Assembly: GCA_025934485.1 (NCBI GenBank)
Contig: JAICXX010000030.1
Location: forward strand, 1-45,979
Direction of reading: 5' to 3'
DNA from: Chitinophagaceae bacterium
GTDB taxonomy: Bacteria; Bacteroidota; Bacteroidia; Chitinophagales; Chitinophagaceae
DNA length: 45,979 bases
Made by a program: the position numbers and the translations under genes. Shown in pieces: positions 1 to 45,979 of this stretch. Under the pieces are notes generated by a model. It searched no databases and was not told the DNA's origin. It was given only the letters and a program-made list of their open reading frames with translations. Every line of letters begins with the position of its first letter. Position 1 is the first letter of the stretch.

Positions 1-3000
1 CGGCGCATCCACCTCATCCAGGATACAGAACGGCGCCGGCTTGATCAAATAGATCGAGAACAGCAGCGCCGTAGCGGTCAGCGTCTTTTCCCCACCGCTT
101 AGCTGGCTTATCGAGGACGGGCGTTTGCCTTTTGGCTTGGCAACGATATCGATATTCGTCTCCGCAAGATTTTCGGGATTTTCCAGGATCATATCGGCCG
201 TATCCTCTTCCGTGAACAGAGACTTGAACACCCGCTGGAAATTCTCCCGTACTTTATTGAACGTATCCAGGAACTGCTGGTTAGCCGTAGCCTCCACCTC
301 CTGAATGGTCTGTAACAGACTGTCCTTCGCGCCCACGAGGTCGTTCTTCTGCTCCAGGATGAACTCATACCGTTTCTTCATCTCCGTGAACGCCTCGATA
401 GCCGTGGGGTTTACCTCACCCAGGTTCTCCAGCCGCTTCTTCATCTTGTCCGCCTTCTCCTGCAACTCTTCTGCAGACACTTCGCCCTTCCGGGGCTGAT
501 CGATGATATCGTCCAGGTTGATCTTGAATTCCACATGCAGCCGCTCCTTCATGCCCGCCAGTTGCAGCTTCAATTCGTTCAGCCGGTCCTTGATGCCGCT
601 GAGCAGATGCTCCAGTTGCTCCTTCTCCTTGACCTTATGCCGCAATTCGCTTTCCCGCTCACCCAACGCGTTGCGCAGATTGTAGTAAGCCTGGTCCGCC
701 TCATTCAGGGTCTTCTCCTCTTCTTCTTTCCGGCGCAACAGCTCGAGCAGGACGGCCTCCGAACCACCGAGCAGCTCTTCGCTTTCCGCGATACTCTCAT
801 TGGTTTGCTTCAGCTGCGAGGCATTGACCTCGACCTGGTTCCGTAGCTCATCGAGCTGCTTGCTCTTGAACTGTAGCTCCTGTTTCAGCCCGTTGATACG
901 GCTGTGCTGCCGCGTTACCTGCAGGTTGAATTCATTGTAGCCCGCCGAAGCATTGTTATAAGCCACTTCCGCAGAACGATAGTCGGCTTCGGCCGCCTGC
1001 GATTTTTCTTTCAGTTCGCCTACGATCCGCACCAGCTCGGACCAGGCATTGCGTGTATCTTCGATGCCGGCGATAGTCTCCTCGAGGTTCAGTTGCAGCT
1101 CTTCGAGCCGGTTCTGTGAAGACTCCTGCATGGAATGCAGGTTCTCGATCTTGTTCTCCAGCGAGAAGACTAAATTGGTCAACCGGTTGATATCTTCCTG
1201 CGTCGCGCGGATCGCGTGCTCCTTCAGCTGCTCGTTATACCCTATGACCTCGTTATGCTTTTCCTGGATGGCCGTCTTGAGATCGCCAACCGCCGTTTGC
1301 AGCCCGCGTATCTCTTGTTGCAGCTTCTCCAGATTCTTGGCCCTGCCGATCTTCTTGCCCTCAAATAATCCCACGCTTCCACCAGTCAGCGAGTACTTTC
1401 CTTTCACGTACTTACCCGTTCTCTCCAGCACCACGGCGCCGTTGCTGTTCGCCATCGCCGCTTCGTTCTCGGCGATATAGACATTCCCCAGCAGATGCTC
1501 GGCCAGCCGCCGGTAGCTGTCATCGACTTCGATAACGCTCATCGCCGGGATCATTCCTTCGAGTGCATGCCCTTCGGCCACAGGCAGACCCGCGATCTTA
1601 TCCAACAGGAAGAAATTGGCCTTCCCTTTTTTATTGTTGTCGAGCAGGTGCACGGCCTGCATGCCCTGCTCCAGATTGCCCACAATGTAATAATTGAGAA
1701 ACGGTTCGAGCACATTCTCGACCGCAGCCCTGAATTCCTCCTTCACATAAATGATGTCTGACAAAATAGGAGCGTTCTGGTTCCAATTGGGATTCTTATG
1801 CAGGAATTTGATACTCTCGGGATAGCCTTCCATCGAATCGATCAGGCTCTTGAGCAGATCGTGTTCGTTCTTTTTCGCATCCAGGACCCGGCTTTCATCC
1901 GCGAGCTTCTGCCGTAGCACCTCCAGCTGTCCCTGGGCCTGAAGGATATTCTCCTTGGTCCGTTCGTGCTGCTCCTGCAGCTGCCGCAGGCTGCCCTGTT
2001 TTGCTTCGAGATCCTGTTCTTTGGAGACCCGTTCTTCTTCGAGCTGTTTCAGCTGGCTGTCGCGCACCGTCCGCTCTTCTTCCAGCTGCCGGATGCTCCG
2101 TTGCAGATTCTGAATGGACGTGTCAGCCACTGCAACCTTCTTTTCGGCCTCGAACTGGTCGCGCTGGATCTGCGCATTTTCCCGCCGCAATGCGTCAACC
2201 GTCACCCGCCTTTCATCGAAGGCTTTACGACTGTCGTCCACAGAATCCTTCAAAGACTCCAGCTGCTCCTGCAGCCCGGATAGTTTATTCTCTTCCTCCG
2301 CCGCCTGCGCCCGGGTAAAGACAATGCTCTCATCCAACCCTTTGAGCTGTCCTTCGCTCTTCTGAAGGAACTCGTGCAGCGAACCCTCTTTCTCCTTCAG
2401 GAAGTTCAACCGTTGCGACGCCAGGTTCTTCTCATTCTCCTTCGTCCGCAGATTCTGTAGAAGATCATTGAACGTATGTTGCATGGATTGCAGGGCCCGC
2501 TCTTTTTCAATAAACCCAACCCGCTCCTGCTCCAGCCCCGCCTCTTCGGTAGCGATGATGGCTTCCAGACGGATCTTCCGATCAGTCTCCGTCTCCGATT
2601 GTTCATTCAGCTCGCGATAGGTCAGGTTAAACCCTTCCAATGCGGCTTTCGCCAGCTCGATACTCAGTTCTCTGTATTCTTTCTTGATCTCGTAATATTT
2701 CTCGGCCTTTTTTGCCTGGTTTTCCAGGCTTTTCAGCTGGTTGTTGATCTCGAATAACAGGTCCTCGATCCGGGAAAGGTCCTGTTCGGTGGCATCCAGT
2801 TTGGACCGGGCCTCTTTCTTCCGGGTCTTATAGATCGTCACCCCTGCCGCCTGTTCAAGCATCCGCCGACGGCTGTTCTCTTTGTCTTTGATGATATCGT
2901 CCACCATGCCCAGCTCGATGATGGCATAGCTGTCGGTGCTCACCCCGGTATCCATGAAAAGATTTTGAATATCTTTCAACCGGCAGGACACGTCATTCAG

Positions 3001-3339
3001 CCGATACTCGCTTTCCCCGGATTTATAGAATTTACGGGTAACCGTCACCGTGCTGAATTCGGTAGGCAGCAGGTTCTTCGTGTTTTCAAAGGTCAGGCTC
3101 ACTTCGGCCAGTCCGGAGGCGCTTCTCGTCTTACTCCCATTGAAAACAAGGCTCTCCAGGTTCTCACTCCGGAGATGACTGATCTTCTGTTCCCCAATGA
3201 CCCAGCGGATACTGTCAATGATATTGCTCTTCCCGCAGCCATTGGGGCCGATGATGCCCGTGATGCCTTCATCAAAGCTGATATAGGTCTTATCGGCAAA
3301 ACTTTTGAATCCTTTAATTTCGAGGCTCTTTAATCGCAC
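1..3339 (-). CDS. smc: Chromosome segregation ATPase SMC (3' end outside window)
   Basis: SMC forms the V-shaped ATPase that, with ScpA and ScpB, organises and segregates the chromosome. The first 1113 residues are present; families of this type run near 1180, so about 65 residues lie beyond base 1. Visible parts: Walker A GPNGCGKS at residues 31-38, a long coiled coil, a hinge at about 505-665 (it contains LTGGSVG), the return coiled coil, the ABC signature LSGGEK from residue 1080, and Walker B with ILDEVD and catalytic Glu1109. No ATG fits: the only plausible start is GTG at 3339, giving an N-terminus that reads (M)RLKSLEIKGFKSFADK, the standard SMC start. Many apparent plus-strand reading frames here are antisense shadows of the coiled coil. 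Confidence 0.97.
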   Translation of the reverse strand, partial: MRLKSLEIKGFKSFADKTYISFDEGITGIIGPNGCGKSNIIDSIRWVIGEQKISHLRSENLESLVFNGSKTRSASGLAEVSLTFENTKNLLPTEFSTVTVTRKFYKSGESEYRLNDVSCRLKDIQNLFMDTGVSTDSYAIIELGMVDDIIKDKENSRRRMLEQAAGVTIYKTRKKEARSKLDATEQDLSRIEDLLFEINNQLKSLENQAKKAEKYYEIKKEYRELSIELAKAALEGFNLTYRELNEQSETETDRKIRLEAIIATEEAGLEQERVGFIEKERALQSMQHTFNDLLQNLRTKENEKNLASQRLNFLKEKEGSLHEFLQKSEGQLKGLDESIVFTRAQAAEEENKLSGLQEQLESLKDSVDDSRKAFDERRVTVDALRRENAQIQRDQFEAEKKVAVADTSIQNLQRSIRQLEEERTVRDSQLKQLEEERVSKEQDLEAKQGSLRQLQEQHERTKENILQAQGQLEVLRQKLADESRVLDAKKNEHDLLKSLIDSMEGYPESIKFLHKNPNWNQNAPILSDIIYVKEEFRAAVENVLEPFLNYYIVGNLEQGMQAVHLLDNNKKGKANFFLLDKIAGLPVAEGHALEGMIPAMSVIEVDDSYRRLAEHLLGNVYIAENEAAMANSNGAVVLERTGKYVKGKYSLTGGSVGLFEGKKIGRAKNLEKLQQEIRGLQTAVGDLKTAIQEKHNEVIGYNEQLKEHAIRATQEDINRLTNLVFSLENKIENLHSMQESSQNRLEELQLNLEETIAGIEDTRNAWSELVRIVGELKEKSQAAEADYRSAEVAYNNASAGYNEFNLQVTRQHSRINGLKQELQFKSKQLDELRNQVEVNASQLKQTNESIAESEELLGGSEAVLLELLRRKEEEEKTLNEADQAYYNLRNALGERESELRHKVKEKEQLEHLLSGIKDRLNELKLQLAGMKERLHVEFKINLDDIIDQPRKGEVSAEELQEKADKMKKRLENLGEVNPTAIEAFTEMKKRYEFILEQKNDLVGAKDSLLQTIQEVEATANQQFLDTFNKVRENFQRVFKSLFTEEDTADMILENPENLAETNIDIVAKPKGKRPSSISQLSGGEKTLTATALLFSIYLIKPAPFCILDEVDAP

Positions 3340-3516
3340 AATACAAAAATTTATATATTCACACTTTCGACGGCAGGGCTCAACGCCCGTTCCGGCAGCC
3401 GACAAACCTAATGTAAAATAGCTAATTCGCCGGGAAAATCGTTTTGCTCCATCAGGAGCTGTTGAAAACTCGTTAATAACAATTTTGATCGTATATTTAG
3501 ACAAAACCGCTATATC

Positions 3517-4353
3517 ATGAATAATGTCATTGTTCCCATCGATTTTTCGGAAACTTCCAAGAACGCCGCGCGTTACGCCGCGCATATCTCGACGCTGATC
3601 CCCGACGCCCATTTGATCCTGTACAATGTGTTTGATACGCTCGAATATGGTTCGGACAGCAGCCCCCTGGGCACGGAAGGAGAAGAAGACGCAAGCCGGA
3701 AAGCGATCGTGGAACTCGCCCTTGCCAGTGTTCAATCCGAGCTTTCCACCATCACCAGCGCCAGGATCTCCTGCGTGGCGGAAGAGAACAATCGCTTCCT
3801 GGATACCCTCGAAGAATATGTAAAAAGGAACAATATACAGCTGATCGTCATGGGTATCACCGGCGCTACCCGTTTGGGCCAGGTCCTCATGGGCAGCAAC
3901 GCGCTGAACATCGTGAAACGCGCCATCGCTCCCACCATCATCGTGCCGCCGGATACACATTCCCAAAGCGCCAAGAACGTGCTCCTGCTTACGGATTTCA
4001 AAGACGTCGAGAGCACGATCCCCATTCCTACGGTAAAATCCGTGCTGAACCTCTTCAAACCCCACCTGTATATCGTCAACGTCGACCACGAACACTATGT
4101 CCAGGTCACAGATGAATACAAAGCCGAACGCGCCAAGCTGGAAAGCCAGCTCCAGGAGTTCAATCCCGAATTCTATTTCATCCGCCTGTTCGATTTCGTG
4201 GAAGCCACCAATCAGTTCGTCTCCGACTACAAGATCGATCTGATCCTCACCTTCCCGCGGAAACACTCGTTCCTTTCCGGCATGTTCAAGACGTCCAGCA
4301 CCAAACAGCTGGCCTATCATAGCCATGTACCCATTGCCGCCATCAATGTCTGA
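3517..4353 (+). CDS. Tandem-domain universal stress protein (UspA family)
   Basis: The 278-residue protein has two Usp folds in one chain, a common Bacteroidota form. The first domain (about 1-146) begins with the typical VPIDFSETSKNA stretch and carries the ATP-binding signature G-x2-G-x9-G-S at Gly113, Gly116, Gly126 and Ser127. The second domain (about 150-278) lacks an intact copy of this motif, having FLSGMFKTSSTKQ in its place, so probably only the first half binds nucleotide. Usp proteins are cytoplasmic and linked to stress survival; the exact role is unknown. The stop codon overlaps the start of the downstream methyltransferase gene by 8 bases, which suggests co-transcription. Confidence 0.93.
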   Translation: MNNVIVPIDFSETSKNAARYAAHISTLIPDAHLILYNVFDTLEYGSDSSPLGTEGEEDASRKAIVELALASVQSELSTITSARISCVAEENNRFLDTLEEYVKRNNIQLIVMGITGATRLGQVLMGSNALNIVKRAIAPTIIVPPDTHSQSAKNVLLLTDFKDVESTIPIPTVKSVLNLFKPHLYIVNVDHEHYVQVTDEYKAERAKLESQLQEFNPEFYFIRLFDFVEATNQFVSDYKIDLILTFPRKHSFLSGMFKTSSTKQLAYHSHVPIAAINV

Positions 4354-4999
4354 TGAACGCTATTGGGACGAACGCTACCTGCAGGGGCACATGGGCTGGG
4401 ACATCGGCGATGTCTCGCCGCCCCTGCGGGTTTATTTCGATCAGCTCACCGATAAGCGGATCGCCATCCTCATCCCCGGCTGCGGCAATAGTTACGAAGC
4501 GGAATATCTACTGCAAAACGGCTTTACCAACATCACCTTACTGGATATCTCACCCGTCCTCATCGGCCGCCTTCGCGAACGATTCCCCGCCACCCCGGCC
4601 CTCACCCTCCTGGAAGCCGATTTCTTCAACCACCATGGCCCACATCACCCTTCGGCCGCGAGCCCAGCAGGTGGGTACGATCTTATCGTCGAACAAACCT
4701 TTTTCTGCGCCCTCGACCCCACAAAACGTCCCGCTTACGTCGATCAAATGCATCGCCTGCTAAAGCCCGGCGGCCACCTCGCAGGCCTGCTCTTCGACCG
4801 CGATTTTCCGGGCGGGCCTCCCTTTGGCGGCCACCGCGAAGAATACCAACATTTGTTTGAGAAAAAATTCGAGATCAAAGCCCTCGCTCCCTGCTACAAT
4901 TCCGTCAAACCCCGCGCCGGAACGGAGTTGTTCCTGATCGCGATCAAGCCTGAGGTGGAAAATTTACATTCCGATAGACCTCCGCTAAGGGAATACTAA
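4346..4999 (+). CDS. TPMT-family SAM-dependent methyltransferase
   Basis: A 217-residue class I methyltransferase of the thiopurine S-methyltransferase family (PF05724). Residues 4-11 read ERYWDERY and the SAM-binding loop is IPGCGNSYE at about 43-51; EQTFFCALDP further on is also typical of the family. The natural substrate in bacteria is usually unknown; thiol, selenium and tellurium methylation are reported for relatives. I chose ATG 4346 rather than the upstream in-frame codon at 4325 because it gives the usual family N-terminus and an 8-base overlap with the preceding stop. The 3' end runs 56 bases into the convergent Uma2 gene. Confidence 0.9.
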   Translation: MSDERYWDERYLQGHMGWDIGDVSPPLRVYFDQLTDKRIAILIPGCGNSYEAEYLLQNGFTNITLLDISPVLIGRLRERFPATPALTLLEADFFNHHGPHHPSAASPAGGYDLIVEQTFFCALDPTKRPAYVDQMHRLLKPGGHLAGLLFDRDFPGGPPFGGHREEYQHLFEKKFEIKALAPCYNSVKPRAGTELFLIAIKPEVENLHSDRPPLREY

Positions 5000-5537
5000 T
5001 ACCGACAGAAGCAATTAACAGTTGCGCAGTGAGATCTTCTATCGTCTCAAATTTCCAGGCCCCGTTCTCTTCTCGCCTGCTGATCTCAATAAAAGGCCTG
5101 GTAGTGTCAACCAGGAAGTATTCTTTAAAAGAGGGAATTTGGCGATAGAAGAAGAATTTCTTTCCGCGGTCATGATCTTCGTTGGAGGGCGATAATACTT
5201 CGAAGACGACCATCGGATTTTTAAGCGTGTCGAACTGGGCGTCTGTCAATTCAGGCTGGCCGCATACAAATGTAACATCCGGATACATATAGCACTCACC
5301 GGAAGGAACAGCGATCCGGATATCACTGGGCAGGACCTCACACGGCTTATCTTTTAATTCACCCCTTATTTCACCCAGCAGATTAGCAACCAGTCGGTTA
5401 TGTACTAATGAAGCACCTGCCATAGCAATTATCTTACCTTGAAAGTATTCATGTTTTTCCTTAGAAATCCTTTCAAGGGCAAGATACTCCTGGGGAGTAG
5501 CAAATGTAACTGTCGGTTTGACTGCAGGTACTGCCAT
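4944..5537 (-). CDS. Uma2-family restriction-endonuclease-like protein (DUF820)
   Basis: This 197-residue protein matches the Uma2/DUF820 family (PF05685), which has a PD-(D/E)XK nuclease fold. Visible parts are the N-terminal TPQEYLALERISKEKHEYF stretch, the core acidic residues in PSDIRIAV, YPDVTFVCG and VVFEVLSPS, and the late lysine in FKEYFLVD. The role of these proteins is unsettled; they often occur in many copies in cyanobacteria and Bacteroidota. An in-frame TTG at 5543 lies inside the predicted promoter box, so ATG 5537 is preferred. The 3' 56 bases overlap, on the opposite strand, the end of the methyltransferase gene. Confidence 0.9.
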   Translation of the reverse strand: MAVPAVKPTVTFATPQEYLALERISKEKHEYFQGKIIAMAGASLVHNRLVANLLGEIRGELKDKPCEVLPSDIRIAVPSGECYMYPDVTFVCGQPELTDAQFDTLKNPMVVFEVLSPSNEDHDRGKKFFFYRQIPSFKEYFLVDTTRPFIEISRREENGAWKFETIEDLTAQLLIASVGISIPLAEVYRNVNFPPQA

Positions 5538-5540
5538 ACC

Positions 5541-5556
5541 CAAATTTACATTTTTT
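5541..5556 (-). promoter_or_regulatory. TAnnTTTG-type -7 box with A-tract, upstream of Uma2 gene
   Basis: On the minus strand an A-tract is followed by TAAATTTG, a perfect match to the Bacteroidota -7 consensus TAnnTTTG, ending only 3 bases before ATG 5537. No TTTG -33 element lies at the usual distance. The same 16 bases occur upstream of aguB at 7571-7586. Confidence 0.5.
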
Positions 5557-5568
5557 CCCCGAACCCTC

Positions 5569-6612
5569 CTACACCGCCGGCTCCTGCTGGCTCAAACAGT
5601 GAAAGCTCCCCAGCCCCCAGATGATATCGGTGGAATCGATACCCACCACGCGACGCGCCGGAAAACATTCCTGGATGATGCCAAGCGCCTTTTCGTCCCT
5701 GTCACACCGGAACGTCGGCACGATCACCGATTCATTGGCGATATAGAAATTCGCATAGGAAGCGGGCAGCCGCTGATCCTCATAGACCACCGCTTCCGGC
5801 ATCGGCAGCTCGACGATGTTCAGCTGCTTACCGTCCAAAAGCCGCATCGTGGAAAGTGTCGCCAGATTATTGCGCAGCAAGGTATAATTCTCATCGGTCG
5901 CATCCTCTTCGATCACCGTGATCACAGTATCTTCGTTGACAAACCTGACGGTATCATCGATATGCCCATCCGTATCATCGCCTACGATCCCTTCGGCTAC
6001 CCAAAGGATCTGCTCGACGCCATAATATTCCCGCAGGTATTCTTCGATCTTTTCGCGGTCGAGATGCGGATTCCGGTTTGGGTTCAGCAGGCAGCAACTC
6101 GATGTAAGCAAAGTTCCCTTACCATTGAACTCCACCGAACCGCCTTCCATGACGATACCCGGATGATACACCGGCAGCCCGAGCTCCTTGCCGATCAGCG
6201 TCGGGACCACGTCATCTAATTCATAAGGAGGATACTTATTGCCCCAGGCATTATAGTTCCAGTCGACAATGGCTTTTTGTCTAAGCGCAGGATTGATCAC
6301 GAAGGCCGGGCCGTGATCCCGGCACCACGCATCGTTGGTAGGATGAAAAAAGAACCGCACCATATCCATATCGACACCGGCCGCCTCCAAATGGGCGGTT
6401 GCAGCCGCCTGCATCGCCGCATCGGCGACATTGATACAGACTTCCTCGCCTTTGGCCAGCTCCTTCACAAACGCACTGTAATGGGGATAGATCGCTCCGA
6501 TCTTACCGGGCCATGAGGCCTCTTTATGCGGCCAGCTCAGCCAGGTAGCCGCATGCCGGTGAAATTCCGCGGGAAAAAAAAACCCTTCCTGTTTCGGTGT
6601 CGCTGTGGTCAT
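5569..6612 (-). CDS. aguA: Agmatine deiminase (agmatine iminohydrolase)
   Basis: The enzyme converts agmatine to N-carbamoylputrescine and ammonia, in the route from arginine to putrescine. The 347-residue protein belongs to the peptidyl-arginine-deiminase-type guanidino-group family (PF04371). Evidence: TWLSWPHKEASWPG near the N-terminus, the WCRDHGP substrate-pocket motif, DDTDGHIDD, and the catalytic cysteine in SFHCLSQQ near residue 339. An upstream in-frame start at 6639 would add nine residues encoded by a degenerate intergenic repeat, so ATG 6612 is preferred. The gene lies downstream of aguB on the same strand, which encodes the next enzyme, so the two probably form an operon. Confidence 0.94.
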   Translation of the reverse strand: MTTATPKQEGFFFPAEFHRHAATWLSWPHKEASWPGKIGAIYPHYSAFVKELAKGEEVCINVADAAMQAAATAHLEAAGVDMDMVRFFFHPTNDAWCRDHGPAFVINPALRQKAIVDWNYNAWGNKYPPYELDDVVPTLIGKELGLPVYHPGIVMEGGSVEFNGKGTLLTSSCCLLNPNRNPHLDREKIEEYLREYYGVEQILWVAEGIVGDDTDGHIDDTVRFVNEDTVITVIEEDATDENYTLLRNNLATLSTMRLLDGKQLNIVELPMPEAVVYEDQRLPASYANFYIANESVIVPTFRCDRDEKALGIIQECFPARRVVGIDSTDIIWGLGSFHCLSQQEPAV

Positions 6613-6662
6613 ATGATTGGGCTTTAGCCGGCGCCACATCGGCCTCCGGTTTCAGTTTACCG
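6613..6662. repeat. Possible degenerate copy of the dispersed three-stem repeat
   Basis: The plus strand here reads ATGATTGGGCTTTAGCCGGCG, close to TAATGATTGGCTTTCAGCCGGCG in the copy near 40846-40868. The rest of the copy is poorly conserved, with no clear first hairpin. It lies between aguB and aguA. This is the weakest assignment in the family. Confidence 0.4.
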
Positions 6663-6687
6663 CGGTGGCTCCGCGGCCCGCGGTGTA

Positions 6688-7563
6688 CTAGTCTTCGTCG
6701 ATATAGCGTTTCGTAATGGGTTGATAGGAATCGATCCGGCGGTCACGCAGAAAAGGCCAGTGTGTCCGGTACCGGTCCGTAGCCGCAGTGTCGATCTCCA
6801 CCACCGGCGTCTCCTCCTGCTCGTGCGACGCCTGGTAAACGACGCTCCCAAAAGGGTTCGACACAAACGACCCACCCCAGAATTTCATCGCCCCATCCTG
6901 TTCGAGGCCCACGCGGTTCACACTCACCACATACACGCCATTAGCCACGGCATGCCCACGCTGAATGGTTTGCCAGGCATTGTATTGCTCCGTATTGGTA
7001 GCCGCATCCTGGCTCGTTGCCCAGCCGATCGCCGTAGGATAGAAGAGGATCTCCGCACCCATGAGCGCCGTGATCCTCGCCGCCTCCGGATACCACTGGT
7101 CCCAGCAGATCAGCACACCGAGCGTGGCGAACTTTGTCTTGAAGACCTTATACCCCAGATCACCGGGGGTGAAATAGAATTTTTCGTAATAAGCAGGATC
7201 ATCCGGGATATGCATCTTCCGATACTTTCCAAGATAGCTGCCGTCGGCATCCAGTACAGCGGTGGTATTGTGATAAATCCCTTGTGCCCGCTTCTCAAAA
7301 AGCGAGGCGATGATCACCACACCCAGCTCCCCGGCCAGCTTACCAAGGGCATTGGTCGACTCCCCGGGTATCGGTTCGGCCAGCTTGAAGTTCTCGTAAT
7401 CCTCCACGTCACAAAAGTACAGGGACGTGAACAGCTCCTGGAGACAAACGATCTGCGCACCCTTGGCAGCCGCTTCCCTCACCTTTTTTATAGCCTTTTG
7501 GAGATTTCCCGCTTTGTCGGCCGTGCAGCTCATTTGCACGAGCCCTACTTTAACTTTAGTCAT
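6688..7563 (-). CDS. aguB: N-carbamoylputrescine amidase
   Basis: A 291-residue nitrilase-superfamily amidohydrolase that removes the carbamoyl group of N-carbamoylputrescine to give putrescine, CO2 and ammonia. The catalytic triad is visible as Glu43 (LQELF), Lys116 (KYRKMHIPD) and Cys153 (LICWDQWYPE). The length and the motif HIPDDPAYYEKFYFTPGD fit AguB rather than a general nitrilase. It is followed on the same strand by agmatine deiminase after about 75 bases, so these two adjacent steps of the pathway sit together. No arginine decarboxylase is seen in the window. Confidence 0.95.
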   Translation of the reverse strand: MTKVKVGLVQMSCTADKAGNLQKAIKKVREAAAKGAQIVCLQELFTSLYFCDVEDYENFKLAEPIPGESTNALGKLAGELGVVIIASLFEKRAQGIYHNTTAVLDADGSYLGKYRKMHIPDDPAYYEKFYFTPGDLGYKVFKTKFATLGVLICWDQWYPEAARITALMGAEILFYPTAIGWATSQDAATNTEQYNAWQTIQRGHAVANGVYVVSVNRVGLEQDGAMKFWGGSFVSNPFGSVVYQASHEQEETPVVEIDTAATDRYRTHWPFLRDRRIDSYQPITKRYIDED

Positions 7564-7570
7564 AGCGGCG

Positions 7571-7586
7571 CAAATTTACATTTTTT
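7571..7586 (-). promoter_or_regulatory. TAnnTTTG-type -7 box with A-tract, upstream of aguB
   Basis: The minus strand carries an A-tract and then TAAATTTG, 7 bases before the aguB ATG at 7563. The 16 bases are identical to those upstream of the Uma2 gene. The -33 element is not recognisable. Confidence 0.5.
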
Positions 7587-7615
7587 TTACGCCATTTGCG
7601 GGCCCATTTATGCCA

Positions 7616-8683
7616 CTATTTGCGCCCCATCTGCCGCAGAAAAGCGACGTGTGAAGCCACGGCATACCGCACCCGCGGATATTCGATATAGACCAGACCA
7701 TATTCGAGACAGGCCTGCCGGATGATCTTGCTGATCGCCGGATAATGAACGTGGGATATTTTGGGGAAAAGATGATGCTCGATCTGGAAATTGAGTCCGC
7801 CCACCAGCCAGGATACCACCGGGTTGCCCGTAGCGAAATTCGCGGTCGTTTTGATCTGATGTACCGCCCATTCGTCCTCCATCTTGCCCGTGGCCTCGTC
7901 GGCAACCGGGAAAGCCGTATGCTCCACCGTATGCGCCAGCTGAAAGACCATGCTCAGCACAAAACCGGCAACCGTCGTGAAGATGACAAAGCTGATCATC
8001 CAGTCGTACCAGCCCAGCCGGTAGATCGGCAATGCTACGAAGATAAAGGCATGAAAAGCCTTGAACCCCCAGAAAACGAAATGATCGCCCAAACTCATCT
8101 TTTTGAGTGGCATCGCCCCGATATGACGTTTGAAATATTTCTGATAATCCAGCACAAAGATCCAAAAGATATAAAGGACACTATACAAGACCCAGAAATA
8201 CAAATGCTGATAACGATGCATCCGGTATTTTTTCTGCGTCTCACTCATCCGCATCCAGGGCTGGATATCGATATCGTCGTCTATCCCGTCCACATTGGTG
8301 TAAGCATGGTGCACCACATTATGCTTCATATTCCACATAAAGCTGTTCCCGCCCAGGATGTTCAACGAAAAGGCCGCCAGGCTGTTGACCCATTTATATT
8401 TGGAAAAACTGCCATGTGCGCCGTCATGCATGACGTTGAAACCAATGGCCGCCACCAGTCCGCCCAAAAGCACGCTCTCCAGGATCGCCCAGAACGCATT
8501 GGGGGTGAAAAAGACCAGGTGGATATAGATGAACGCAAAGCTGACCATCAGGATCACCGCCTTGATGAACAGATTGTAGTTGCCGGTCTGAGAGGTCCCT
8601 ACCTCTTCAAAGTAGTTACCGATCCGCTTTTTAAGTTCGGAATGAAAACTTTGGGTGGCTTGTGTGAATTTAGGTAGAGACAT
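7616..8683 (-). CDS. Membrane fatty acid desaturase (acyl-CoA/acyl-lipid type)
   Basis: A 355-residue integral membrane di-iron desaturase (PF00487). All three histidine boxes are present: HDGAH at 86-90, HNVVHH at 121-126 and QIEHH at 300-304. Gln in place of the first His of box three is characteristic of front-end (delta-5/delta-6-like) desaturases, although bacterial members vary in position specificity and the fused cytochrome b5 domain is absent. Hydrophobic segments lie at about 40-60, 65-83, 163-180, 203-222 and 228-248. The enzyme probably introduces a double bond into membrane acyl chains for membrane fluidity. It is a separate unit from aguB, 52 bases away. Confidence 0.93.
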   Translation of the reverse strand: MSLPKFTQATQSFHSELKKRIGNYFEEVGTSQTGNYNLFIKAVILMVSFAFIYIHLVFFTPNAFWAILESVLLGGLVAAIGFNVMHDGAHGSFSKYKWVNSLAAFSLNILGGNSFMWNMKHNVVHHAYTNVDGIDDDIDIQPWMRMSETQKKYRMHRYQHLYFWVLYSVLYIFWIFVLDYQKYFKRHIGAMPLKKMSLGDHFVFWGFKAFHAFIFVALPIYRLGWYDWMISFVIFTTVAGFVLSMVFQLAHTVEHTAFPVADEATGKMEDEWAVHQIKTTANFATGNPVVSWLVGGLNFQIEHHLFPKISHVHYPAISKIIRQACLEYGLVYIEYPRVRYAVASHVAFLRQMGRK

Positions 8684-8703
8684 GATTGAATTTAAATGAG
8701 ATG

Positions 8704-8711
8704 CAAAAATA
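8704..8711 (-). promoter_or_regulatory. -7 box TATTTTTG upstream of desaturase gene
   Basis: A perfect TAnnTTTG match on the minus strand, 20 bases before the ATG at 8683. No clear TTTG is seen at the usual -33 spacing. Confidence 0.45.
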
Positions 8712-8783
8712 CCTTTTTAAGCGGGGATTTGGTGTTAAAGGACAGACAATTTAAACGTCTTGAGTACCTATATTGTTGTCGAC

Positions 8784-9536
8784 CTAGGTATCCATCTGTA
8801 TAAATGCCTCAAAATTCGTGATGCCGATCATCTTTTGCGTCGTATAACCCTCGGCATAGGGCACGCCGATCATCTTCCCCAGCATCCGGTGCCGGCCGAT
8901 GATGCTGTCCAGGAATTCGGGCGTCGAGATATAGGTTTGGGGCTCGGCTTCACCATATTCGCTGGAAAAGAACTGCGATGAATACGCCTGGATAGACTGC
9001 AGTTTGCCTTCAAACACCGGCGTGATGTCATACACGAAATCGGGCTGGATATACCTGTCCTGGATATAGTGAAAAACATATTTCGGCCGCCAGTGCTCCT
9101 GTGGCCGGCCCTCGTCATCGTGCGTGACGATCTTGCGCAGCCCGCTTAGAAAACACGATTCGCTGATCAGATGACCGGCGCGTCCATGATCGGGATGGCG
9201 GTCCTCCAACGCATTGGACAGCACGATCTCCGGCCGGTATTTACGGATGGCCCGGATCAGCAGCCGCTGGTGCATCTCGTCATTCCGGAAAAAGCCGTCG
9301 GCCATGCCAAGGTTCTCCCGCGCGTCCAGCCCCATGATCGCAGCCGCCCTGGCCGCCTCCTCCGCCCTAAGCTCCGGCGTTCCCCTGGTACCCAGCTCTC
9401 CCCGGGTCAGATCCACGACACCCGTCCGCTTTCCATTGCGTTTTTCCATCAGCAGCGTGCCCGCACACCCCAGCTCTACGTCGTCGGGATGCACGGCCAC
9501 AGCCAGTATATCCAGTTTAGGAGGATTCAAGTTCAT
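8784..9536 (-). CDS. bshB1: Bacillithiol biosynthesis deacetylase BshB1
   Basis: A 250-residue LmbE/PIG-L zinc deacetylase that removes the acetyl group from GlcNAc-malate, the second step of bacillithiol synthesis. Zinc-site motif HPDD occupies residues 16-19, and the downstream metal and active-site motif RHPDH is at 113-117. The strings VDLTRGELGTRGT and FRNDEMHQ are typical of BshB1 rather than of generic LmbE proteins. The bacillithiol-linked protein YtxJ is encoded at the far end of the window; bshA and bshC are not present. The gene is divergent from lpdA across a 243-base spacer that holds a dispersed repeat. Confidence 0.93.
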   Translation of the reverse strand: MNLNPPKLDILAVAVHPDDVELGCAGTLLMEKRNGKRTGVVDLTRGELGTRGTPELRAEEAARAAAIMGLDARENLGMADGFFRNDEMHQRLLIRAIRKYRPEIVLSNALEDRHPDHGRAGHLISESCFLSGLRKIVTHDDEGRPQEHWRPKYVFHYIQDRYIQPDFVYDITPVFEGKLQSIQAYSSQFFSSEYGEAEPQTYISTPEFLDSIIGRHRMLGKMIGVPYAEGYTTQKMIGITNFEAFIQMDT

Positions 9537-9541
9537 GGCCG

Positions 9542-9549
9542 CAAAAGTA
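9542..9549 (-). promoter_or_regulatory. -7 box TACTTTTG upstream of bshB1
   Basis: A perfect TAnnTTTG match on the minus strand ending 5 bases before the bshB1 ATG. If used, transcription would begin at or next to the start codon. Confidence 0.45.
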
Positions 9550-9565
9550 CGCTAATCCCATGGTA

Positions 9566-9597
9566 TTTGGCTATTTCCGCATTGTGGTTTACCTTCG
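9566..9597 (+). promoter_or_regulatory. Probable promoter of lpdA (TTTG-N20-TACCTTCG)
   Basis: TTTG at 9566-9569 is separated by 20 bases from TACCTTCG at 9590-9597, which matches TAnnTTTG except for one base. The expected transcript start is near 9604, about 175 bases before lpdA, so the leader would contain the whole repeat at 9612-9740. Confidence 0.5.
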
Positions 9598-9611
9598 CGG
9601 GTCGCTTGGAA

Positions 9612-9740
9612 TCTGCAGGAAAATGCGCTTCAAAAAAATAGCGCATTTCCTGCAAAATGGGCTACGCCCGCAACCTTCGGCCGAGCTGTGCTCGATCCTC
9701 GGTTGTGCCTGTCCTTCGGACGAGCCGCTTCCAGCGTCTC
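9612..9740 (+). repeat. Dispersed three-stem repeat, copy in lpdA leader
   Basis: The first hairpin pairs 9614-9628 with 9641-9654 (arm TGCAGGAAATGCGC with one extra A) around an A-rich loop. Then follow GGGC-TAC-GCCC at 9659-9669, CAACC (9671-9675) with GGTTG (9701-9705) enclosing CGAG/CTCG, and GTCC-TTC-GGAC at 9711-9721. The arms closely match those of the copy at 13607. The central part shares CGCAACCTTCG and CTCGGTTG with the copy at 37583. Confidence 0.75.
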
Positions 9741-9779
9741 CAAAATCTGATATTTTTTAATCGAAAAAAAGGATAATTC

Positions 9780-11183
9780 ATGGCATACGATGTAGTCGTT
9801 CTTGGTAGCGGTACCGGCGGATATCCCTCCGCGATCCGCGCTGCACAGCTGGGCTTTAAAGTAGCAATCATTGAAAAGGAGAATCTGGGTGGGGTTTGCC
9901 TGAACTGGGGATGTATCCCTACAAAGGCCCTTCTAAAGAGTGCTCAAGTAATGCAGGATATCCTCCATGCAAAAGACTACGGCATCGAAGCCAGTGGCAG
10001 CGTGGACTTCCCCGGCGTGATCAAACGCAGCCGCGGCGTAGCGGACAAGATGAGCAAAGGCGTTCAGTTCCTGATGCGCAAGAACAAGATCGACGTGATC
10101 CTGGGTTATGGAAAATTGAAGGCCAAAGGCCAGGTGGAAGTCACCGGCGCCGACGGCAAGACTGTGGTCGTCGAAGGGAAACATATCATCGTCGCGACCG
10201 GCGCCCGTAGCCGTGAGCTGCCCAATCTCAAGCAGGACGGCAAAAAGGTCATCGGCTACCGCGAAGCTATGACCCCGCAGACAAAACCGGGTAGCATCAT
10301 CATCGTAGGCAGCGGCGCCATCGGCGTGGAGTTCGCCTACTTCTATTTCAGCATGGGAGCAAAGGTGACCATCGTCGAATTCCTCCCCCGCATCGTTCCC
10401 GTGGAAGACGAAGAGATCTCCAAAGAGCTCGAAAAGAATTATAAGAAATACGGCATCGATATCCTCACCAGCAGCGAGGTCACCGGCGTAGATACCAGCG
10501 GCAACGGCGTCAAGGCCAAGGTCAAGACACCCACCGGCGAGATCACCCTCGAAGCCGACGTCCTGCTCAGCGCGGTAGGCATCAGCGCCAACCTCGAGAA
10601 CATCGGTCTCGAAACCCTCGGCATCAAGACGGACAAGGGCAAGATCGTCGTCGACAAATTTTACCAGACCAGCGTCCCCGGCATCTACGCCGTAGGCGAC
10701 TGCGTCCCCGGCCAGGCCCTCGCCCACGTCTCTACCAAGGAAGGCATCATCTGTGTGGAGAATATTGCCTATACGGAGAAGAAATATGCACACCAGCCAG
10801 AAGCGCTGGATTACAACAACATCCCCGGCTGTACCTATTGTACCCCCGAGATCGCATCGGTAGGCTTAACCGAAAAACAGGCCCGCGACGCCGGTTACGA
10901 GGTCAAAGTGGGTAAGTTCCCGCTGAGCGCCTCCGGCAAAGCCACCGGCGCCGGCCACACCGAAGGTTTCGTCAAGGTCATCTTCGACGCCAAATATGGC
11001 GAATGGCTCGGCACCCATATGATTGGCTACAACGTCACCGAGATCATAGCCGAAACCGTACTGGGCCGCAAGCTGGAGACGACCTACCACGAAGTCCTCG
11101 ATGCCGTCCACCCGCACCCGACCATCAGCGAAGCGGTAAAAGACGCCGTCGAAGCAGCCTATGGCGAAGCAATTCACCTATAA
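9780..11183 (+). CDS. lpdA: Dihydrolipoyl dehydrogenase (E3)
   Basis: The 467-residue flavoprotein reoxidises dihydrolipoamide in 2-oxoacid dehydrogenase complexes and the glycine cleavage system, passing electrons to NAD. Visible features: the FAD-binding loop GSGTGG at 9-14, the redox disulfide Cys40/Cys45 in GGVCLNWGCIPTK, the NAD-binding loop GSGAIG in the middle, the FAD motif YAVGDC, and the C-terminal catalytic pair His446/Glu451 in HPHPTISE. Full length, with ATG 9780. A strong terminator follows directly, so it is probably transcribed alone. An E2 component is encoded separately at 37823-39214. Confidence 0.97.
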   Translation: MAYDVVVLGSGTGGYPSAIRAAQLGFKVAIIEKENLGGVCLNWGCIPTKALLKSAQVMQDILHAKDYGIEASGSVDFPGVIKRSRGVADKMSKGVQFLMRKNKIDVILGYGKLKAKGQVEVTGADGKTVVVEGKHIIVATGARSRELPNLKQDGKKVIGYREAMTPQTKPGSIIIVGSGAIGVEFAYFYFSMGAKVTIVEFLPRIVPVEDEEISKELEKNYKKYGIDILTSSEVTGVDTSGNGVKAKVKTPTGEITLEADVLLSAVGISANLENIGLETLGIKTDKGKIVVDKFYQTSVPGIYAVGDCVPGQALAHVSTKEGIICVENIAYTEKKYAHQPEALDYNNIPGCTYCTPEIASVGLTEKQARDAGYEVKVGKFPLSASGKATGAGHTEGFVKVIFDAKYGEWLGTHMIGYNVTEIIAETVLGRKLETTYHEVLDAVHPHPTISEAVKDAVEAAYGEAIHL

Positions 11184-11203
11184 TTCACCGATCTCCCACA
11201 TAT

Positions 11204-11230
11204 AAAAGGGGGCCAACTGGCCCCTTTTTT
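11204..11230 (+). terminator. Intrinsic terminator after lpdA
   Basis: AAAAGGGGGCC and GGCCCCTTTTTT pair around the loop AACT and end in a run of six T, 20 bases after the lpdA stop. Confidence 0.9.
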
Positions 11231-11259
11231 GTTATATTGGCTCTTATATCTAAACACGC

Positions 11260-11454
11260 ATGGAAAGCAGACACTCCATCCTCTATCTCGTCCTTGGCCT
11301 CTATACGCTGATGATCAGCTGGCATTATAACCACAATTGGATCCTGCTGCTCATCCATTGGATCTTCTGGCCCATTTATCTCGTATACGAGCTGCTGATC
11401 GGTCACCTCTCCCACGATCTGTGGCGGACCATCCCGATGTCTTATTTTAAATAG
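11260..11454 (+). CDS. Small hydrophobic membrane protein, unknown function
   Basis: A 64-residue protein, not recognised. It has one or two closely spaced membrane segments (about residues 7-22 and 27-48), rich in Trp, Ile and Leu, followed by a short polar tail. It starts 30 bases after the lpdA terminator, so it needs its own promoter, and its stop codon abuts the stop of the convergent gene at 11455. Reading frame length and amphipathic composition favour a real gene, but no motif supports a function. Confidence 0.5.
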   Translation: MESRHSILYLVLGLYTLMISWHYNHNWILLLIHWIFWPIYLVYELLIGHLSHDLWRTIPMSYFK

Positions 11455-12693
11455 TCACTTCCGCTTCTCGCAATCCAGGCTAAAATAGCTAACCCGTACC
11501 GGCATGTTCGCCGAACTGTCGACAAACCCCTTGAGCGCAAACAGCCCCACATACCGAAGGTCCATCGGCATATCGTAGCTTCCAATCTCCCGGAATGACG
11601 TATTCGCAAGTATTCCATCCGCATACAAAATACGCAACCGGTCTCCCTGTTTCACGATCCGCAACGCCGTGTGATCGAGAAAGCGCGCCAGCGCGGGATA
11701 TCGGCGCAGACTATCAACTGACATAAGCGGTACATGCGCGATCTCCTCCGGCTTCGCCCCATCACGCGAAACGATCGCCTGCAGCAGGATCATGCCCGAT
11801 CGCGGATACACGCCATTATAATCGTTGTAGGCGATCGACACCCGCAGACTCCTGCTTCCGATCGTGGTGTCCTCGGATAACAATACTCCCGCCTGCTGCC
11901 AATTCTGATGCGGAATAAAATCCTCGAAATGCCATTCGAGTGTAAACGAGCTACAAGGTATCCGCCGCACTAGCAGATTGCGGATCACCGGGGCATGCTC
12001 GGGATCGGGCCAGTTATCCCCCTCCAATGTATACAACGTGAGACCGCGGCCGTCAGTCCCCCGCTTGTTCCAATACACTGTATCCGGCGCCACCACCCAC
12101 CAACCGCGAGCAGCCAGCGAGTCCGCGGATAAAGCGTGAAAATCATCCCGAAAACCCGGCGCCGTCCGTCTATTGACCATCACCAACAAAAACACAACCA
12201 GCACAACGGCTAACACCCCGCCCACGCTCAACCACACCAGACATCCCTTTAGTCCTCCGCGCAAAAACCACTTCGCCTTTGTTCCCATGCCCGGCGTCGC
12301 GGCCACCCCATGCGCACCCACCTCCGCAGGCGCCGCCACCGCCCCATGCCCCACTACCCATTTCTCCCGATACCCATACCAGTATGGATAATGCCCCGCC
12401 GCCGTCTTCCGCTCCGGCTCCGTAGTATCGGGTGCCCCCGTCACATACCGCGCCAGCGTATCCAGGGTCGCCACAGAAGGGTTCTCCGCCTTACCCGGCG
12501 ATCCCCCCAACAAAAAACCGGAGTAATTCTTAATGCTTTTCCAGCCGATCACCAACCCCGTCGCATCAAAGACCTTCGTATAGAACAGCTTCGCCTCCGT
12601 CTCGGTGAGCGGCGCCGTCACCGCATGACCAAAACACCGCACACAAGCCTCCTGGAACAAGGCCGAAAAAGCGCCGAGATCTATATCGTTCAT
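11455..12693 (-). CDS. Single-pass membrane protein with C-terminal lectin/glucanase-like domain
   Basis: The 412-residue protein has three parts. Residues 1-95 form a small domain of a type seen at the N-terminus of several Bacteroidota proteins (LFYTKVFDATGL, IKNYSGFL, PSVATLDTLARYVTG). A Gly/Ala-rich linker leads to a strong membrane segment at about 151-173. The exported part from about 178 resembles concanavalin-A-like lectin/glucanase folds (DUF1349-like), with W and Y-rich strands such as FTLEWHFEDF and MDLRYVGLFALKG. No catalytic residues can be named, so a binding role is likelier. A longer frame starts at 12861, but ATG 12693 avoids translating through the intergenic repeat. Confidence 0.72.
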   Translation of the reverse strand: MNDIDLGAFSALFQEACVRCFGHAVTAPLTETEAKLFYTKVFDATGLVIGWKSIKNYSGFLLGGSPGKAENPSVATLDTLARYVTGAPDTTEPERKTAAGHYPYWYGYREKWVVGHGAVAAPAEVGAHGVAATPGMGTKAKWFLRGGLKGCLVWLSVGGVLAVVLVVFLLVMVNRRTAPGFRDDFHALSADSLAARGWWVVAPDTVYWNKRGTDGRGLTLYTLEGDNWPDPEHAPVIRNLLVRRIPCSSFTLEWHFEDFIPHQNWQQAGVLLSEDTTIGSRSLRVSIAYNDYNGVYPRSGMILLQAIVSRDGAKPEEIAHVPLMSVDSLRRYPALARFLDHTALRIVKQGDRLRILYADGILANTSFREIGSYDMPMDLRYVGLFALKGFVDSSANMPVRVSYFSLDCEKRK

Positions 12694-12708
12694 AATGAGA
12701 AATAAAAT

Positions 12709-12792
12709 TACCGGAACGGGTTTCCGTCTCAATATAACCCATTCCGGCAAAATCACTAATGTCTGCCTGGCGGCAATGGCCCTCCGGGCCAT
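12709..12792 (+). repeat. Dispersed three-stem repeat, copy between divergent genes
   Basis: First hairpin: 12709-12722 pairs with 12736-12749 (12 of 14 positions match exactly, the other two are G-T type differences). CTAATGTCTG follows at 12756-12765. Second hairpin: TGCC-TGGC-GGCA at 12764-12775. Third hairpin: ATGGCCC-TCC-GGGCCAT at 12776-12792, seven perfect pairs. Confidence 0.78.
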
Positions 12793-12861
12793 TTTGGACA
12801 ATTCCGCCACATTTCCGCTCCAATTCCGCCCGTCGCAAACAAGGTCCCGCAACTTGCCCAC

Positions 12862-13635
12862 ATGAAGAATATCATCATCACGCTATGCGCGCTAGCCGCC
12901 ATGACCGCCGCCCTCACCGCGGGCGCCCAAAACCTCCAGCTCCACTACGATCTCCGCCACACGATATCCCCGGCAACCAACCCCAAAAATTTCCCCACCC
13001 TCTATTTCGAGTTCTGGAAGATGCGCGACTCCGGCCGACACCTCATCAAACCCGGCGGCTTTCTGCTCAAGACCGAAGCCGACCTCCAGGGCCTAAACAA
13101 CAACATCGGCAAATTCTTCCTACAGGTGAGCCAGTCCTTCCGTGCCTGGACACCCAGGATCTTTCTGCAGCTCCAATACAGCGGGGGCGGCGGCATCACG
13201 GAGCCCAAACAATACAGCTACTATATTACCAACACCTATCAGGGCGGTGCCGAAGTCCCCTTCCGCTGGAAACAAGCCTTCCTAACTGCCGTACTCGACT
13301 ACAAATACGTCTCCTATCCTAAACCAACCAGCGACCCCATCTTCACCCTCTATTGGTACCGCGGCTTCTTCCACCACAAATTAGAATTCGCCGGCGACTT
13401 CTCCGTCTGGACCGGGAACCGCAACCACGGCGACGAGCCCACAACCGGCGAAAAGGGCAAACAAGGCTTCTTTTTTGCCGAACCCCAGGTCTGGTATAAC
13501 GCCGGAAAAGGCCTCAGCATCGGCTCCAAGCTCAACTGCTACTATCACGTCAATATCCCCGCGGATAGCTGGCAGGCCTACCCGACCCTGGCGGCCCGGA
13601 TAAATGTGCAAGAGATGCGCTTGCCGAAAAATTAG
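12862..13635 (+). CDS. DUF5020-family outer-membrane protein
   Basis: The 257-residue protein has a signal peptide (about 1-22, cleavage after AGA) and alternating aromatic strands of a small beta barrel. It matches the Bacteroidota DUF5020 family, related to nucleoside-channel (Tsx-like) barrels, as shown by the start QNLQLHYDLRH and by GFFFAEPQVWYN late in the chain. The likely last strand is SWQAYPTLAARI. The following NVQEMRLPKN and the TAG stop are encoded by the repeat that begins at 13607, so the usual C-terminal aromatic residue of an outer-membrane barrel is missing. Whether this harms assembly is not known from the sequence. Confidence 0.82.
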   Translation: MKNIIITLCALAAMTAALTAGAQNLQLHYDLRHTISPATNPKNFPTLYFEFWKMRDSGRHLIKPGGFLLKTEADLQGLNNNIGKFFLQVSQSFRAWTPRIFLQLQYSGGGGITEPKQYSYYITNTYQGGAEVPFRWKQAFLTAVLDYKYVSYPKPTSDPIFTLYWYRGFFHHKLEFAGDFSVWTGNRNHGDEPTTGEKGKQGFFFAEPQVWYNAGKGLSIGSKLNCYYHVNIPADSWQAYPTLAARINVQEMRLPKN

Positions 13636-13692
13636 CGCATCTCCTGCAAAGCGCTAATGATTGCCCTTCGGGCGAGACTCTTCCAGGGTCTC
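13607..13692 (+). repeat. Dispersed three-stem repeat, copy at the DUF5020 3' end
   Basis: First hairpin: 13607-13620 with 13635-13648 (13 of 14 positions), loop containing GAAAAATTA. GCGCTAATGATTG follows at 13651-13663. Second hairpin: GCCC-TTC-GGGC at 13663-13673. Third: GAGAC (13674-13678) with GTCTC (13688-13692). An alternative pairing exists between ATTAGCGC (13631-13638) and GCGCTAAT (13651-13658). The stop codon of the upstream gene lies inside the repeat. Confidence 0.82.
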
Positions 13693-13816
13693 CAGAAGCT
13701 CTAGCTGAAATTTTATTTTACCTTCACATAGGGGTAAAGCGCCATCGGGTTGTTGTTTAATAAACGAGGATTTGATCACGACCGCTGCCTATAAAGCTAT
13801 CAATCAATCGCTAACC

Positions 13817-14389
13817 ATGCAATGGGACGACGCCGGTATCATCCGGGCACTCAAAAACCGGGATGAGCAGGCCTTTGGTGACCTGTTTAAAACCCATTTT
13901 AAACCGCTCCGGAATTACGCTTTCTCTTTCGTTCAGGAACAAACGCTCGCCGAAGATATCGTCCAAACAATCTTCCTGCGGTTATGGGACAAGATCGAAG
14001 CACTGAATTTTTCGGATTCCATCGCGGCCTACCTGTACCGCGCCGTCTATAACGAAAGTCTCAATGCATTGAAACGAACCAAGGTACGCAGGTCTCATCA
14101 TTCCTGGCTCACCCGTCAAATGAAGGACCAAAACGACACCGCCCACAAGAACCTGCAGCTCCGGGAACTGGAGCGGCAGCTCCGGGCCGCAATCAACGAT
14201 CTTCCGGAACAGTGCCGGACCATCTTTCAGCTCAGCCGCTACGAGGACCTTCGCTACCGCGATATCGGTTTACAGCTGGGCATCTCCGTAAAAACCGTGG
14301 AAAACCAAATGGGCAAGGCGCTGAAACTCCTCCGGGCGGCACTCGTAGAGTTCCTGCCACTGCTGATGCTCTATTTTTTGAATCACTAA
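13817..14389 (+). CDS. ECF-type RNA polymerase sigma factor (FecI-like)
   Basis: A 190-residue sigma-70 family factor of the Bacteroidota extracytoplasmic-function group. Region 2 is seen around DLFKTHFKPLRNYAFSFV and AEDIVQTIFLRLW, and region 4 (helix-turn-helix) around LPEQCRTIFQLSRYEDLRYRDIG and VKTVENQMGKALKLLR. ATG 13817 gives the usual family length; a TTG at 13772 preceded by AGGA would add 15 residues and cannot be excluded. The FecR-type anti-sigma gene starts 10 bases downstream, so this factor is probably held or activated by that membrane protein in response to a surface signal. Confidence 0.94.
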   Translation: MQWDDAGIIRALKNRDEQAFGDLFKTHFKPLRNYAFSFVQEQTLAEDIVQTIFLRLWDKIEALNFSDSIAAYLYRAVYNESLNALKRTKVRRSHHSWLTRQMKDQNDTAHKNLQLRELERQLRAAINDLPEQCRTIFQLSRYEDLRYRDIGLQLGISVKTVENQMGKALKLLRAALVEFLPLLMLYFLNH

Positions 14390-14399
14390 AACCATCGAT

Positions 14400-15362
14400 T
14401 TGAACCAACACTACCATATATCGTTAGAAGACCTGCTGGTCAAATACCTCCTGCAGGAAGCCAGCCCGGACGAACGGCAAAGCGTAGACCAATGGCTCGC
14501 CGCGGACCCCGCCAATCAAAAGCATTTCGATCAGCTGAAGATCATCTGGGAAAAAAGCCGGGGCCTCGCATCCGGAAAAAGCCTCCCCGATATTGAAGGC
14601 GAAGAAGAGCAGGCCTGGCAGGTCCTCAACAAAAAGATGCACGCCCCCGTCCGGCCCACACCCATCCGCAGCATCCGCTGGATCACCGCCGCGACGGCAG
14701 CCGCTGCCGCAATCCTCGCATTCCTGTGGCTGCGGCCCACCTCTGCATCGTGGAACCAGGTAGCTTCCTACGACGCGATCCGCATCGACACCCTCGCCGA
14801 TGGCTCCATCGTTACCCTGAACAAACACTCTACCCTCTCGACATCCGCCGTCAACCACCGGACGGTGTCGCTGGCAGGCGAAGCATTCTTCCGGATAGCC
14901 CCGGATAAAGACCACCCTTTTAAGGTCCACACCAACCAACTCACCATCACCGTGCTCGGTACTTCTTTCAACATCCGCAACGAAAACAAAAAGACAATCG
15001 TCGAAGTAGAGACCGGCCTCATCGAAATAAGCAATGATAAAAACCACATCCGGGTAAAAGCGGGGGAGTCCATTACCCTGGGACCCAACGATTCGGCGCT
15101 GCAGACGCAACCCGCAGGAAACACCGTCTACAAATATTACCAGCCGCGCACATTTGTCTGTCGTGACACGCCGCTCGGCGAGCTGGTAGACGCGCTCAAC
15201 CAGGCCTACGGCGATTCCATCGTCATAGAAAATCCCGCGCTCCGGCAACTGCCGATCACGACATCGTTTCATGACGAATCGCTTCCCAACATCCTCGACG
15301 TGATCAAAAAAACGCTGGATATCACGGTAGCCAACACCGGTGACCATTACATCCTGAAATAG
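14400..15362 (+). CDS. FecR-family anti-sigma factor with DUF4974 domain
   Basis: A 320-residue inner-membrane regulator. The N-terminal cytoplasmic part (1-93) would bind the sigma factor encoded upstream; a single membrane segment lies at about 94-112; the periplasmic FecR domain follows (DGSIVTLNKHSTLS, SLAGEAFFRIA, VLGTSFNIR), and the C-terminal DUF4974 domain (about 245-320) has TPLGELVDALNQAYG and ILDVIKKTLDI. The start is TTG 14400; no ATG is suitably placed. The next gene begins 5 bases after the stop, so sigma factor, FecR and the STN-domain protein form one operon. Confidence 0.94.
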   Translation: MNQHYHISLEDLLVKYLLQEASPDERQSVDQWLAADPANQKHFDQLKIIWEKSRGLASGKSLPDIEGEEEQAWQVLNKKMHAPVRPTPIRSIRWITAATAAAAAILAFLWLRPTSASWNQVASYDAIRIDTLADGSIVTLNKHSTLSTSAVNHRTVSLAGEAFFRIAPDKDHPFKVHTNQLTITVLGTSFNIRNENKKTIVEVETGLIEISNDKNHIRVKAGESITLGPNDSALQTQPAGNTVYKYYQPRTFVCRDTPLGELVDALNQAYGDSIVIENPALRQLPITTSFHDESLPNILDVIKKTLDITVANTGDHYILK

Positions 15363-15367
15363 AACCC

Positions 15368-17119
15368 ATGCGTAACCACTGGCTGATAACCTTATTGCTG
15401 CTTCTAACATTCAGCAGCTCCGCCACGGCGCAACGATCGATCCTCGCAACGCCTATCACGTTCGAATGCCGCGAGCAGCCACTCGGCCGCGTCCTGGAAC
15501 TCATATCGACAACGGGTAATTTTTATTTTTCCTATGCCGGCGCCCTCTTCAACAAAGATTCCTTAGTCACCCTGCCCATCCAGACCAGATCCGTCCGTCA
15601 GCTCCTCGATGTACTCTTCCACGGTCGCTTGCAATATCTCGAAGACGGCCGCTACCTCATCCTCCTGCCCGCCACGAATAGGACATCGATAGCGTTCCCT
15701 GACGACGCGGACCGGCGCCATGCGATCACCGGCATCATCGTGGATCAACGCACAGGAAGGCGCCTCGCCGATGTAAGCATTTATGATCCCGCGGAGCTCA
15801 CCGCCACCCTGAGCAAAAAGGACGGCAGTTTCACCCTCCGCGTAAAGAACAAAGGCCGGCCCGTCGCTGTTATGGTAAGCAAAGAGGCCTATATCGATAC
15901 CCTTATTCAGCTCTGGCCCGGCTCCGGCACCGATCTGACGATCGGCATCTCCCCCGACGCCTTCCCCCCGAAGGCGCTCTTGCTTTCCACCCATCCGCAA
16001 TGGACCGGGGATTCCATCCGCATCGAATACCCCATCCGCTCTCTCGACGCCATGGGCAGAAACCTCGTCCCCGGTGTCGAAGCCACGGGCTTCGCCCGCA
16101 TCCTGCTCTCCTATCATTTGCGGATGCAGTCGCTGAACCTCAAAAAAGTCTTCATCCGGCGCCCCGTCCAGCTTTCCCTCATCCCCGGCCTGAGCACCAA
16201 TGGCCCGCTCAATTCGCAGGTCACCAATAAAGTTTCCATCAACCTCATCGGTGGCTATGAAGCCGGCCTCACCGGTGTGGAGCTCGCCGGCGTCTTCAAC
16301 ATCGACAAAAAAAATGTCACGGGCCTTCAGGCCGCCGGCGTCGTCAATGTCGCGGGCGGTCCCGTATCGGGCGTACAGCTGGCAGGAGTCTGCAACAAAG
16401 TCCTCGACTCGGTACACGGCTTCCAGGCAGCCGGCATCATCAATCTTGCCAAAAAGATCGGCGGCGTCCAAATGGGCCCCATTAATAACGCCGACAGCGT
16501 CAAAGGCCTCCAATATGGCTACGTCAACCACACCCGCCGGCTCAAAGGGATGCAGTTCGGTGTCATCAACTATGCCCGTCATCTCAAAGGAATGCAGTGG
16601 GGCCTTATCAATATCGCCGACACCTCCGAAGGCTTCAGCTTTGCGCCCGTCAACATCATCAGACACGGCGGCCTCCATGAGCTATCCTTCTATGCCGATG
16701 AGCTATCCCCGGTGAATCTTGCCTTTCGCTCGGGTACTCGCAGAGCCTATGGGATCATCTATGTGGGCCTCAATCCCGGCGAGCAGCGACGCGTCTATTA
16801 CGGCGGCTTCGGGTATGGCTTCCAGTTCCCGCTGTCGCATAGCCTCGCCCTCAGATCCGAATTTACCATCGGCCAGCTCTCCCCATTCAACCCGCATAAC
16901 TTCAATGGCAACATCATCGGGCGATTCAACCTTGACCTGCACTGGCAGGCAGCCGGCAATTTCGCCGTTTCCTTCGGTCCCTCTTTTAATTTGCTAAATC
17001 CCGCCGTCGCCGGTGGAGTCCGTTACCATCCCCTTCCCCAGGATTATGCCACCATCCCAATGGGTGAAGGTCACCTGGCAGGTTGGATCGGCTGGCATGT
17101 GGCTGTTAACTTATTTTAA
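15368..17119 (+). CDS. STN / carboxypeptidase-regulatory-like protein with LA_2272-type surface repeats
   Basis: A 583-residue exported protein. Order of parts: signal peptide (1-22); STN domain (about 27-100, FECREQPLGRVLELISTTG), the module that touches FecR in FecA-type signalling; a carboxypeptidase-regulatory-like beta domain (about 118-200, ITGIIVDQRTGRRLADVSI); then seven or so glycine-rich repeats at about 288-430 with the pattern G-[VL]-[EQ]-x-AG-[VI]-x-N, like LA_2272-type surface repeats; then a barrel-like C-terminus ending in VAVNLF. There is no TonB-receptor plug or full 22-strand barrel. In place and domain content it is the likely signal input of the ECF/FecR pair upstream. 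The ligand is unknown. Confidence 0.85.
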   Translation: MRNHWLITLLLLLTFSSSATAQRSILATPITFECREQPLGRVLELISTTGNFYFSYAGALFNKDSLVTLPIQTRSVRQLLDVLFHGRLQYLEDGRYLILLPATNRTSIAFPDDADRRHAITGIIVDQRTGRRLADVSIYDPAELTATLSKKDGSFTLRVKNKGRPVAVMVSKEAYIDTLIQLWPGSGTDLTIGISPDAFPPKALLLSTHPQWTGDSIRIEYPIRSLDAMGRNLVPGVEATGFARILLSYHLRMQSLNLKKVFIRRPVQLSLIPGLSTNGPLNSQVTNKVSINLIGGYEAGLTGVELAGVFNIDKKNVTGLQAAGVVNVAGGPVSGVQLAGVCNKVLDSVHGFQAAGIINLAKKIGGVQMGPINNADSVKGLQYGYVNHTRRLKGMQFGVINYARHLKGMQWGLINIADTSEGFSFAPVNIIRHGGLHELSFYADELSPVNLAFRSGTRRAYGIIYVGLNPGEQRRVYYGGFGYGFQFPLSHSLALRSEFTIGQLSPFNPHNFNGNIIGRFNLDLHWQAAGNFAVSFGPSFNLLNPAVAGGVRYHPLPQDYATIPMGEGHLAGWIGWHVAVNLF

Positions 17120-17122
17120 TCG

Positions 17123-17905
17123 TCAGATCAAATACACCATGTCCATATGAAAGTACTTCTCGAGTATCTGGTCACGGTGATCTTCCCCCTGGATGATCTT
17201 CACCTGCCGCTTGCCATTCTCCGTACGGATCAGTTTGTTATTGATCATGCTGATCCGCCCTTCCCTGGTCGGCAAGGTCACAATGAGACTGCGCCGGAAA
17301 TGCGATTCGGGAGAAGTCTGGTGGAATTCGTTCATGGCCTGGAAATCATCCAGCACCCGCGGGGTGGTCGTGAAAATATAATCTATTTTGAAGTCCTGCT
17401 TGGTGGGACTCCATTTAGCCACTCCCAGATAACTCCGGCCATCCACAACCACCGGATCGATGATCTGGTAATAGTTACGGCCGTCGCTCTGGATCTCGCC
17501 CGGAGTCAGGGCAAGGGGAACGAGCGAGAAATCGCCATACCCCACGTCTACCAGCCACTTGCGCCCATGCAACTCGACGACGAGCGCCATATGCTCGAAC
17601 TCCCGGCCGTATTTGTTATTGCCGTGATGCAACCGGCCGCCGATCATGGTGACATTAAATCCACAATGAGCAAGGAGGTTATGAAAAAGTACGTTCAGCT
17701 CATAACAATAGCCACCCCGCCTGTCGTGGATGACCTTTTGGTATAAGAAATTGATTTGTAGATAGATTGGGACCTGATGCTGAATGTCCAGGGTCTCGAA
17801 GGGAATCGCAAAAACATGATTGGACTGCAATTCACGAAGTGTCGCCAAGTCCCTGTAGACCATGCCATTGTAATTAATCCGTTTTAAATAACCACTTATG
17901 TCCAT
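17123..17905 (-). CDS. nat: Arylamine N-acetyltransferase
   Basis: A 260-residue NAT-family enzyme (PF00797) that transfers acetyl groups from acetyl-CoA to arylamines, hydrazines or related acceptors. The catalytic triad is complete: Cys67 in RRGGYCYEL, His105 in EFEHMALVV and Asp120 in WLVDVGYGD. Length is normal. In some bacteria NAT-type enzymes take part in natural-product amide formation, but no such cluster is seen here. The gene converges with the STN-domain gene, with 3 bases between the stops. Confidence 0.95.
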   Translation of the reverse strand: MDISGYLKRINYNGMVYRDLATLRELQSNHVFAIPFETLDIQHQVPIYLQINFLYQKVIHDRRGGYCYELNVLFHNLLAHCGFNVTMIGGRLHHGNNKYGREFEHMALVVELHGRKWLVDVGYGDFSLVPLALTPGEIQSDGRNYYQIIDPVVVDGRSYLGVAKWSPTKQDFKIDYIFTTTPRVLDDFQAMNEFHQTSPESHFRRSLIVTLPTREGRISMINNKLIRTENGKRQVKIIQGEDHRDQILEKYFHMDMVYLI

Positions 17906-18065
17906 GCTTGTTGAATTTAACCTGTCGGTATTTTACAATTCCCCTGCCAATGTCCTATCTATTATTATCTATTATTAAAACTATGTTGAAACAAAAGTGC
18001 CCACGAATAGTTCACAACCACTTAATTTTAGCTTTCGTTTTCAAAAACCAAAAAACCAAACTTTC

Positions 18066-18611
18066 ATGCCAAGACTTTCCTTTCTCCTCCTCAGCGTTCT
18101 GCTCGCAGGCGGTTCCTTCCGGTCCATCGCACAACCCATCACCGGACAACAGATCAAAGAGCAGTTCATAGCGGACTGGGTGCGCGCAAAAGCCTATACT
18201 CTCGACTACCTCAACACGATGCCCGCCGACCGGTATTCTTTCAGGGCCGTGGATAGCATCCGCAGCTTTGCTGGACAGATGCTTCATCTCGCCAGCGGCA
18301 ACGTCTTTCTCATCGGTGCAGCCACCGGCGCTAAGATCGACTGGCCCGGCCGCGGCCTCGAGAACAGCCCCACCGCCCAGAACAAAGATTCCGTGGTCTG
18401 GTATGTGACCCGGAGCTACGACTATGCGATCGAAAGCATCAAAGCACTCGATCCGGATAAATACGCGGAAATGGTCGGCGAAGGCAACCGAAAGGCTATG
18501 CGCTATACCCTCCTCCTGAAAGCCTTCGAACATCAGACCCACCATCGGGGTCAAACCACGATCTACATCCGGCTGCAAGGCATCCGTCCGCCCAACGAAA
18601 GATTGTTCTAG
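18066..18611 (+). CDS. Exported DinB-like protein
   Basis: A 181-residue protein with a DinB/YfiT-type four-helix bundle behind a signal peptide (about 1-22: hydrophobic LSFLLLSVLLAGG, cleavage after IAQ). Likely metal ligands are the His in MLHLASGN and the two in HQTHHRGQ, the usual DinB three-histidine pattern. Helices are rich in aromatic residues. Function in this family is generally unknown, although some members are thiol-dependent S-transferases; the present one acts outside the cytoplasm. An in-frame GTG at 17997 would place a polar stretch before the signal peptide, so ATG 18066 is preferred. Confidence 0.85.
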   Translation: MPRLSFLLLSVLLAGGSFRSIAQPITGQQIKEQFIADWVRAKAYTLDYLNTMPADRYSFRAVDSIRSFAGQMLHLASGNVFLIGAATGAKIDWPGRGLENSPTAQNKDSVVWYVTRSYDYAIESIKALDPDKYAEMVGEGNRKAMRYTLLLKAFEHQTHHRGQTTIYIRLQGIRPPNERLF

Positions 18612-18651
18612 GGCCGGGGCCGTGCCTCCCGAGTTCACGCGCACCGGCCTC

Positions 18652-19722
18652 CTATTTTAGTCGTGCCCGCTCGTATTGCAGGGGCCAGTGGATCTCTTTA
18701 TACCCCAACTCATGCGCAGCATGCAGCGGGAAATAGGGATCGCGCAACATTTGCCGCGCCATGACGATGAGATCAGCCAGACCCGCCTCGAGGATAGACT
18801 CCGCCTGAACCGTGTCGGTGATGAGTCCCACCGCCCCCGTCACTATACCGGTAGCCTCCCGGATCCGCTGGGAAAAAGACACCTGGTAACCGGGACCTAC
18901 CGGTATCTTTTGAAATGGTACGAGGCCGCCGGAAGAACAATCGATGACATCGACCTCCAAACCCTTCAACAACGCCGCGAGCTGTACAGCTTCTTCGATA
19001 TCCCATCCACCCTCCGCCCAATCCGTGGCGGAGATACGCACGAATAAGGGGTAACCCGGAGGCCAGGCCGACCGCACAGCCGCCACCACCTCCGTTAAAA
19101 ACCGCACCCGGTTACCAAAGGTCCCGCCATAGGCATCGGTCCGCCGGTTGCTCAACGGGCTAAGGAAGGCATGCAACAGATAACCGTGCGCCGCATGAAT
19201 CTCGACGACCTTAAAACCCGCCAGCATCGCCCTCCGCGCGGCCGCCTTGAAATCATCCACCACCTTGCGGATATCCTGGGGCGACATCTCCACCGGCATC
19301 GGATAATGCTCGTTGTAGGCCACGGCGCTCGGTCCAAAAACTCTCCAGCCACCCGCCTCCTCTGCTATCATTCCGCTCCCTTTCCACGGCTCCCGGGTAC
19401 TCGCCTTGCGGCCGGCATGCGCCAGCTGAATGCCGATCTCGCTGCCCTGCGCCCGCACGAACTTTACGATGCGCCGCAGCTCTGCAATATGCTCATCCTT
19501 CCAGATGCCCAGATCACTCGGCGAGATCCTGCCTTCCGGCGAGACCGCCGTCGCCTCGGTAAAGATCAACCCCGCACCGCCTACCGCCCTCGTGCCGAGA
19601 TGAACGAGATGCCAGTCGTCCGCAAACCCCTCATGCGCCGAATATTGACACATGGGCGAGACAACGATACGATTACCGAAGACAATATCTCTTATCTGTA
19701 GCGAGGTAAACAGTTTGCTCAT
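18652..19722 (-). CDS. NADH:flavin oxidoreductase, Old Yellow Enzyme of the YqjM type
   Basis: A 356-residue FMN-dependent ene-reductase, a TIM barrel that reduces activated C=C bonds. Matching parts: the YqjM-type redox-tuning Cys25 in SPMCQYSA, QLAHAGRKA at about 99-107, the substrate-binding pair His176/His179 in EIHAAHGYLLH, SNRRTDAYGG, and the late LIVMARQMLRDPYF. A longer frame begins at 19983, but it runs through the divergent modA start; ATG 19722 gives the normal family N-terminus. The physiological substrate is not known; YqjM homologues respond to oxidative and electrophile stress. Confidence 0.94.
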   Translation of the reverse strand: MSKLFTSLQIRDIVFGNRIVVSPMCQYSAHEGFADDWHLVHLGTRAVGGAGLIFTEATAVSPEGRISPSDLGIWKDEHIAELRRIVKFVRAQGSEIGIQLAHAGRKASTREPWKGSGMIAEEAGGWRVFGPSAVAYNEHYPMPVEMSPQDIRKVVDDFKAAARRAMLAGFKVVEIHAAHGYLLHAFLSPLSNRRTDAYGGTFGNRVRFLTEVVAAVRSAWPPGYPLFVRISATDWAEGGWDIEEAVQLAALLKGLEVDVIDCSSGGLVPFQKIPVGPGYQVSFSQRIREATGIVTGAVGLITDTVQAESILEAGLADLIVMARQMLRDPYFPLHAAHELGYKEIHWPLQYERARLK

Positions 19723-19765
19723 AATACCAGCGAAGATCGTAAGTTTAGGTATAATTAAAGCTTTC

Positions 19766-20575
19766 ATGTTCCAAACCCGCTGGTCACTTCCCGCTATCAC
19801 TACCATGACCCTCCTGCTGATGGCCGCAAAACCCATTTCTATGCAAACACCGGCAGAACATCCCCAGCCCGCAAAGGCGGGCACCGAGGTCCTCGTGGCC
19901 GCCGCCGCCGATCTGCGCTTCGCCATGGACTCACTCGTCGTCATCTTTTCACGCAATAACCCCGATATCGCCGTCAAGGTCACCTATGGTTCCTCGGGCA
20001 ACTTTTTTGAACAGATCAAAAACGGCGCGCCCTTCGATCTCTATTTCTCGGCCGACGTCGACTATCCCCGGCAGTTAAAAGAACAAAACAAAACACTCGG
20101 CGCCGTCCATGTCTATGGTACCGGTCAGCTCGTCCTCTGGAGCAAAACCATCGACCCTGCCAAACAACGGATGAATACTCTCCTCGACCCTGGCGTGACA
20201 AAGATTGCCGTCGCGAACCCCGCGCATGCGCCCTATGGCAAAAGGGCCGAAGAAGCATTGCATTATTATAATCTCTACGATAAGGTCAGGGATAAGCTGG
20301 TCATGGGTGAGAACATCGCCCAAACCGCGCAATATGCGCAAACGGGCGTCGCGGAAGTCGGGATCATCGCCCTTTCGCTGGCGCTATCTCCGACTATGCA
20401 GGGGGCCGGCGGAAAATATTGGCTCATCCCCGCCGCCGCACACCAGCCGTTACTACAGGGCTTCGCGCTGCTGCCGCATGCCCAGGGCAACACCGGCGCC
20501 GAAAAGTTTGCGGCCCTCTGTGAGTCGCCTGCAGCAAAGGTCACACTCCGGCGCTTCGGCTTCGGCGAAAAATAA
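19766..20575 (+). CDS. modA: Molybdate ABC transporter, substrate-binding protein
   Basis: The 269-residue periplasmic protein binds molybdate or tungstate and hands it to the ModB permease. After a signal segment (about 1-22) come VLVAAAADLRFAMDSL, TYGSSGNFFEQIKNGAPFDLYFSAD and IAVANPAHAPYGKRAEEAL, all standard for ModA; Ser/Ala residues in the first two form the oxyanion site. The start at 19766 avoids the overlap with the divergent OYE gene that the longer frame implies. modB begins 10 bases after the stop. Confidence 0.95.
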   Translation: MFQTRWSLPAITTMTLLLMAAKPISMQTPAEHPQPAKAGTEVLVAAAADLRFAMDSLVVIFSRNNPDIAVKVTYGSSGNFFEQIKNGAPFDLYFSADVDYPRQLKEQNKTLGAVHVYGTGQLVLWSKTIDPAKQRMNTLLDPGVTKIAVANPAHAPYGKRAEEALHYYNLYDKVRDKLVMGENIAQTAQYAQTGVAEVGIIALSLALSPTMQGAGGKYWLIPAAAHQPLLQGFALLPHAQGNTGAEKFAALCESPAAKVTLRRFGFGEK

Positions 20576-20584
20576 AAAGTATCT

Positions 20585-21262
20585 ATGATCGACTGGCTCC
20601 CTCTTTGGTTGAGTTTGAAACTAGCCTTCATCACAATGATCATCCTGCTGGTGATCGGCATCCCCATTGCCTGGTGGCTGGCTTATAGCCGCCGCCGCTG
20701 GACCGTGATCGCGGAAGCGATCATCAGCCTGCCCATGGTGCTGCCCCCAAGTGTGCTCGGTTTCTATCTGCTGCTGGCCTTCAGTCCCGCGGGCTCCTTT
20801 GGACACGCACTCGACCGCGTGCTGGATATCCGCCTCGTGTTCACCTTCCCCGGCCTGGTGGTCGCCTCGCTGATTTATAGCCTGCCTTTTATGGTCAACC
20901 CATTGCTGGCAGGTTTCAAGAACCTGCCCCCGAATCTGCTGGAAGCCTCCCAAACCCTCGGCAAGTCAGGCTGGACGACGCTCCGTCGCATCCTCCTGCC
21001 CAATATCCGCGCCTCGCTGATCACCGGCGCCATCCTCAGCTTCGCCCATACCATCGGTGAATTCGGTGTCGTCATGATGATCGGTGGCAGCATCCCCGGC
21101 CAGACCCGCGTTGCTTCTGTGGCTATCTATGACGAACAACAATCGGGTAATTATTCCCTGGCCAACAACTACGCCATCACCCTGCTGAGCCTGTCATTCG
21201 CCATCCTGCTCATCGTCTATGCCGTGAACCGCCATTTCAATAAATCGAGATCCATCCTATGA
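20585..21262 (+). CDS. modB: Molybdate ABC transporter, permease
   Basis: A 225-residue inner-membrane permease with five or six membrane helices. The coupling-helix (EAA-type) motif is EASQTLGKSGWTTLRRILLP, and IGEFGVVMMIGGSIPG is typical of ModB. The TGA stop overlaps the start of modC by four bases (ATGA), a sign of translational coupling. Confidence 0.95.
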   Translation: MIDWLPLWLSLKLAFITMIILLVIGIPIAWWLAYSRRRWTVIAEAIISLPMVLPPSVLGFYLLLAFSPAGSFGHALDRVLDIRLVFTFPGLVVASLIYSLPFMVNPLLAGFKNLPPNLLEASQTLGKSGWTTLRRILLPNIRASLITGAILSFAHTIGEFGVVMMIGGSIPGQTRVASVAIYDEQQSGNYSLANNYAITLLSLSFAILLIVYAVNRHFNKSRSIL

Positions 21263-22191
21263 CACCCGATCATTTCCAAAAACGCACCGATCCCGAGGCA
21301 CCGGTCCCCCCCTTCCTTAGCTTCCACGCCACCAAAATGCTCCACACAGCGCAAGGCCCGCAGCTATTCGATGTGCGCTTCGATTTGCCGCAAGGACAAA
21401 CCCTCGCTATCCATGGCCTGTCCGGCTCCGGCAAAACCACTCTGCTCCGCATCCTCGCCGGCCTCTCCCCCGCCGACTCCGGCCATATCCGGGTCGGAAA
21501 CGAAACCTGGCTCGATACCCAGCGCCGCATCGACCTGCCCACCCGCCATCGGTCCATCGGCTTCGTATTCCAGGACTTCGCGCTCTTCCCCAACCTCACC
21601 GTCAGGGGCAATCTGGAATATGCACTGCCACCGGACACAAAAAAAGCGGCCAAAGCCGCAACAACGATCATCGATGAGCTGCTCGAGCTCATGGAACTGG
21701 AAGCATTGCAACACCGCCGGCCCGCCCTGCTCTCCGGCGGCCAGCAACAACGCATCGCCATTGCCCGCGCCATCGCCAGAAACCCGCGTCTCCTCCTCCT
21801 CGACGAACCGCTCTCTGCCCTCGACGACGAGATGCGCCATAAACTGCTGGATTATCTGCTGAAGATACAACGCCACTACCATCTCACCACCCTTTTGGTA
21901 AGCCATCACGTGACAGATATCTTTCGACTTGCCACCAACGTTATCCGTTTGGAAAAAGGCCGCGTCGAACGATCCGGTACCTCTGCCGAAGTATTCGCCG
22001 ACAAGCCGCAGATCACACTCACCGGCACGATCCTGGATCTTACCCCCGCGGGCGATACCTTCCTCGTCCGGATCGACTTCGCAGGCACCATCCTCCAGCT
22101 CGATATCTCCGCAGAGAAAGCCGCCACCCTTCGGCCCGGGCGCGAAATTACCATCACCATGCAACAATCTTCCCACCCGGAACGTCCTTGA
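21259..22191 (+). CDS. modC: Molybdate ABC transporter, ATPase
   Basis: A 310-residue ABC ATPase that powers uptake through ModB. Walker A GLSGSGKT is at 53-60, the Q-loop in FVFQDFALFP, the signature LSGGQ at 157-161, Walker B LLLLDE at 177-182 and the switch His in LVSHHVTD. A TOBE-like segment from about 255 (TGTILDLTPAGDTFLVRI) may sense bound molybdate. The first 20 residues are longer than usual. The permease gene that follows starts 16 bases after the stop. Confidence 0.94.
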   Translation: MTPDHFQKRTDPEAPVPPFLSFHATKMLHTAQGPQLFDVRFDLPQGQTLAIHGLSGSGKTTLLRILAGLSPADSGHIRVGNETWLDTQRRIDLPTRHRSIGFVFQDFALFPNLTVRGNLEYALPPDTKKAAKAATTIIDELLELMELEALQHRRPALLSGGQQQRIAIARAIARNPRLLLLDEPLSALDDEMRHKLLDYLLKIQRHYHLTTLLVSHHVTDIFRLATNVIRLEKGRVERSGTSAEVFADKPQITLTGTILDLTPAGDTFLVRIDFAGTILQLDISAEKAATLRPGREITITMQQSSHPERP

Positions 22192-22207
22192 TCGACAAAC
22201 CTTTCTC

Positions 22208-24616
22208 ATGCTAAAAAACTACTGCCGGATCGCTTTTCGCAACCTCGCGAAGAATAAACTCCATTCCGTTATCAATCTCACCGGCCTGGCAGTCGGTATG
22301 GCGGTAGCCTTCCTTATCGGCCTCTGGGTCCGGGACGAACTGTCCTTCAACACCTGGCACCAAAACTATGACCGCATCGCACAGGTCGTCATCAACGAAA
22401 CCGTCCATGATGAGCTCAACACTTCGGATCATCTTCCCTATCCACTAGTGGGCGAACTCGAGACGAAATACCACAACCATTTCGATGAACTGGTGGCCGC
22501 CACGCCCAAAGAAGAAATGATCTTCTCGGCCAATGAAAGAACGATGTCCCTCACCGGACAATTTATGCAGGAGAATGGACCGCGGCTCTTCACCCTCCGT
22601 ATGCTCAAGGGAGGTCGCAATGGCCTGCAGCCCCCCAATACCATCCTGCTCTCCGCTTCGGCCGCCAACGCTTTCTTCGGCAACGCCGACCCCATTGGTC
22701 AAACCATCCTTGTACATGACACCAGCCGGCTTCAGATCACCGGCGTTTACGCCGACCTTCCCGCCAATACGACCCTCCACGATCTTCAATTCATCGGCGA
22801 CTGGAAATGGTATCTGGCCAATAACCGCTATTTAAAGTATAAAGGCTGGGACAACCACGCCGTTTTCCTCTACGCGGCCATCCCCGCCGGCTCCTCCTTC
22901 ACCGGCGTTTCCCAAGCCATCCGGAACGCAGAGGCCGCAGCGATAAAAGGTATGTCCAATATGGATAAAGAAGCCGCCGCAAAACCAAGCCTATGGCTAC
23001 ATCCCATGCGCCGCTGGCATCTGTACAACTCTTTTAAGGCCGGCGTCGCTAGCCTCGATGCCATTCATTTCGTACAGCTCATCGCCGCCATCGGAGTCAT
23101 GGTGCTGCTTCTCGCCTGTATCAATTTCATGAACCTGAGCACTGCCCGCTCCGCCGGGCGGGCCAGAGAAGTCGGCGTCCGCAAGACCATCGGCTCCGGT
23201 CGCCATCAACTCGTCGCGCAATTCTTCACCGAATCCTATCTCGTCACCTTCGTGGCTTTCCTCCTGGCACTACTGCTGGCGGTCCTTGCCCTGCCCTGGT
23301 TCAATGACCTCTCAGACAAACAGATACTCTTTCCCTGGTCCAGTTTCCGGTTCTGGCTTTCGGCCCTGGCCTTCGTGGCAGCCACCGGTCTCATGGCCGG
23401 CAGCTATCCCGCCTTTTACCTGAGCTCTTTCCAACCCGTAAATGTGCTAAAGGGCGAATTTCGCACCGGCCGCCCCGCCATCCTCGCGCGCCAGCTGCTG
23501 GTCGTCGGTCAGTTCACCTTCTCTGTCGCCCTCATCATCTCTACCATCGTAGTCGCCACCCAGGTCCGTTATGCGAAAGAGAGGCCCATCGGCTATTCCC
23601 GCGAAGGACTCGTGCTGGTCAAAATGCATTACCCGGAATACGTGGAGAAATACGCTGTACTGAAGAACGAGCTGACGCAAAGCGGCGCCGTGCTCGATAT
23701 GGCCGCTGCTCAAAGTCCGCTCACCGGTGTATGGTCAACCAGCGAAGGCTTTCAATGGAAAGACAAAGACCCCGCGATCCACGAACGCTTCGCCACACTC
23801 AATGTCTCCGCGGACTATGGAGGAACCGTTGGCTGGCAATTCCTCGGCGGGCGCGACTTCAGGCCGGGGTATGCCACCGATTCGTCCGGGTTCGTCATCA
23901 ATGAAAGCGCCGCCCGCATCATGGGTCTCGTCCATCCCGTGGGCCAAACGATCTCCTGGACATCCCGCTGGCTCGGCGATACGGCGAAGAACTATACGAT
24001 CCTTGGCGTCGTGAAAGACATGGTGATGGAATCGCCTTACGATCCCGTGAAGCCCACCGTGTTCTTCCTGGGCGGGGATTATAATTGGATCACACTTCGG
24101 CTCGATCCGCACGCGGCAGCCGGCGCTTCATTGGAAAAGATCGCGGCGGTCTTCAAAAAGGTTGTCCCCAACATTCCCTTTGAATACAATTTTGTCGACC
24201 AGGAGTATGCATTGAAATTCGCTATGGAAGAACGTATCGGCAGATTGGCGGCTTTATTCGCCGCATTCGCGGTGTTTATAAGTTGTCTGGGGTTGTTCGG
24301 GATGTCGGCCTTCATGGCTGAACAACGCACCCATGAGATCGGCATCCGCAAAGTGCTGGGTGCTTCGATCCCCAATGTGCTGGCGCTGTTGTCGCTTGAT
24401 TTCCTGAAGCTCGTGAGCATCTCTTTACTCATCGGCATGCCGCTCACGTGGTACGGGATGAGCCAATGGCTGAGCCATTATCTCTATCATACGCCGCTCT
24501 CGTGGTGGATCTTCGCTACTGCCGGCGTTGCAACGCTGGGACTGACCCTGCTTACGATCAGCTATCAATCCATCCAGGCCGCGTTCACGAATCCGGTAAA
24601 AAGTCTGCGCCGCTGA
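22208..24616 (+). CDS. MacB/FtsX-type ABC transporter permease (8 membrane helices)
   Basis: An 802-residue permease in the Bacteroidota double-FtsX form. It starts with KNYCRIAFRNLAKNKLHSVINLTGLAVGMA, the usual first helix, followed by a MacB-type periplasmic domain, an FtsX domain (helices around 290-450), a second periplasmic domain (about 450-660) and a second FtsX domain with HEIGIRKVLGAS and a C-terminus NPVKSLRR. Such proteins work with a separate ATPase for export of peptides, lipoproteins or antibiotics, or for signalling; no matching ATPase is adjacent, since ModC belongs to the molybdate system. The frame is open upstream to 21929, but that region is modC. Confidence 0.92.
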   Translation: MLKNYCRIAFRNLAKNKLHSVINLTGLAVGMAVAFLIGLWVRDELSFNTWHQNYDRIAQVVINETVHDELNTSDHLPYPLVGELETKYHNHFDELVAATPKEEMIFSANERTMSLTGQFMQENGPRLFTLRMLKGGRNGLQPPNTILLSASAANAFFGNADPIGQTILVHDTSRLQITGVYADLPANTTLHDLQFIGDWKWYLANNRYLKYKGWDNHAVFLYAAIPAGSSFTGVSQAIRNAEAAAIKGMSNMDKEAAAKPSLWLHPMRRWHLYNSFKAGVASLDAIHFVQLIAAIGVMVLLLACINFMNLSTARSAGRAREVGVRKTIGSGRHQLVAQFFTESYLVTFVAFLLALLLAVLALPWFNDLSDKQILFPWSSFRFWLSALAFVAATGLMAGSYPAFYLSSFQPVNVLKGEFRTGRPAILARQLLVVGQFTFSVALIISTIVVATQVRYAKERPIGYSREGLVLVKMHYPEYVEKYAVLKNELTQSGAVLDMAAAQSPLTGVWSTSEGFQWKDKDPAIHERFATLNVSADYGGTVGWQFLGGRDFRPGYATDSSGFVINESAARIMGLVHPVGQTISWTSRWLGDTAKNYTILGVVKDMVMESPYDPVKPTVFFLGGDYNWITLRLDPHAAAGASLEKIAAVFKKVVPNIPFEYNFVDQEYALKFAMEERIGRLAALFAAFAVFISCLGLFGMSAFMAEQRTHEIGIRKVLGASIPNVLALLSLDFLKLVSISLLIGMPLTWYGMSQWLSHYLYHTPLSWWIFATAGVATLGLTLLTISYQSIQAAFTNPVKSLRR

Positions 24617-24660
24617 TGGCATTGGTCGAAAATACTTACTTTCAGTGCTTAATTGTGACT

Positions 24661-25815
24661 ATGACGCAGCTATCCGTATGGGAAAAGGAAAGTTTTTTTG
24701 CACCAGCCGATATCATCATCGTGGGTAGCGGTCTCGTGGGTTTGTGGAGCGCCTACTACCTCAAAAAAAAAGCGCCCGGCCTTAACATCACCATCGTGGA
24801 ACGCGGACTCATCCCCACCGGCGCCAGCACCCGCAATGCCGGCTTCGCCTGCTTCGGCACCCTCACGGAATTGCTCTCCGGCGTAAAGGAAATGGGTGAA
24901 GACCAAATGCTGGAATTAACGGAACTCCGCTTCAAAGGCCTCAAAAAGATCAGCAAAGTCTTTAAGGATGAAGAGATCGGGTTGGAACGCAACGGCGGCT
25001 ACGAGCTCATCGCCAGCGCCGATAGCAACGAACTGCGCTCCTTCATCGACACCTTCAACCGGCTTCTCAAAAAGATCACCGGAAAACAAAAGATCTTCCG
25101 TCTGCAAAACGAAAAGCTCGGCCGCTTCGGCTTCGCGGGTATCCAACATCTTATCGGCAACAGCTGGGAGGCACAGCTGCATTCCGGTAAACTCTGCATG
25201 GCCCTGCTGCGTCTCGTTCAATCCATGGGCATCACGGTATTGAACAATATAGAGATCACCGGCTACGAAAAGGTCCATGGTCAGGTCCTCTTACATAGCC
25301 GTCAGGCTCCGCCGCTCCTCTCCTCGCAACTACTGGTAACTACAAACGCCTTTGCCCGCGAACTGCTGCCGCAGCTCGACGTGGTCCCCGCGCGCGGACA
25401 GGTGATCGTTACCTCGCCCATCGACAACCTCCTGTTTAAAGGCACCTTCCATTTCAACGAAGGCTTCTATTATTTTCGTAACCTGGGCGACCGGGTCCTT
25501 CTCGGCGGCGCCCGCAATAAAGCGTTCGAAGAAGAGACCACCAGCGAGATGTCCCTCTCCCAAACGATCCAGCACGAGCTCGAACGCTTCCTGGGCGAGG
25601 TGATCCTTCCAGGCCGTCATTATACCATCGAACACCGCTGGAGCGGCATCATGGGCATGGGCGGCGAAAAGATGCCGATACTACGCGCCGTCAACGATCA
25701 TGTCTTCTGCGCCGTGCGCATGAGCGGCATGGGAGTCGCCCTCGCTCCGGTGGTAGGCGAGAAGATCGCCACCCTGATGACGGACGATGCCGCCCCCGAT
25801 TCCTCTAAAGTTTGA
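24661..25815 (+). CDS. FAD-dependent oxidoreductase, DAO family
   Basis: A 384-residue flavoenzyme of the D-amino-acid/glycine oxidase superfamily (PF01266). The FAD dinucleotide loop is VGSGLVGLWSAYYL (GSGLVG at 22-27) with the acidic residue Glu47 ending the second strand (TIVERG), then GASTRNAGFACFG, which binds FAD. The C-terminal part has EHRWSGIMGMGGEKMPIL and AVRMSGMGVALAP, typical of DAO proteins. The substrate is probably an amine or amino acid but cannot be named. The frame extends upstream into the permease gene; ATG 24661 is the natural start. Its last 11 bases overlap the convergent protease gene. Confidence 0.9.
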   Translation: MTQLSVWEKESFFAPADIIIVGSGLVGLWSAYYLKKKAPGLNITIVERGLIPTGASTRNAGFACFGTLTELLSGVKEMGEDQMLELTELRFKGLKKISKVFKDEEIGLERNGGYELIASADSNELRSFIDTFNRLLKKITGKQKIFRLQNEKLGRFGFAGIQHLIGNSWEAQLHSGKLCMALLRLVQSMGITVLNNIEITGYEKVHGQVLLHSRQAPPLLSSQLLVTTNAFARELLPQLDVVPARGQVIVTSPIDNLLFKGTFHFNEGFYYFRNLGDRVLLGGARNKAFEEETTSEMSLSQTIQHELERFLGEVILPGRHYTIEHRWSGIMGMGGEKMPILRAVNDHVFCAVRMSGMGVALAPVVGEKIATLMTDDAAPDSSKV

Positions 25816-27085
25816 CGAATTTGAGACTCTCCTGGCCCGCGCTGTTCCCCAGCCGGATAAAGTAAAGGCCCCCCGCGAGTCCCCCGGTGTTCAGCTGGAA
25901 ATTGCTCTGCGTGATCCGCATGGCCATAACGATCTGGCCCATCTGATTGTAGACTTCCAGCAAGGCCCCTACCTCTGAAGGATCAGGAAGATTGATGATT
26001 ACATAACTCGATGCCGGATTGGGATAGAGCGAGGGCGCGCTGAGCGTGGGGCTTGCCGGCGTTACCGACGGCTCCCCCGGCGGTGCCGTAGCCGCTGGAC
26101 TCGACAACAACGGATACCGGGGCCCTCCGGGAGCGAACAACGCCAGCATCCGGTCCCGCTGCCCATCGGTGAACATGTGCATCCCCATGTCATCGGTAAA
26201 ATCCATATAGTCCATGTATATATTGCCGGTAGGAGCGTTGTTGCACGAGACAACGACCCCGCCGGGATCGCCATACGTCGGCCCGGACTGCGGCGGAGTA
26301 TCGGCGACATCGTCGTCACCACAATCGGCATCCCCCCAGGTATGGATCAGGTTGAACCAATGACCGATCTCGTGCGTACACGTCCTGCCGAGATTGAACG
26401 GCGCCTGCGCCGTACCCGTCGTACCGAAAGCCGTATACTGCACCACGACCCCATCCACATTGCCGGGGCCACCAACCAGGCTGCTATAGCCCAGCGTGCC
26501 GTCTTCGAGGTTACACACCCAGATATTGAGATAGTCATCGCGATTCCACGGGTCGTCCCCGCCGCTGGCCGAAGACTTCATATCGTCGTTGATGGTGAAA
26601 GCCTTGACATCGGTATGCTTGCGCACGATACCCGTGGTGACATTGCCGTTAGTATCGATCCCGGCAAGAATGAATTTCATACCGATATTGGCCGCCCGGG
26701 AAACGAAATACGAAGGGATGCTGGCCGTATCCGGATTCAGCTTCTGATAGTCTCTGTTCAAAACGGCGATCTGCGATTCGATCTGCTGATTGCTGATATT
26801 TTCCGCATTGGTATTGTAGATCACATGGACTACCACAGGGATGGTGATGAGGGAAGAAGTAGACGAAGCGTTGGATGCAGTTCCGGATGTGACGCCCGTG
26901 ACACCTACGGTCGTGGGCTTTAGCTGCCGGTGCGTAAACGCTTCTACGGCGGCCATCGCGGTAGCGAGCTCGGGATGGGCACTCAATTGCTGCTGCCGGT
27001 AAACAAAGCTACGGCAACTGGTCTGCGACCTACCGGTTAAAGCAATTAACATGCACCCGAGGAGAGGCAAGAAGTACTTGGACAT
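25805..27085 (-). CDS. Secreted M43 zinc metalloprotease with T9SS type A sorting domain
   Basis: A 426-residue secreted protease of the pappalysin (M43) family. Signal peptide at about 1-20; short pro-region; catalytic domain with the zinc motif THEIGHWFNLIHTW (His238, Glu239, His242, His248) and Met-turn region MDYMDFTDDMGMHMFTDGQ. The C-terminal domain (about 345-426) has the type 9 secretion sorting pattern: SLYPNPASSYVII, GGLAGGLYFIRL and a terminal KFVKL. The protein is therefore exported through the outer membrane by T9SS and anchored or released. Its promoter must lie in the 349-base gap towards 27434. Confidence 0.95.
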   Translation of the reverse strand: MSKYFLPLLGCMLIALTGRSQTSCRSFVYRQQQLSAHPELATAMAAVEAFTHRQLKPTTVGVTGVTSGTASNASSTSSLITIPVVVHVIYNTNAENISNQQIESQIAVLNRDYQKLNPDTASIPSYFVSRAANIGMKFILAGIDTNGNVTTGIVRKHTDVKAFTINDDMKSSASGGDDPWNRDDYLNIWVCNLEDGTLGYSSLVGGPGNVDGVVVQYTAFGTTGTAQAPFNLGRTCTHEIGHWFNLIHTWGDADCGDDDVADTPPQSGPTYGDPGGVVVSCNNAPTGNIYMDYMDFTDDMGMHMFTDGQRDRMLALFAPGGPRYPLLSSPAATAPPGEPSVTPASPTLSAPSLYPNPASSYVIINLPDPSEVGALLEVYNQMGQIVMAMRITQSNFQLNTGGLAGGLYFIRLGNSAGQESLKFVKL

Positions 27086-27165
27086 ACGATCATTTTCGGT
27101 TTGACCGGTCCGTCATAGGAATCGAAAAAATATATCTTACAACTATCCTTGTCGGATAGATGCTA

Positions 27166-27411
27166 TCAGAACAAAAAAGAGTAAACGCCGCATAAGGTCC
27201 AACGGGCGAGAATGAGGTAAAGAATAATTGGACTGGCTTTCAGGGAGGATACGATCCGGAGAATGCGCCAAATGCGCATAGCGACCTCCGGCCGTGGAAT
27301 ATCACCGAATGAGAAGAGAAATTTGTGGATGTGGTGCTTGGGGTGATACCCGAACGGTAATTCGCTGTAAAACAATACATTTTTTTCCACAATAGCAAGC
27401 TTTTCCGACAT
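27166..27411 (-). CDS. Doubtful 81-residue ORF
   Basis: An 81-residue frame starting ATG 27411, not recognised. It begins MSEKLAIVEKNVLFYSEL and has a basic, hydrophobic C-terminal half (IWRILRIVSSLKASPIILYLILARW) that could be one membrane segment. Its start is only 23 bases from the divergent cyclotransferase start, which leaves little room for two promoters, and its third-position base use is less GC-biased than in neighbouring genes. It may be chance. Confidence 0.25.
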   Translation of the reverse strand: MSEKLAIVEKNVLFYSELPFGYHPKHHIHKFLFSFGDIPRPEVAMRIWRILRIVSSLKASPIILYLILARWTLCGVYSFLF

Positions 27412-27421
27412 TTTTTGCCCT

Positions 27422-27429
27422 TATTTTTG
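27422..27429 (+). promoter_or_regulatory. -7 box TATTTTTG upstream of glutaminyl cyclotransferase
   Basis: A perfect TAnnTTTG match ending 5 bases before ATG 27435, the same close arrangement as at bshB1 and the Uma2 gene. No -33 TTTG at the expected distance. Confidence 0.4.
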
Positions 27430-27434
27430 CTTCC

Positions 27435-28328
27435 ATGCGCGAGTACCTGAACTCATCGATCCCTTTCCTCCTGGCCCTATCCCTGCTGGCCGCCTGCAAC
27501 AACCCGAAAAAAGCGCCCACCTCCACGGACAGCACCGATATCGGTCCCGCTCCCATCGGCTTTACCGTCGTAAAAACCTACCCCCACGATAGCAGCGCCT
27601 ATACCGAAGGCTTTTTATTCCACAACGGCCAGCTGTTCGAAAGCACCGGTACAGATGCAGCCGGCATGCCAGGGCGGCAATCACTTTTTGGCGCGGTTGA
27701 CCCGGCCACCGGCCGTATCACCCCGAAAGCCGAATTGGACGCCCAAAAATACTTCGGCGAAGGCATCGTCTTCCTCCACGATAAGCTTTATCAGCTCACC
27801 TGGACCACAAGGACCGGCTTCATCTACGACGCGAAAACATTTAAAAAACTCGGTGAATTCACCTTTCCCGGCGAAGGCTGGGGTATGACCACGGATGGTA
27901 AGTATCTCATTATGAGCCACGGAAGCAGCAATATCGATTATTTCGACCCCGAAAACACCCACGAGGACACGGTAAAGATCATTTATGACGACAGCACCAA
28001 AGCCACCAAAGTCCTCCCCTCCTTCAAGCTGGTTCGCGAACTGGGCGTGACCGACAACAACGGCCCCGTATCCAACATCAACGAGCTGGAGCTGATCAAA
28101 GGTTACCTCTACGCCAACCAGTGGCTGACGAATTATATTCTCAAAATAGACCCGGGAAATGGGAAAGTTGTGGGACGCCTGGTCCTGGATAGCCTGGTCG
28201 CCGATGCCAGAAAAAAATACGCCGAAGCCGAATCCCTCAACGGCATCGCCTACGACTCGACCACAGGAAAGATCTTCGTCACGGGAAAACTTTGGCCGAC
28301 GATCTACGAGATCAAATTCCCGCTGTGA
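27435..28328 (+). CDS. Glutaminyl-peptide cyclotransferase, lipoprotein
   Basis: A 297-residue glutamine cyclotransferase (PF05096, the five-bladed propeller plant-type enzyme), which turns N-terminal glutamine of peptides into pyroglutamate. The N-terminus is a lipoprotein signal with lipobox LLAAC (Cys21). Family strings are YPHDSSAYTEGFLFHNGQLFESTG, YFGEGIVFLHDKLYQLTW, FPGEGWGMTTDGK, ELELIKGYLYANQW and LNGIAYDSTTGKIFVTGKLWP. As T9SS substrates often begin with pyroglutamate, a role in processing exported proteins is plausible; the neighbour encodes such a substrate. Confidence 0.93.
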   Translation: MREYLNSSIPFLLALSLLAACNNPKKAPTSTDSTDIGPAPIGFTVVKTYPHDSSAYTEGFLFHNGQLFESTGTDAAGMPGRQSLFGAVDPATGRITPKAELDAQKYFGEGIVFLHDKLYQLTWTTRTGFIYDAKTFKKLGEFTFPGEGWGMTTDGKYLIMSHGSSNIDYFDPENTHEDTVKIIYDDSTKATKVLPSFKLVRELGVTDNNGPVSNINELELIKGYLYANQWLTNYILKIDPGNGKVVGRLVLDSLVADARKKYAEAESLNGIAYDSTTGKIFVTGKLWPTIYEIKFPL

Positions 28329-28350
28329 CCCAGCCCTGCCGATCCCAGGC

Positions 28351-29247
28351 TCACCGCCCGATCACGTAAACCAAACTGCTACAGTGCGATTTATTGACAA
28401 ACGCCTTCATATTGGAAACCAGCCCCACCATCACCGCTTTTACGGCATTCCCCCGCCCCGGATGCCGGTATTTCTCGCTTAGCATCGAGATATAAAAGCT
28501 GTCATACCACATGGGCTCACTGAATTGCAGTTGCAATCCATGCTGTGTCAACAGATTTCCAATGGCATCGGGCGAAAAATGATAGAGATGCCGCGGCACA
28601 TCATACGCAGCCCACATCTCCCGGTAAACCCGGGCATCATACGAAGTATAATTGGGTACCGCGATAAAGATCCGCCCGTTAGGCCGGATCAGCCCCCGCA
28701 GCCGCTCCATATAAGCATGGAGATCATGCACATGCTCGAGTACATGCCAAAGCGTAATGGCGTCGAAGCTATCTTGCTCCAGCGTGAACAGCCGGTCCAT
28801 ATCCGTCAGTTCCACCTTATGGTCCGTTCGCGCTACCGCCCGCGCCGTTTCGTCCGGCTCCAGACCGGTAACTTCCCAGCCCCGCTCCTGCATATAGCCC
28901 ACAAACGCACCGGCACCCGCGCCGATGTCCAGTAGCTTCCCCTTCCGGGTACGGGTCGCCGAGGCGATCAGCCGGTACTTATCGGAAAGCGTCTGCTTCC
29001 GCACCATATGATACAGATTGTTGACCAATCCCCTGCTGGTGTTACTATGCGAGATATAGTTGTCGGACCTGTAATAAGGACCTATGGAAACGGCATCGGG
29101 GACATCCTGCGTGAACCGTAAAGTGCAAAGCCCACACTCCCAGATGCCGAATGTTTCATGCGACACCGTATGATCCTCCGCCGTAAGCGCAAGAGCTATT
29201 TTATCAGAACCACAACTAGGACAACCAGAGTAATGTATAAGGGACAT
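28351..29247 (-). CDS. Class I SAM-dependent methyltransferase with N-terminal zinc ribbon
   Basis: A 298-residue protein. The N-terminus has a four-cysteine zinc ribbon (Cys9, Cys12, Cys38, Cys41). The methyltransferase fold follows: SAM loop LLDIGAGAGAFVG at 105-117, acidic end of strand 2 in GLEPDE, and ITLWHVLEHVHD at motif 4-5. This architecture is common in sugar- or polyketide-modifying and lipid-modifying methyltransferases, often with cell-envelope genes. The substrate is unknown. The HU-domain gene ends... upstream on the same strand, 20 bases before the start, so the two are probably co-transcribed. Confidence 0.9.
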   Translation of the reverse strand: MSLIHYSGCPSCGSDKIALALTAEDHTVSHETFGIWECGLCTLRFTQDVPDAVSIGPYYRSDNYISHSNTSRGLVNNLYHMVRKQTLSDKYRLIASATRTRKGKLLDIGAGAGAFVGYMQERGWEVTGLEPDETARAVARTDHKVELTDMDRLFTLEQDSFDAITLWHVLEHVHDLHAYMERLRGLIRPNGRIFIAVPNYTSYDARVYREMWAAYDVPRHLYHFSPDAIGNLLTQHGLQLQFSEPMWYDSFYISMLSEKYRHPGRGNAVKAVMVGLVSNMKAFVNKSHCSSLVYVIGR

Positions 29248-29267
29248 AGATAGTAGAAAGCGAGAGG

Positions 29268-29882
29268 TCAGAATTTGTTTTGATTACCGGCGATAAACCC
29301 GTGGGAATAGAAATACCAGCCCAGGAAGCCAATTGCCAGCACTGCCAACACCACGGCAATGATCCACCACGACAGCCGCCGGCGTTTGCGGGCATTGTCC
29401 TGAAGCCATTCGTTCATTTCACCGCTGGTCCGCTCCCTGTCACCCACCACCAGGCTATGCTGCGCATCCTGGCGGCTCACCCGCATGGCCGGAACCGGCT
29501 GTAAGAAAAGCAGCGTCGCCGGCGCCGGCTCGAATAGCACCCCGCCCGAACCATCCTTCTTCAGCACACCAACCCCGTCCCAGGATACCTGCTCCTCGGC
29601 CCGGATCCGGTTACGCAATTCAAAGGAAAATTCGTTATACCACTTAATCGCTTCGTAATCAAGAATATTACGCTGGACGGCAACAAAAGCAAAGAACTCT
29701 TTGTCGGGTGCGTCGAAATATTTGTCGAAACGGAACCGGTAAGCAGGTGGTTGCATCGTCCGATCGGCCACGTCCACATTGGCGGGCATGGTTTCAAGAT
29801 AGATCGTTCCCAAACCAGGGATACTTATACTTCTGTGTTGAAATAAATAGGCGTTCAGGACCTGCCACATAGACTTATCCAT
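29268..29882 (-). CDS. CCDC81-like HU-domain protein with C-terminal membrane anchor
   Basis: A 204-residue protein with two bacterial CCDC81-type HU domains (about 1-60 and 63-125), recognised by LNAYLFQHRSISIPGLGTIYLE and by VSWDGVGVLKKDGSGGVLFEP. A basic stretch (ARKRRRL) precedes a single membrane segment at about 171-192; a short polar tail follows. Longer relatives carry a C-terminal SPOR domain for binding septal peptidoglycan; it is absent here. Membrane topology puts the HU domains in the cytoplasm. It is probably a structural or division-related protein, but this is inference. Confidence 0.8.
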   Translation of the reverse strand: MDKSMWQVLNAYLFQHRSISIPGLGTIYLETMPANVDVADRTMQPPAYRFRFDKYFDAPDKEFFAFVAVQRNILDYEAIKWYNEFSFELRNRIRAEEQVSWDGVGVLKKDGSGGVLFEPAPATLLFLQPVPAMRVSRQDAQHSLVVGDRERTSGEMNEWLQDNARKRRRLSWWIIAVVLAVLAIGFLGWYFYSHGFIAGNQNKF

Positions 29883-29890
29883 TTAGCATC

Positions 29891-29910
29891 GTGCCGGCAT
29901 CGGCCGGCAC
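29891..29910. other. Perfect 8-bp inverted repeat between two minus-strand genes
   Basis: GTGCCGGC and GCCGGCAC pair around the loop ATCG. It lies between the stop of the barrel gene (29924) and the start of the HU-domain gene (29882). It has no T-run, so it is a transcript hairpin or partial terminator rather than a clear intrinsic terminator. Confidence 0.55.
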
Positions 29911-29923
29911 AGCGCGAATCTAA

Positions 29924-31573
29924 CTATTTCCCACCAAAAGTGAATACTATACCCCCCAAAACATTGAATCCATACACCTGGTATTGATTCCAACGCTGGT
30001 ACTTGTTATTGAAGATATTGTTCATCTGAAACCAAAGGTTCAGCGCCCTGGTGATCTTGAACTCTACCCCTGCATTGGCATCGGTACCCCGGCCGCCCCG
30101 ATGCGATGACCCGTCGGCCGCAAGATACTCCGCTGGCTGAAAGGTATACACATCGGCCTTGGCCCAGAAATCCTTAAAGGCCTGCCACTTGAAATGGGCG
30201 TTGAATTCCACCGGCAGCATACCCCACGGCTCGGCCCAGGTCTTTTGACCATGGAACTGCAACCCGTTGATGCTGCCCGTCACCTCGAGCACATCCCCCT
30301 GCAGATAGCTCACCTCCCCATGGAATTGCGCCGCCTGCATCGACTGCTCATACCGGATCACGAAGTCCTTTCCATCGTTCGTATAGTCATTGACGAACAA
30401 GGGTAAATTCTTATAGGTCAGGATACCCACCTTGGCGGCATAAGCAAAGTGCTTACCAATAGACCCCTTGAACCCGCCATAATATTCAGTCATCCGCGTG
30501 TTCTGCAACGAATCCGGCTGCGCCAACCAGGGATTGATCGATTCGAACCGCTGATACGATCCTTTATCATAATAACCGATCCAGCCCGCTTGAATGGTAA
30601 ACCGCTGGTCGCTCGTCGAGATATCCGCCAGGAAATTAGGCAGCAAATAGAATTGCTTGTTATTCCAGGAAGGCGTAACCGATGCCTGTAAAAAGAAATT
30701 CTGCGTCTTCACGAGAAAGGCCGGGTTCACGTAATAAATATTATTATTTTGTGCGCCGGTCCCGGAAGGCAGATTGTAATGCGTCAGATCCGCGGTTACT
30801 CCCAGATCGAAAGCGAATTGCTTGCCGATCATCTTCTCCAGCGGCAGATTTAGCACGGTATTGACCTCATTTCCTTTGGGATTATGATTGTCTGTAAAAT
30901 ACGCAACCTTGAAATTCGGATGATACAACAGCCCGAATTCCGTAGGCACCGTATTACGCAAAGAGATATTGGCATGAACGGTCTGAAAGGTCTGCTTCAG
31001 CTGATCGCCGTTGAACTTTAGCGTGTCGGGCTGGAACCCATAAAGATAATAGATATCGTTCTTGAACCCTACGCCCCCATTCCACTCGAGATTGTTGGGC
31101 GTCTTGATGGTCCCGGTGAGCTTTACGTCCGTCATCCCGTTCTTCTGATAAGGCAACGACCCCTTGGAGTTCAGTTCGTCGGCGAACAGATTGATAAAGG
31201 TGGTCTTCCCATCGCCAAAGCTAAACCCGGTGCGCACGTATGGGATATGGATATTGCCCGCGCCGATCTTGATATAGTTATAATTCGTCCAGGGATTGAT
31301 CGAATCCCGCTGCAACGCCACCGGCTTCATCTCCCCGGGTTGATAGCTCAAAAAGAGATATTGTGCCGGGATATTGTACGACAACCGCGGCCGCGACGTG
31401 TCCAGTGCAGGCGGCGCCGCATTGAAATCGATCTTAACGGCATCCCGCAATACCGGCTTGAACGAAGAAGTGATATCGATGGTTTTCCGCTTGGTCGTAT
31501 CCTGGGCGTATACCCCCATGCTTATACAGCATAGACTGAACGCCAGAAGAAAGAAAATCTTTTTAGTATCCAT
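29924..31573 (-). CDS. Outer-membrane beta-barrel protein (TonB-receptor-like C-terminal barrel, no plug)
   Basis: A 549-residue exported protein: signal peptide about 1-23, then a short periplasmic stretch (KRKTIDITSSFKPVLRDAVKIDF) and amphipathic strands rich in Tyr, Phe and Asn typical of large outer-membrane barrels. The last strand ends GIVFTFGGK. It lacks the plug domain and TonB box of a true receptor, though the final third (ADVYTFQPAEYLAADG, NLWFQMNNIFNNKYQRWNQY) looks like the end of TonB-dependent receptor barrels. It is placed 12 bases after the large TPR gene, and the two are probably partners in the envelope. Confidence 0.8.
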   Translation of the reverse strand: MDTKKIFFLLAFSLCCISMGVYAQDTTKRKTIDITSSFKPVLRDAVKIDFNAAPPALDTSRPRLSYNIPAQYLFLSYQPGEMKPVALQRDSINPWTNYNYIKIGAGNIHIPYVRTGFSFGDGKTTFINLFADELNSKGSLPYQKNGMTDVKLTGTIKTPNNLEWNGGVGFKNDIYYLYGFQPDTLKFNGDQLKQTFQTVHANISLRNTVPTEFGLLYHPNFKVAYFTDNHNPKGNEVNTVLNLPLEKMIGKQFAFDLGVTADLTHYNLPSGTGAQNNNIYYVNPAFLVKTQNFFLQASVTPSWNNKQFYLLPNFLADISTSDQRFTIQAGWIGYYDKGSYQRFESINPWLAQPDSLQNTRMTEYYGGFKGSIGKHFAYAAKVGILTYKNLPLFVNDYTNDGKDFVIRYEQSMQAAQFHGEVSYLQGDVLEVTGSINGLQFHGQKTWAEPWGMLPVEFNAHFKWQAFKDFWAKADVYTFQPAEYLAADGSSHRGGRGTDANAGVEFKITRALNLWFQMNNIFNNKYQRWNQYQVYGFNVLGGIVFTFGGK

Positions 31574-31585
31574 GTTTATTGGGAA

Positions 31586-34500
31586 CTAGTTGTTAGTGGT
31601 AGTATCTATCTTACTGTTCTTGTTTTCCTCAGCCGTTACCTGCGCCAGTTTCTGCTGCGCCTGCAAACGGAGGTCCTCGATCCTGGCGTTCTCCACAATG
31701 CTCTGATATGTAGCCTTGGCATTGAAATAATCCTTTTCCGCAAAATAAATGTCACCCAACAACAGGTAAGACTTCGTCACCCATTCCTCATAAGAGCCGG
31801 ACTTGTTGATGACTTCGAATGCGGCCTTTTCGGCATCCTTCAGCTCATTCTCCCGGAACAAGCAGTCGGCGATCTGGTACCGCGCCTCCGCGCCGTACGC
31901 CGATTTCGTGAGCCCCGCCGCCGTCCGGAAATAGAGCAAGGCCTGATCACATTTGTTATCCGCCTTAAAGGAATTGGCGATCGCCATATTCGCCAGCACC
32001 CGGTCGTCGGTGCTGATGCCCTTTTCGTTCAGCAGATCCTTGGCATTGGCAACCGCATCGGGCCATTGCTGCAGCTGGTACTGGCTGCGCAGGATTCCAC
32101 GCATCGCCTCCAATCTGTTTTCCGCGGAAGAAGAGAAGTCCTTGAGCTTGCCGTAATATTTCTCCGCGTTCGGATAATCCTTAAGGTTGAAGAAATACAA
32201 CCGCGCCGCCTGTAAAAGCGATTTGTCGGCAAATTTGTTCGGCGCCTTGTCCGCTACGGCCGCATAGCCTACTACCGCCTTTGCATAGTCCTTCTGCGAG
32301 AAATAGATCTCGCTCTTATAATAATTGGCCTCCAGCGAATATTTCCCATCCGGGAATTTGGCGAGATAGGCCTCGAACCGCTGCACGGCGCCGGAGAAGT
32401 TGCCGTTGTTGAACTGCACCTCGGCTTCCTCATAGGCCAGCTGGTCTTCCTGGCTGGTGCTCACGGTGATACCCATTCCCTTGGCGAAATTGACATAATC
32501 GCTGGTCTTGCCCTCCTGCACGTAAATGGTCTTGGCATTCTCCAGCGCATCCTGAGCCTCGGCCGAATTGGGATACTGCCGGAGCAACGAATCATATTGG
32601 TTAAGCGCCTGCTGATTGTTGTTGAGATTGTACCAGGCGATACCCGACTGCAGATAGGCCTTGGGCTTCAGGGCGTCGGCGTCGGAACCCAATACATTCT
32701 TGAGATAGGGCAACGCTTCCTGGTATTGCTCCCCCGCCAGATAGGTGCCGGCGATCTCCATATTTACATCCGGCGAAAGACTCGAAGAAGGATACTTGCG
32801 CATGATCGAATTCAACAGATCGATCTTCTGCCGGCCGTTATTGACACCGGCGATCATCGCCTTTTGAAAGGTAGCATAATCGCTCGCCGGCCAACTCAGA
32901 TCGATGACCTTGCTATACATCGTCCCGGCGGTCCGGTAATCCTTGTCCATATAATAACAGTCCGCATCCCGGAGATATGCGTCCTGTTCCAACGGCGAAG
33001 CACCGATTCTCGGGTTGCGGTCGATCTGTTGAAAAAAACCTTGGGCTTGCCGGTAATTTTCTTTTTTGAGGAAACAATACCCCAGACTGTACCGGGCGTC
33101 GGTAGGATTTACCTCACCATTGACGGCCCCGCTCTTGAGATAATCGACAAAATACGGGATAGCTTCATCGATCTTACTCAATCTGTAGGCGATCTCCCCC
33201 TTCCAGAATCGGATATAGGGTAATACCGAAGCATTGTTCGCATCTCTCAATGCCCTATCCAAAAGATCGTTTGCTACCGTCAGCACCCCGTCGTTCACCA
33301 GTTCCGTCGCCCGGCCATACAAGATTCGGGGGATCAGCTTCCGAACGTTCTCGGAGGGATGGTCGAGGCTATCCAGCAGCGACAGGGCGTCTTTAAAGTC
33401 GCTGGTCCCCGCCAGAACACTCAACAGCAGCTCCCTGGCCTCCTTGTTATACTCCGAATTCGGATATTTCTGTAAGAAGCCCTGCAGCTCCGCCGAAGCT
33501 ACATCTGTGAAACCCAGCTCATAGGACAGCTTTGCATAGTTGAATTTACTGATCTCCTTTTGTTTGGGGTTGCTGCTGTTCAGCGAGCAGAAAAGGAAGG
33601 CATTCCGCGCATTGGCCTTTTGCGCGGTACGCAGATACGCATCCCCCAGCAGATACATGGAGTTCTGCGCCAACGAATCGTCCTTGCCGCCCAGCTGCTT
33701 GAACCCGCCGATGGCCTTGTTCCAGTTCCCGGTTTGATAATAGCAGTAAGACAACTCATAAAGATCCTCGCGGCTGACCTTCTTGCTCTGGTTCACATAC
33801 GACTCCAGGTAAGGCAGCGCCTTGGCAAAATCCTGCTTTTCATAATAGCCATGCCCTACCAGCTGCCGCAGTTCGGTATCATAATATTGATTGCCTTTTT
33901 TGAGATGCGCTTCGGCATATTCGATCGCTTTGTCCTTTTGCCCCTGGACCAGATAGATATTGGCCACATAGTAGGGTACCACCCGCTCATAGGCCGGCGT
34001 ATTCTCCACTACCCTGAAGGCCTCCAGCGCATCATTATACTTCTTCTGGTAAAAGCAAATGAAGCCATAGTAGTAGTTCGCGTCGATGTAATTGGGGTCC
34101 TTCGGCAACTGCCGGATGGCATTGAACAACGGCAACGCATTGTCGAATTGCTTGAGGGTAAAGTAACAATAACCCTCATGGAACTTGAGATCCGCGATGT
34201 CCCGGTTGCTCAGGTTGTCGATGTCCGCCTGCTCGTACAATTTGACGGCCGAATTGTAGTCTTTCTGCCGGAAGTAATATTCCGCCAGATGGAAGCTGAT
34301 CATACCGACCCGGGGCGCGTTGTTCTCCAACACGATATAATCCTCGGCCGCGGTTACCGCCGTCTTGTCGTTCTGTTCCAGGGCACACACCAGGTAGTAG
34401 TACTTGACATCGGCATACTCCACCGAGTTATTACTTTTGTCGGTCGCGCGTAAAGAATAGTTGAGATGGCGGAAAATGGGGAAGGCGAGACTGTAATAGT

Positions 34501-34624
34501 CATGCTCGAAGAATTCTTTTCCCTGCTTGTACTCGGCCTGCGGGTCGTCATAGTAACGGGTCTGCTGGGCAAAGGACGAAGAAAAGAGAAAGAGGGCAAA
34601 AAACGATAATAGAGAATACTTCAC
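31586..34624 (-). CDS. Large exported TPR-repeat protein
   Basis: A 1012-residue periplasmic or outer-membrane-associated protein built almost entirely of tetratricopeptide repeats. The signal peptide is (M)KYSLLSFFALFLFSSSFAQ. Repeats of about 34-37 residues run to near the C-terminus, with typical strings such as YYFRQKDYNSAVKLYEQA, YYQTGNWNKAIGGFKQLGG and YFAEKDYFNAKATYQSIVE. TPR arrays mediate protein contacts. The start is GTG 34624; an upstream GTG at 34666 would put 14 polar residues ahead of the signal peptide. The barrel protein encoded next is the obvious candidate partner. No enzyme domain is seen. Confidence 0.85.
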   Translation of the reverse strand: MKYSLLSFFALFLFSSSFAQQTRYYDDPQAEYKQGKEFFEHDYYSLAFPIFRHLNYSLRATDKSNNSVEYADVKYYYLVCALEQNDKTAVTAAEDYIVLENNAPRVGMISFHLAEYYFRQKDYNSAVKLYEQADIDNLSNRDIADLKFHEGYCYFTLKQFDNALPLFNAIRQLPKDPNYIDANYYYGFICFYQKKYNDALEAFRVVENTPAYERVVPYYVANIYLVQGQKDKAIEYAEAHLKKGNQYYDTELRQLVGHGYYEKQDFAKALPYLESYVNQSKKVSREDLYELSYCYYQTGNWNKAIGGFKQLGGKDDSLAQNSMYLLGDAYLRTAQKANARNAFLFCSLNSSNPKQKEISKFNYAKLSYELGFTDVASAELQGFLQKYPNSEYNKEARELLLSVLAGTSDFKDALSLLDSLDHPSENVRKLIPRILYGRATELVNDGVLTVANDLLDRALRDANNASVLPYIRFWKGEIAYRLSKIDEAIPYFVDYLKSGAVNGEVNPTDARYSLGYCFLKKENYRQAQGFFQQIDRNPRIGASPLEQDAYLRDADCYYMDKDYRTAGTMYSKVIDLSWPASDYATFQKAMIAGVNNGRQKIDLLNSIMRKYPSSSLSPDVNMEIAGTYLAGEQYQEALPYLKNVLGSDADALKPKAYLQSGIAWYNLNNNQQALNQYDSLLRQYPNSAEAQDALENAKTIYVQEGKTSDYVNFAKGMGITVSTSQEDQLAYEEAEVQFNNGNFSGAVQRFEAYLAKFPDGKYSLEANYYKSEIYFSQKDYAKAVVGYAAVADKAPNKFADKSLLQAARLYFFNLKDYPNAEKYYGKLKDFSSSAENRLEAMRGILRSQYQLQQWPDAVANAKDLLNEKGISTDDRVLANMAIANSFKADNKCDQALLYFRTAAGLTKSAYGAEARYQIADCLFRENELKDAEKAAFEVINKSGSYEEWVTKSYLLLGDIYFAEKDYFNAKATYQSIVENARIEDLRLQAQQKLAQVTAEENKNSKIDTTTNN

Positions 34625-34804
34625 TGGAAAATAGTTTGATGAATGACTCTCGTCCAGAGGGTGCACGGACTAGCGCGACCTATCCGGCCGGCATGGCTGT
34701 CCGCAGGTAACGTGATAAAGTTTCTAATTATTTTGCCTTTCACCAAATAGCGTTCCAAACACCTGTGGATAACTGCCTTGTTTAACATTTCCTTACAAAT
34801 CCTT

Positions 34805-34845
34805 GATCGGCCCACGGCAAAAACTGGATCGGCCCGCGGCCGATC
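34805..34845. repeat. Direct repeats with GATCGGCC palindrome
   Basis: GATCGGCCCACGGC (34805-34818) and GATCGGCCCGCGGC (34827-34840) agree at 13 of 14 positions with an 8-base spacer. The second overlaps the perfect palindrome GATCGGCC-CGC-GGCCGATC (34827-34845). It lies about 50 bases before the predicted DoxX promoter and could be an operator or a remnant of an intergenic repeat. Confidence 0.5.
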
Positions 34846-34893
34846 GCCCGAAGAGCAATCATGAAACGTTTTTTTGGCCCCGAGGCATTTTTG

Positions 34894-34925
34894 TTTGCAG
34901 CGAAGGGGGCAAAAAACTATCTTCG
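34894..34925 (+). promoter_or_regulatory. Probable promoter of the DoxX operon (TTTG-N20-TATCTTCG)
   Basis: TTTG at 34894-34897, then 20 bases, then TATCTTCG at 34918-34925. The spacing and both boxes fit the Bacteroidota consensus with one change in the -7 box. Start of transcription is expected near 34932, 13 bases before ATG 34945. Confidence 0.6.
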
Positions 34926-34944
34926 ACCTAAATCCCATTTCAAC

Positions 34945-35367
34945 ATGAAAAAATTCTTTTCAACCGCATACAGCGAAGGCGCCTTCAACGTCGCCATGCT
35001 CGCACTGCGGGTGACTTTCGGTCTCATCCTATGCTTTTATTATGGTCTCGACAAGCTCAGGAACTTCGGCCATCTTCAGTATGTGTTCCCCAACCCCATC
35101 CACCTGGGCCACCGTATCTCCCTTGCTCTGGTCATCTTCGCCGAGCTTGTCTGCAGCCTCCTCGTAGTGCTGGGTCTTTTCACCCGGTTCGCCGCATTGG
35201 TGCTGGTGATCAGCATGGCCATCGCCGAATATTGGGCTTTCCATGGGCACGTAGGGATGGCGAACGGCATGCCCCGCGAACAGGCCTATCTCTATCTTAT
35301 GGCTTTCTTCGCTATTCTCTGTGTAGGACCCGGCCGCATCAGCGTCGACGGCGCCATGGGAAGATAA
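34945..35367 (+). CDS. DoxX-family membrane protein
   Basis: A 140-residue membrane protein with four helices, matching DoxX (PF07681): ALRVTFGLILCFYYGLDKLRNF, SLALVIFAELVCSLLVVLGLFTRFAALVLVISMAIAEY and the final helix ending in GPGRISVDGAMGR. Members are linked to redox or thiosulfate metabolism and to membrane-associated antioxidant complexes, but the precise role is unknown. It heads a run of same-strand genes with short gaps (membrane protein, thioesterase, cinA). An upstream start at 34861 is unlikely because it lies before the predicted promoter. Confidence 0.9.
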   Translation: MKKFFSTAYSEGAFNVAMLALRVTFGLILCFYYGLDKLRNFGHLQYVFPNPIHLGHRISLALVIFAELVCSLLVVLGLFTRFAALVLVISMAIAEYWAFHGHVGMANGMPREQAYLYLMAFFAILCVGPGRISVDGAMGR

Positions 35368-35382
35368 ACAAACCCTCATACT

Positions 35383-35916
35383 ATGAAAAAATCGGACCTC
35401 ATCCATGTCACAGTGCTCATCGCGGCTATCCTGCTTGGCTATTCGGCGCTCGAATGCCTGCTGGGCACCCTTTCAATGCTCACCCGCCGGGCAAACGCTT
35501 CTGCCGATGCGATCGAATACCAGTTAGTCCTCGCCACCCTCTTCGCCCTTGCCAGCGGACTGTTGATCCGGTATAGCCGGCAGCTAACCGGTGTACTTTT
35601 AAAAGACGAGCCAGCCAATGTGGAAGGCAGCCGGTGGGAGCTCGACCGGCGCAATATCCTTTTCGTGCTGTTTATCGGACTCGGCCTCTATATCTGCATT
35701 CAGGCCATCGCCTATTGCGCCGGCGATTTTTTCGACGTTTTTTCCAACCAGATCAATCCCGACGTATACAAACGTGTGACCATCCGGAACGGAGTGCTCA
35801 TCCAATTTTTGCGGGCCCTCATGGGTTTCCTGCTGATCTATGGAGCGCCGAACCTCACCAACCTGATCGAACGAACGATCGCCCATAAATTACACGGCGC
35901 GCCTCAATCCAGCTGA
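35383..35916 (+). CDS. Membrane protein of unknown function, four helices
   Basis: A 177-residue protein, not recognised. Hydrophobic segments lie at about 8-30, 46-64, 92-112 and 138-158, with a loop of charged residues (KDEPANVEGSRWELDRR) between the second and third. It starts 15 bases after the DoxX gene and ends 1 base before the thioesterase start, so it is part of the same operon. Nothing in the sequence suggests an enzymatic role. Confidence 0.72.
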   Translation: MKKSDLIHVTVLIAAILLGYSALECLLGTLSMLTRRANASADAIEYQLVLATLFALASGLLIRYSRQLTGVLLKDEPANVEGSRWELDRRNILFVLFIGLGLYICIQAIAYCAGDFFDVFSNQINPDVYKRVTIRNGVLIQFLRALMGFLLIYGAPNLTNLIERTIAHKLHGAPQSS

Positions 35917-35917
35917 T

Positions 35918-36328
35918 ATGTACACCAGTGAACACCAGGTACGCGTACGCTATGCGGAAACCGACCAGATGAATGTCGTCTATCACGGCAATTATGCGCA
36001 ATATTTCGAAGTGGGCCGCGTCGAAGCCATCCGTCAGCTCGGCCTGAGCTATAAAGACCTCGAGACTTCCGGCATCATCATGCCCGTGATCGAATGGACC
36101 GCGAAATTCCTCCGGCCCGCCCACTACGACGACCTCCTCACCGTCCGCACCACCCTGAAGGAGATGCCCGTGAACCACCGCATCGAATTCATCCAGGAAG
36201 TCTTCAACGAAAAAGGCAAGCTCCTCACCTCCGGCAAAGTGCTGCTTTATTTTCTCCGATCCCCATCCATGGAGAAAACGGACATGCCCCCGGAAATGGC
36301 ACAGCGGCTCCAACCGTACTTTTCCTAA
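35918..36328 (+). CDS. Acyl-CoA thioesterase, 4-hydroxybenzoyl-CoA/YbgC type
   Basis: A 136-residue hotdog-fold thioesterase. The catalytic loop is RYAETDQMNVVYHGNY (Asp16, with His23 in the YHGNY part), as in YbgC and 4HBT enzymes. These hydrolyse acyl-CoA thioesters; YbgC-type members are often associated with the Tol-Pal system, though none is nearby. The gene follows the membrane-protein gene after 1 base and is followed by cinA after 9 bases. Confidence 0.92.
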   Translation: MYTSEHQVRVRYAETDQMNVVYHGNYAQYFEVGRVEAIRQLGLSYKDLETSGIIMPVIEWTAKFLRPAHYDDLLTVRTTLKEMPVNHRIEFIQEVFNEKGKLLTSGKVLLYFLRSPSMEKTDMPPEMAQRLQPYFS

Positions 36329-36337
36329 CTTTACTTT

Positions 36338-37633
36338 ATGGAAAAGCTTATAGCCAGTATTGTCACTATCGGAGATGAACTATTGATCGGACAGGTGGTA
36401 GACACTAACAGCGCCTGGATGGCGCAGGAACTGAACAAGAACGGCATCTGGGTCGGTCATCGGGTAGCCGTAGGGGATGTACGCGAAGACATCCGGCAAG
36501 CCCTCGATCAGGAAGCCCAAAGGGCCTCGATCATCCTCATCACCGGCGGCCTGGGCCCCACCGCCGACGATATCACTAAGCCGGTTCTCACCGAGTATTT
36601 CGGGGGCAAAATGGTCGTCGACGAAGGCGCCCTGGCCAATGTCAAATGGATCTTCGAACGCGTCCTCAAACGACCGATGATCGAACGCAACCTGGCACAG
36701 GCCGAAGTCCCCGATACCTGCACCGTCATCCAGAACAAACGCGGCACCGCCCCCGGCATGTGGTTCGAAAAGGACGGCCGCATCTTCGTCTCGATGCCCG
36801 GCGTCCCGCATGAGATGAAAGGCATGATCACGGACTATGTGATCCCCGAGCTTCGCCGGCGTTTCCAGCTCCCCTTCATCGCCCACCGTACCCTCCTTAC
36901 AGCCGGCATCGGCGAATCCTTCCTCGCGGAACACATCAAGGACTTTGAACAGGCCCTGCCCGCTTCCATCAAGCTCGCCTACCTGCCGAATTATGGCATG
37001 GTCCGCCTGCGGTTGACGATCCACGGCGAAGACCCTGCCGCGCTGGAGACCGAAGTAGATAGCCAATTCGCCACCCTCAAAGGGCTGGTTGGCGAATGGA
37101 TGGTAACGGACCGGGATATAACCATCCAGGAGGCCATCGGCCGCCTCCTTCTGGCCAAAGGCAAGACGCTCTCCACCGCCGAAAGCTGTACCGGCGGCTA
37201 TATCGCCCATCTCATCACCTCGATCCCCGGCAGCAGTCATTATTATAAAGGTAGTGTCGTCAGCTACGACAACGACGTCAAGACAAATACCCTCCACGTC
37301 AGCCCCGAAACCCTGCAAAGCGAGGGCGCCGTCAGCGAAGCCACCGTCCGGCAAATGGTCAAGGGCGCGCTGACCCTGCTGGATACCGATTTCACCATCG
37401 CCACCTCCGGGATCATGGGTCCCGATGGCGGCAGCGAGGGAAAACCGGTGGGCACCGTTTGGGTCGCAGTTGGAAACCGTCAAAATATTCTGACCCAGAA
37501 ATTCTCGTTCCGGTTCGACAGAGCACGGAATATTGAATTAACGGCAACAAATGCACTGAATCTGTTGAGAAAATTCATCGGCGACGCTCCGGGGCCGCCA
37601 GGCAAAAATAGCCCCACCGCGTCCAAGAGCTAA
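36338..37633 (+). CDS. cinA: CinA-family protein (NMN/nicotinamide nucleotide amidohydrolase)
   Basis: A 431-residue protein with an N-terminal MoCF-biosynthesis-like domain (about 1-170, TGGLGPTADDIT at 69-80) and a C-terminal PncC-type domain (from about 255) with the catalytic serine in STAESCTGG. The enzyme recycles pyridine nucleotides by deamidating NMN, and the N-terminal domain of some members acts on ADP-ribose. The last 16 or so residues (DAPGPPGKNSPTASKS) do not look like the family's end and are encoded by the repeat at 37583; the conserved part ends near NLLRKFIG. Confidence 0.93.
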   Translation: MEKLIASIVTIGDELLIGQVVDTNSAWMAQELNKNGIWVGHRVAVGDVREDIRQALDQEAQRASIILITGGLGPTADDITKPVLTEYFGGKMVVDEGALANVKWIFERVLKRPMIERNLAQAEVPDTCTVIQNKRGTAPGMWFEKDGRIFVSMPGVPHEMKGMITDYVIPELRRRFQLPFIAHRTLLTAGIGESFLAEHIKDFEQALPASIKLAYLPNYGMVRLRLTIHGEDPAALETEVDSQFATLKGLVGEWMVTDRDITIQEAIGRLLLAKGKTLSTAESCTGGYIAHLITSIPGSSHYYKGSVVSYDNDVKTNTLHVSPETLQSEGAVSEATVRQMVKGALTLLDTDFTIATSGIMGPDGGSEGKPVGTVWVAVGNRQNILTQKFSFRFDRARNIELTATNALNLLRKFIGDAPGPPGKNSPTASKS

Positions 37634-37738
37634 TGATTAGACCATCGTCGGGGCTTCGTTCCTTGCCCCCTCCTCGGTCGCAACCTTCGCGGGGCTCGGT
37701 TGCAGCCGAAGGGGCTGTGCCCCTTCTTTGGCTACTAA
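37583..37738 (+). repeat. Dispersed three-stem repeat, copy at the cinA 3' end
   Basis: First hairpin: GACGC (37583) with GCGTC (37619-37623) and GGGGC (37591-37595) with GCCCC (37611-37615), around a loop with CAAAAATA. GCTAATGATT follows at 37629-37638. Further stems include CAACC/GGTTG (in the stretch 37681-37702) and AAGGGGC-TGT-GCCCCTT (37709-37725). The right half resembles the lpdA-leader copy and may act as a weak terminator. Confidence 0.68.
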
Positions 37739-37770
37739 CATCTGTAAGTCCGCCGTTTACTCAAAATAAC

Positions 37771-37778
37771 TACCTTTG
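37771..37778 (+). promoter_or_regulatory. -7 box TACCTTTG upstream of the E2 gene
   Basis: A perfect TAnnTTTG match, 44 bases before ATG 37823 and just after the intergenic repeat. The -33 element is not clear. Confidence 0.5.
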
Positions 37779-37822
37779 CCCATCGGGCCCCGGTCCAATA
37801 AACCATCAAAATCTTCTAACGT

Positions 37823-39214
<1,392 letters not shown>

Positions 39215-39217
39215 CCG

Positions 39218-39249
39218 CTTGCATTTTTCGTCGAAATGTCGTAAATTCA
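39218..39249 (+). promoter_or_regulatory. Possible promoter (CTTG-N20-TAAATTCA)
   Basis: CTTG at 39218-39221 and TAAATTCA at 39242-39249 stand 20 bases apart, upstream of ATG 39272. Both boxes deviate by one or two bases from TTTG and TAnnTTTG. Confidence 0.35.
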
Positions 39250-39271
39250 ATTAACCCATTAATTGAGTTCC

Positions 39272-39994
39272 ATGAAGACGCTATCCGAAACCTGGTTCGC
39301 AGACGGTTATATCGATTTCGAACTGAAAAAATATACCCTACTCGCCTATCTGCAGGAAATACATCGTTATTTCAACGAGAACAAGCTCTATCCGCAGCTT
39401 GCCGATATCATCTTTCATTATAATAACCTCGCGGCCTTTCGCGAGAACAAGAAATACCTGCAGGAGCAGTTTCCCAAGAAACTCACGGGCATCCAGATCG
39501 AAAAATTGCAGGTCCTGTACGAACAAATGATCCAGGACGACGAGCTCATGCAGGAGCTGGAGGAGATCATCAACTATGCGACGCAGGAGATCAAGCAGAC
39601 CATCAGCAACGGCGCCGAGATCTACGAGTTCGTGGAAGACAAACTGTTGATCTTCCCCGTGGGTCTCGTGCCCCTCGACAACCAGGAAGGCTATTTCTTC
39701 CTGAGCACAGGCACCCACTCGACGAGCACTCGCATCTATCAATACCGTCTTAGCTTTTTCGAAAAACACGACGAGAAATACCGCAGCATCCGCACCGAAT
39801 ACATAGACACCTGGGCCCGCAGCATCGCCAATACCTACGAGCACATCAAAGCCGAGCTCATCCGGATCAAAACCGACCTGCCGAACCCGGCCGTGTATTC
39901 CATCGAAACCGAATTGAAATTTCCCGTCGACGAGACCCTGCTGCCCATCGCCAAAAGAAGCCTCGTCCGCTACATAAGCAACAAGGCCGCCTAG
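39272..39994 (+). CDS. Conserved-looking protein of unknown function
   Basis: A 240-residue soluble protein, not recognised. It is mostly helical in its first half (KKYTLLAYLQEIHRYFNENKLYPQLADIIFHYNNL, EQMIQDDELMQELEEIINYATQEIKQ), with a beta-rich second half (DKLLIFPVGLVPLDNQEGYFFLSTG) and a long charged helix near the end. No signal peptide or membrane segment. ATG 39272 is preferred over TTG 39263. It is separated from the E2 gene by 57 bases with a possible promoter. Confidence 0.8.
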   Translation: MKTLSETWFADGYIDFELKKYTLLAYLQEIHRYFNENKLYPQLADIIFHYNNLAAFRENKKYLQEQFPKKLTGIQIEKLQVLYEQMIQDDELMQELEEIINYATQEIKQTISNGAEIYEFVEDKLLIFPVGLVPLDNQEGYFFLSTGTHSTSTRIYQYRLSFFEKHDEKYRSIRTEYIDTWARSIANTYEHIKAELIRIKTDLPNPAVYSIETELKFPVDETLLPIAKRSLVRYISNKAA

Positions 39995-40008
39995 CTTCCG
40001 GCGCGCCC

Positions 40009-40062
40009 GCCACCCGCCGGACCGTCGGTGCCCCTCATTCTTGGGCGCCTGTCCGGCTTCCA
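40009..40062 (+). repeat. Partial dispersed repeat downstream of CBM9 gene
   Basis: This region aligns without gaps to 40886-40937, about 42 of 52 positions identical, sharing CCGCCGG, CCGTC, GCCCCT, CTTGGGCGC and CCGGCTTCC. Both copies have the same orientation. They flank the CBM9-like gene on each side. The last codons of that gene overlap this copy. Confidence 0.6.
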
Positions 40063-40829
40063 AACTCCACATACCCCCATTTCTCGGGGATATGCATATT
40101 GATCGCCCCCTGCGGCGACCACACCCAGTTGTGCTCCGGTTTGCGTTTCCCATTCGCATCTACCTGCGGCGCATACCTGCCATCATGCACATCGAGATCC
40201 CACTCCACGCGCGAAAAATTGATCCGCCAAATATCGCCGGCCTTCACTGACTTGTCGCCCCAAAACAAGACATCCTTCAACGGGATCGCCATCTCTACCG
40301 ACCACCCCTTGTCGACATCACCCGGATGATTAACCGTACCGTTCACATTCACCGCACTGCGCAGCCCCTGTGCATCCCAGCTCAGCAGCGGCTTACCGCC
40401 AAGCCGGTAGGGCTTGAAGAGAAAAAGATCCATCTCCGTCCCCAGCGTATTGATCTCGAACTCGAAATAGTTCAGCCCATCCCCATCCGGATCGATGAAA
40501 GCCTCGAAATCATTGTCATGATAGATCACCGCATCGTGCTGGGTCAGCGTACTCCACATATTGGGCTCCTCCAACTCCGCATAGAGATATAGATAGGTGC
40601 TGTCCCAAAGCATCTTCATCCGCGTATGCAGGGCCGGTTTGGGTAAGCTGTCGCCCAGGATGTCTACAAAGTCCTCGGTCCACGATGCCTGCTGCCAGGC
40701 CTCTTCACGGGCCACCCCGTCGATCGAAAGCGGCTTGGCGGCATAATGACAAACATAGCGGCGCTGCGCCTGTGCCTGTGCCTGTGCCTGTACGGCCAGG
40801 AAAATACTCAGCAAAAAGAAGTATCGCAT
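40035..40829 (-). CDS. Exported carbohydrate-binding (CBM9-like) protein
   Basis: A 264-residue exported protein of the CBM9-like family (PF06452), a beta-sandwich that binds sugars in secreted enzymes and stand-alone proteins. The signal peptide (about 1-22) ends in a run of Gln-Ala pairs. Family strings are LSIDGVAREEAWQQASWTEDFVDI, YLYAELEEPNMW, NDFEAFIDPDGDG, YFEFEINTLGTEMDLFLFKPY and WRINFSRVEWD. No catalytic domain follows, so it is a binding protein or a part of a larger saccharide-handling system. The gene is flanked by two related repeats. Confidence 0.9.
   Translation of the reverse strand: MRYFFLLSIFLAVQAQAQAQAQRRYVCHYAAKPLSIDGVAREEAWQQASWTEDFVDILGDSLPKPALHTRMKMLWDSTYLYLYAELEEPNMWSTLTQHDAVIYHDNDFEAFIDPDGDGLNYFEFEINTLGTEMDLFLFKPYRLGGKPLLSWDAQGLRSAVNVNGTVNHPGDVDKGWSVEMAIPLKDVLFWGDKSVKAGDIWRINFSRVEWDLDVHDGRYAPQVDANGKRKPEHNWVWSPQGAINMHIPEKWGYVEFGSRTGAQE
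40768..40791. repeat. Four copies of a 6-bp tandem repeat in a signal peptide
   Basis: GCCTGT is repeated four times (minus strand ACAGGC), encoding the Gln-Ala run at the end of the CBM9 protein's signal peptide. Changes in copy number would keep the frame and only change the length around the cleavage site. Confidence 0.85.
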
Positions 40830-40842
40830 CAGGAAAGCTTAT

Positions 40843-40937
40843 GGCTAATGATTGGCTTTCAGCCGGCGACCCTCCGGGTCCGGCCCTCCCGCCGGGCCGT
40901 CCGCGCCCCTCTGCCTTGGGCGCGCGCCCGGCTTCCG
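40843..40937 (+). repeat. Dispersed repeat, copy at the 3' end of the DMT transporter
   Basis: GGCTAATGATT at 40843-40853, then GGCT-TTC-AGCC at 40854-40864, GACCC-TCC-GGGTC at 40868-40880, CGGCCC/GGGCCG at 40881-40899. The first long hairpin is missing. It lies across the stop codon (40845-40847) and the last 30 codons of the minus-strand transporter gene, so it encodes that protein's tail. Confidence 0.7.
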
Positions 40938-41795
40938 CCGTCTAAGCCGCACCGTCTGCAAGATAATCGACAAAAGGATCAAACAAAAACCGATATAAAA
41001 ACCTTTGTTCATGTTCTTGTCCTCTCTAAAAAATACAAAAGCCAGCAGGATGCCATACACCGGCTCCAGATTATAGGTCAGATTCACCGTAAAAGCGGAA
41101 ATATGCGCCAGGGCGCTCATGGACAGGTTGAAGGCGAGCACCGTACACACCCAGGCCAGCACTAGCAGCCAGATCCAGTCCCGCCACCCGGGGATCAGCG
41201 AAGGAGCGGGAAAAAGCCAGAGATACAAAGGCATCAGCAGGGTGAGTACAAGGAACCCGCCCGACATCTCGTATAAGGTGACATTCTCGGAAGATACCCG
41301 TTTCAAAATTCGTTTGTTCAACACCGGGAACAGACTGCCCAGCAGCGCCGATATAAGTCCGATCACGATGCCGGTCTTGAAATGGGGGTCGACCTGAAAG
41401 ATAAAAAGGATGCCGACGATCACCAGCATGCCCAGGAGCAACTCGACCCTGTCGAGGCGGTGACGCATGATCAGGGGTTCCAGTACCGCGGTAAAAAACC
41501 CCACCGCGGAAAAACACACCAGCCCCACGGAAACATTCGAATATTTGATGCTGCCGTAAAAAGTCACCCAGTGGAGAGCGGCAATCCCACCGATACCAAA
41601 GATGCGCCACATATCCCGGCGGTCGATCCGCACGGCCTGCTTTTGCAAATAGGCCAACAACCATAGGCTTGGGGCGGTCAGCGCCAGCCGGTACCATACC
41701 AATAAACCTTCATTGAGGGAGATGAGCCTTCCGAGTACACCGGTAAGACCCGCGAGGAGGACTGCAATATGCAGATGGATAAACGCCTTCTTCAT
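40845..41795 (-). CDS. EamA/DMT-family transporter with repeat-encoded C-terminal tail
   Basis: A 316-residue inner-membrane transporter with ten helices in two EamA units (PF00892): LLVWYRLALTAPSLWLLAYLQK in the first and TYNLEPVYGILLAFVFFREDK in the second. The family exports metabolites such as amino acids or sugars; the substrate is unknown. The membrane part ends near ILLSIILQTVRL. The basic, Gly/Pro-rich tail that follows (RRRKPGARPRQRGADGPAGG and on to KANH) is encoded by the repeat at 40843 and is unlikely to be an ancestral part of the protein. Confidence 0.88.
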   Translation of the reverse strand: MKKAFIHLHIAVLLAGLTGVLGRLISLNEGLLVWYRLALTAPSLWLLAYLQKQAVRIDRRDMWRIFGIGGIAALHWVTFYGSIKYSNVSVGLVCFSAVGFFTAVLEPLIMRHRLDRVELLLGMLVIVGILFIFQVDPHFKTGIVIGLISALLGSLFPVLNKRILKRVSSENVTLYEMSGGFLVLTLLMPLYLWLFPAPSLIPGWRDWIWLLVLAWVCTVLAFNLSMSALAHISAFTVNLTYNLEPVYGILLAFVFFREDKNMNKGFYIGFCLILLSIILQTVRLRRRKPGARPRQRGADGPAGGPDPEGRRLKANH

Positions 41796-41798
41796 CTA

Positions 41799-42590
41799 TT
41801 ATTTAGACTCCGCGATAGCCTCCTTGGAGAACGGCCCCACAGCCACAGCATCATTTTTTACGCGGTTGCGATAGTTCTTGAACAGCGAATGCCAACGCAG
41901 ATTCAGGACACCCAGGATACCTTCCTTGACGATCCCTTTGTTCATCTTGGAGACGCCAAACTTCCGGTCCTCGAAGATAATGGGAACTTCCTTTATCTTA
42001 AAGCCCAGCTTCCAGGCCGCGAATTTCATTTCGATCTGGAAGGCATAGCCTACGAACTTGATCTGATCGAGATTGATCGTCTCCAACACCTCTTTCCGGT
42101 AGCAAACGAAACCGGCGGTGGGGTCCTGCACCGGCATCCACGTGATCAGCCGGGTATAAAACGAGCCTCCACGCGAAAGCAAAATGCGGTTCTTCGGCCA
42201 GTTCACATTTCCGCCCCCTTTGACATACCGCGAACCCACTGCCAGATCCGCACCCTGGCGCTTACACGCCTCATATAACCGGTCCAGGTCCTTGGGGTTA
42301 TGCGAGAAATCCGCATCCATCTCGAAGATGAACTGATAGTTGTTCCTTACGGCCCACTTAAACCCATGGATATACGCCGTCCCCAACCCCAGCTTACCCT
42401 GGCGCTCCTCGAGAAAAAGCTGACCGGGATACCGTTGCTGCACGCCTCTGACGATCGTTGCCGTGCCATCGGGCGAGCTATCATCGATCACTAACACGTG
42501 AAAACCCTGTCCCAACTGGAAAATAGCCTCCAGGATATTGGTGATATTTTCCTTCTCGTTGTAAGTAGGTATGATGACGATCTTTTCCAA
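41799..42590 (-). CDS. Family 2 glycosyltransferase, polyprenyl-phosphate mannosyltransferase-like
   Basis: A 263-residue GT-A glycosyltransferase with the profile of dolichyl/polyprenol-phosphate mannose synthases: VIIPTYNEKENI, VIDDSSPDGT near 34-43, metal-binding DAD (Asp92 to Asp94 in FEMDADFSH), GSRYVKGGG and FQIEMKFAAWKLGFKIKEVPI. It lacks the membrane domain of longer relatives. It probably makes a polyprenyl-phosphate sugar donor for envelope glycosylation. The gene ends 3 bases before the DMT transporter start on the same strand. Confidence 0.93.
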   Translation of the reverse strand: MEKIVIIPTYNEKENITNILEAIFQLGQGFHVLVIDDSSPDGTATIVRGVQQRYPGQLFLEERQGKLGLGTAYIHGFKWAVRNNYQFIFEMDADFSHNPKDLDRLYEACKRQGADLAVGSRYVKGGGNVNWPKNRILLSRGGSFYTRLITWMPVQDPTAGFVCYRKEVLETINLDQIKFVGYAFQIEMKFAAWKLGFKIKEVPIIFEDRKFGVSKMNKGIVKEGILGVLNLRWHSLFKNYRNRVKNDAVAVGPFSKEAIAESK

Positions 42591-42608
42591 CTCGTACGGT
42601 GATTGTTT

Positions 42609-42693
42609 CCCGGGAATACGCCGTCGGAAAATTAGCGCATTCCCGGCAATCCGCTAATGTCTGTCCTGTCGGACAAGCCTTCTCCGTCGGCTT
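42609..42693 (+). repeat. Dispersed three-stem repeat, copy upstream of the GT2 gene
   Basis: First hairpin: CCGGGAATACGC (42610-42621) with GCGCATTCCCGG (42635-42646). CGCTAATGTCTG at 42652-42663. Second: GTCC-TGTC-GGAC at 42663-42674. Third: AAGCC (42675-42679) with GGCTT (42689-42693). The alternative stem ATTAGCG (42631-42637) with CGCTAAT (42652-42658) is also present. It lies in the 149 bases between two minus-strand genes. Confidence 0.8.
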
Positions 42694-42739
42694 ATTAATT
42701 TAACTACGAAGTTACGATTTTTCAGTACCCCTCAGCCGC

Positions 42740-43507
42740 TCACCCCTTTTTTAACATTGTCCTGTTGAAGATTTCCGTTAGTTTCTGCTTCGTATGCAGA
42801 GGGAAATCACCTTTCATCATCCAGTCGTAATACTGCGGCTCCGCCTTCAGGATCTCGGCTACGCTCCGGCCCTTATGTTTGCCGAAGTTAAAGACTTCCA
42901 CCCCGTTCTCCAAGACAAAACGCCGGGCAAAATCCACGACCTGTTCTTCACCGATACATTTAAGAATGGTATCGATATTTGTTCCCAGCTGCGGATACTT
43001 CACCACCTGCGCTACCAGCACTTCCCAGGTAGCCGTCGCATCGACCTCCGCCCCATGCGCCCCTTCCAGCTCTTTGCTGCAATAGAAGCGATAAGCGGCG
43101 CTCAGCGTCCTTTGCTCCATCATATGAAAGATCTTTTGAACATCTAATAGCTTCCGTCCCTTGCTGTCGAATTCCATCCCGATCCGCAGGAATTCTTCGA
43201 CTAACATAGGAATGTCAAACCGGTTCGAATTGTATCCGGCGAGGTCGCAATGATCCAAAAATTGCTTTAACTCGTTGGCTACCTGTCGAAAGTTCGGCGC
43301 ATCCTTGACCATTTCGTTGGTAATGCCGTGGATATCGACAGATCCCTGCGAGATAGGAATTTCCGGGTTGATGAGCTTCCGCTTCACTAATTTTTTGCCA
43401 TCCGGCATAATTTTCACGATGGCGATCTCTACGATTCGGTCAGTGCCCAGATTGACCCCCGTCGTTTCCAGGTCAATGATCGCTAGCGGGCGAGTGAGTT
43501 GTAGCAT
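42740..43507 (-). CDS. DnaQ-like 3'-5' exonuclease (DEDDh)
   Basis: A 255-residue exonuclease of the DnaQ superfamily: ExoI motif IDLETTG (Asp12, Glu14), ExoII NSNRFDIPML, ExoIII His and Asp in GAHGAEVDA. The C-terminal region (about 210-255, FNFGKHKGRSVAEILK) is the extra domain seen in Bacteroidota proteins of this kind. It could proofread or process DNA or RNA ends; the exact role is unknown. Its first 35 bases overlap the end of the upstream mpl gene in a different frame. Confidence 0.92.
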   Translation of the reverse strand: MLQLTRPLAIIDLETTGVNLGTDRIVEIAIVKIMPDGKKLVKRKLINPEIPISQGSVDIHGITNEMVKDAPNFRQVANELKQFLDHCDLAGYNSNRFDIPMLVEEFLRIGMEFDSKGRKLLDVQKIFHMMEQRTLSAAYRFYCSKELEGAHGAEVDATATWEVLVAQVVKYPQLGTNIDTILKCIGEEQVVDFARRFVLENGVEVFNFGKHKGRSVAEILKAEPQYYDWMMKGDFPLHTKQKLTEIFNRTMLKKG

Positions 43508-44855
43508 GCAGTGTTATTAATAAATCTCCTATAACAAGCCCATCGAAATTCCCTGAGCTCATCAAAAGCAAATTAACATTTTTGTAAGATTGTTCCATCA
43601 GCCATTTTTCCAAATCTTTTCTATCCTGGATAACAGCCATCCCCGCTTTGCCAAAACCCGCCTTTACCTTTTCTTCCGGCAGCGGCGGCAACCGTTTCAA
43701 TTCCAGCGCATGCCGGGAATAAAAAACCGCCGCCTCATCGGCCGGATCGAGCGCCCCGTGATATTGGCTCAGAAACTGCTCATTTAGACTGCTATACGTA
43801 TGCAGCTCCAGTACCGCGATCAGTTTCCGGCCCGGGAACTGCATTTTTACAGCCTGGATCGTAGCCTTTACCTTGCTCGGCGCATGGGCAAAATCCCGGT
43901 ACACATTCACCGTGTCGCCCCTGCCTACCAGCTCCAGCCGTTTGGCAGCTCCCGAAAACCCGGCGATGCCCGCCAGGAACTCTTGCGTGTCCATACCTAA
44001 CTCCCTGGCTACCAGGAAGGCAGCATGCAGGTTTAGCAGATTGTGCTCCCCAAAAACTTTGAGTCTGCCCGTCTGGCTATCCAGTTTAACAACTGTTATG
44101 CCGTTTTCGATGGTATACTCCGGGACGCTATAGCCGATCTTCCGAACGAGCGTGGGATGCTCTTCCACCAGCTTCTTCAACACAGGATCGGTCTCATTAT
44201 AAATGAGCACGCCCCCCGGCTCGATCTTATCGATAAAAATGCGGAATTGATCAAGGTAGTTCTCGAAGGTAGGAAACACATTGATATGATCCCAGGCGAT
44301 CCCTGTGATCACGGCGATTTGAGGAAACAGAAAATGGAATTTAGGCCGTTTCTCCAACGCACTGGCCGGATACTCATCTCCCTCGCAAACGATCAACGGC
44401 GCCCCCGTGATGTTCACGGATTGGGGGAAACCATCCAGCCTCGCCCCTACCAGGTAATCGAAGGCCTTGCCGGAATGCTGCAACACCTTCATGATCATCG
44501 CTGTCGTGGTGGTCTTCCCATGACTGCCACCGACCACCACCCGGACCTTGTCCCGGCTTTCCCGGTAGATATATTCGGGGAAAGAATAGATCGGCAATGA
44601 CAGCTCCCTGGCCCGCTGAAGCTCCGGGTTATCCGCCTTCGCATGCATCCCAAGGATCACCGCATCCAATCCGGGATGGATCAGGGCCTGCTGCCACCCG
44701 ATAACGGCCGGTAAGAGGCCCTCCTTTTCCAAATTCGTCCGCGCCGGCTCAAAGATCTCATCGTCGCTGCCGGTGACCACATAGCCTTTTCGCTTCAAAG
44801 CAATAGCAAGCTGATGCATTACGCTGCCGCCAATTGCGATAAAATGTACATTCAT
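43473..44855 (-). CDS. mpl: UDP-N-acetylmuramate:murein-peptide ligase
   Basis: A 460-residue Mur-ligase-family enzyme that attaches recovered murein peptide (L-Ala-gamma-D-Glu-meso-DAP) to UDP-MurNAc for peptidoglycan recycling. The N-terminus FIAIGGSVMHQLAIALKRKGY is specific for Mpl; the ATP loop VGGSHGKTTTT is at 108-117, followed by EGDEYPAS and ITGIAWDHINVFPTFE. The C-terminal Mur domain has FAHAPSKVKATI. Length is normal. The 3' end overlaps the exonuclease start by 35 bases, which suggests translational coupling. Confidence 0.93.
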   Translation of the reverse strand: MNVHFIAIGGSVMHQLAIALKRKGYVVTGSDDEIFEPARTNLEKEGLLPAVIGWQQALIHPGLDAVILGMHAKADNPELQRARELSLPIYSFPEYIYRESRDKVRVVVGGSHGKTTTTAMIMKVLQHSGKAFDYLVGARLDGFPQSVNITGAPLIVCEGDEYPASALEKRPKFHFLFPQIAVITGIAWDHINVFPTFENYLDQFRIFIDKIEPGGVLIYNETDPVLKKLVEEHPTLVRKIGYSVPEYTIENGITVVKLDSQTGRLKVFGEHNLLNLHAAFLVARELGMDTQEFLAGIAGFSGAAKRLELVGRGDTVNVYRDFAHAPSKVKATIQAVKMQFPGRKLIAVLELHTYSSLNEQFLSQYHGALDPADEAAVFYSRHALELKRLPPLPEEKVKAGFGKAGMAVIQDRKDLEKWLMEQSYKNVNLLLMSSGNFDGLVIGDLLITLHATTHSPASDH

Positions 44856-44905
44856 AGTTCAAAATCAATTAGTTACTCAAAACTCCAACTTTCAAGGCCA
44901 AGGGG

Positions 44906-44937
44906 CTTGCGAATGTCGAATTTTTATATTTATTTTG
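44906..44937 (+). promoter_or_regulatory. Possible promoter upstream of the small lipoprotein gene
   Basis: CTTG at 44906-44909 and TATTTTG at 44931-44937, 21 bases apart. If used, the transcript starts near 44944, with a leader of about 190 bases before ATG 45133. The boxes are imperfect. Confidence 0.35.
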
Positions 44938-45132
44938 TATCACCGAGTTGATATTCTTTCTCTATCCTTCGAATTGCCTTCCCAATTTCTTATCGTTTTT
45001 TCGCTCAAACCACCTGGAACAGTTTTTGCCCTAGTCGAAATAACTGTCCGCATCCCTTCCTAAGAATTACCTGGTATCCATTTCCTCATTTGTTTCCAGG
45101 CAATTTATCGTTTCAATCTTAAATACCACAAA

Positions 45133-45267
45133 ATGAGAAAGACAATTTTAATTTTAGCTATCGTTGCTGCTGTGGCCTCCGCTTTTGCATCTTGCGCCTC
45201 TTCCCGCGGCGGTTGCGCTATGAGCCAGGGCTTTGTAGGATACGGTCACTCCGTTAGCGGTCGCTAA
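45133..45267 (+). CDS. Small lipoprotein, 44 residues
   Basis: A short gene. The product starts MRKTILILAIVAAVASAF with lipobox ASC; after the lipid-anchored Cys21 come only 23 residues (ASSRGGCAMSQGFVGYGH and four or five more), containing a second cysteine and an FVGYG segment. Such tiny Bacteroidota lipoproteins are common and of unknown role. Evidence for a real gene: a clean lipoprotein signal, an AT-rich upstream region with a possible promoter, and an intrinsic terminator after the stop. Confidence 0.8.
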   Translation: MRKTILILAIVAAVASAFASCASSRGGCAMSQGFVGYGHSVSGR

Positions 45268-45334
45268 GCATCGGATTATCGCTCGCCGCGAAGCTGGCTG
45301 CGGGCATCCCCACCCTTCCCAAAAACTTTTTATC

Positions 45335-45363
45335 AGGTTATCGGTCTTCGATAACCTTTTTTT
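45335..45363 (+). terminator. Intrinsic terminator after the small lipoprotein gene
   Basis: AGGTTATCG (45335-45343) pairs perfectly with CGATAACCT (45349-45357) around a 5-base loop and runs into seven T. Confidence 0.92.
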
Positions 45364-45442
45364 ATTATCATCCCCACCTCACAGGCGCCGGATGAACTAT
45401 TTCTGCCGGAAAATGTTATTTGCAAGATAACGTTTATATACT

Positions 45443-45775
45443 ATGAATTGGATCCCGCTACATTCTGAGTCTCAGCTCAATGAGATCAAAGCCAAATCGG
45501 CCGACCGTCCCCAGCTCATCTTTAAACACAGTACCCGCTGCTCGACCAGCGCCGTGGTCAAAGGGCGGCTGGAACGAGCCAAAAGACCGGAATCCATCGA
45601 CTTCTATTATCTCGATCTGCTGAGCTTCCGCCCCATCTCAAACCGGGTAGCCGATCTCTTTCAGATCGACCACGAATCCCCCCAGGTCCTCCTGATCCGC
45701 AACGGCGAGTGCGTCTATGACGAGAGCCACATGGGCATCACCATGGACGAGATAGTCGACGCGTCGGCGGCGTAA
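45443..45775 (+). CDS. ytxJ: Bacillithiol-system thioredoxin-like protein YtxJ
   Basis: A 110-residue monothiol thioredoxin-fold protein (DUF2847). The active-site cysteine is Cys33 in FKHSTRCSTSAVV, with the cis-proline region in SPQVLLIRNGE. YtxJ is thought to act as a bacilliredoxin that removes bacillithiol from proteins; the pathway gene bshB1 lies at 8784-9536. The final codons and the TAA stop (IVDASAA) fall in the first unit of the 90-bp tandem repeat. Confidence 0.92.
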   Translation: MNWIPLHSESQLNEIKAKSADRPQLIFKHSTRCSTSAVVKGRLERAKRPESIDFYYLDLLSFRPISNRVADLFQIDHESPQVLLIRNGECVYDESHMGITMDEIVDASAA

Positions 45776-45979
45776 GCAAAAATACCGCCTCGCGTCGACA
45801 AGGTTAATGTCTGGGCCTTCGGCCAGCCGGCCCGTGGCCGGCTCTGCGACGCGTCGGCGGCGTAAGCAAAAATACCGCCTTGCGTCGACATGGTTAATGT
45901 CTGGGCCTTCGGCCAGCCGGCCCGTGGCCGGCTCTGCGACGCGTCGGCGGCGTAAGCAAAAATACCGCCTTGCGTCGAC
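45755..45979 (+). repeat. 90-bp tandem array of the dispersed three-stem repeat, running off the window end
   Basis: Units start at 45761, 45851 and 45941 with a period of 90; two full units and part of a third are present, differing at two positions (CTCGCG/CTTGCG and CAAGG/CATGG). In the first unit GTCGACGCG (45755-45763) pairs with CGCGTCGAC (45791-45799), and GGCGG with CCGCC. Then TTAATGTCTG, GGCC-TTC-GGCC (45814-45824) and AGCCGGCC-CGT-GGCCGGCT (45825-45843). Confidence 0.85.

What the first reader, a model, noticed from the sequence alone, without database searches (positions are those of the whole stretch)
6613..45979. A family of dispersed intergenic repeats with a three-hairpin plan
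Eight or nine copies share an order of parts: long imperfect hairpin with an A-rich loop, GCTAATG(T/A)(C/T)TG, a short hairpin with a 3-4 base loop, and a third hairpin. Copies lie near 9612, 12709, 13607, 37583, 42609 and 45755, with partial or degenerate copies at 6613, 40009 and 40843. All are between genes or at gene ends, and all read in the same direction on the plus strand. I do not recognise a named element. No transposase is in the window, so a non-autonomous REP/MITE-like element moved by a remote enzyme, or a regulatory RNA element, are both possible.
Basis: partly seen in the sequence, partly recalled or inferred. Interest (0 to 1): 0.8.

Follow-up and report, generated by a model that had tools for sequence, protein, structure and literature searches.

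The report
Three-hairpin DNA repeats in Puia bacteria
A soil bacterium's genome holds well over a hundred copies of a roughly 90-base DNA element built of three hairpins; the copies have drifted far apart in sequence yet nearly all still fold, and they behave like old mobile DNA whose moving enzyme is not yet proven.

Summary
The repeat is real and is a family. Seven of nine listed places are copies or reduced copies; 6613 and 40009 are not supported, and one copy (34827-34917) lies on the minus strand. A covariance model finds at least 138 copies at E <= 1e-3 in this genome, in 15 of 33 Puia genomes (one weakly) and in both held genomes of another genus; Rfam has no match. Copies average 53% identity, yet 90% of stem cells pair, with 845 double-sided changes. 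G-T is not in excess over A-C, unlike in tRNA stems, so the constraint looks like DNA, not plus-strand RNA. Eight sites are empty in relatives. I read an old non-autonomous, REP-like mobile element moved in trans as a DNA hairpin. The best enzyme candidate, a RAYT beside uvrD, occurs in all 15 Puia carriers, but its catalytic tyrosine is replaced (histidine in 12), a copy lies near it in only 1 of 11 loci, and the second genus has no significant RAYT match. New variant of a known kind.

The parts
13604..13692 (+). Full copy, best in the window. Long hairpin arms 13607-13620 and 13635-13648 with loop between; conserved motif GCTAATGATTG 13653-13663; short hairpin arms 13663-13666 and 13670-13673; third hairpin arms 13674-13681 and 13685-13692
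   Evidence: 85.7 bits, E 4.6e-21 (also a seed of the model); fold. The frame of a DUF5020 gene runs into its 5' arm and stops at the end of its loop
42605..42693 (+). Full copy; another Puia genome (G023, L088) also holds a copy at this orthologous site
   Evidence: 74.2 bits, E 4.9e-18 (also a seed)
45753..45844 (+). First unit of a tandem array; its 5' arm overlaps the last codons of the BrxC-like gene 45443-45775
   Evidence: 55.4 bits, E 4.1e-13 (also a seed); repeat period 90
45845..45933 (+). Second unit of the array
   Evidence: 40.5 bits, E 3.3e-09
45934..45979 (+). Third unit, cut by the contig end
   Evidence: 14.1 bits, E 0.027; 98% identical to unit 1 over 43 bases
12705..12793 (+). 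Full copy between divergent genes
   Evidence: 49.5 bits, E 1.5e-11 (also a seed)
9611..9740 (+). Long hairpin present; the middle is replaced by other hairpins, and a short plus third hairpin follow at 9706-9739
   Evidence: 33.5 bits, E 2.2e-07 and 15.6 bits, E 0.011
37579..37669 (+). Divergent copy with an expanded middle; the cinA-like frame 36338-37633 runs into it
   Evidence: 23.9 bits, E 7.4e-05
40828..40884 (+). Reduced copy without the long hairpin
   Evidence: 21.9 bits, E 2.5e-04
34827..34917 (-).
   Evidence: 24 bits, E 7.2e-05; sequence

Best explanation
A family of short non-autonomous mobile DNA elements, about 90 bases, recognised as folded single-stranded DNA and moved in trans. 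Shown: high copy number, empty orthologous sites in relatives, A/T-rich bases at the 5' junction, no systematic target duplication, mostly intergenic placement without sense preference, stems kept almost wholly by Watson-Crick pairs. Inferred: that the hairpins are the recognition signal of an HUH-type single-strand DNA enzyme, and that in Puia this enzyme was the RAYT pair next to uvrD. The family is old in this genome: outside the array loci no two of 103 full-length copies compared are 90% alike, so what is seen is mostly standing copies whose hairpins have been kept, by selection or by templated correction of the two arms.
For: Carriers: 11 of 39 genomes including own, 14 of 33 Puia genomes at E <= 1e-4 plus G011 weakly, 4 of 294 family genomes in 2 of 101 genera (stricter filters), 2 of 2 genomes of genus g80. 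Eight sites filled in one genome and empty in relatives: L148, L152, L156, L011, L085, L299, L292, L077. Bases -4 to -1 almost without C in 44 copies. No systematic target duplication. Stem statistics. G-T/A-C counts in the long stem 25/63 in own copies against 11/0 in nine tRNAs. RAYT2 scores 346-393 bits in 11 of 11 carriers and at most 145.3 bits in the 16 Puia non-carriers searched; homologous proteins, also beside uvrD, in the other four carriers. In Puia dinghuensis (G009, 100% complete) the only Y1 or RAYT matches at the thresholds used are this pair. The RAYT2 model (mean pLDDT 86.6) best matches 4er8, a RAYT bound to a REP hairpin (E 5.6e-6, TM 0.50/0.58).
Against: G102 and G182 hold 32 and 10 copies and no significant RAYT or Y1 match (in one search G102 none, G182 one at E 0.475). 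G102's copies are more alike than own or G182 copies (median nearest neighbour 89%, 10 copies), so something spread them there. The Puia carriers with the marker are one clade on the uvrD tree, so the RAYT correlation is one event. A copy lies in only 1 of 11 RAYT loci with flanks of 1.5 kb or less, and in 3 of 11 of the wider loci. RAYT2 has H, E or S where the catalytic Tyr should be, and own RAYT1 lacks the HUH pair by eye. No orientation bias with GC skew (131 of 238) that lagging-strand insertion might give. One insertion (L148) has an apparent 18-base duplication. For six of the eight sites gain and loss cannot be told apart. In other alignments G-T and A-C in the long stem are 17/23 (A6) and 10/33 (A4). 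No movement was observed.
Confidence: 0.6

Rival explanations
1. The element is mobile but was moved by an enzyme unrelated to RAYT, shared by Puia carriers and genus g80 and now perhaps lost. The RAYT pair co-occurs only by clade.
For: G102 and G182 have copies and no significant RAYT or Y1 match; co-occurrence in Puia is one phylogenetic event; RAYT2 lacks the catalytic Tyr.
Against: No gene was seen to recur between close pairs of copies (19 intervals, 17 with an ORF, one of them a flank, read by eye). No such enzyme was identified, but I did not search for other transposase families.
Confidence: 0.35
2. A structured RNA element (mRNA element, attenuator or small RNA) that happens to be repeated.
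For: Three conserved hairpins with strong covariation. A possible alternative pairing of the loop's TTAG with CTAA: one of three tested positions exceeds shuffles (59 against 46.9, 0 of 2000), the other two do not (79 against 78.7, 77 against 78.3); 94 of 186 elements could be scored. Some reduced copies sit next to terminator-like hairpins (by eye).
Against: G-T is not in excess on the plus strand (64 G-T against 108 A-C over the three helices of own copies), unlike tRNAs (11 against 0); between co-directional genes antisense placement is at least as common as sense (38 against 22), and 34 of 106 copies lie between divergent genes; no Rfam match. The A-C excess in the long stem would be wobble on the minus strand, so a minus-strand RNA is less firmly excluded.
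Confidence: 0.12
3. The stems are kept not by selection but by a mutational process (quasi-palindrome correction: one arm copied from the other during replication), so covariation says little about function. The name of the process is recalled, from no call.
For: Pairing almost only Watson-Crick. In L148 the 5' arm lies, by eye, in host coding sequence of a sigma-factor gene and the 3' arm is its 13-base reverse complement.
Against: The third hairpin also covaries; arm sequences fall into recurrent types, and in L292 the arm is not in the empty site, so arms usually travel with the element. Whether correction occurs was not tested directly.
Confidence: 0.25

Closest known systems
RAYT / TnpA_REP subclass 2.6 of Bacteroidetes with 'atypical secondary structures' (PMC6006769, passages seen)
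   Same: Bacteroidota; many dispersed intergenic hairpin repeats; a RAYT of similar motif pattern (WQ, IH.NP) in Puia carriers.
   Different: Those genes are described as flanked by their structures; here 10 of 11 RAYT loci hold no copy within 1.5 kb. Published motifs are NH[LIV]H and YIH[QN]NP; here SHLH in 10 of 15 carriers and HIHENP in 12 of 15. Genus g80 has the repeat without a significant RAYT match.
GTAG and CGTC REPs (PMC3733652, passages seen)
   Same: High copy, intergenic, stems with alternative complementary bases, tandem clusters.
   Different: Those are 20-40 bp palindromes tagged by GTAG or CGTC; this is about 90 bp with three hairpins and a CTAATGTCTG foot.
IS200/IS605-derived MITEs (PATEs; recalled, no call)
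   Same: Hairpin-bearing, no target duplication, A/T-rich 5' junction.
   Different: No autonomous relative with these ends was found: none of 9 loci of the 158-aa-type TnpA holds a copy. Other IS elements were not searched.
Pneumococcal BOX elements (PMC3049150, search listing and start of abstract only; modular build recalled)
   Same: Dispersed small repeats, modular build, no enzyme in the element.
   Different: Unrelated host; parts here are three hairpins in fixed order. Sequences were not compared.
MOBV1 relaxase MobM (PMC5863519, passages seen)
   Same: HUH enzyme that uses a histidine in place of tyrosine; its oriT is predicted to form three mutually exclusive hairpins: a precedent for RAYT2.
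   Different: A plasmid relaxase, not a RAYT; a catalytic role of the histidine in RAYT2 is untested.

Membership tests
REP sequences of a REPtron (RAYT/TnpA_REP) | GT[AG]G tetranucleotide at the 5' foot of the hairpin | tested here: not met
   Conserved foot is CTAATG(T/A)(C/T)TG
REP sequences of a REPtron (RAYT/TnpA_REP) | Single palindrome of 20-40 bp | tested here: not met
   About 90 bases, three hairpins; reduced copies exist
REP sequences of a REPtron (RAYT/TnpA_REP) | Many dispersed intergenic copies | tested here: met
REP sequences of a REPtron (RAYT/TnpA_REP) | RAYT gene flanked by copies within about 1 kb | tested here: not met
   A copy in 1 of 11 RAYT loci with flanks of 1.5 kb or less, on one side only (some loci are short). 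Contrast: in G040 another repeat lies on both sides of a Tyr RAYT
REP sequences of a REPtron (RAYT/TnpA_REP) | A RAYT with its catalytic tyrosine in the genome | tested here: not met
   RAYT2 has no Tyr at the canonical place in any of the 15 Puia carriers (12 H, 1 E, 2 S); no significant RAYT match in G102 and G182. Whether His can act is not testable here
IS200/IS605-derived MITE | Ends shared with an autonomous IS200/IS605 | tested here: not met
   No copy in 9 loci of the 158-aa-type TnpA; other IS elements not searched
IS200/IS605-derived MITE | Insertion 3' of a short target, no duplication | tested here: inconclusive
   A/T-rich -4 to -1, no systematic duplication, but no fixed tetranucleotide
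DDE-type MITE | Target-site duplication | tested here: not met
   4-base duplications in 2 of 73 against 1.04 expected; the script set a few starts inside the arm. L085 may have AAAT; L148 has an apparent 18-base duplication
DDE-type MITE | Terminal inverted repeats joining the two ends | tested here: not met
   Inverted repeats are local to each hairpin
Known RNA family (Rfam 15) | Score at or above gathering cut-off | tested here: not met
   0 matches in the window
Integron attC site | R' and R'' boxes and an integron integrase | not tested
   No search for an integrase or for the boxes was made

The most novel reading that the evidence does not exclude
A composite three-hairpin DNA element moved by a RAYT pair that has traded its catalytic tyrosine for histidine, in the manner of the MobM relaxase, perhaps as a heterodimer in which RAYT2 keeps the HUH histidines; and whose stems are renewed by copying one arm from the other or even from the target, as the host-derived arm in L148 hints, so that sequences drift while folding is kept. 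At one threshold (E <= 1e-4) the 12 carriers with His have 10 to 122 copies, and the three with Glu or Ser have 0, 5 and 6 (G011, G335, G019; few independent events, and G019 is 65% complete). Against it: G040 also has His and shows no copy.
Probability: 0.12. Interest if true: 0.85.

Novelty: new variant of a known kind. Interest (0 to 1): 0.5.

Why it matters
It adds a well-defined, experimentally reachable repeat family, present in an isolated species (Puia dinghuensis), to a phylum for which the paper searches made here listed little on REP-like elements. It separates two things usually taken together: a REP-like repeat and its RAYT. Genus g80 keeps the repeat without a significant RAYT match, and Puia has a RAYT without the catalytic tyrosine. 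If the histidine RAYT is active, it would extend histidine-based DNA cleavage to transposase relatives. The nearly Watson-Crick-only covariation across more than a hundred old copies gives a clean system to ask whether DNA hairpins are kept by selection or by arm-to-arm copying.

Tried and rejected
Transcript element: tested by orientation, wobble counts and Rfam; not supported. Target duplication: none systematic. 158-aa TnpA near aroB as mobiliser: not among the matches of G009, G011 and G019, which carry copies, while similar-sized Y1 proteins are present in G015 and G164, which do not. A gene caught between copies: none seen to recur (19 intervals, by eye; one of these is a flank and two had no ORF). 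Search for the same family in G040, whose uvrD-linked RAYT also has His: no match better than E 0.64 in 400 kb sampled; it has another repeat instead. The first structure job, on A2, gave a poor model (mean pLDDT 44) and was not used. Viral contigs: 0 exact pattern matches. Guide-type insertion (3' arm pairing with the target) was considered for L148 and set aside, because L292 and the recurrent type-A arms suggest that arms usually travel with the element.

Rows dropped before counts: 92 of 186 elements did not match the pattern needed; only 73 copies could be given both ends, and a few starts were set inside the arm (for example L083, L054, L077); matches under 60 bases, flanks under 1200 bases and array neighbours were left out; matches under about 60 bases and repeats of the same sequence were left out; array loci, the window among them, were left out of the 103. 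The 261 records are redundant, since loci overlap. In one search, 7 of 15 alignments (L069, L240, L319, L290, L261, L089, L304) were too diverged to read and one (L237/L353) shows a reduced copy, not an empty site; L148 and L152 were read. One search covered 100 loci only; L003, L004, L005, L021 and several overlapping loci were left out. Counts of copies differ between calls because the number of candidates scored is capped (150, 112, 132 or 14) and thresholds differ. One search (first tRNA control) gave no usable rows; one search replaced it with a simpler count.
Full report
What was checked. I read every place listed in the finding. The plan of parts is there in the clear copies: a long hairpin of about 14 pairs whose loop ends in an A-rich stretch and TTA, then CTAATG(T/A)(C/T)TG, a short four-pair hairpin with a loop of three or four, and a third hairpin of seven or eight pairs. 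From 16 copies, four of them from the window, I made alignment A1 and model R1. In the window, filters off, R1 gives 17 matches at E <= 1, nine of them at E <= 2.5e-4. These include all listed places except 6613 and 40009, and add a minus-strand copy at 34827-34917. The array at 45753 runs off the contig end.

The genome. The window lies in G000, 6.75 Mb in 381 contigs. The motif SCTAATGWYTG has 92 sites against 13 for the reversed control. I fetched many of them and aligned 150 matches (A5). Over 149 distinct rows 90.1% of stem cells form a standard pair against 62.6% shuffled, 845 cells are changed on both sides against 238, and the covariation score is 0.543 against 0.138. That alignment is fitted to the model, so I also give the unfitted 16-row figure: 0.377 against 0.179.

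DNA or RNA. In the long stem of A5 there are 1696 Watson-Crick cells, 25 G-T and 63 A-C of 1902; in the short stem 519, 12 and 6 of 550; in the third 795, 27 and 39 of 959. In the other alignments of the same call the long stem has 10 and 33 (A4), 17 and 23 (A6) or 5 and 11 (A1); the third stem of A1, which is poorly aligned there, has more G-T than A-C (16 and 7). In acceptor and T stems of nine tRNAs from the same loci it is 96 Watson-Crick, 11 G-T and 0 A-C. A plus-strand RNA should tolerate G-U far better than A-C; this does not show. The A-C excess in the long stem would be wobble on the minus strand, so that reading is weaker but not excluded. Between co-directional genes copies lie antisense 38 times and sense 22 times; 34 lie between divergent and 12 between convergent gene pairs (mechanical ORFs). 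Rfam has no match.

Age. Among 103 own full-length copies outside the array loci the mean pairwise identity is 53%, the median nearest neighbour 74%, and none has a partner at 90% or more. The copies are old, yet they fold. That is the most striking feature.

Mobility. Flanks of 261 copy records (redundant, since loci overlap) were compared with all held loci. Together with the uvrD locus eight sites are readable as filled in one genome and empty in another: L148, L152, L156, L011, L085, L299, L292, L077 (for the last six). L148 is missing in the nine relatives whose site I printed and L152 in six, so those two are gains; for the others gain and loss cannot be told apart from the comparisons made. 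Seven of fifteen alignments could not be read. The four bases before ATGTGC are A/T-rich with almost no C in 44 copies. A systematic target duplication is absent. Some sites are occupied in two species (window 42605 with G023; L033 with G004), with different stems.

An anomaly. In L148 the 5' arm lies in the start of a sigma-factor gene, whose codons can be matched by eye to relatives, and the 3' arm is the 13-base reverse complement of it. An 18-base piece of the same host sequence is repeated on the other side. At window 45753 the 5' arm is likewise the end of a BrxC gene frame, though the last residues lie beyond the Pfam domain. In L292 the arm is not in the empty site. So arms usually travel with the element, and L148 may show copying of one arm from the target. 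I cannot decide this.

Who carries it. The 68 stretches of a motif scan come from Puia, from MAGs labelled Chitinophagaceae, Chitinophagales, Sphingobacteriales or Bacteroidetes, and from one MAG labelled Tenericutes, whose locus gives no R1 match at E <= 0.001. Carriers are 11 of 39 genomes including own, 14 of 33 Puia genomes at E <= 1e-4 with G011 as a weak fifteenth, 4 of 294 family genomes in 2 of 101 genera (stricter filters), and 2 of 2 genomes of genus g80 with 32 and 10 copies. On a uvrD tree the 14 Puia carriers with this marker form one clade, whose sister G164 has neither copies nor the RAYT pair; g80 is separate.

The candidate enzyme. Behind uvrD the 11 carriers examined have two adjacent RAYT-like genes; the four further carriers have the second one beside uvrD. 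RAYT2 scores 346-393 bits in carriers and at most 145.3 in the 16 Puia non-carriers searched with A2; G332 and G333 were searched with Pfam only. NCBIfam places both own proteins nearest to REP-associated tyrosine transposase, below its cut-off (53.6 and 60.6 bits against 80). RAYT2's model best matches 4er8 (TM 0.50/0.58). The HUH histidines are kept, but the tyrosine is H in 12, E in G011 and S in G019 and G335. A histidine nucleophile is known in MobM (PMC5863519, passages). Against the link: G102 and G182 have copies and no significant RAYT or Y1 match (one search gives one G182 match at E 0.475); no copy lies within 1.5 kb of the pair in 10 of 11 loci, and the wider loci hold matches in 3 of 11 (L148, L152, L156); and G040, which also has His, shows no copy.

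Comparison. [quoted passage not shown] By the tests tabled here the element is not a canonical REP, not a DDE-type MITE and not a known RNA family. It works most like a REP or a hairpin-borne MITE. Searches listed no paper that, from titles, starts of abstracts and the passages read, describes this repeat; only part of most lists was shown, and most subscription papers are not in that library.

Verdict. A real, old, non-autonomous DNA-hairpin repeat family, new in sequence and build as far as these searches show, of a known general kind. That it is dispersed mobile DNA I hold likely (about 0.85); that it moved as a DNA hairpin by an HUH-type enzyme, 0.6; that the RAYT pair is that enzyme, about 0.35.

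Noticed in passing
G040, loci L363-L382; L382 about 10267-10980: A genome of another Chitinophagaceae genus has a different abundant repeat (palindrome AGTCACTCGCCGGGAGGCGAGCGACTG, often in inverted pairs with further hairpins between; 32 pattern hits in 400 kb sampled). Copies lie on both sides of a RAYT with an intact tyrosine: it looks like a classical REPtron.
   Followed up: partly
L240, L237:1269, L264, L266, L267, L279:964, L280, L283, L289; window 37579 and 9611: In some copies the short hairpin is opened by a larger insert with a recurring pattern such as GAACTTCGGCCCGC...GCGGCCCTCGTTC (by eye). A second structural module of the family.
   Followed up: no
L236:657, L279:1656, L287:1277, L019:1471, L290:3330: Reduced copies without the long hairpin lie a few bases 3' of terminator-like or other hairpins (by eye, not counted). 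Insertion preference or loss of the long hairpin; at L237/L353 a relative has a reduced copy at the site of a full one.
   Followed up: partly
window 45753-45979; L025, L271, L294, L038 with L015, L291, L293: Tandem arrays of nearly identical units of about 87-93 bases, several at contig ends, so assembly may break there and true copy number may be higher.
   Followed up: partly
L031 (G000:C348) and relatives: A 158-aa IS200-like TnpA beside what look by eye like aroB and a DAHP-synthase gene, with F where the catalytic Tyr would be expected (by eye); similar single genes in several Puia genomes. Looks domesticated.
   Followed up: no
L148:9731-10360: Own RAYT1, the upstream partner, lacks the HUH histidines by eye, yet the gene is conserved (64-86% identity) beside RAYT2 in the 10 other carriers aligned.
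   Followed up: partly
L077, L310, L338: A strongly conserved stretch (TCTGATTTTAACTGGCATCTTAAATAGAAATTTAAATGCGTGAATAA) next to a copy; the flank is 93% identical over 224 bases between two Puia genomes, while other flanks in the same comparison are mostly 70-82%.
   Followed up: no
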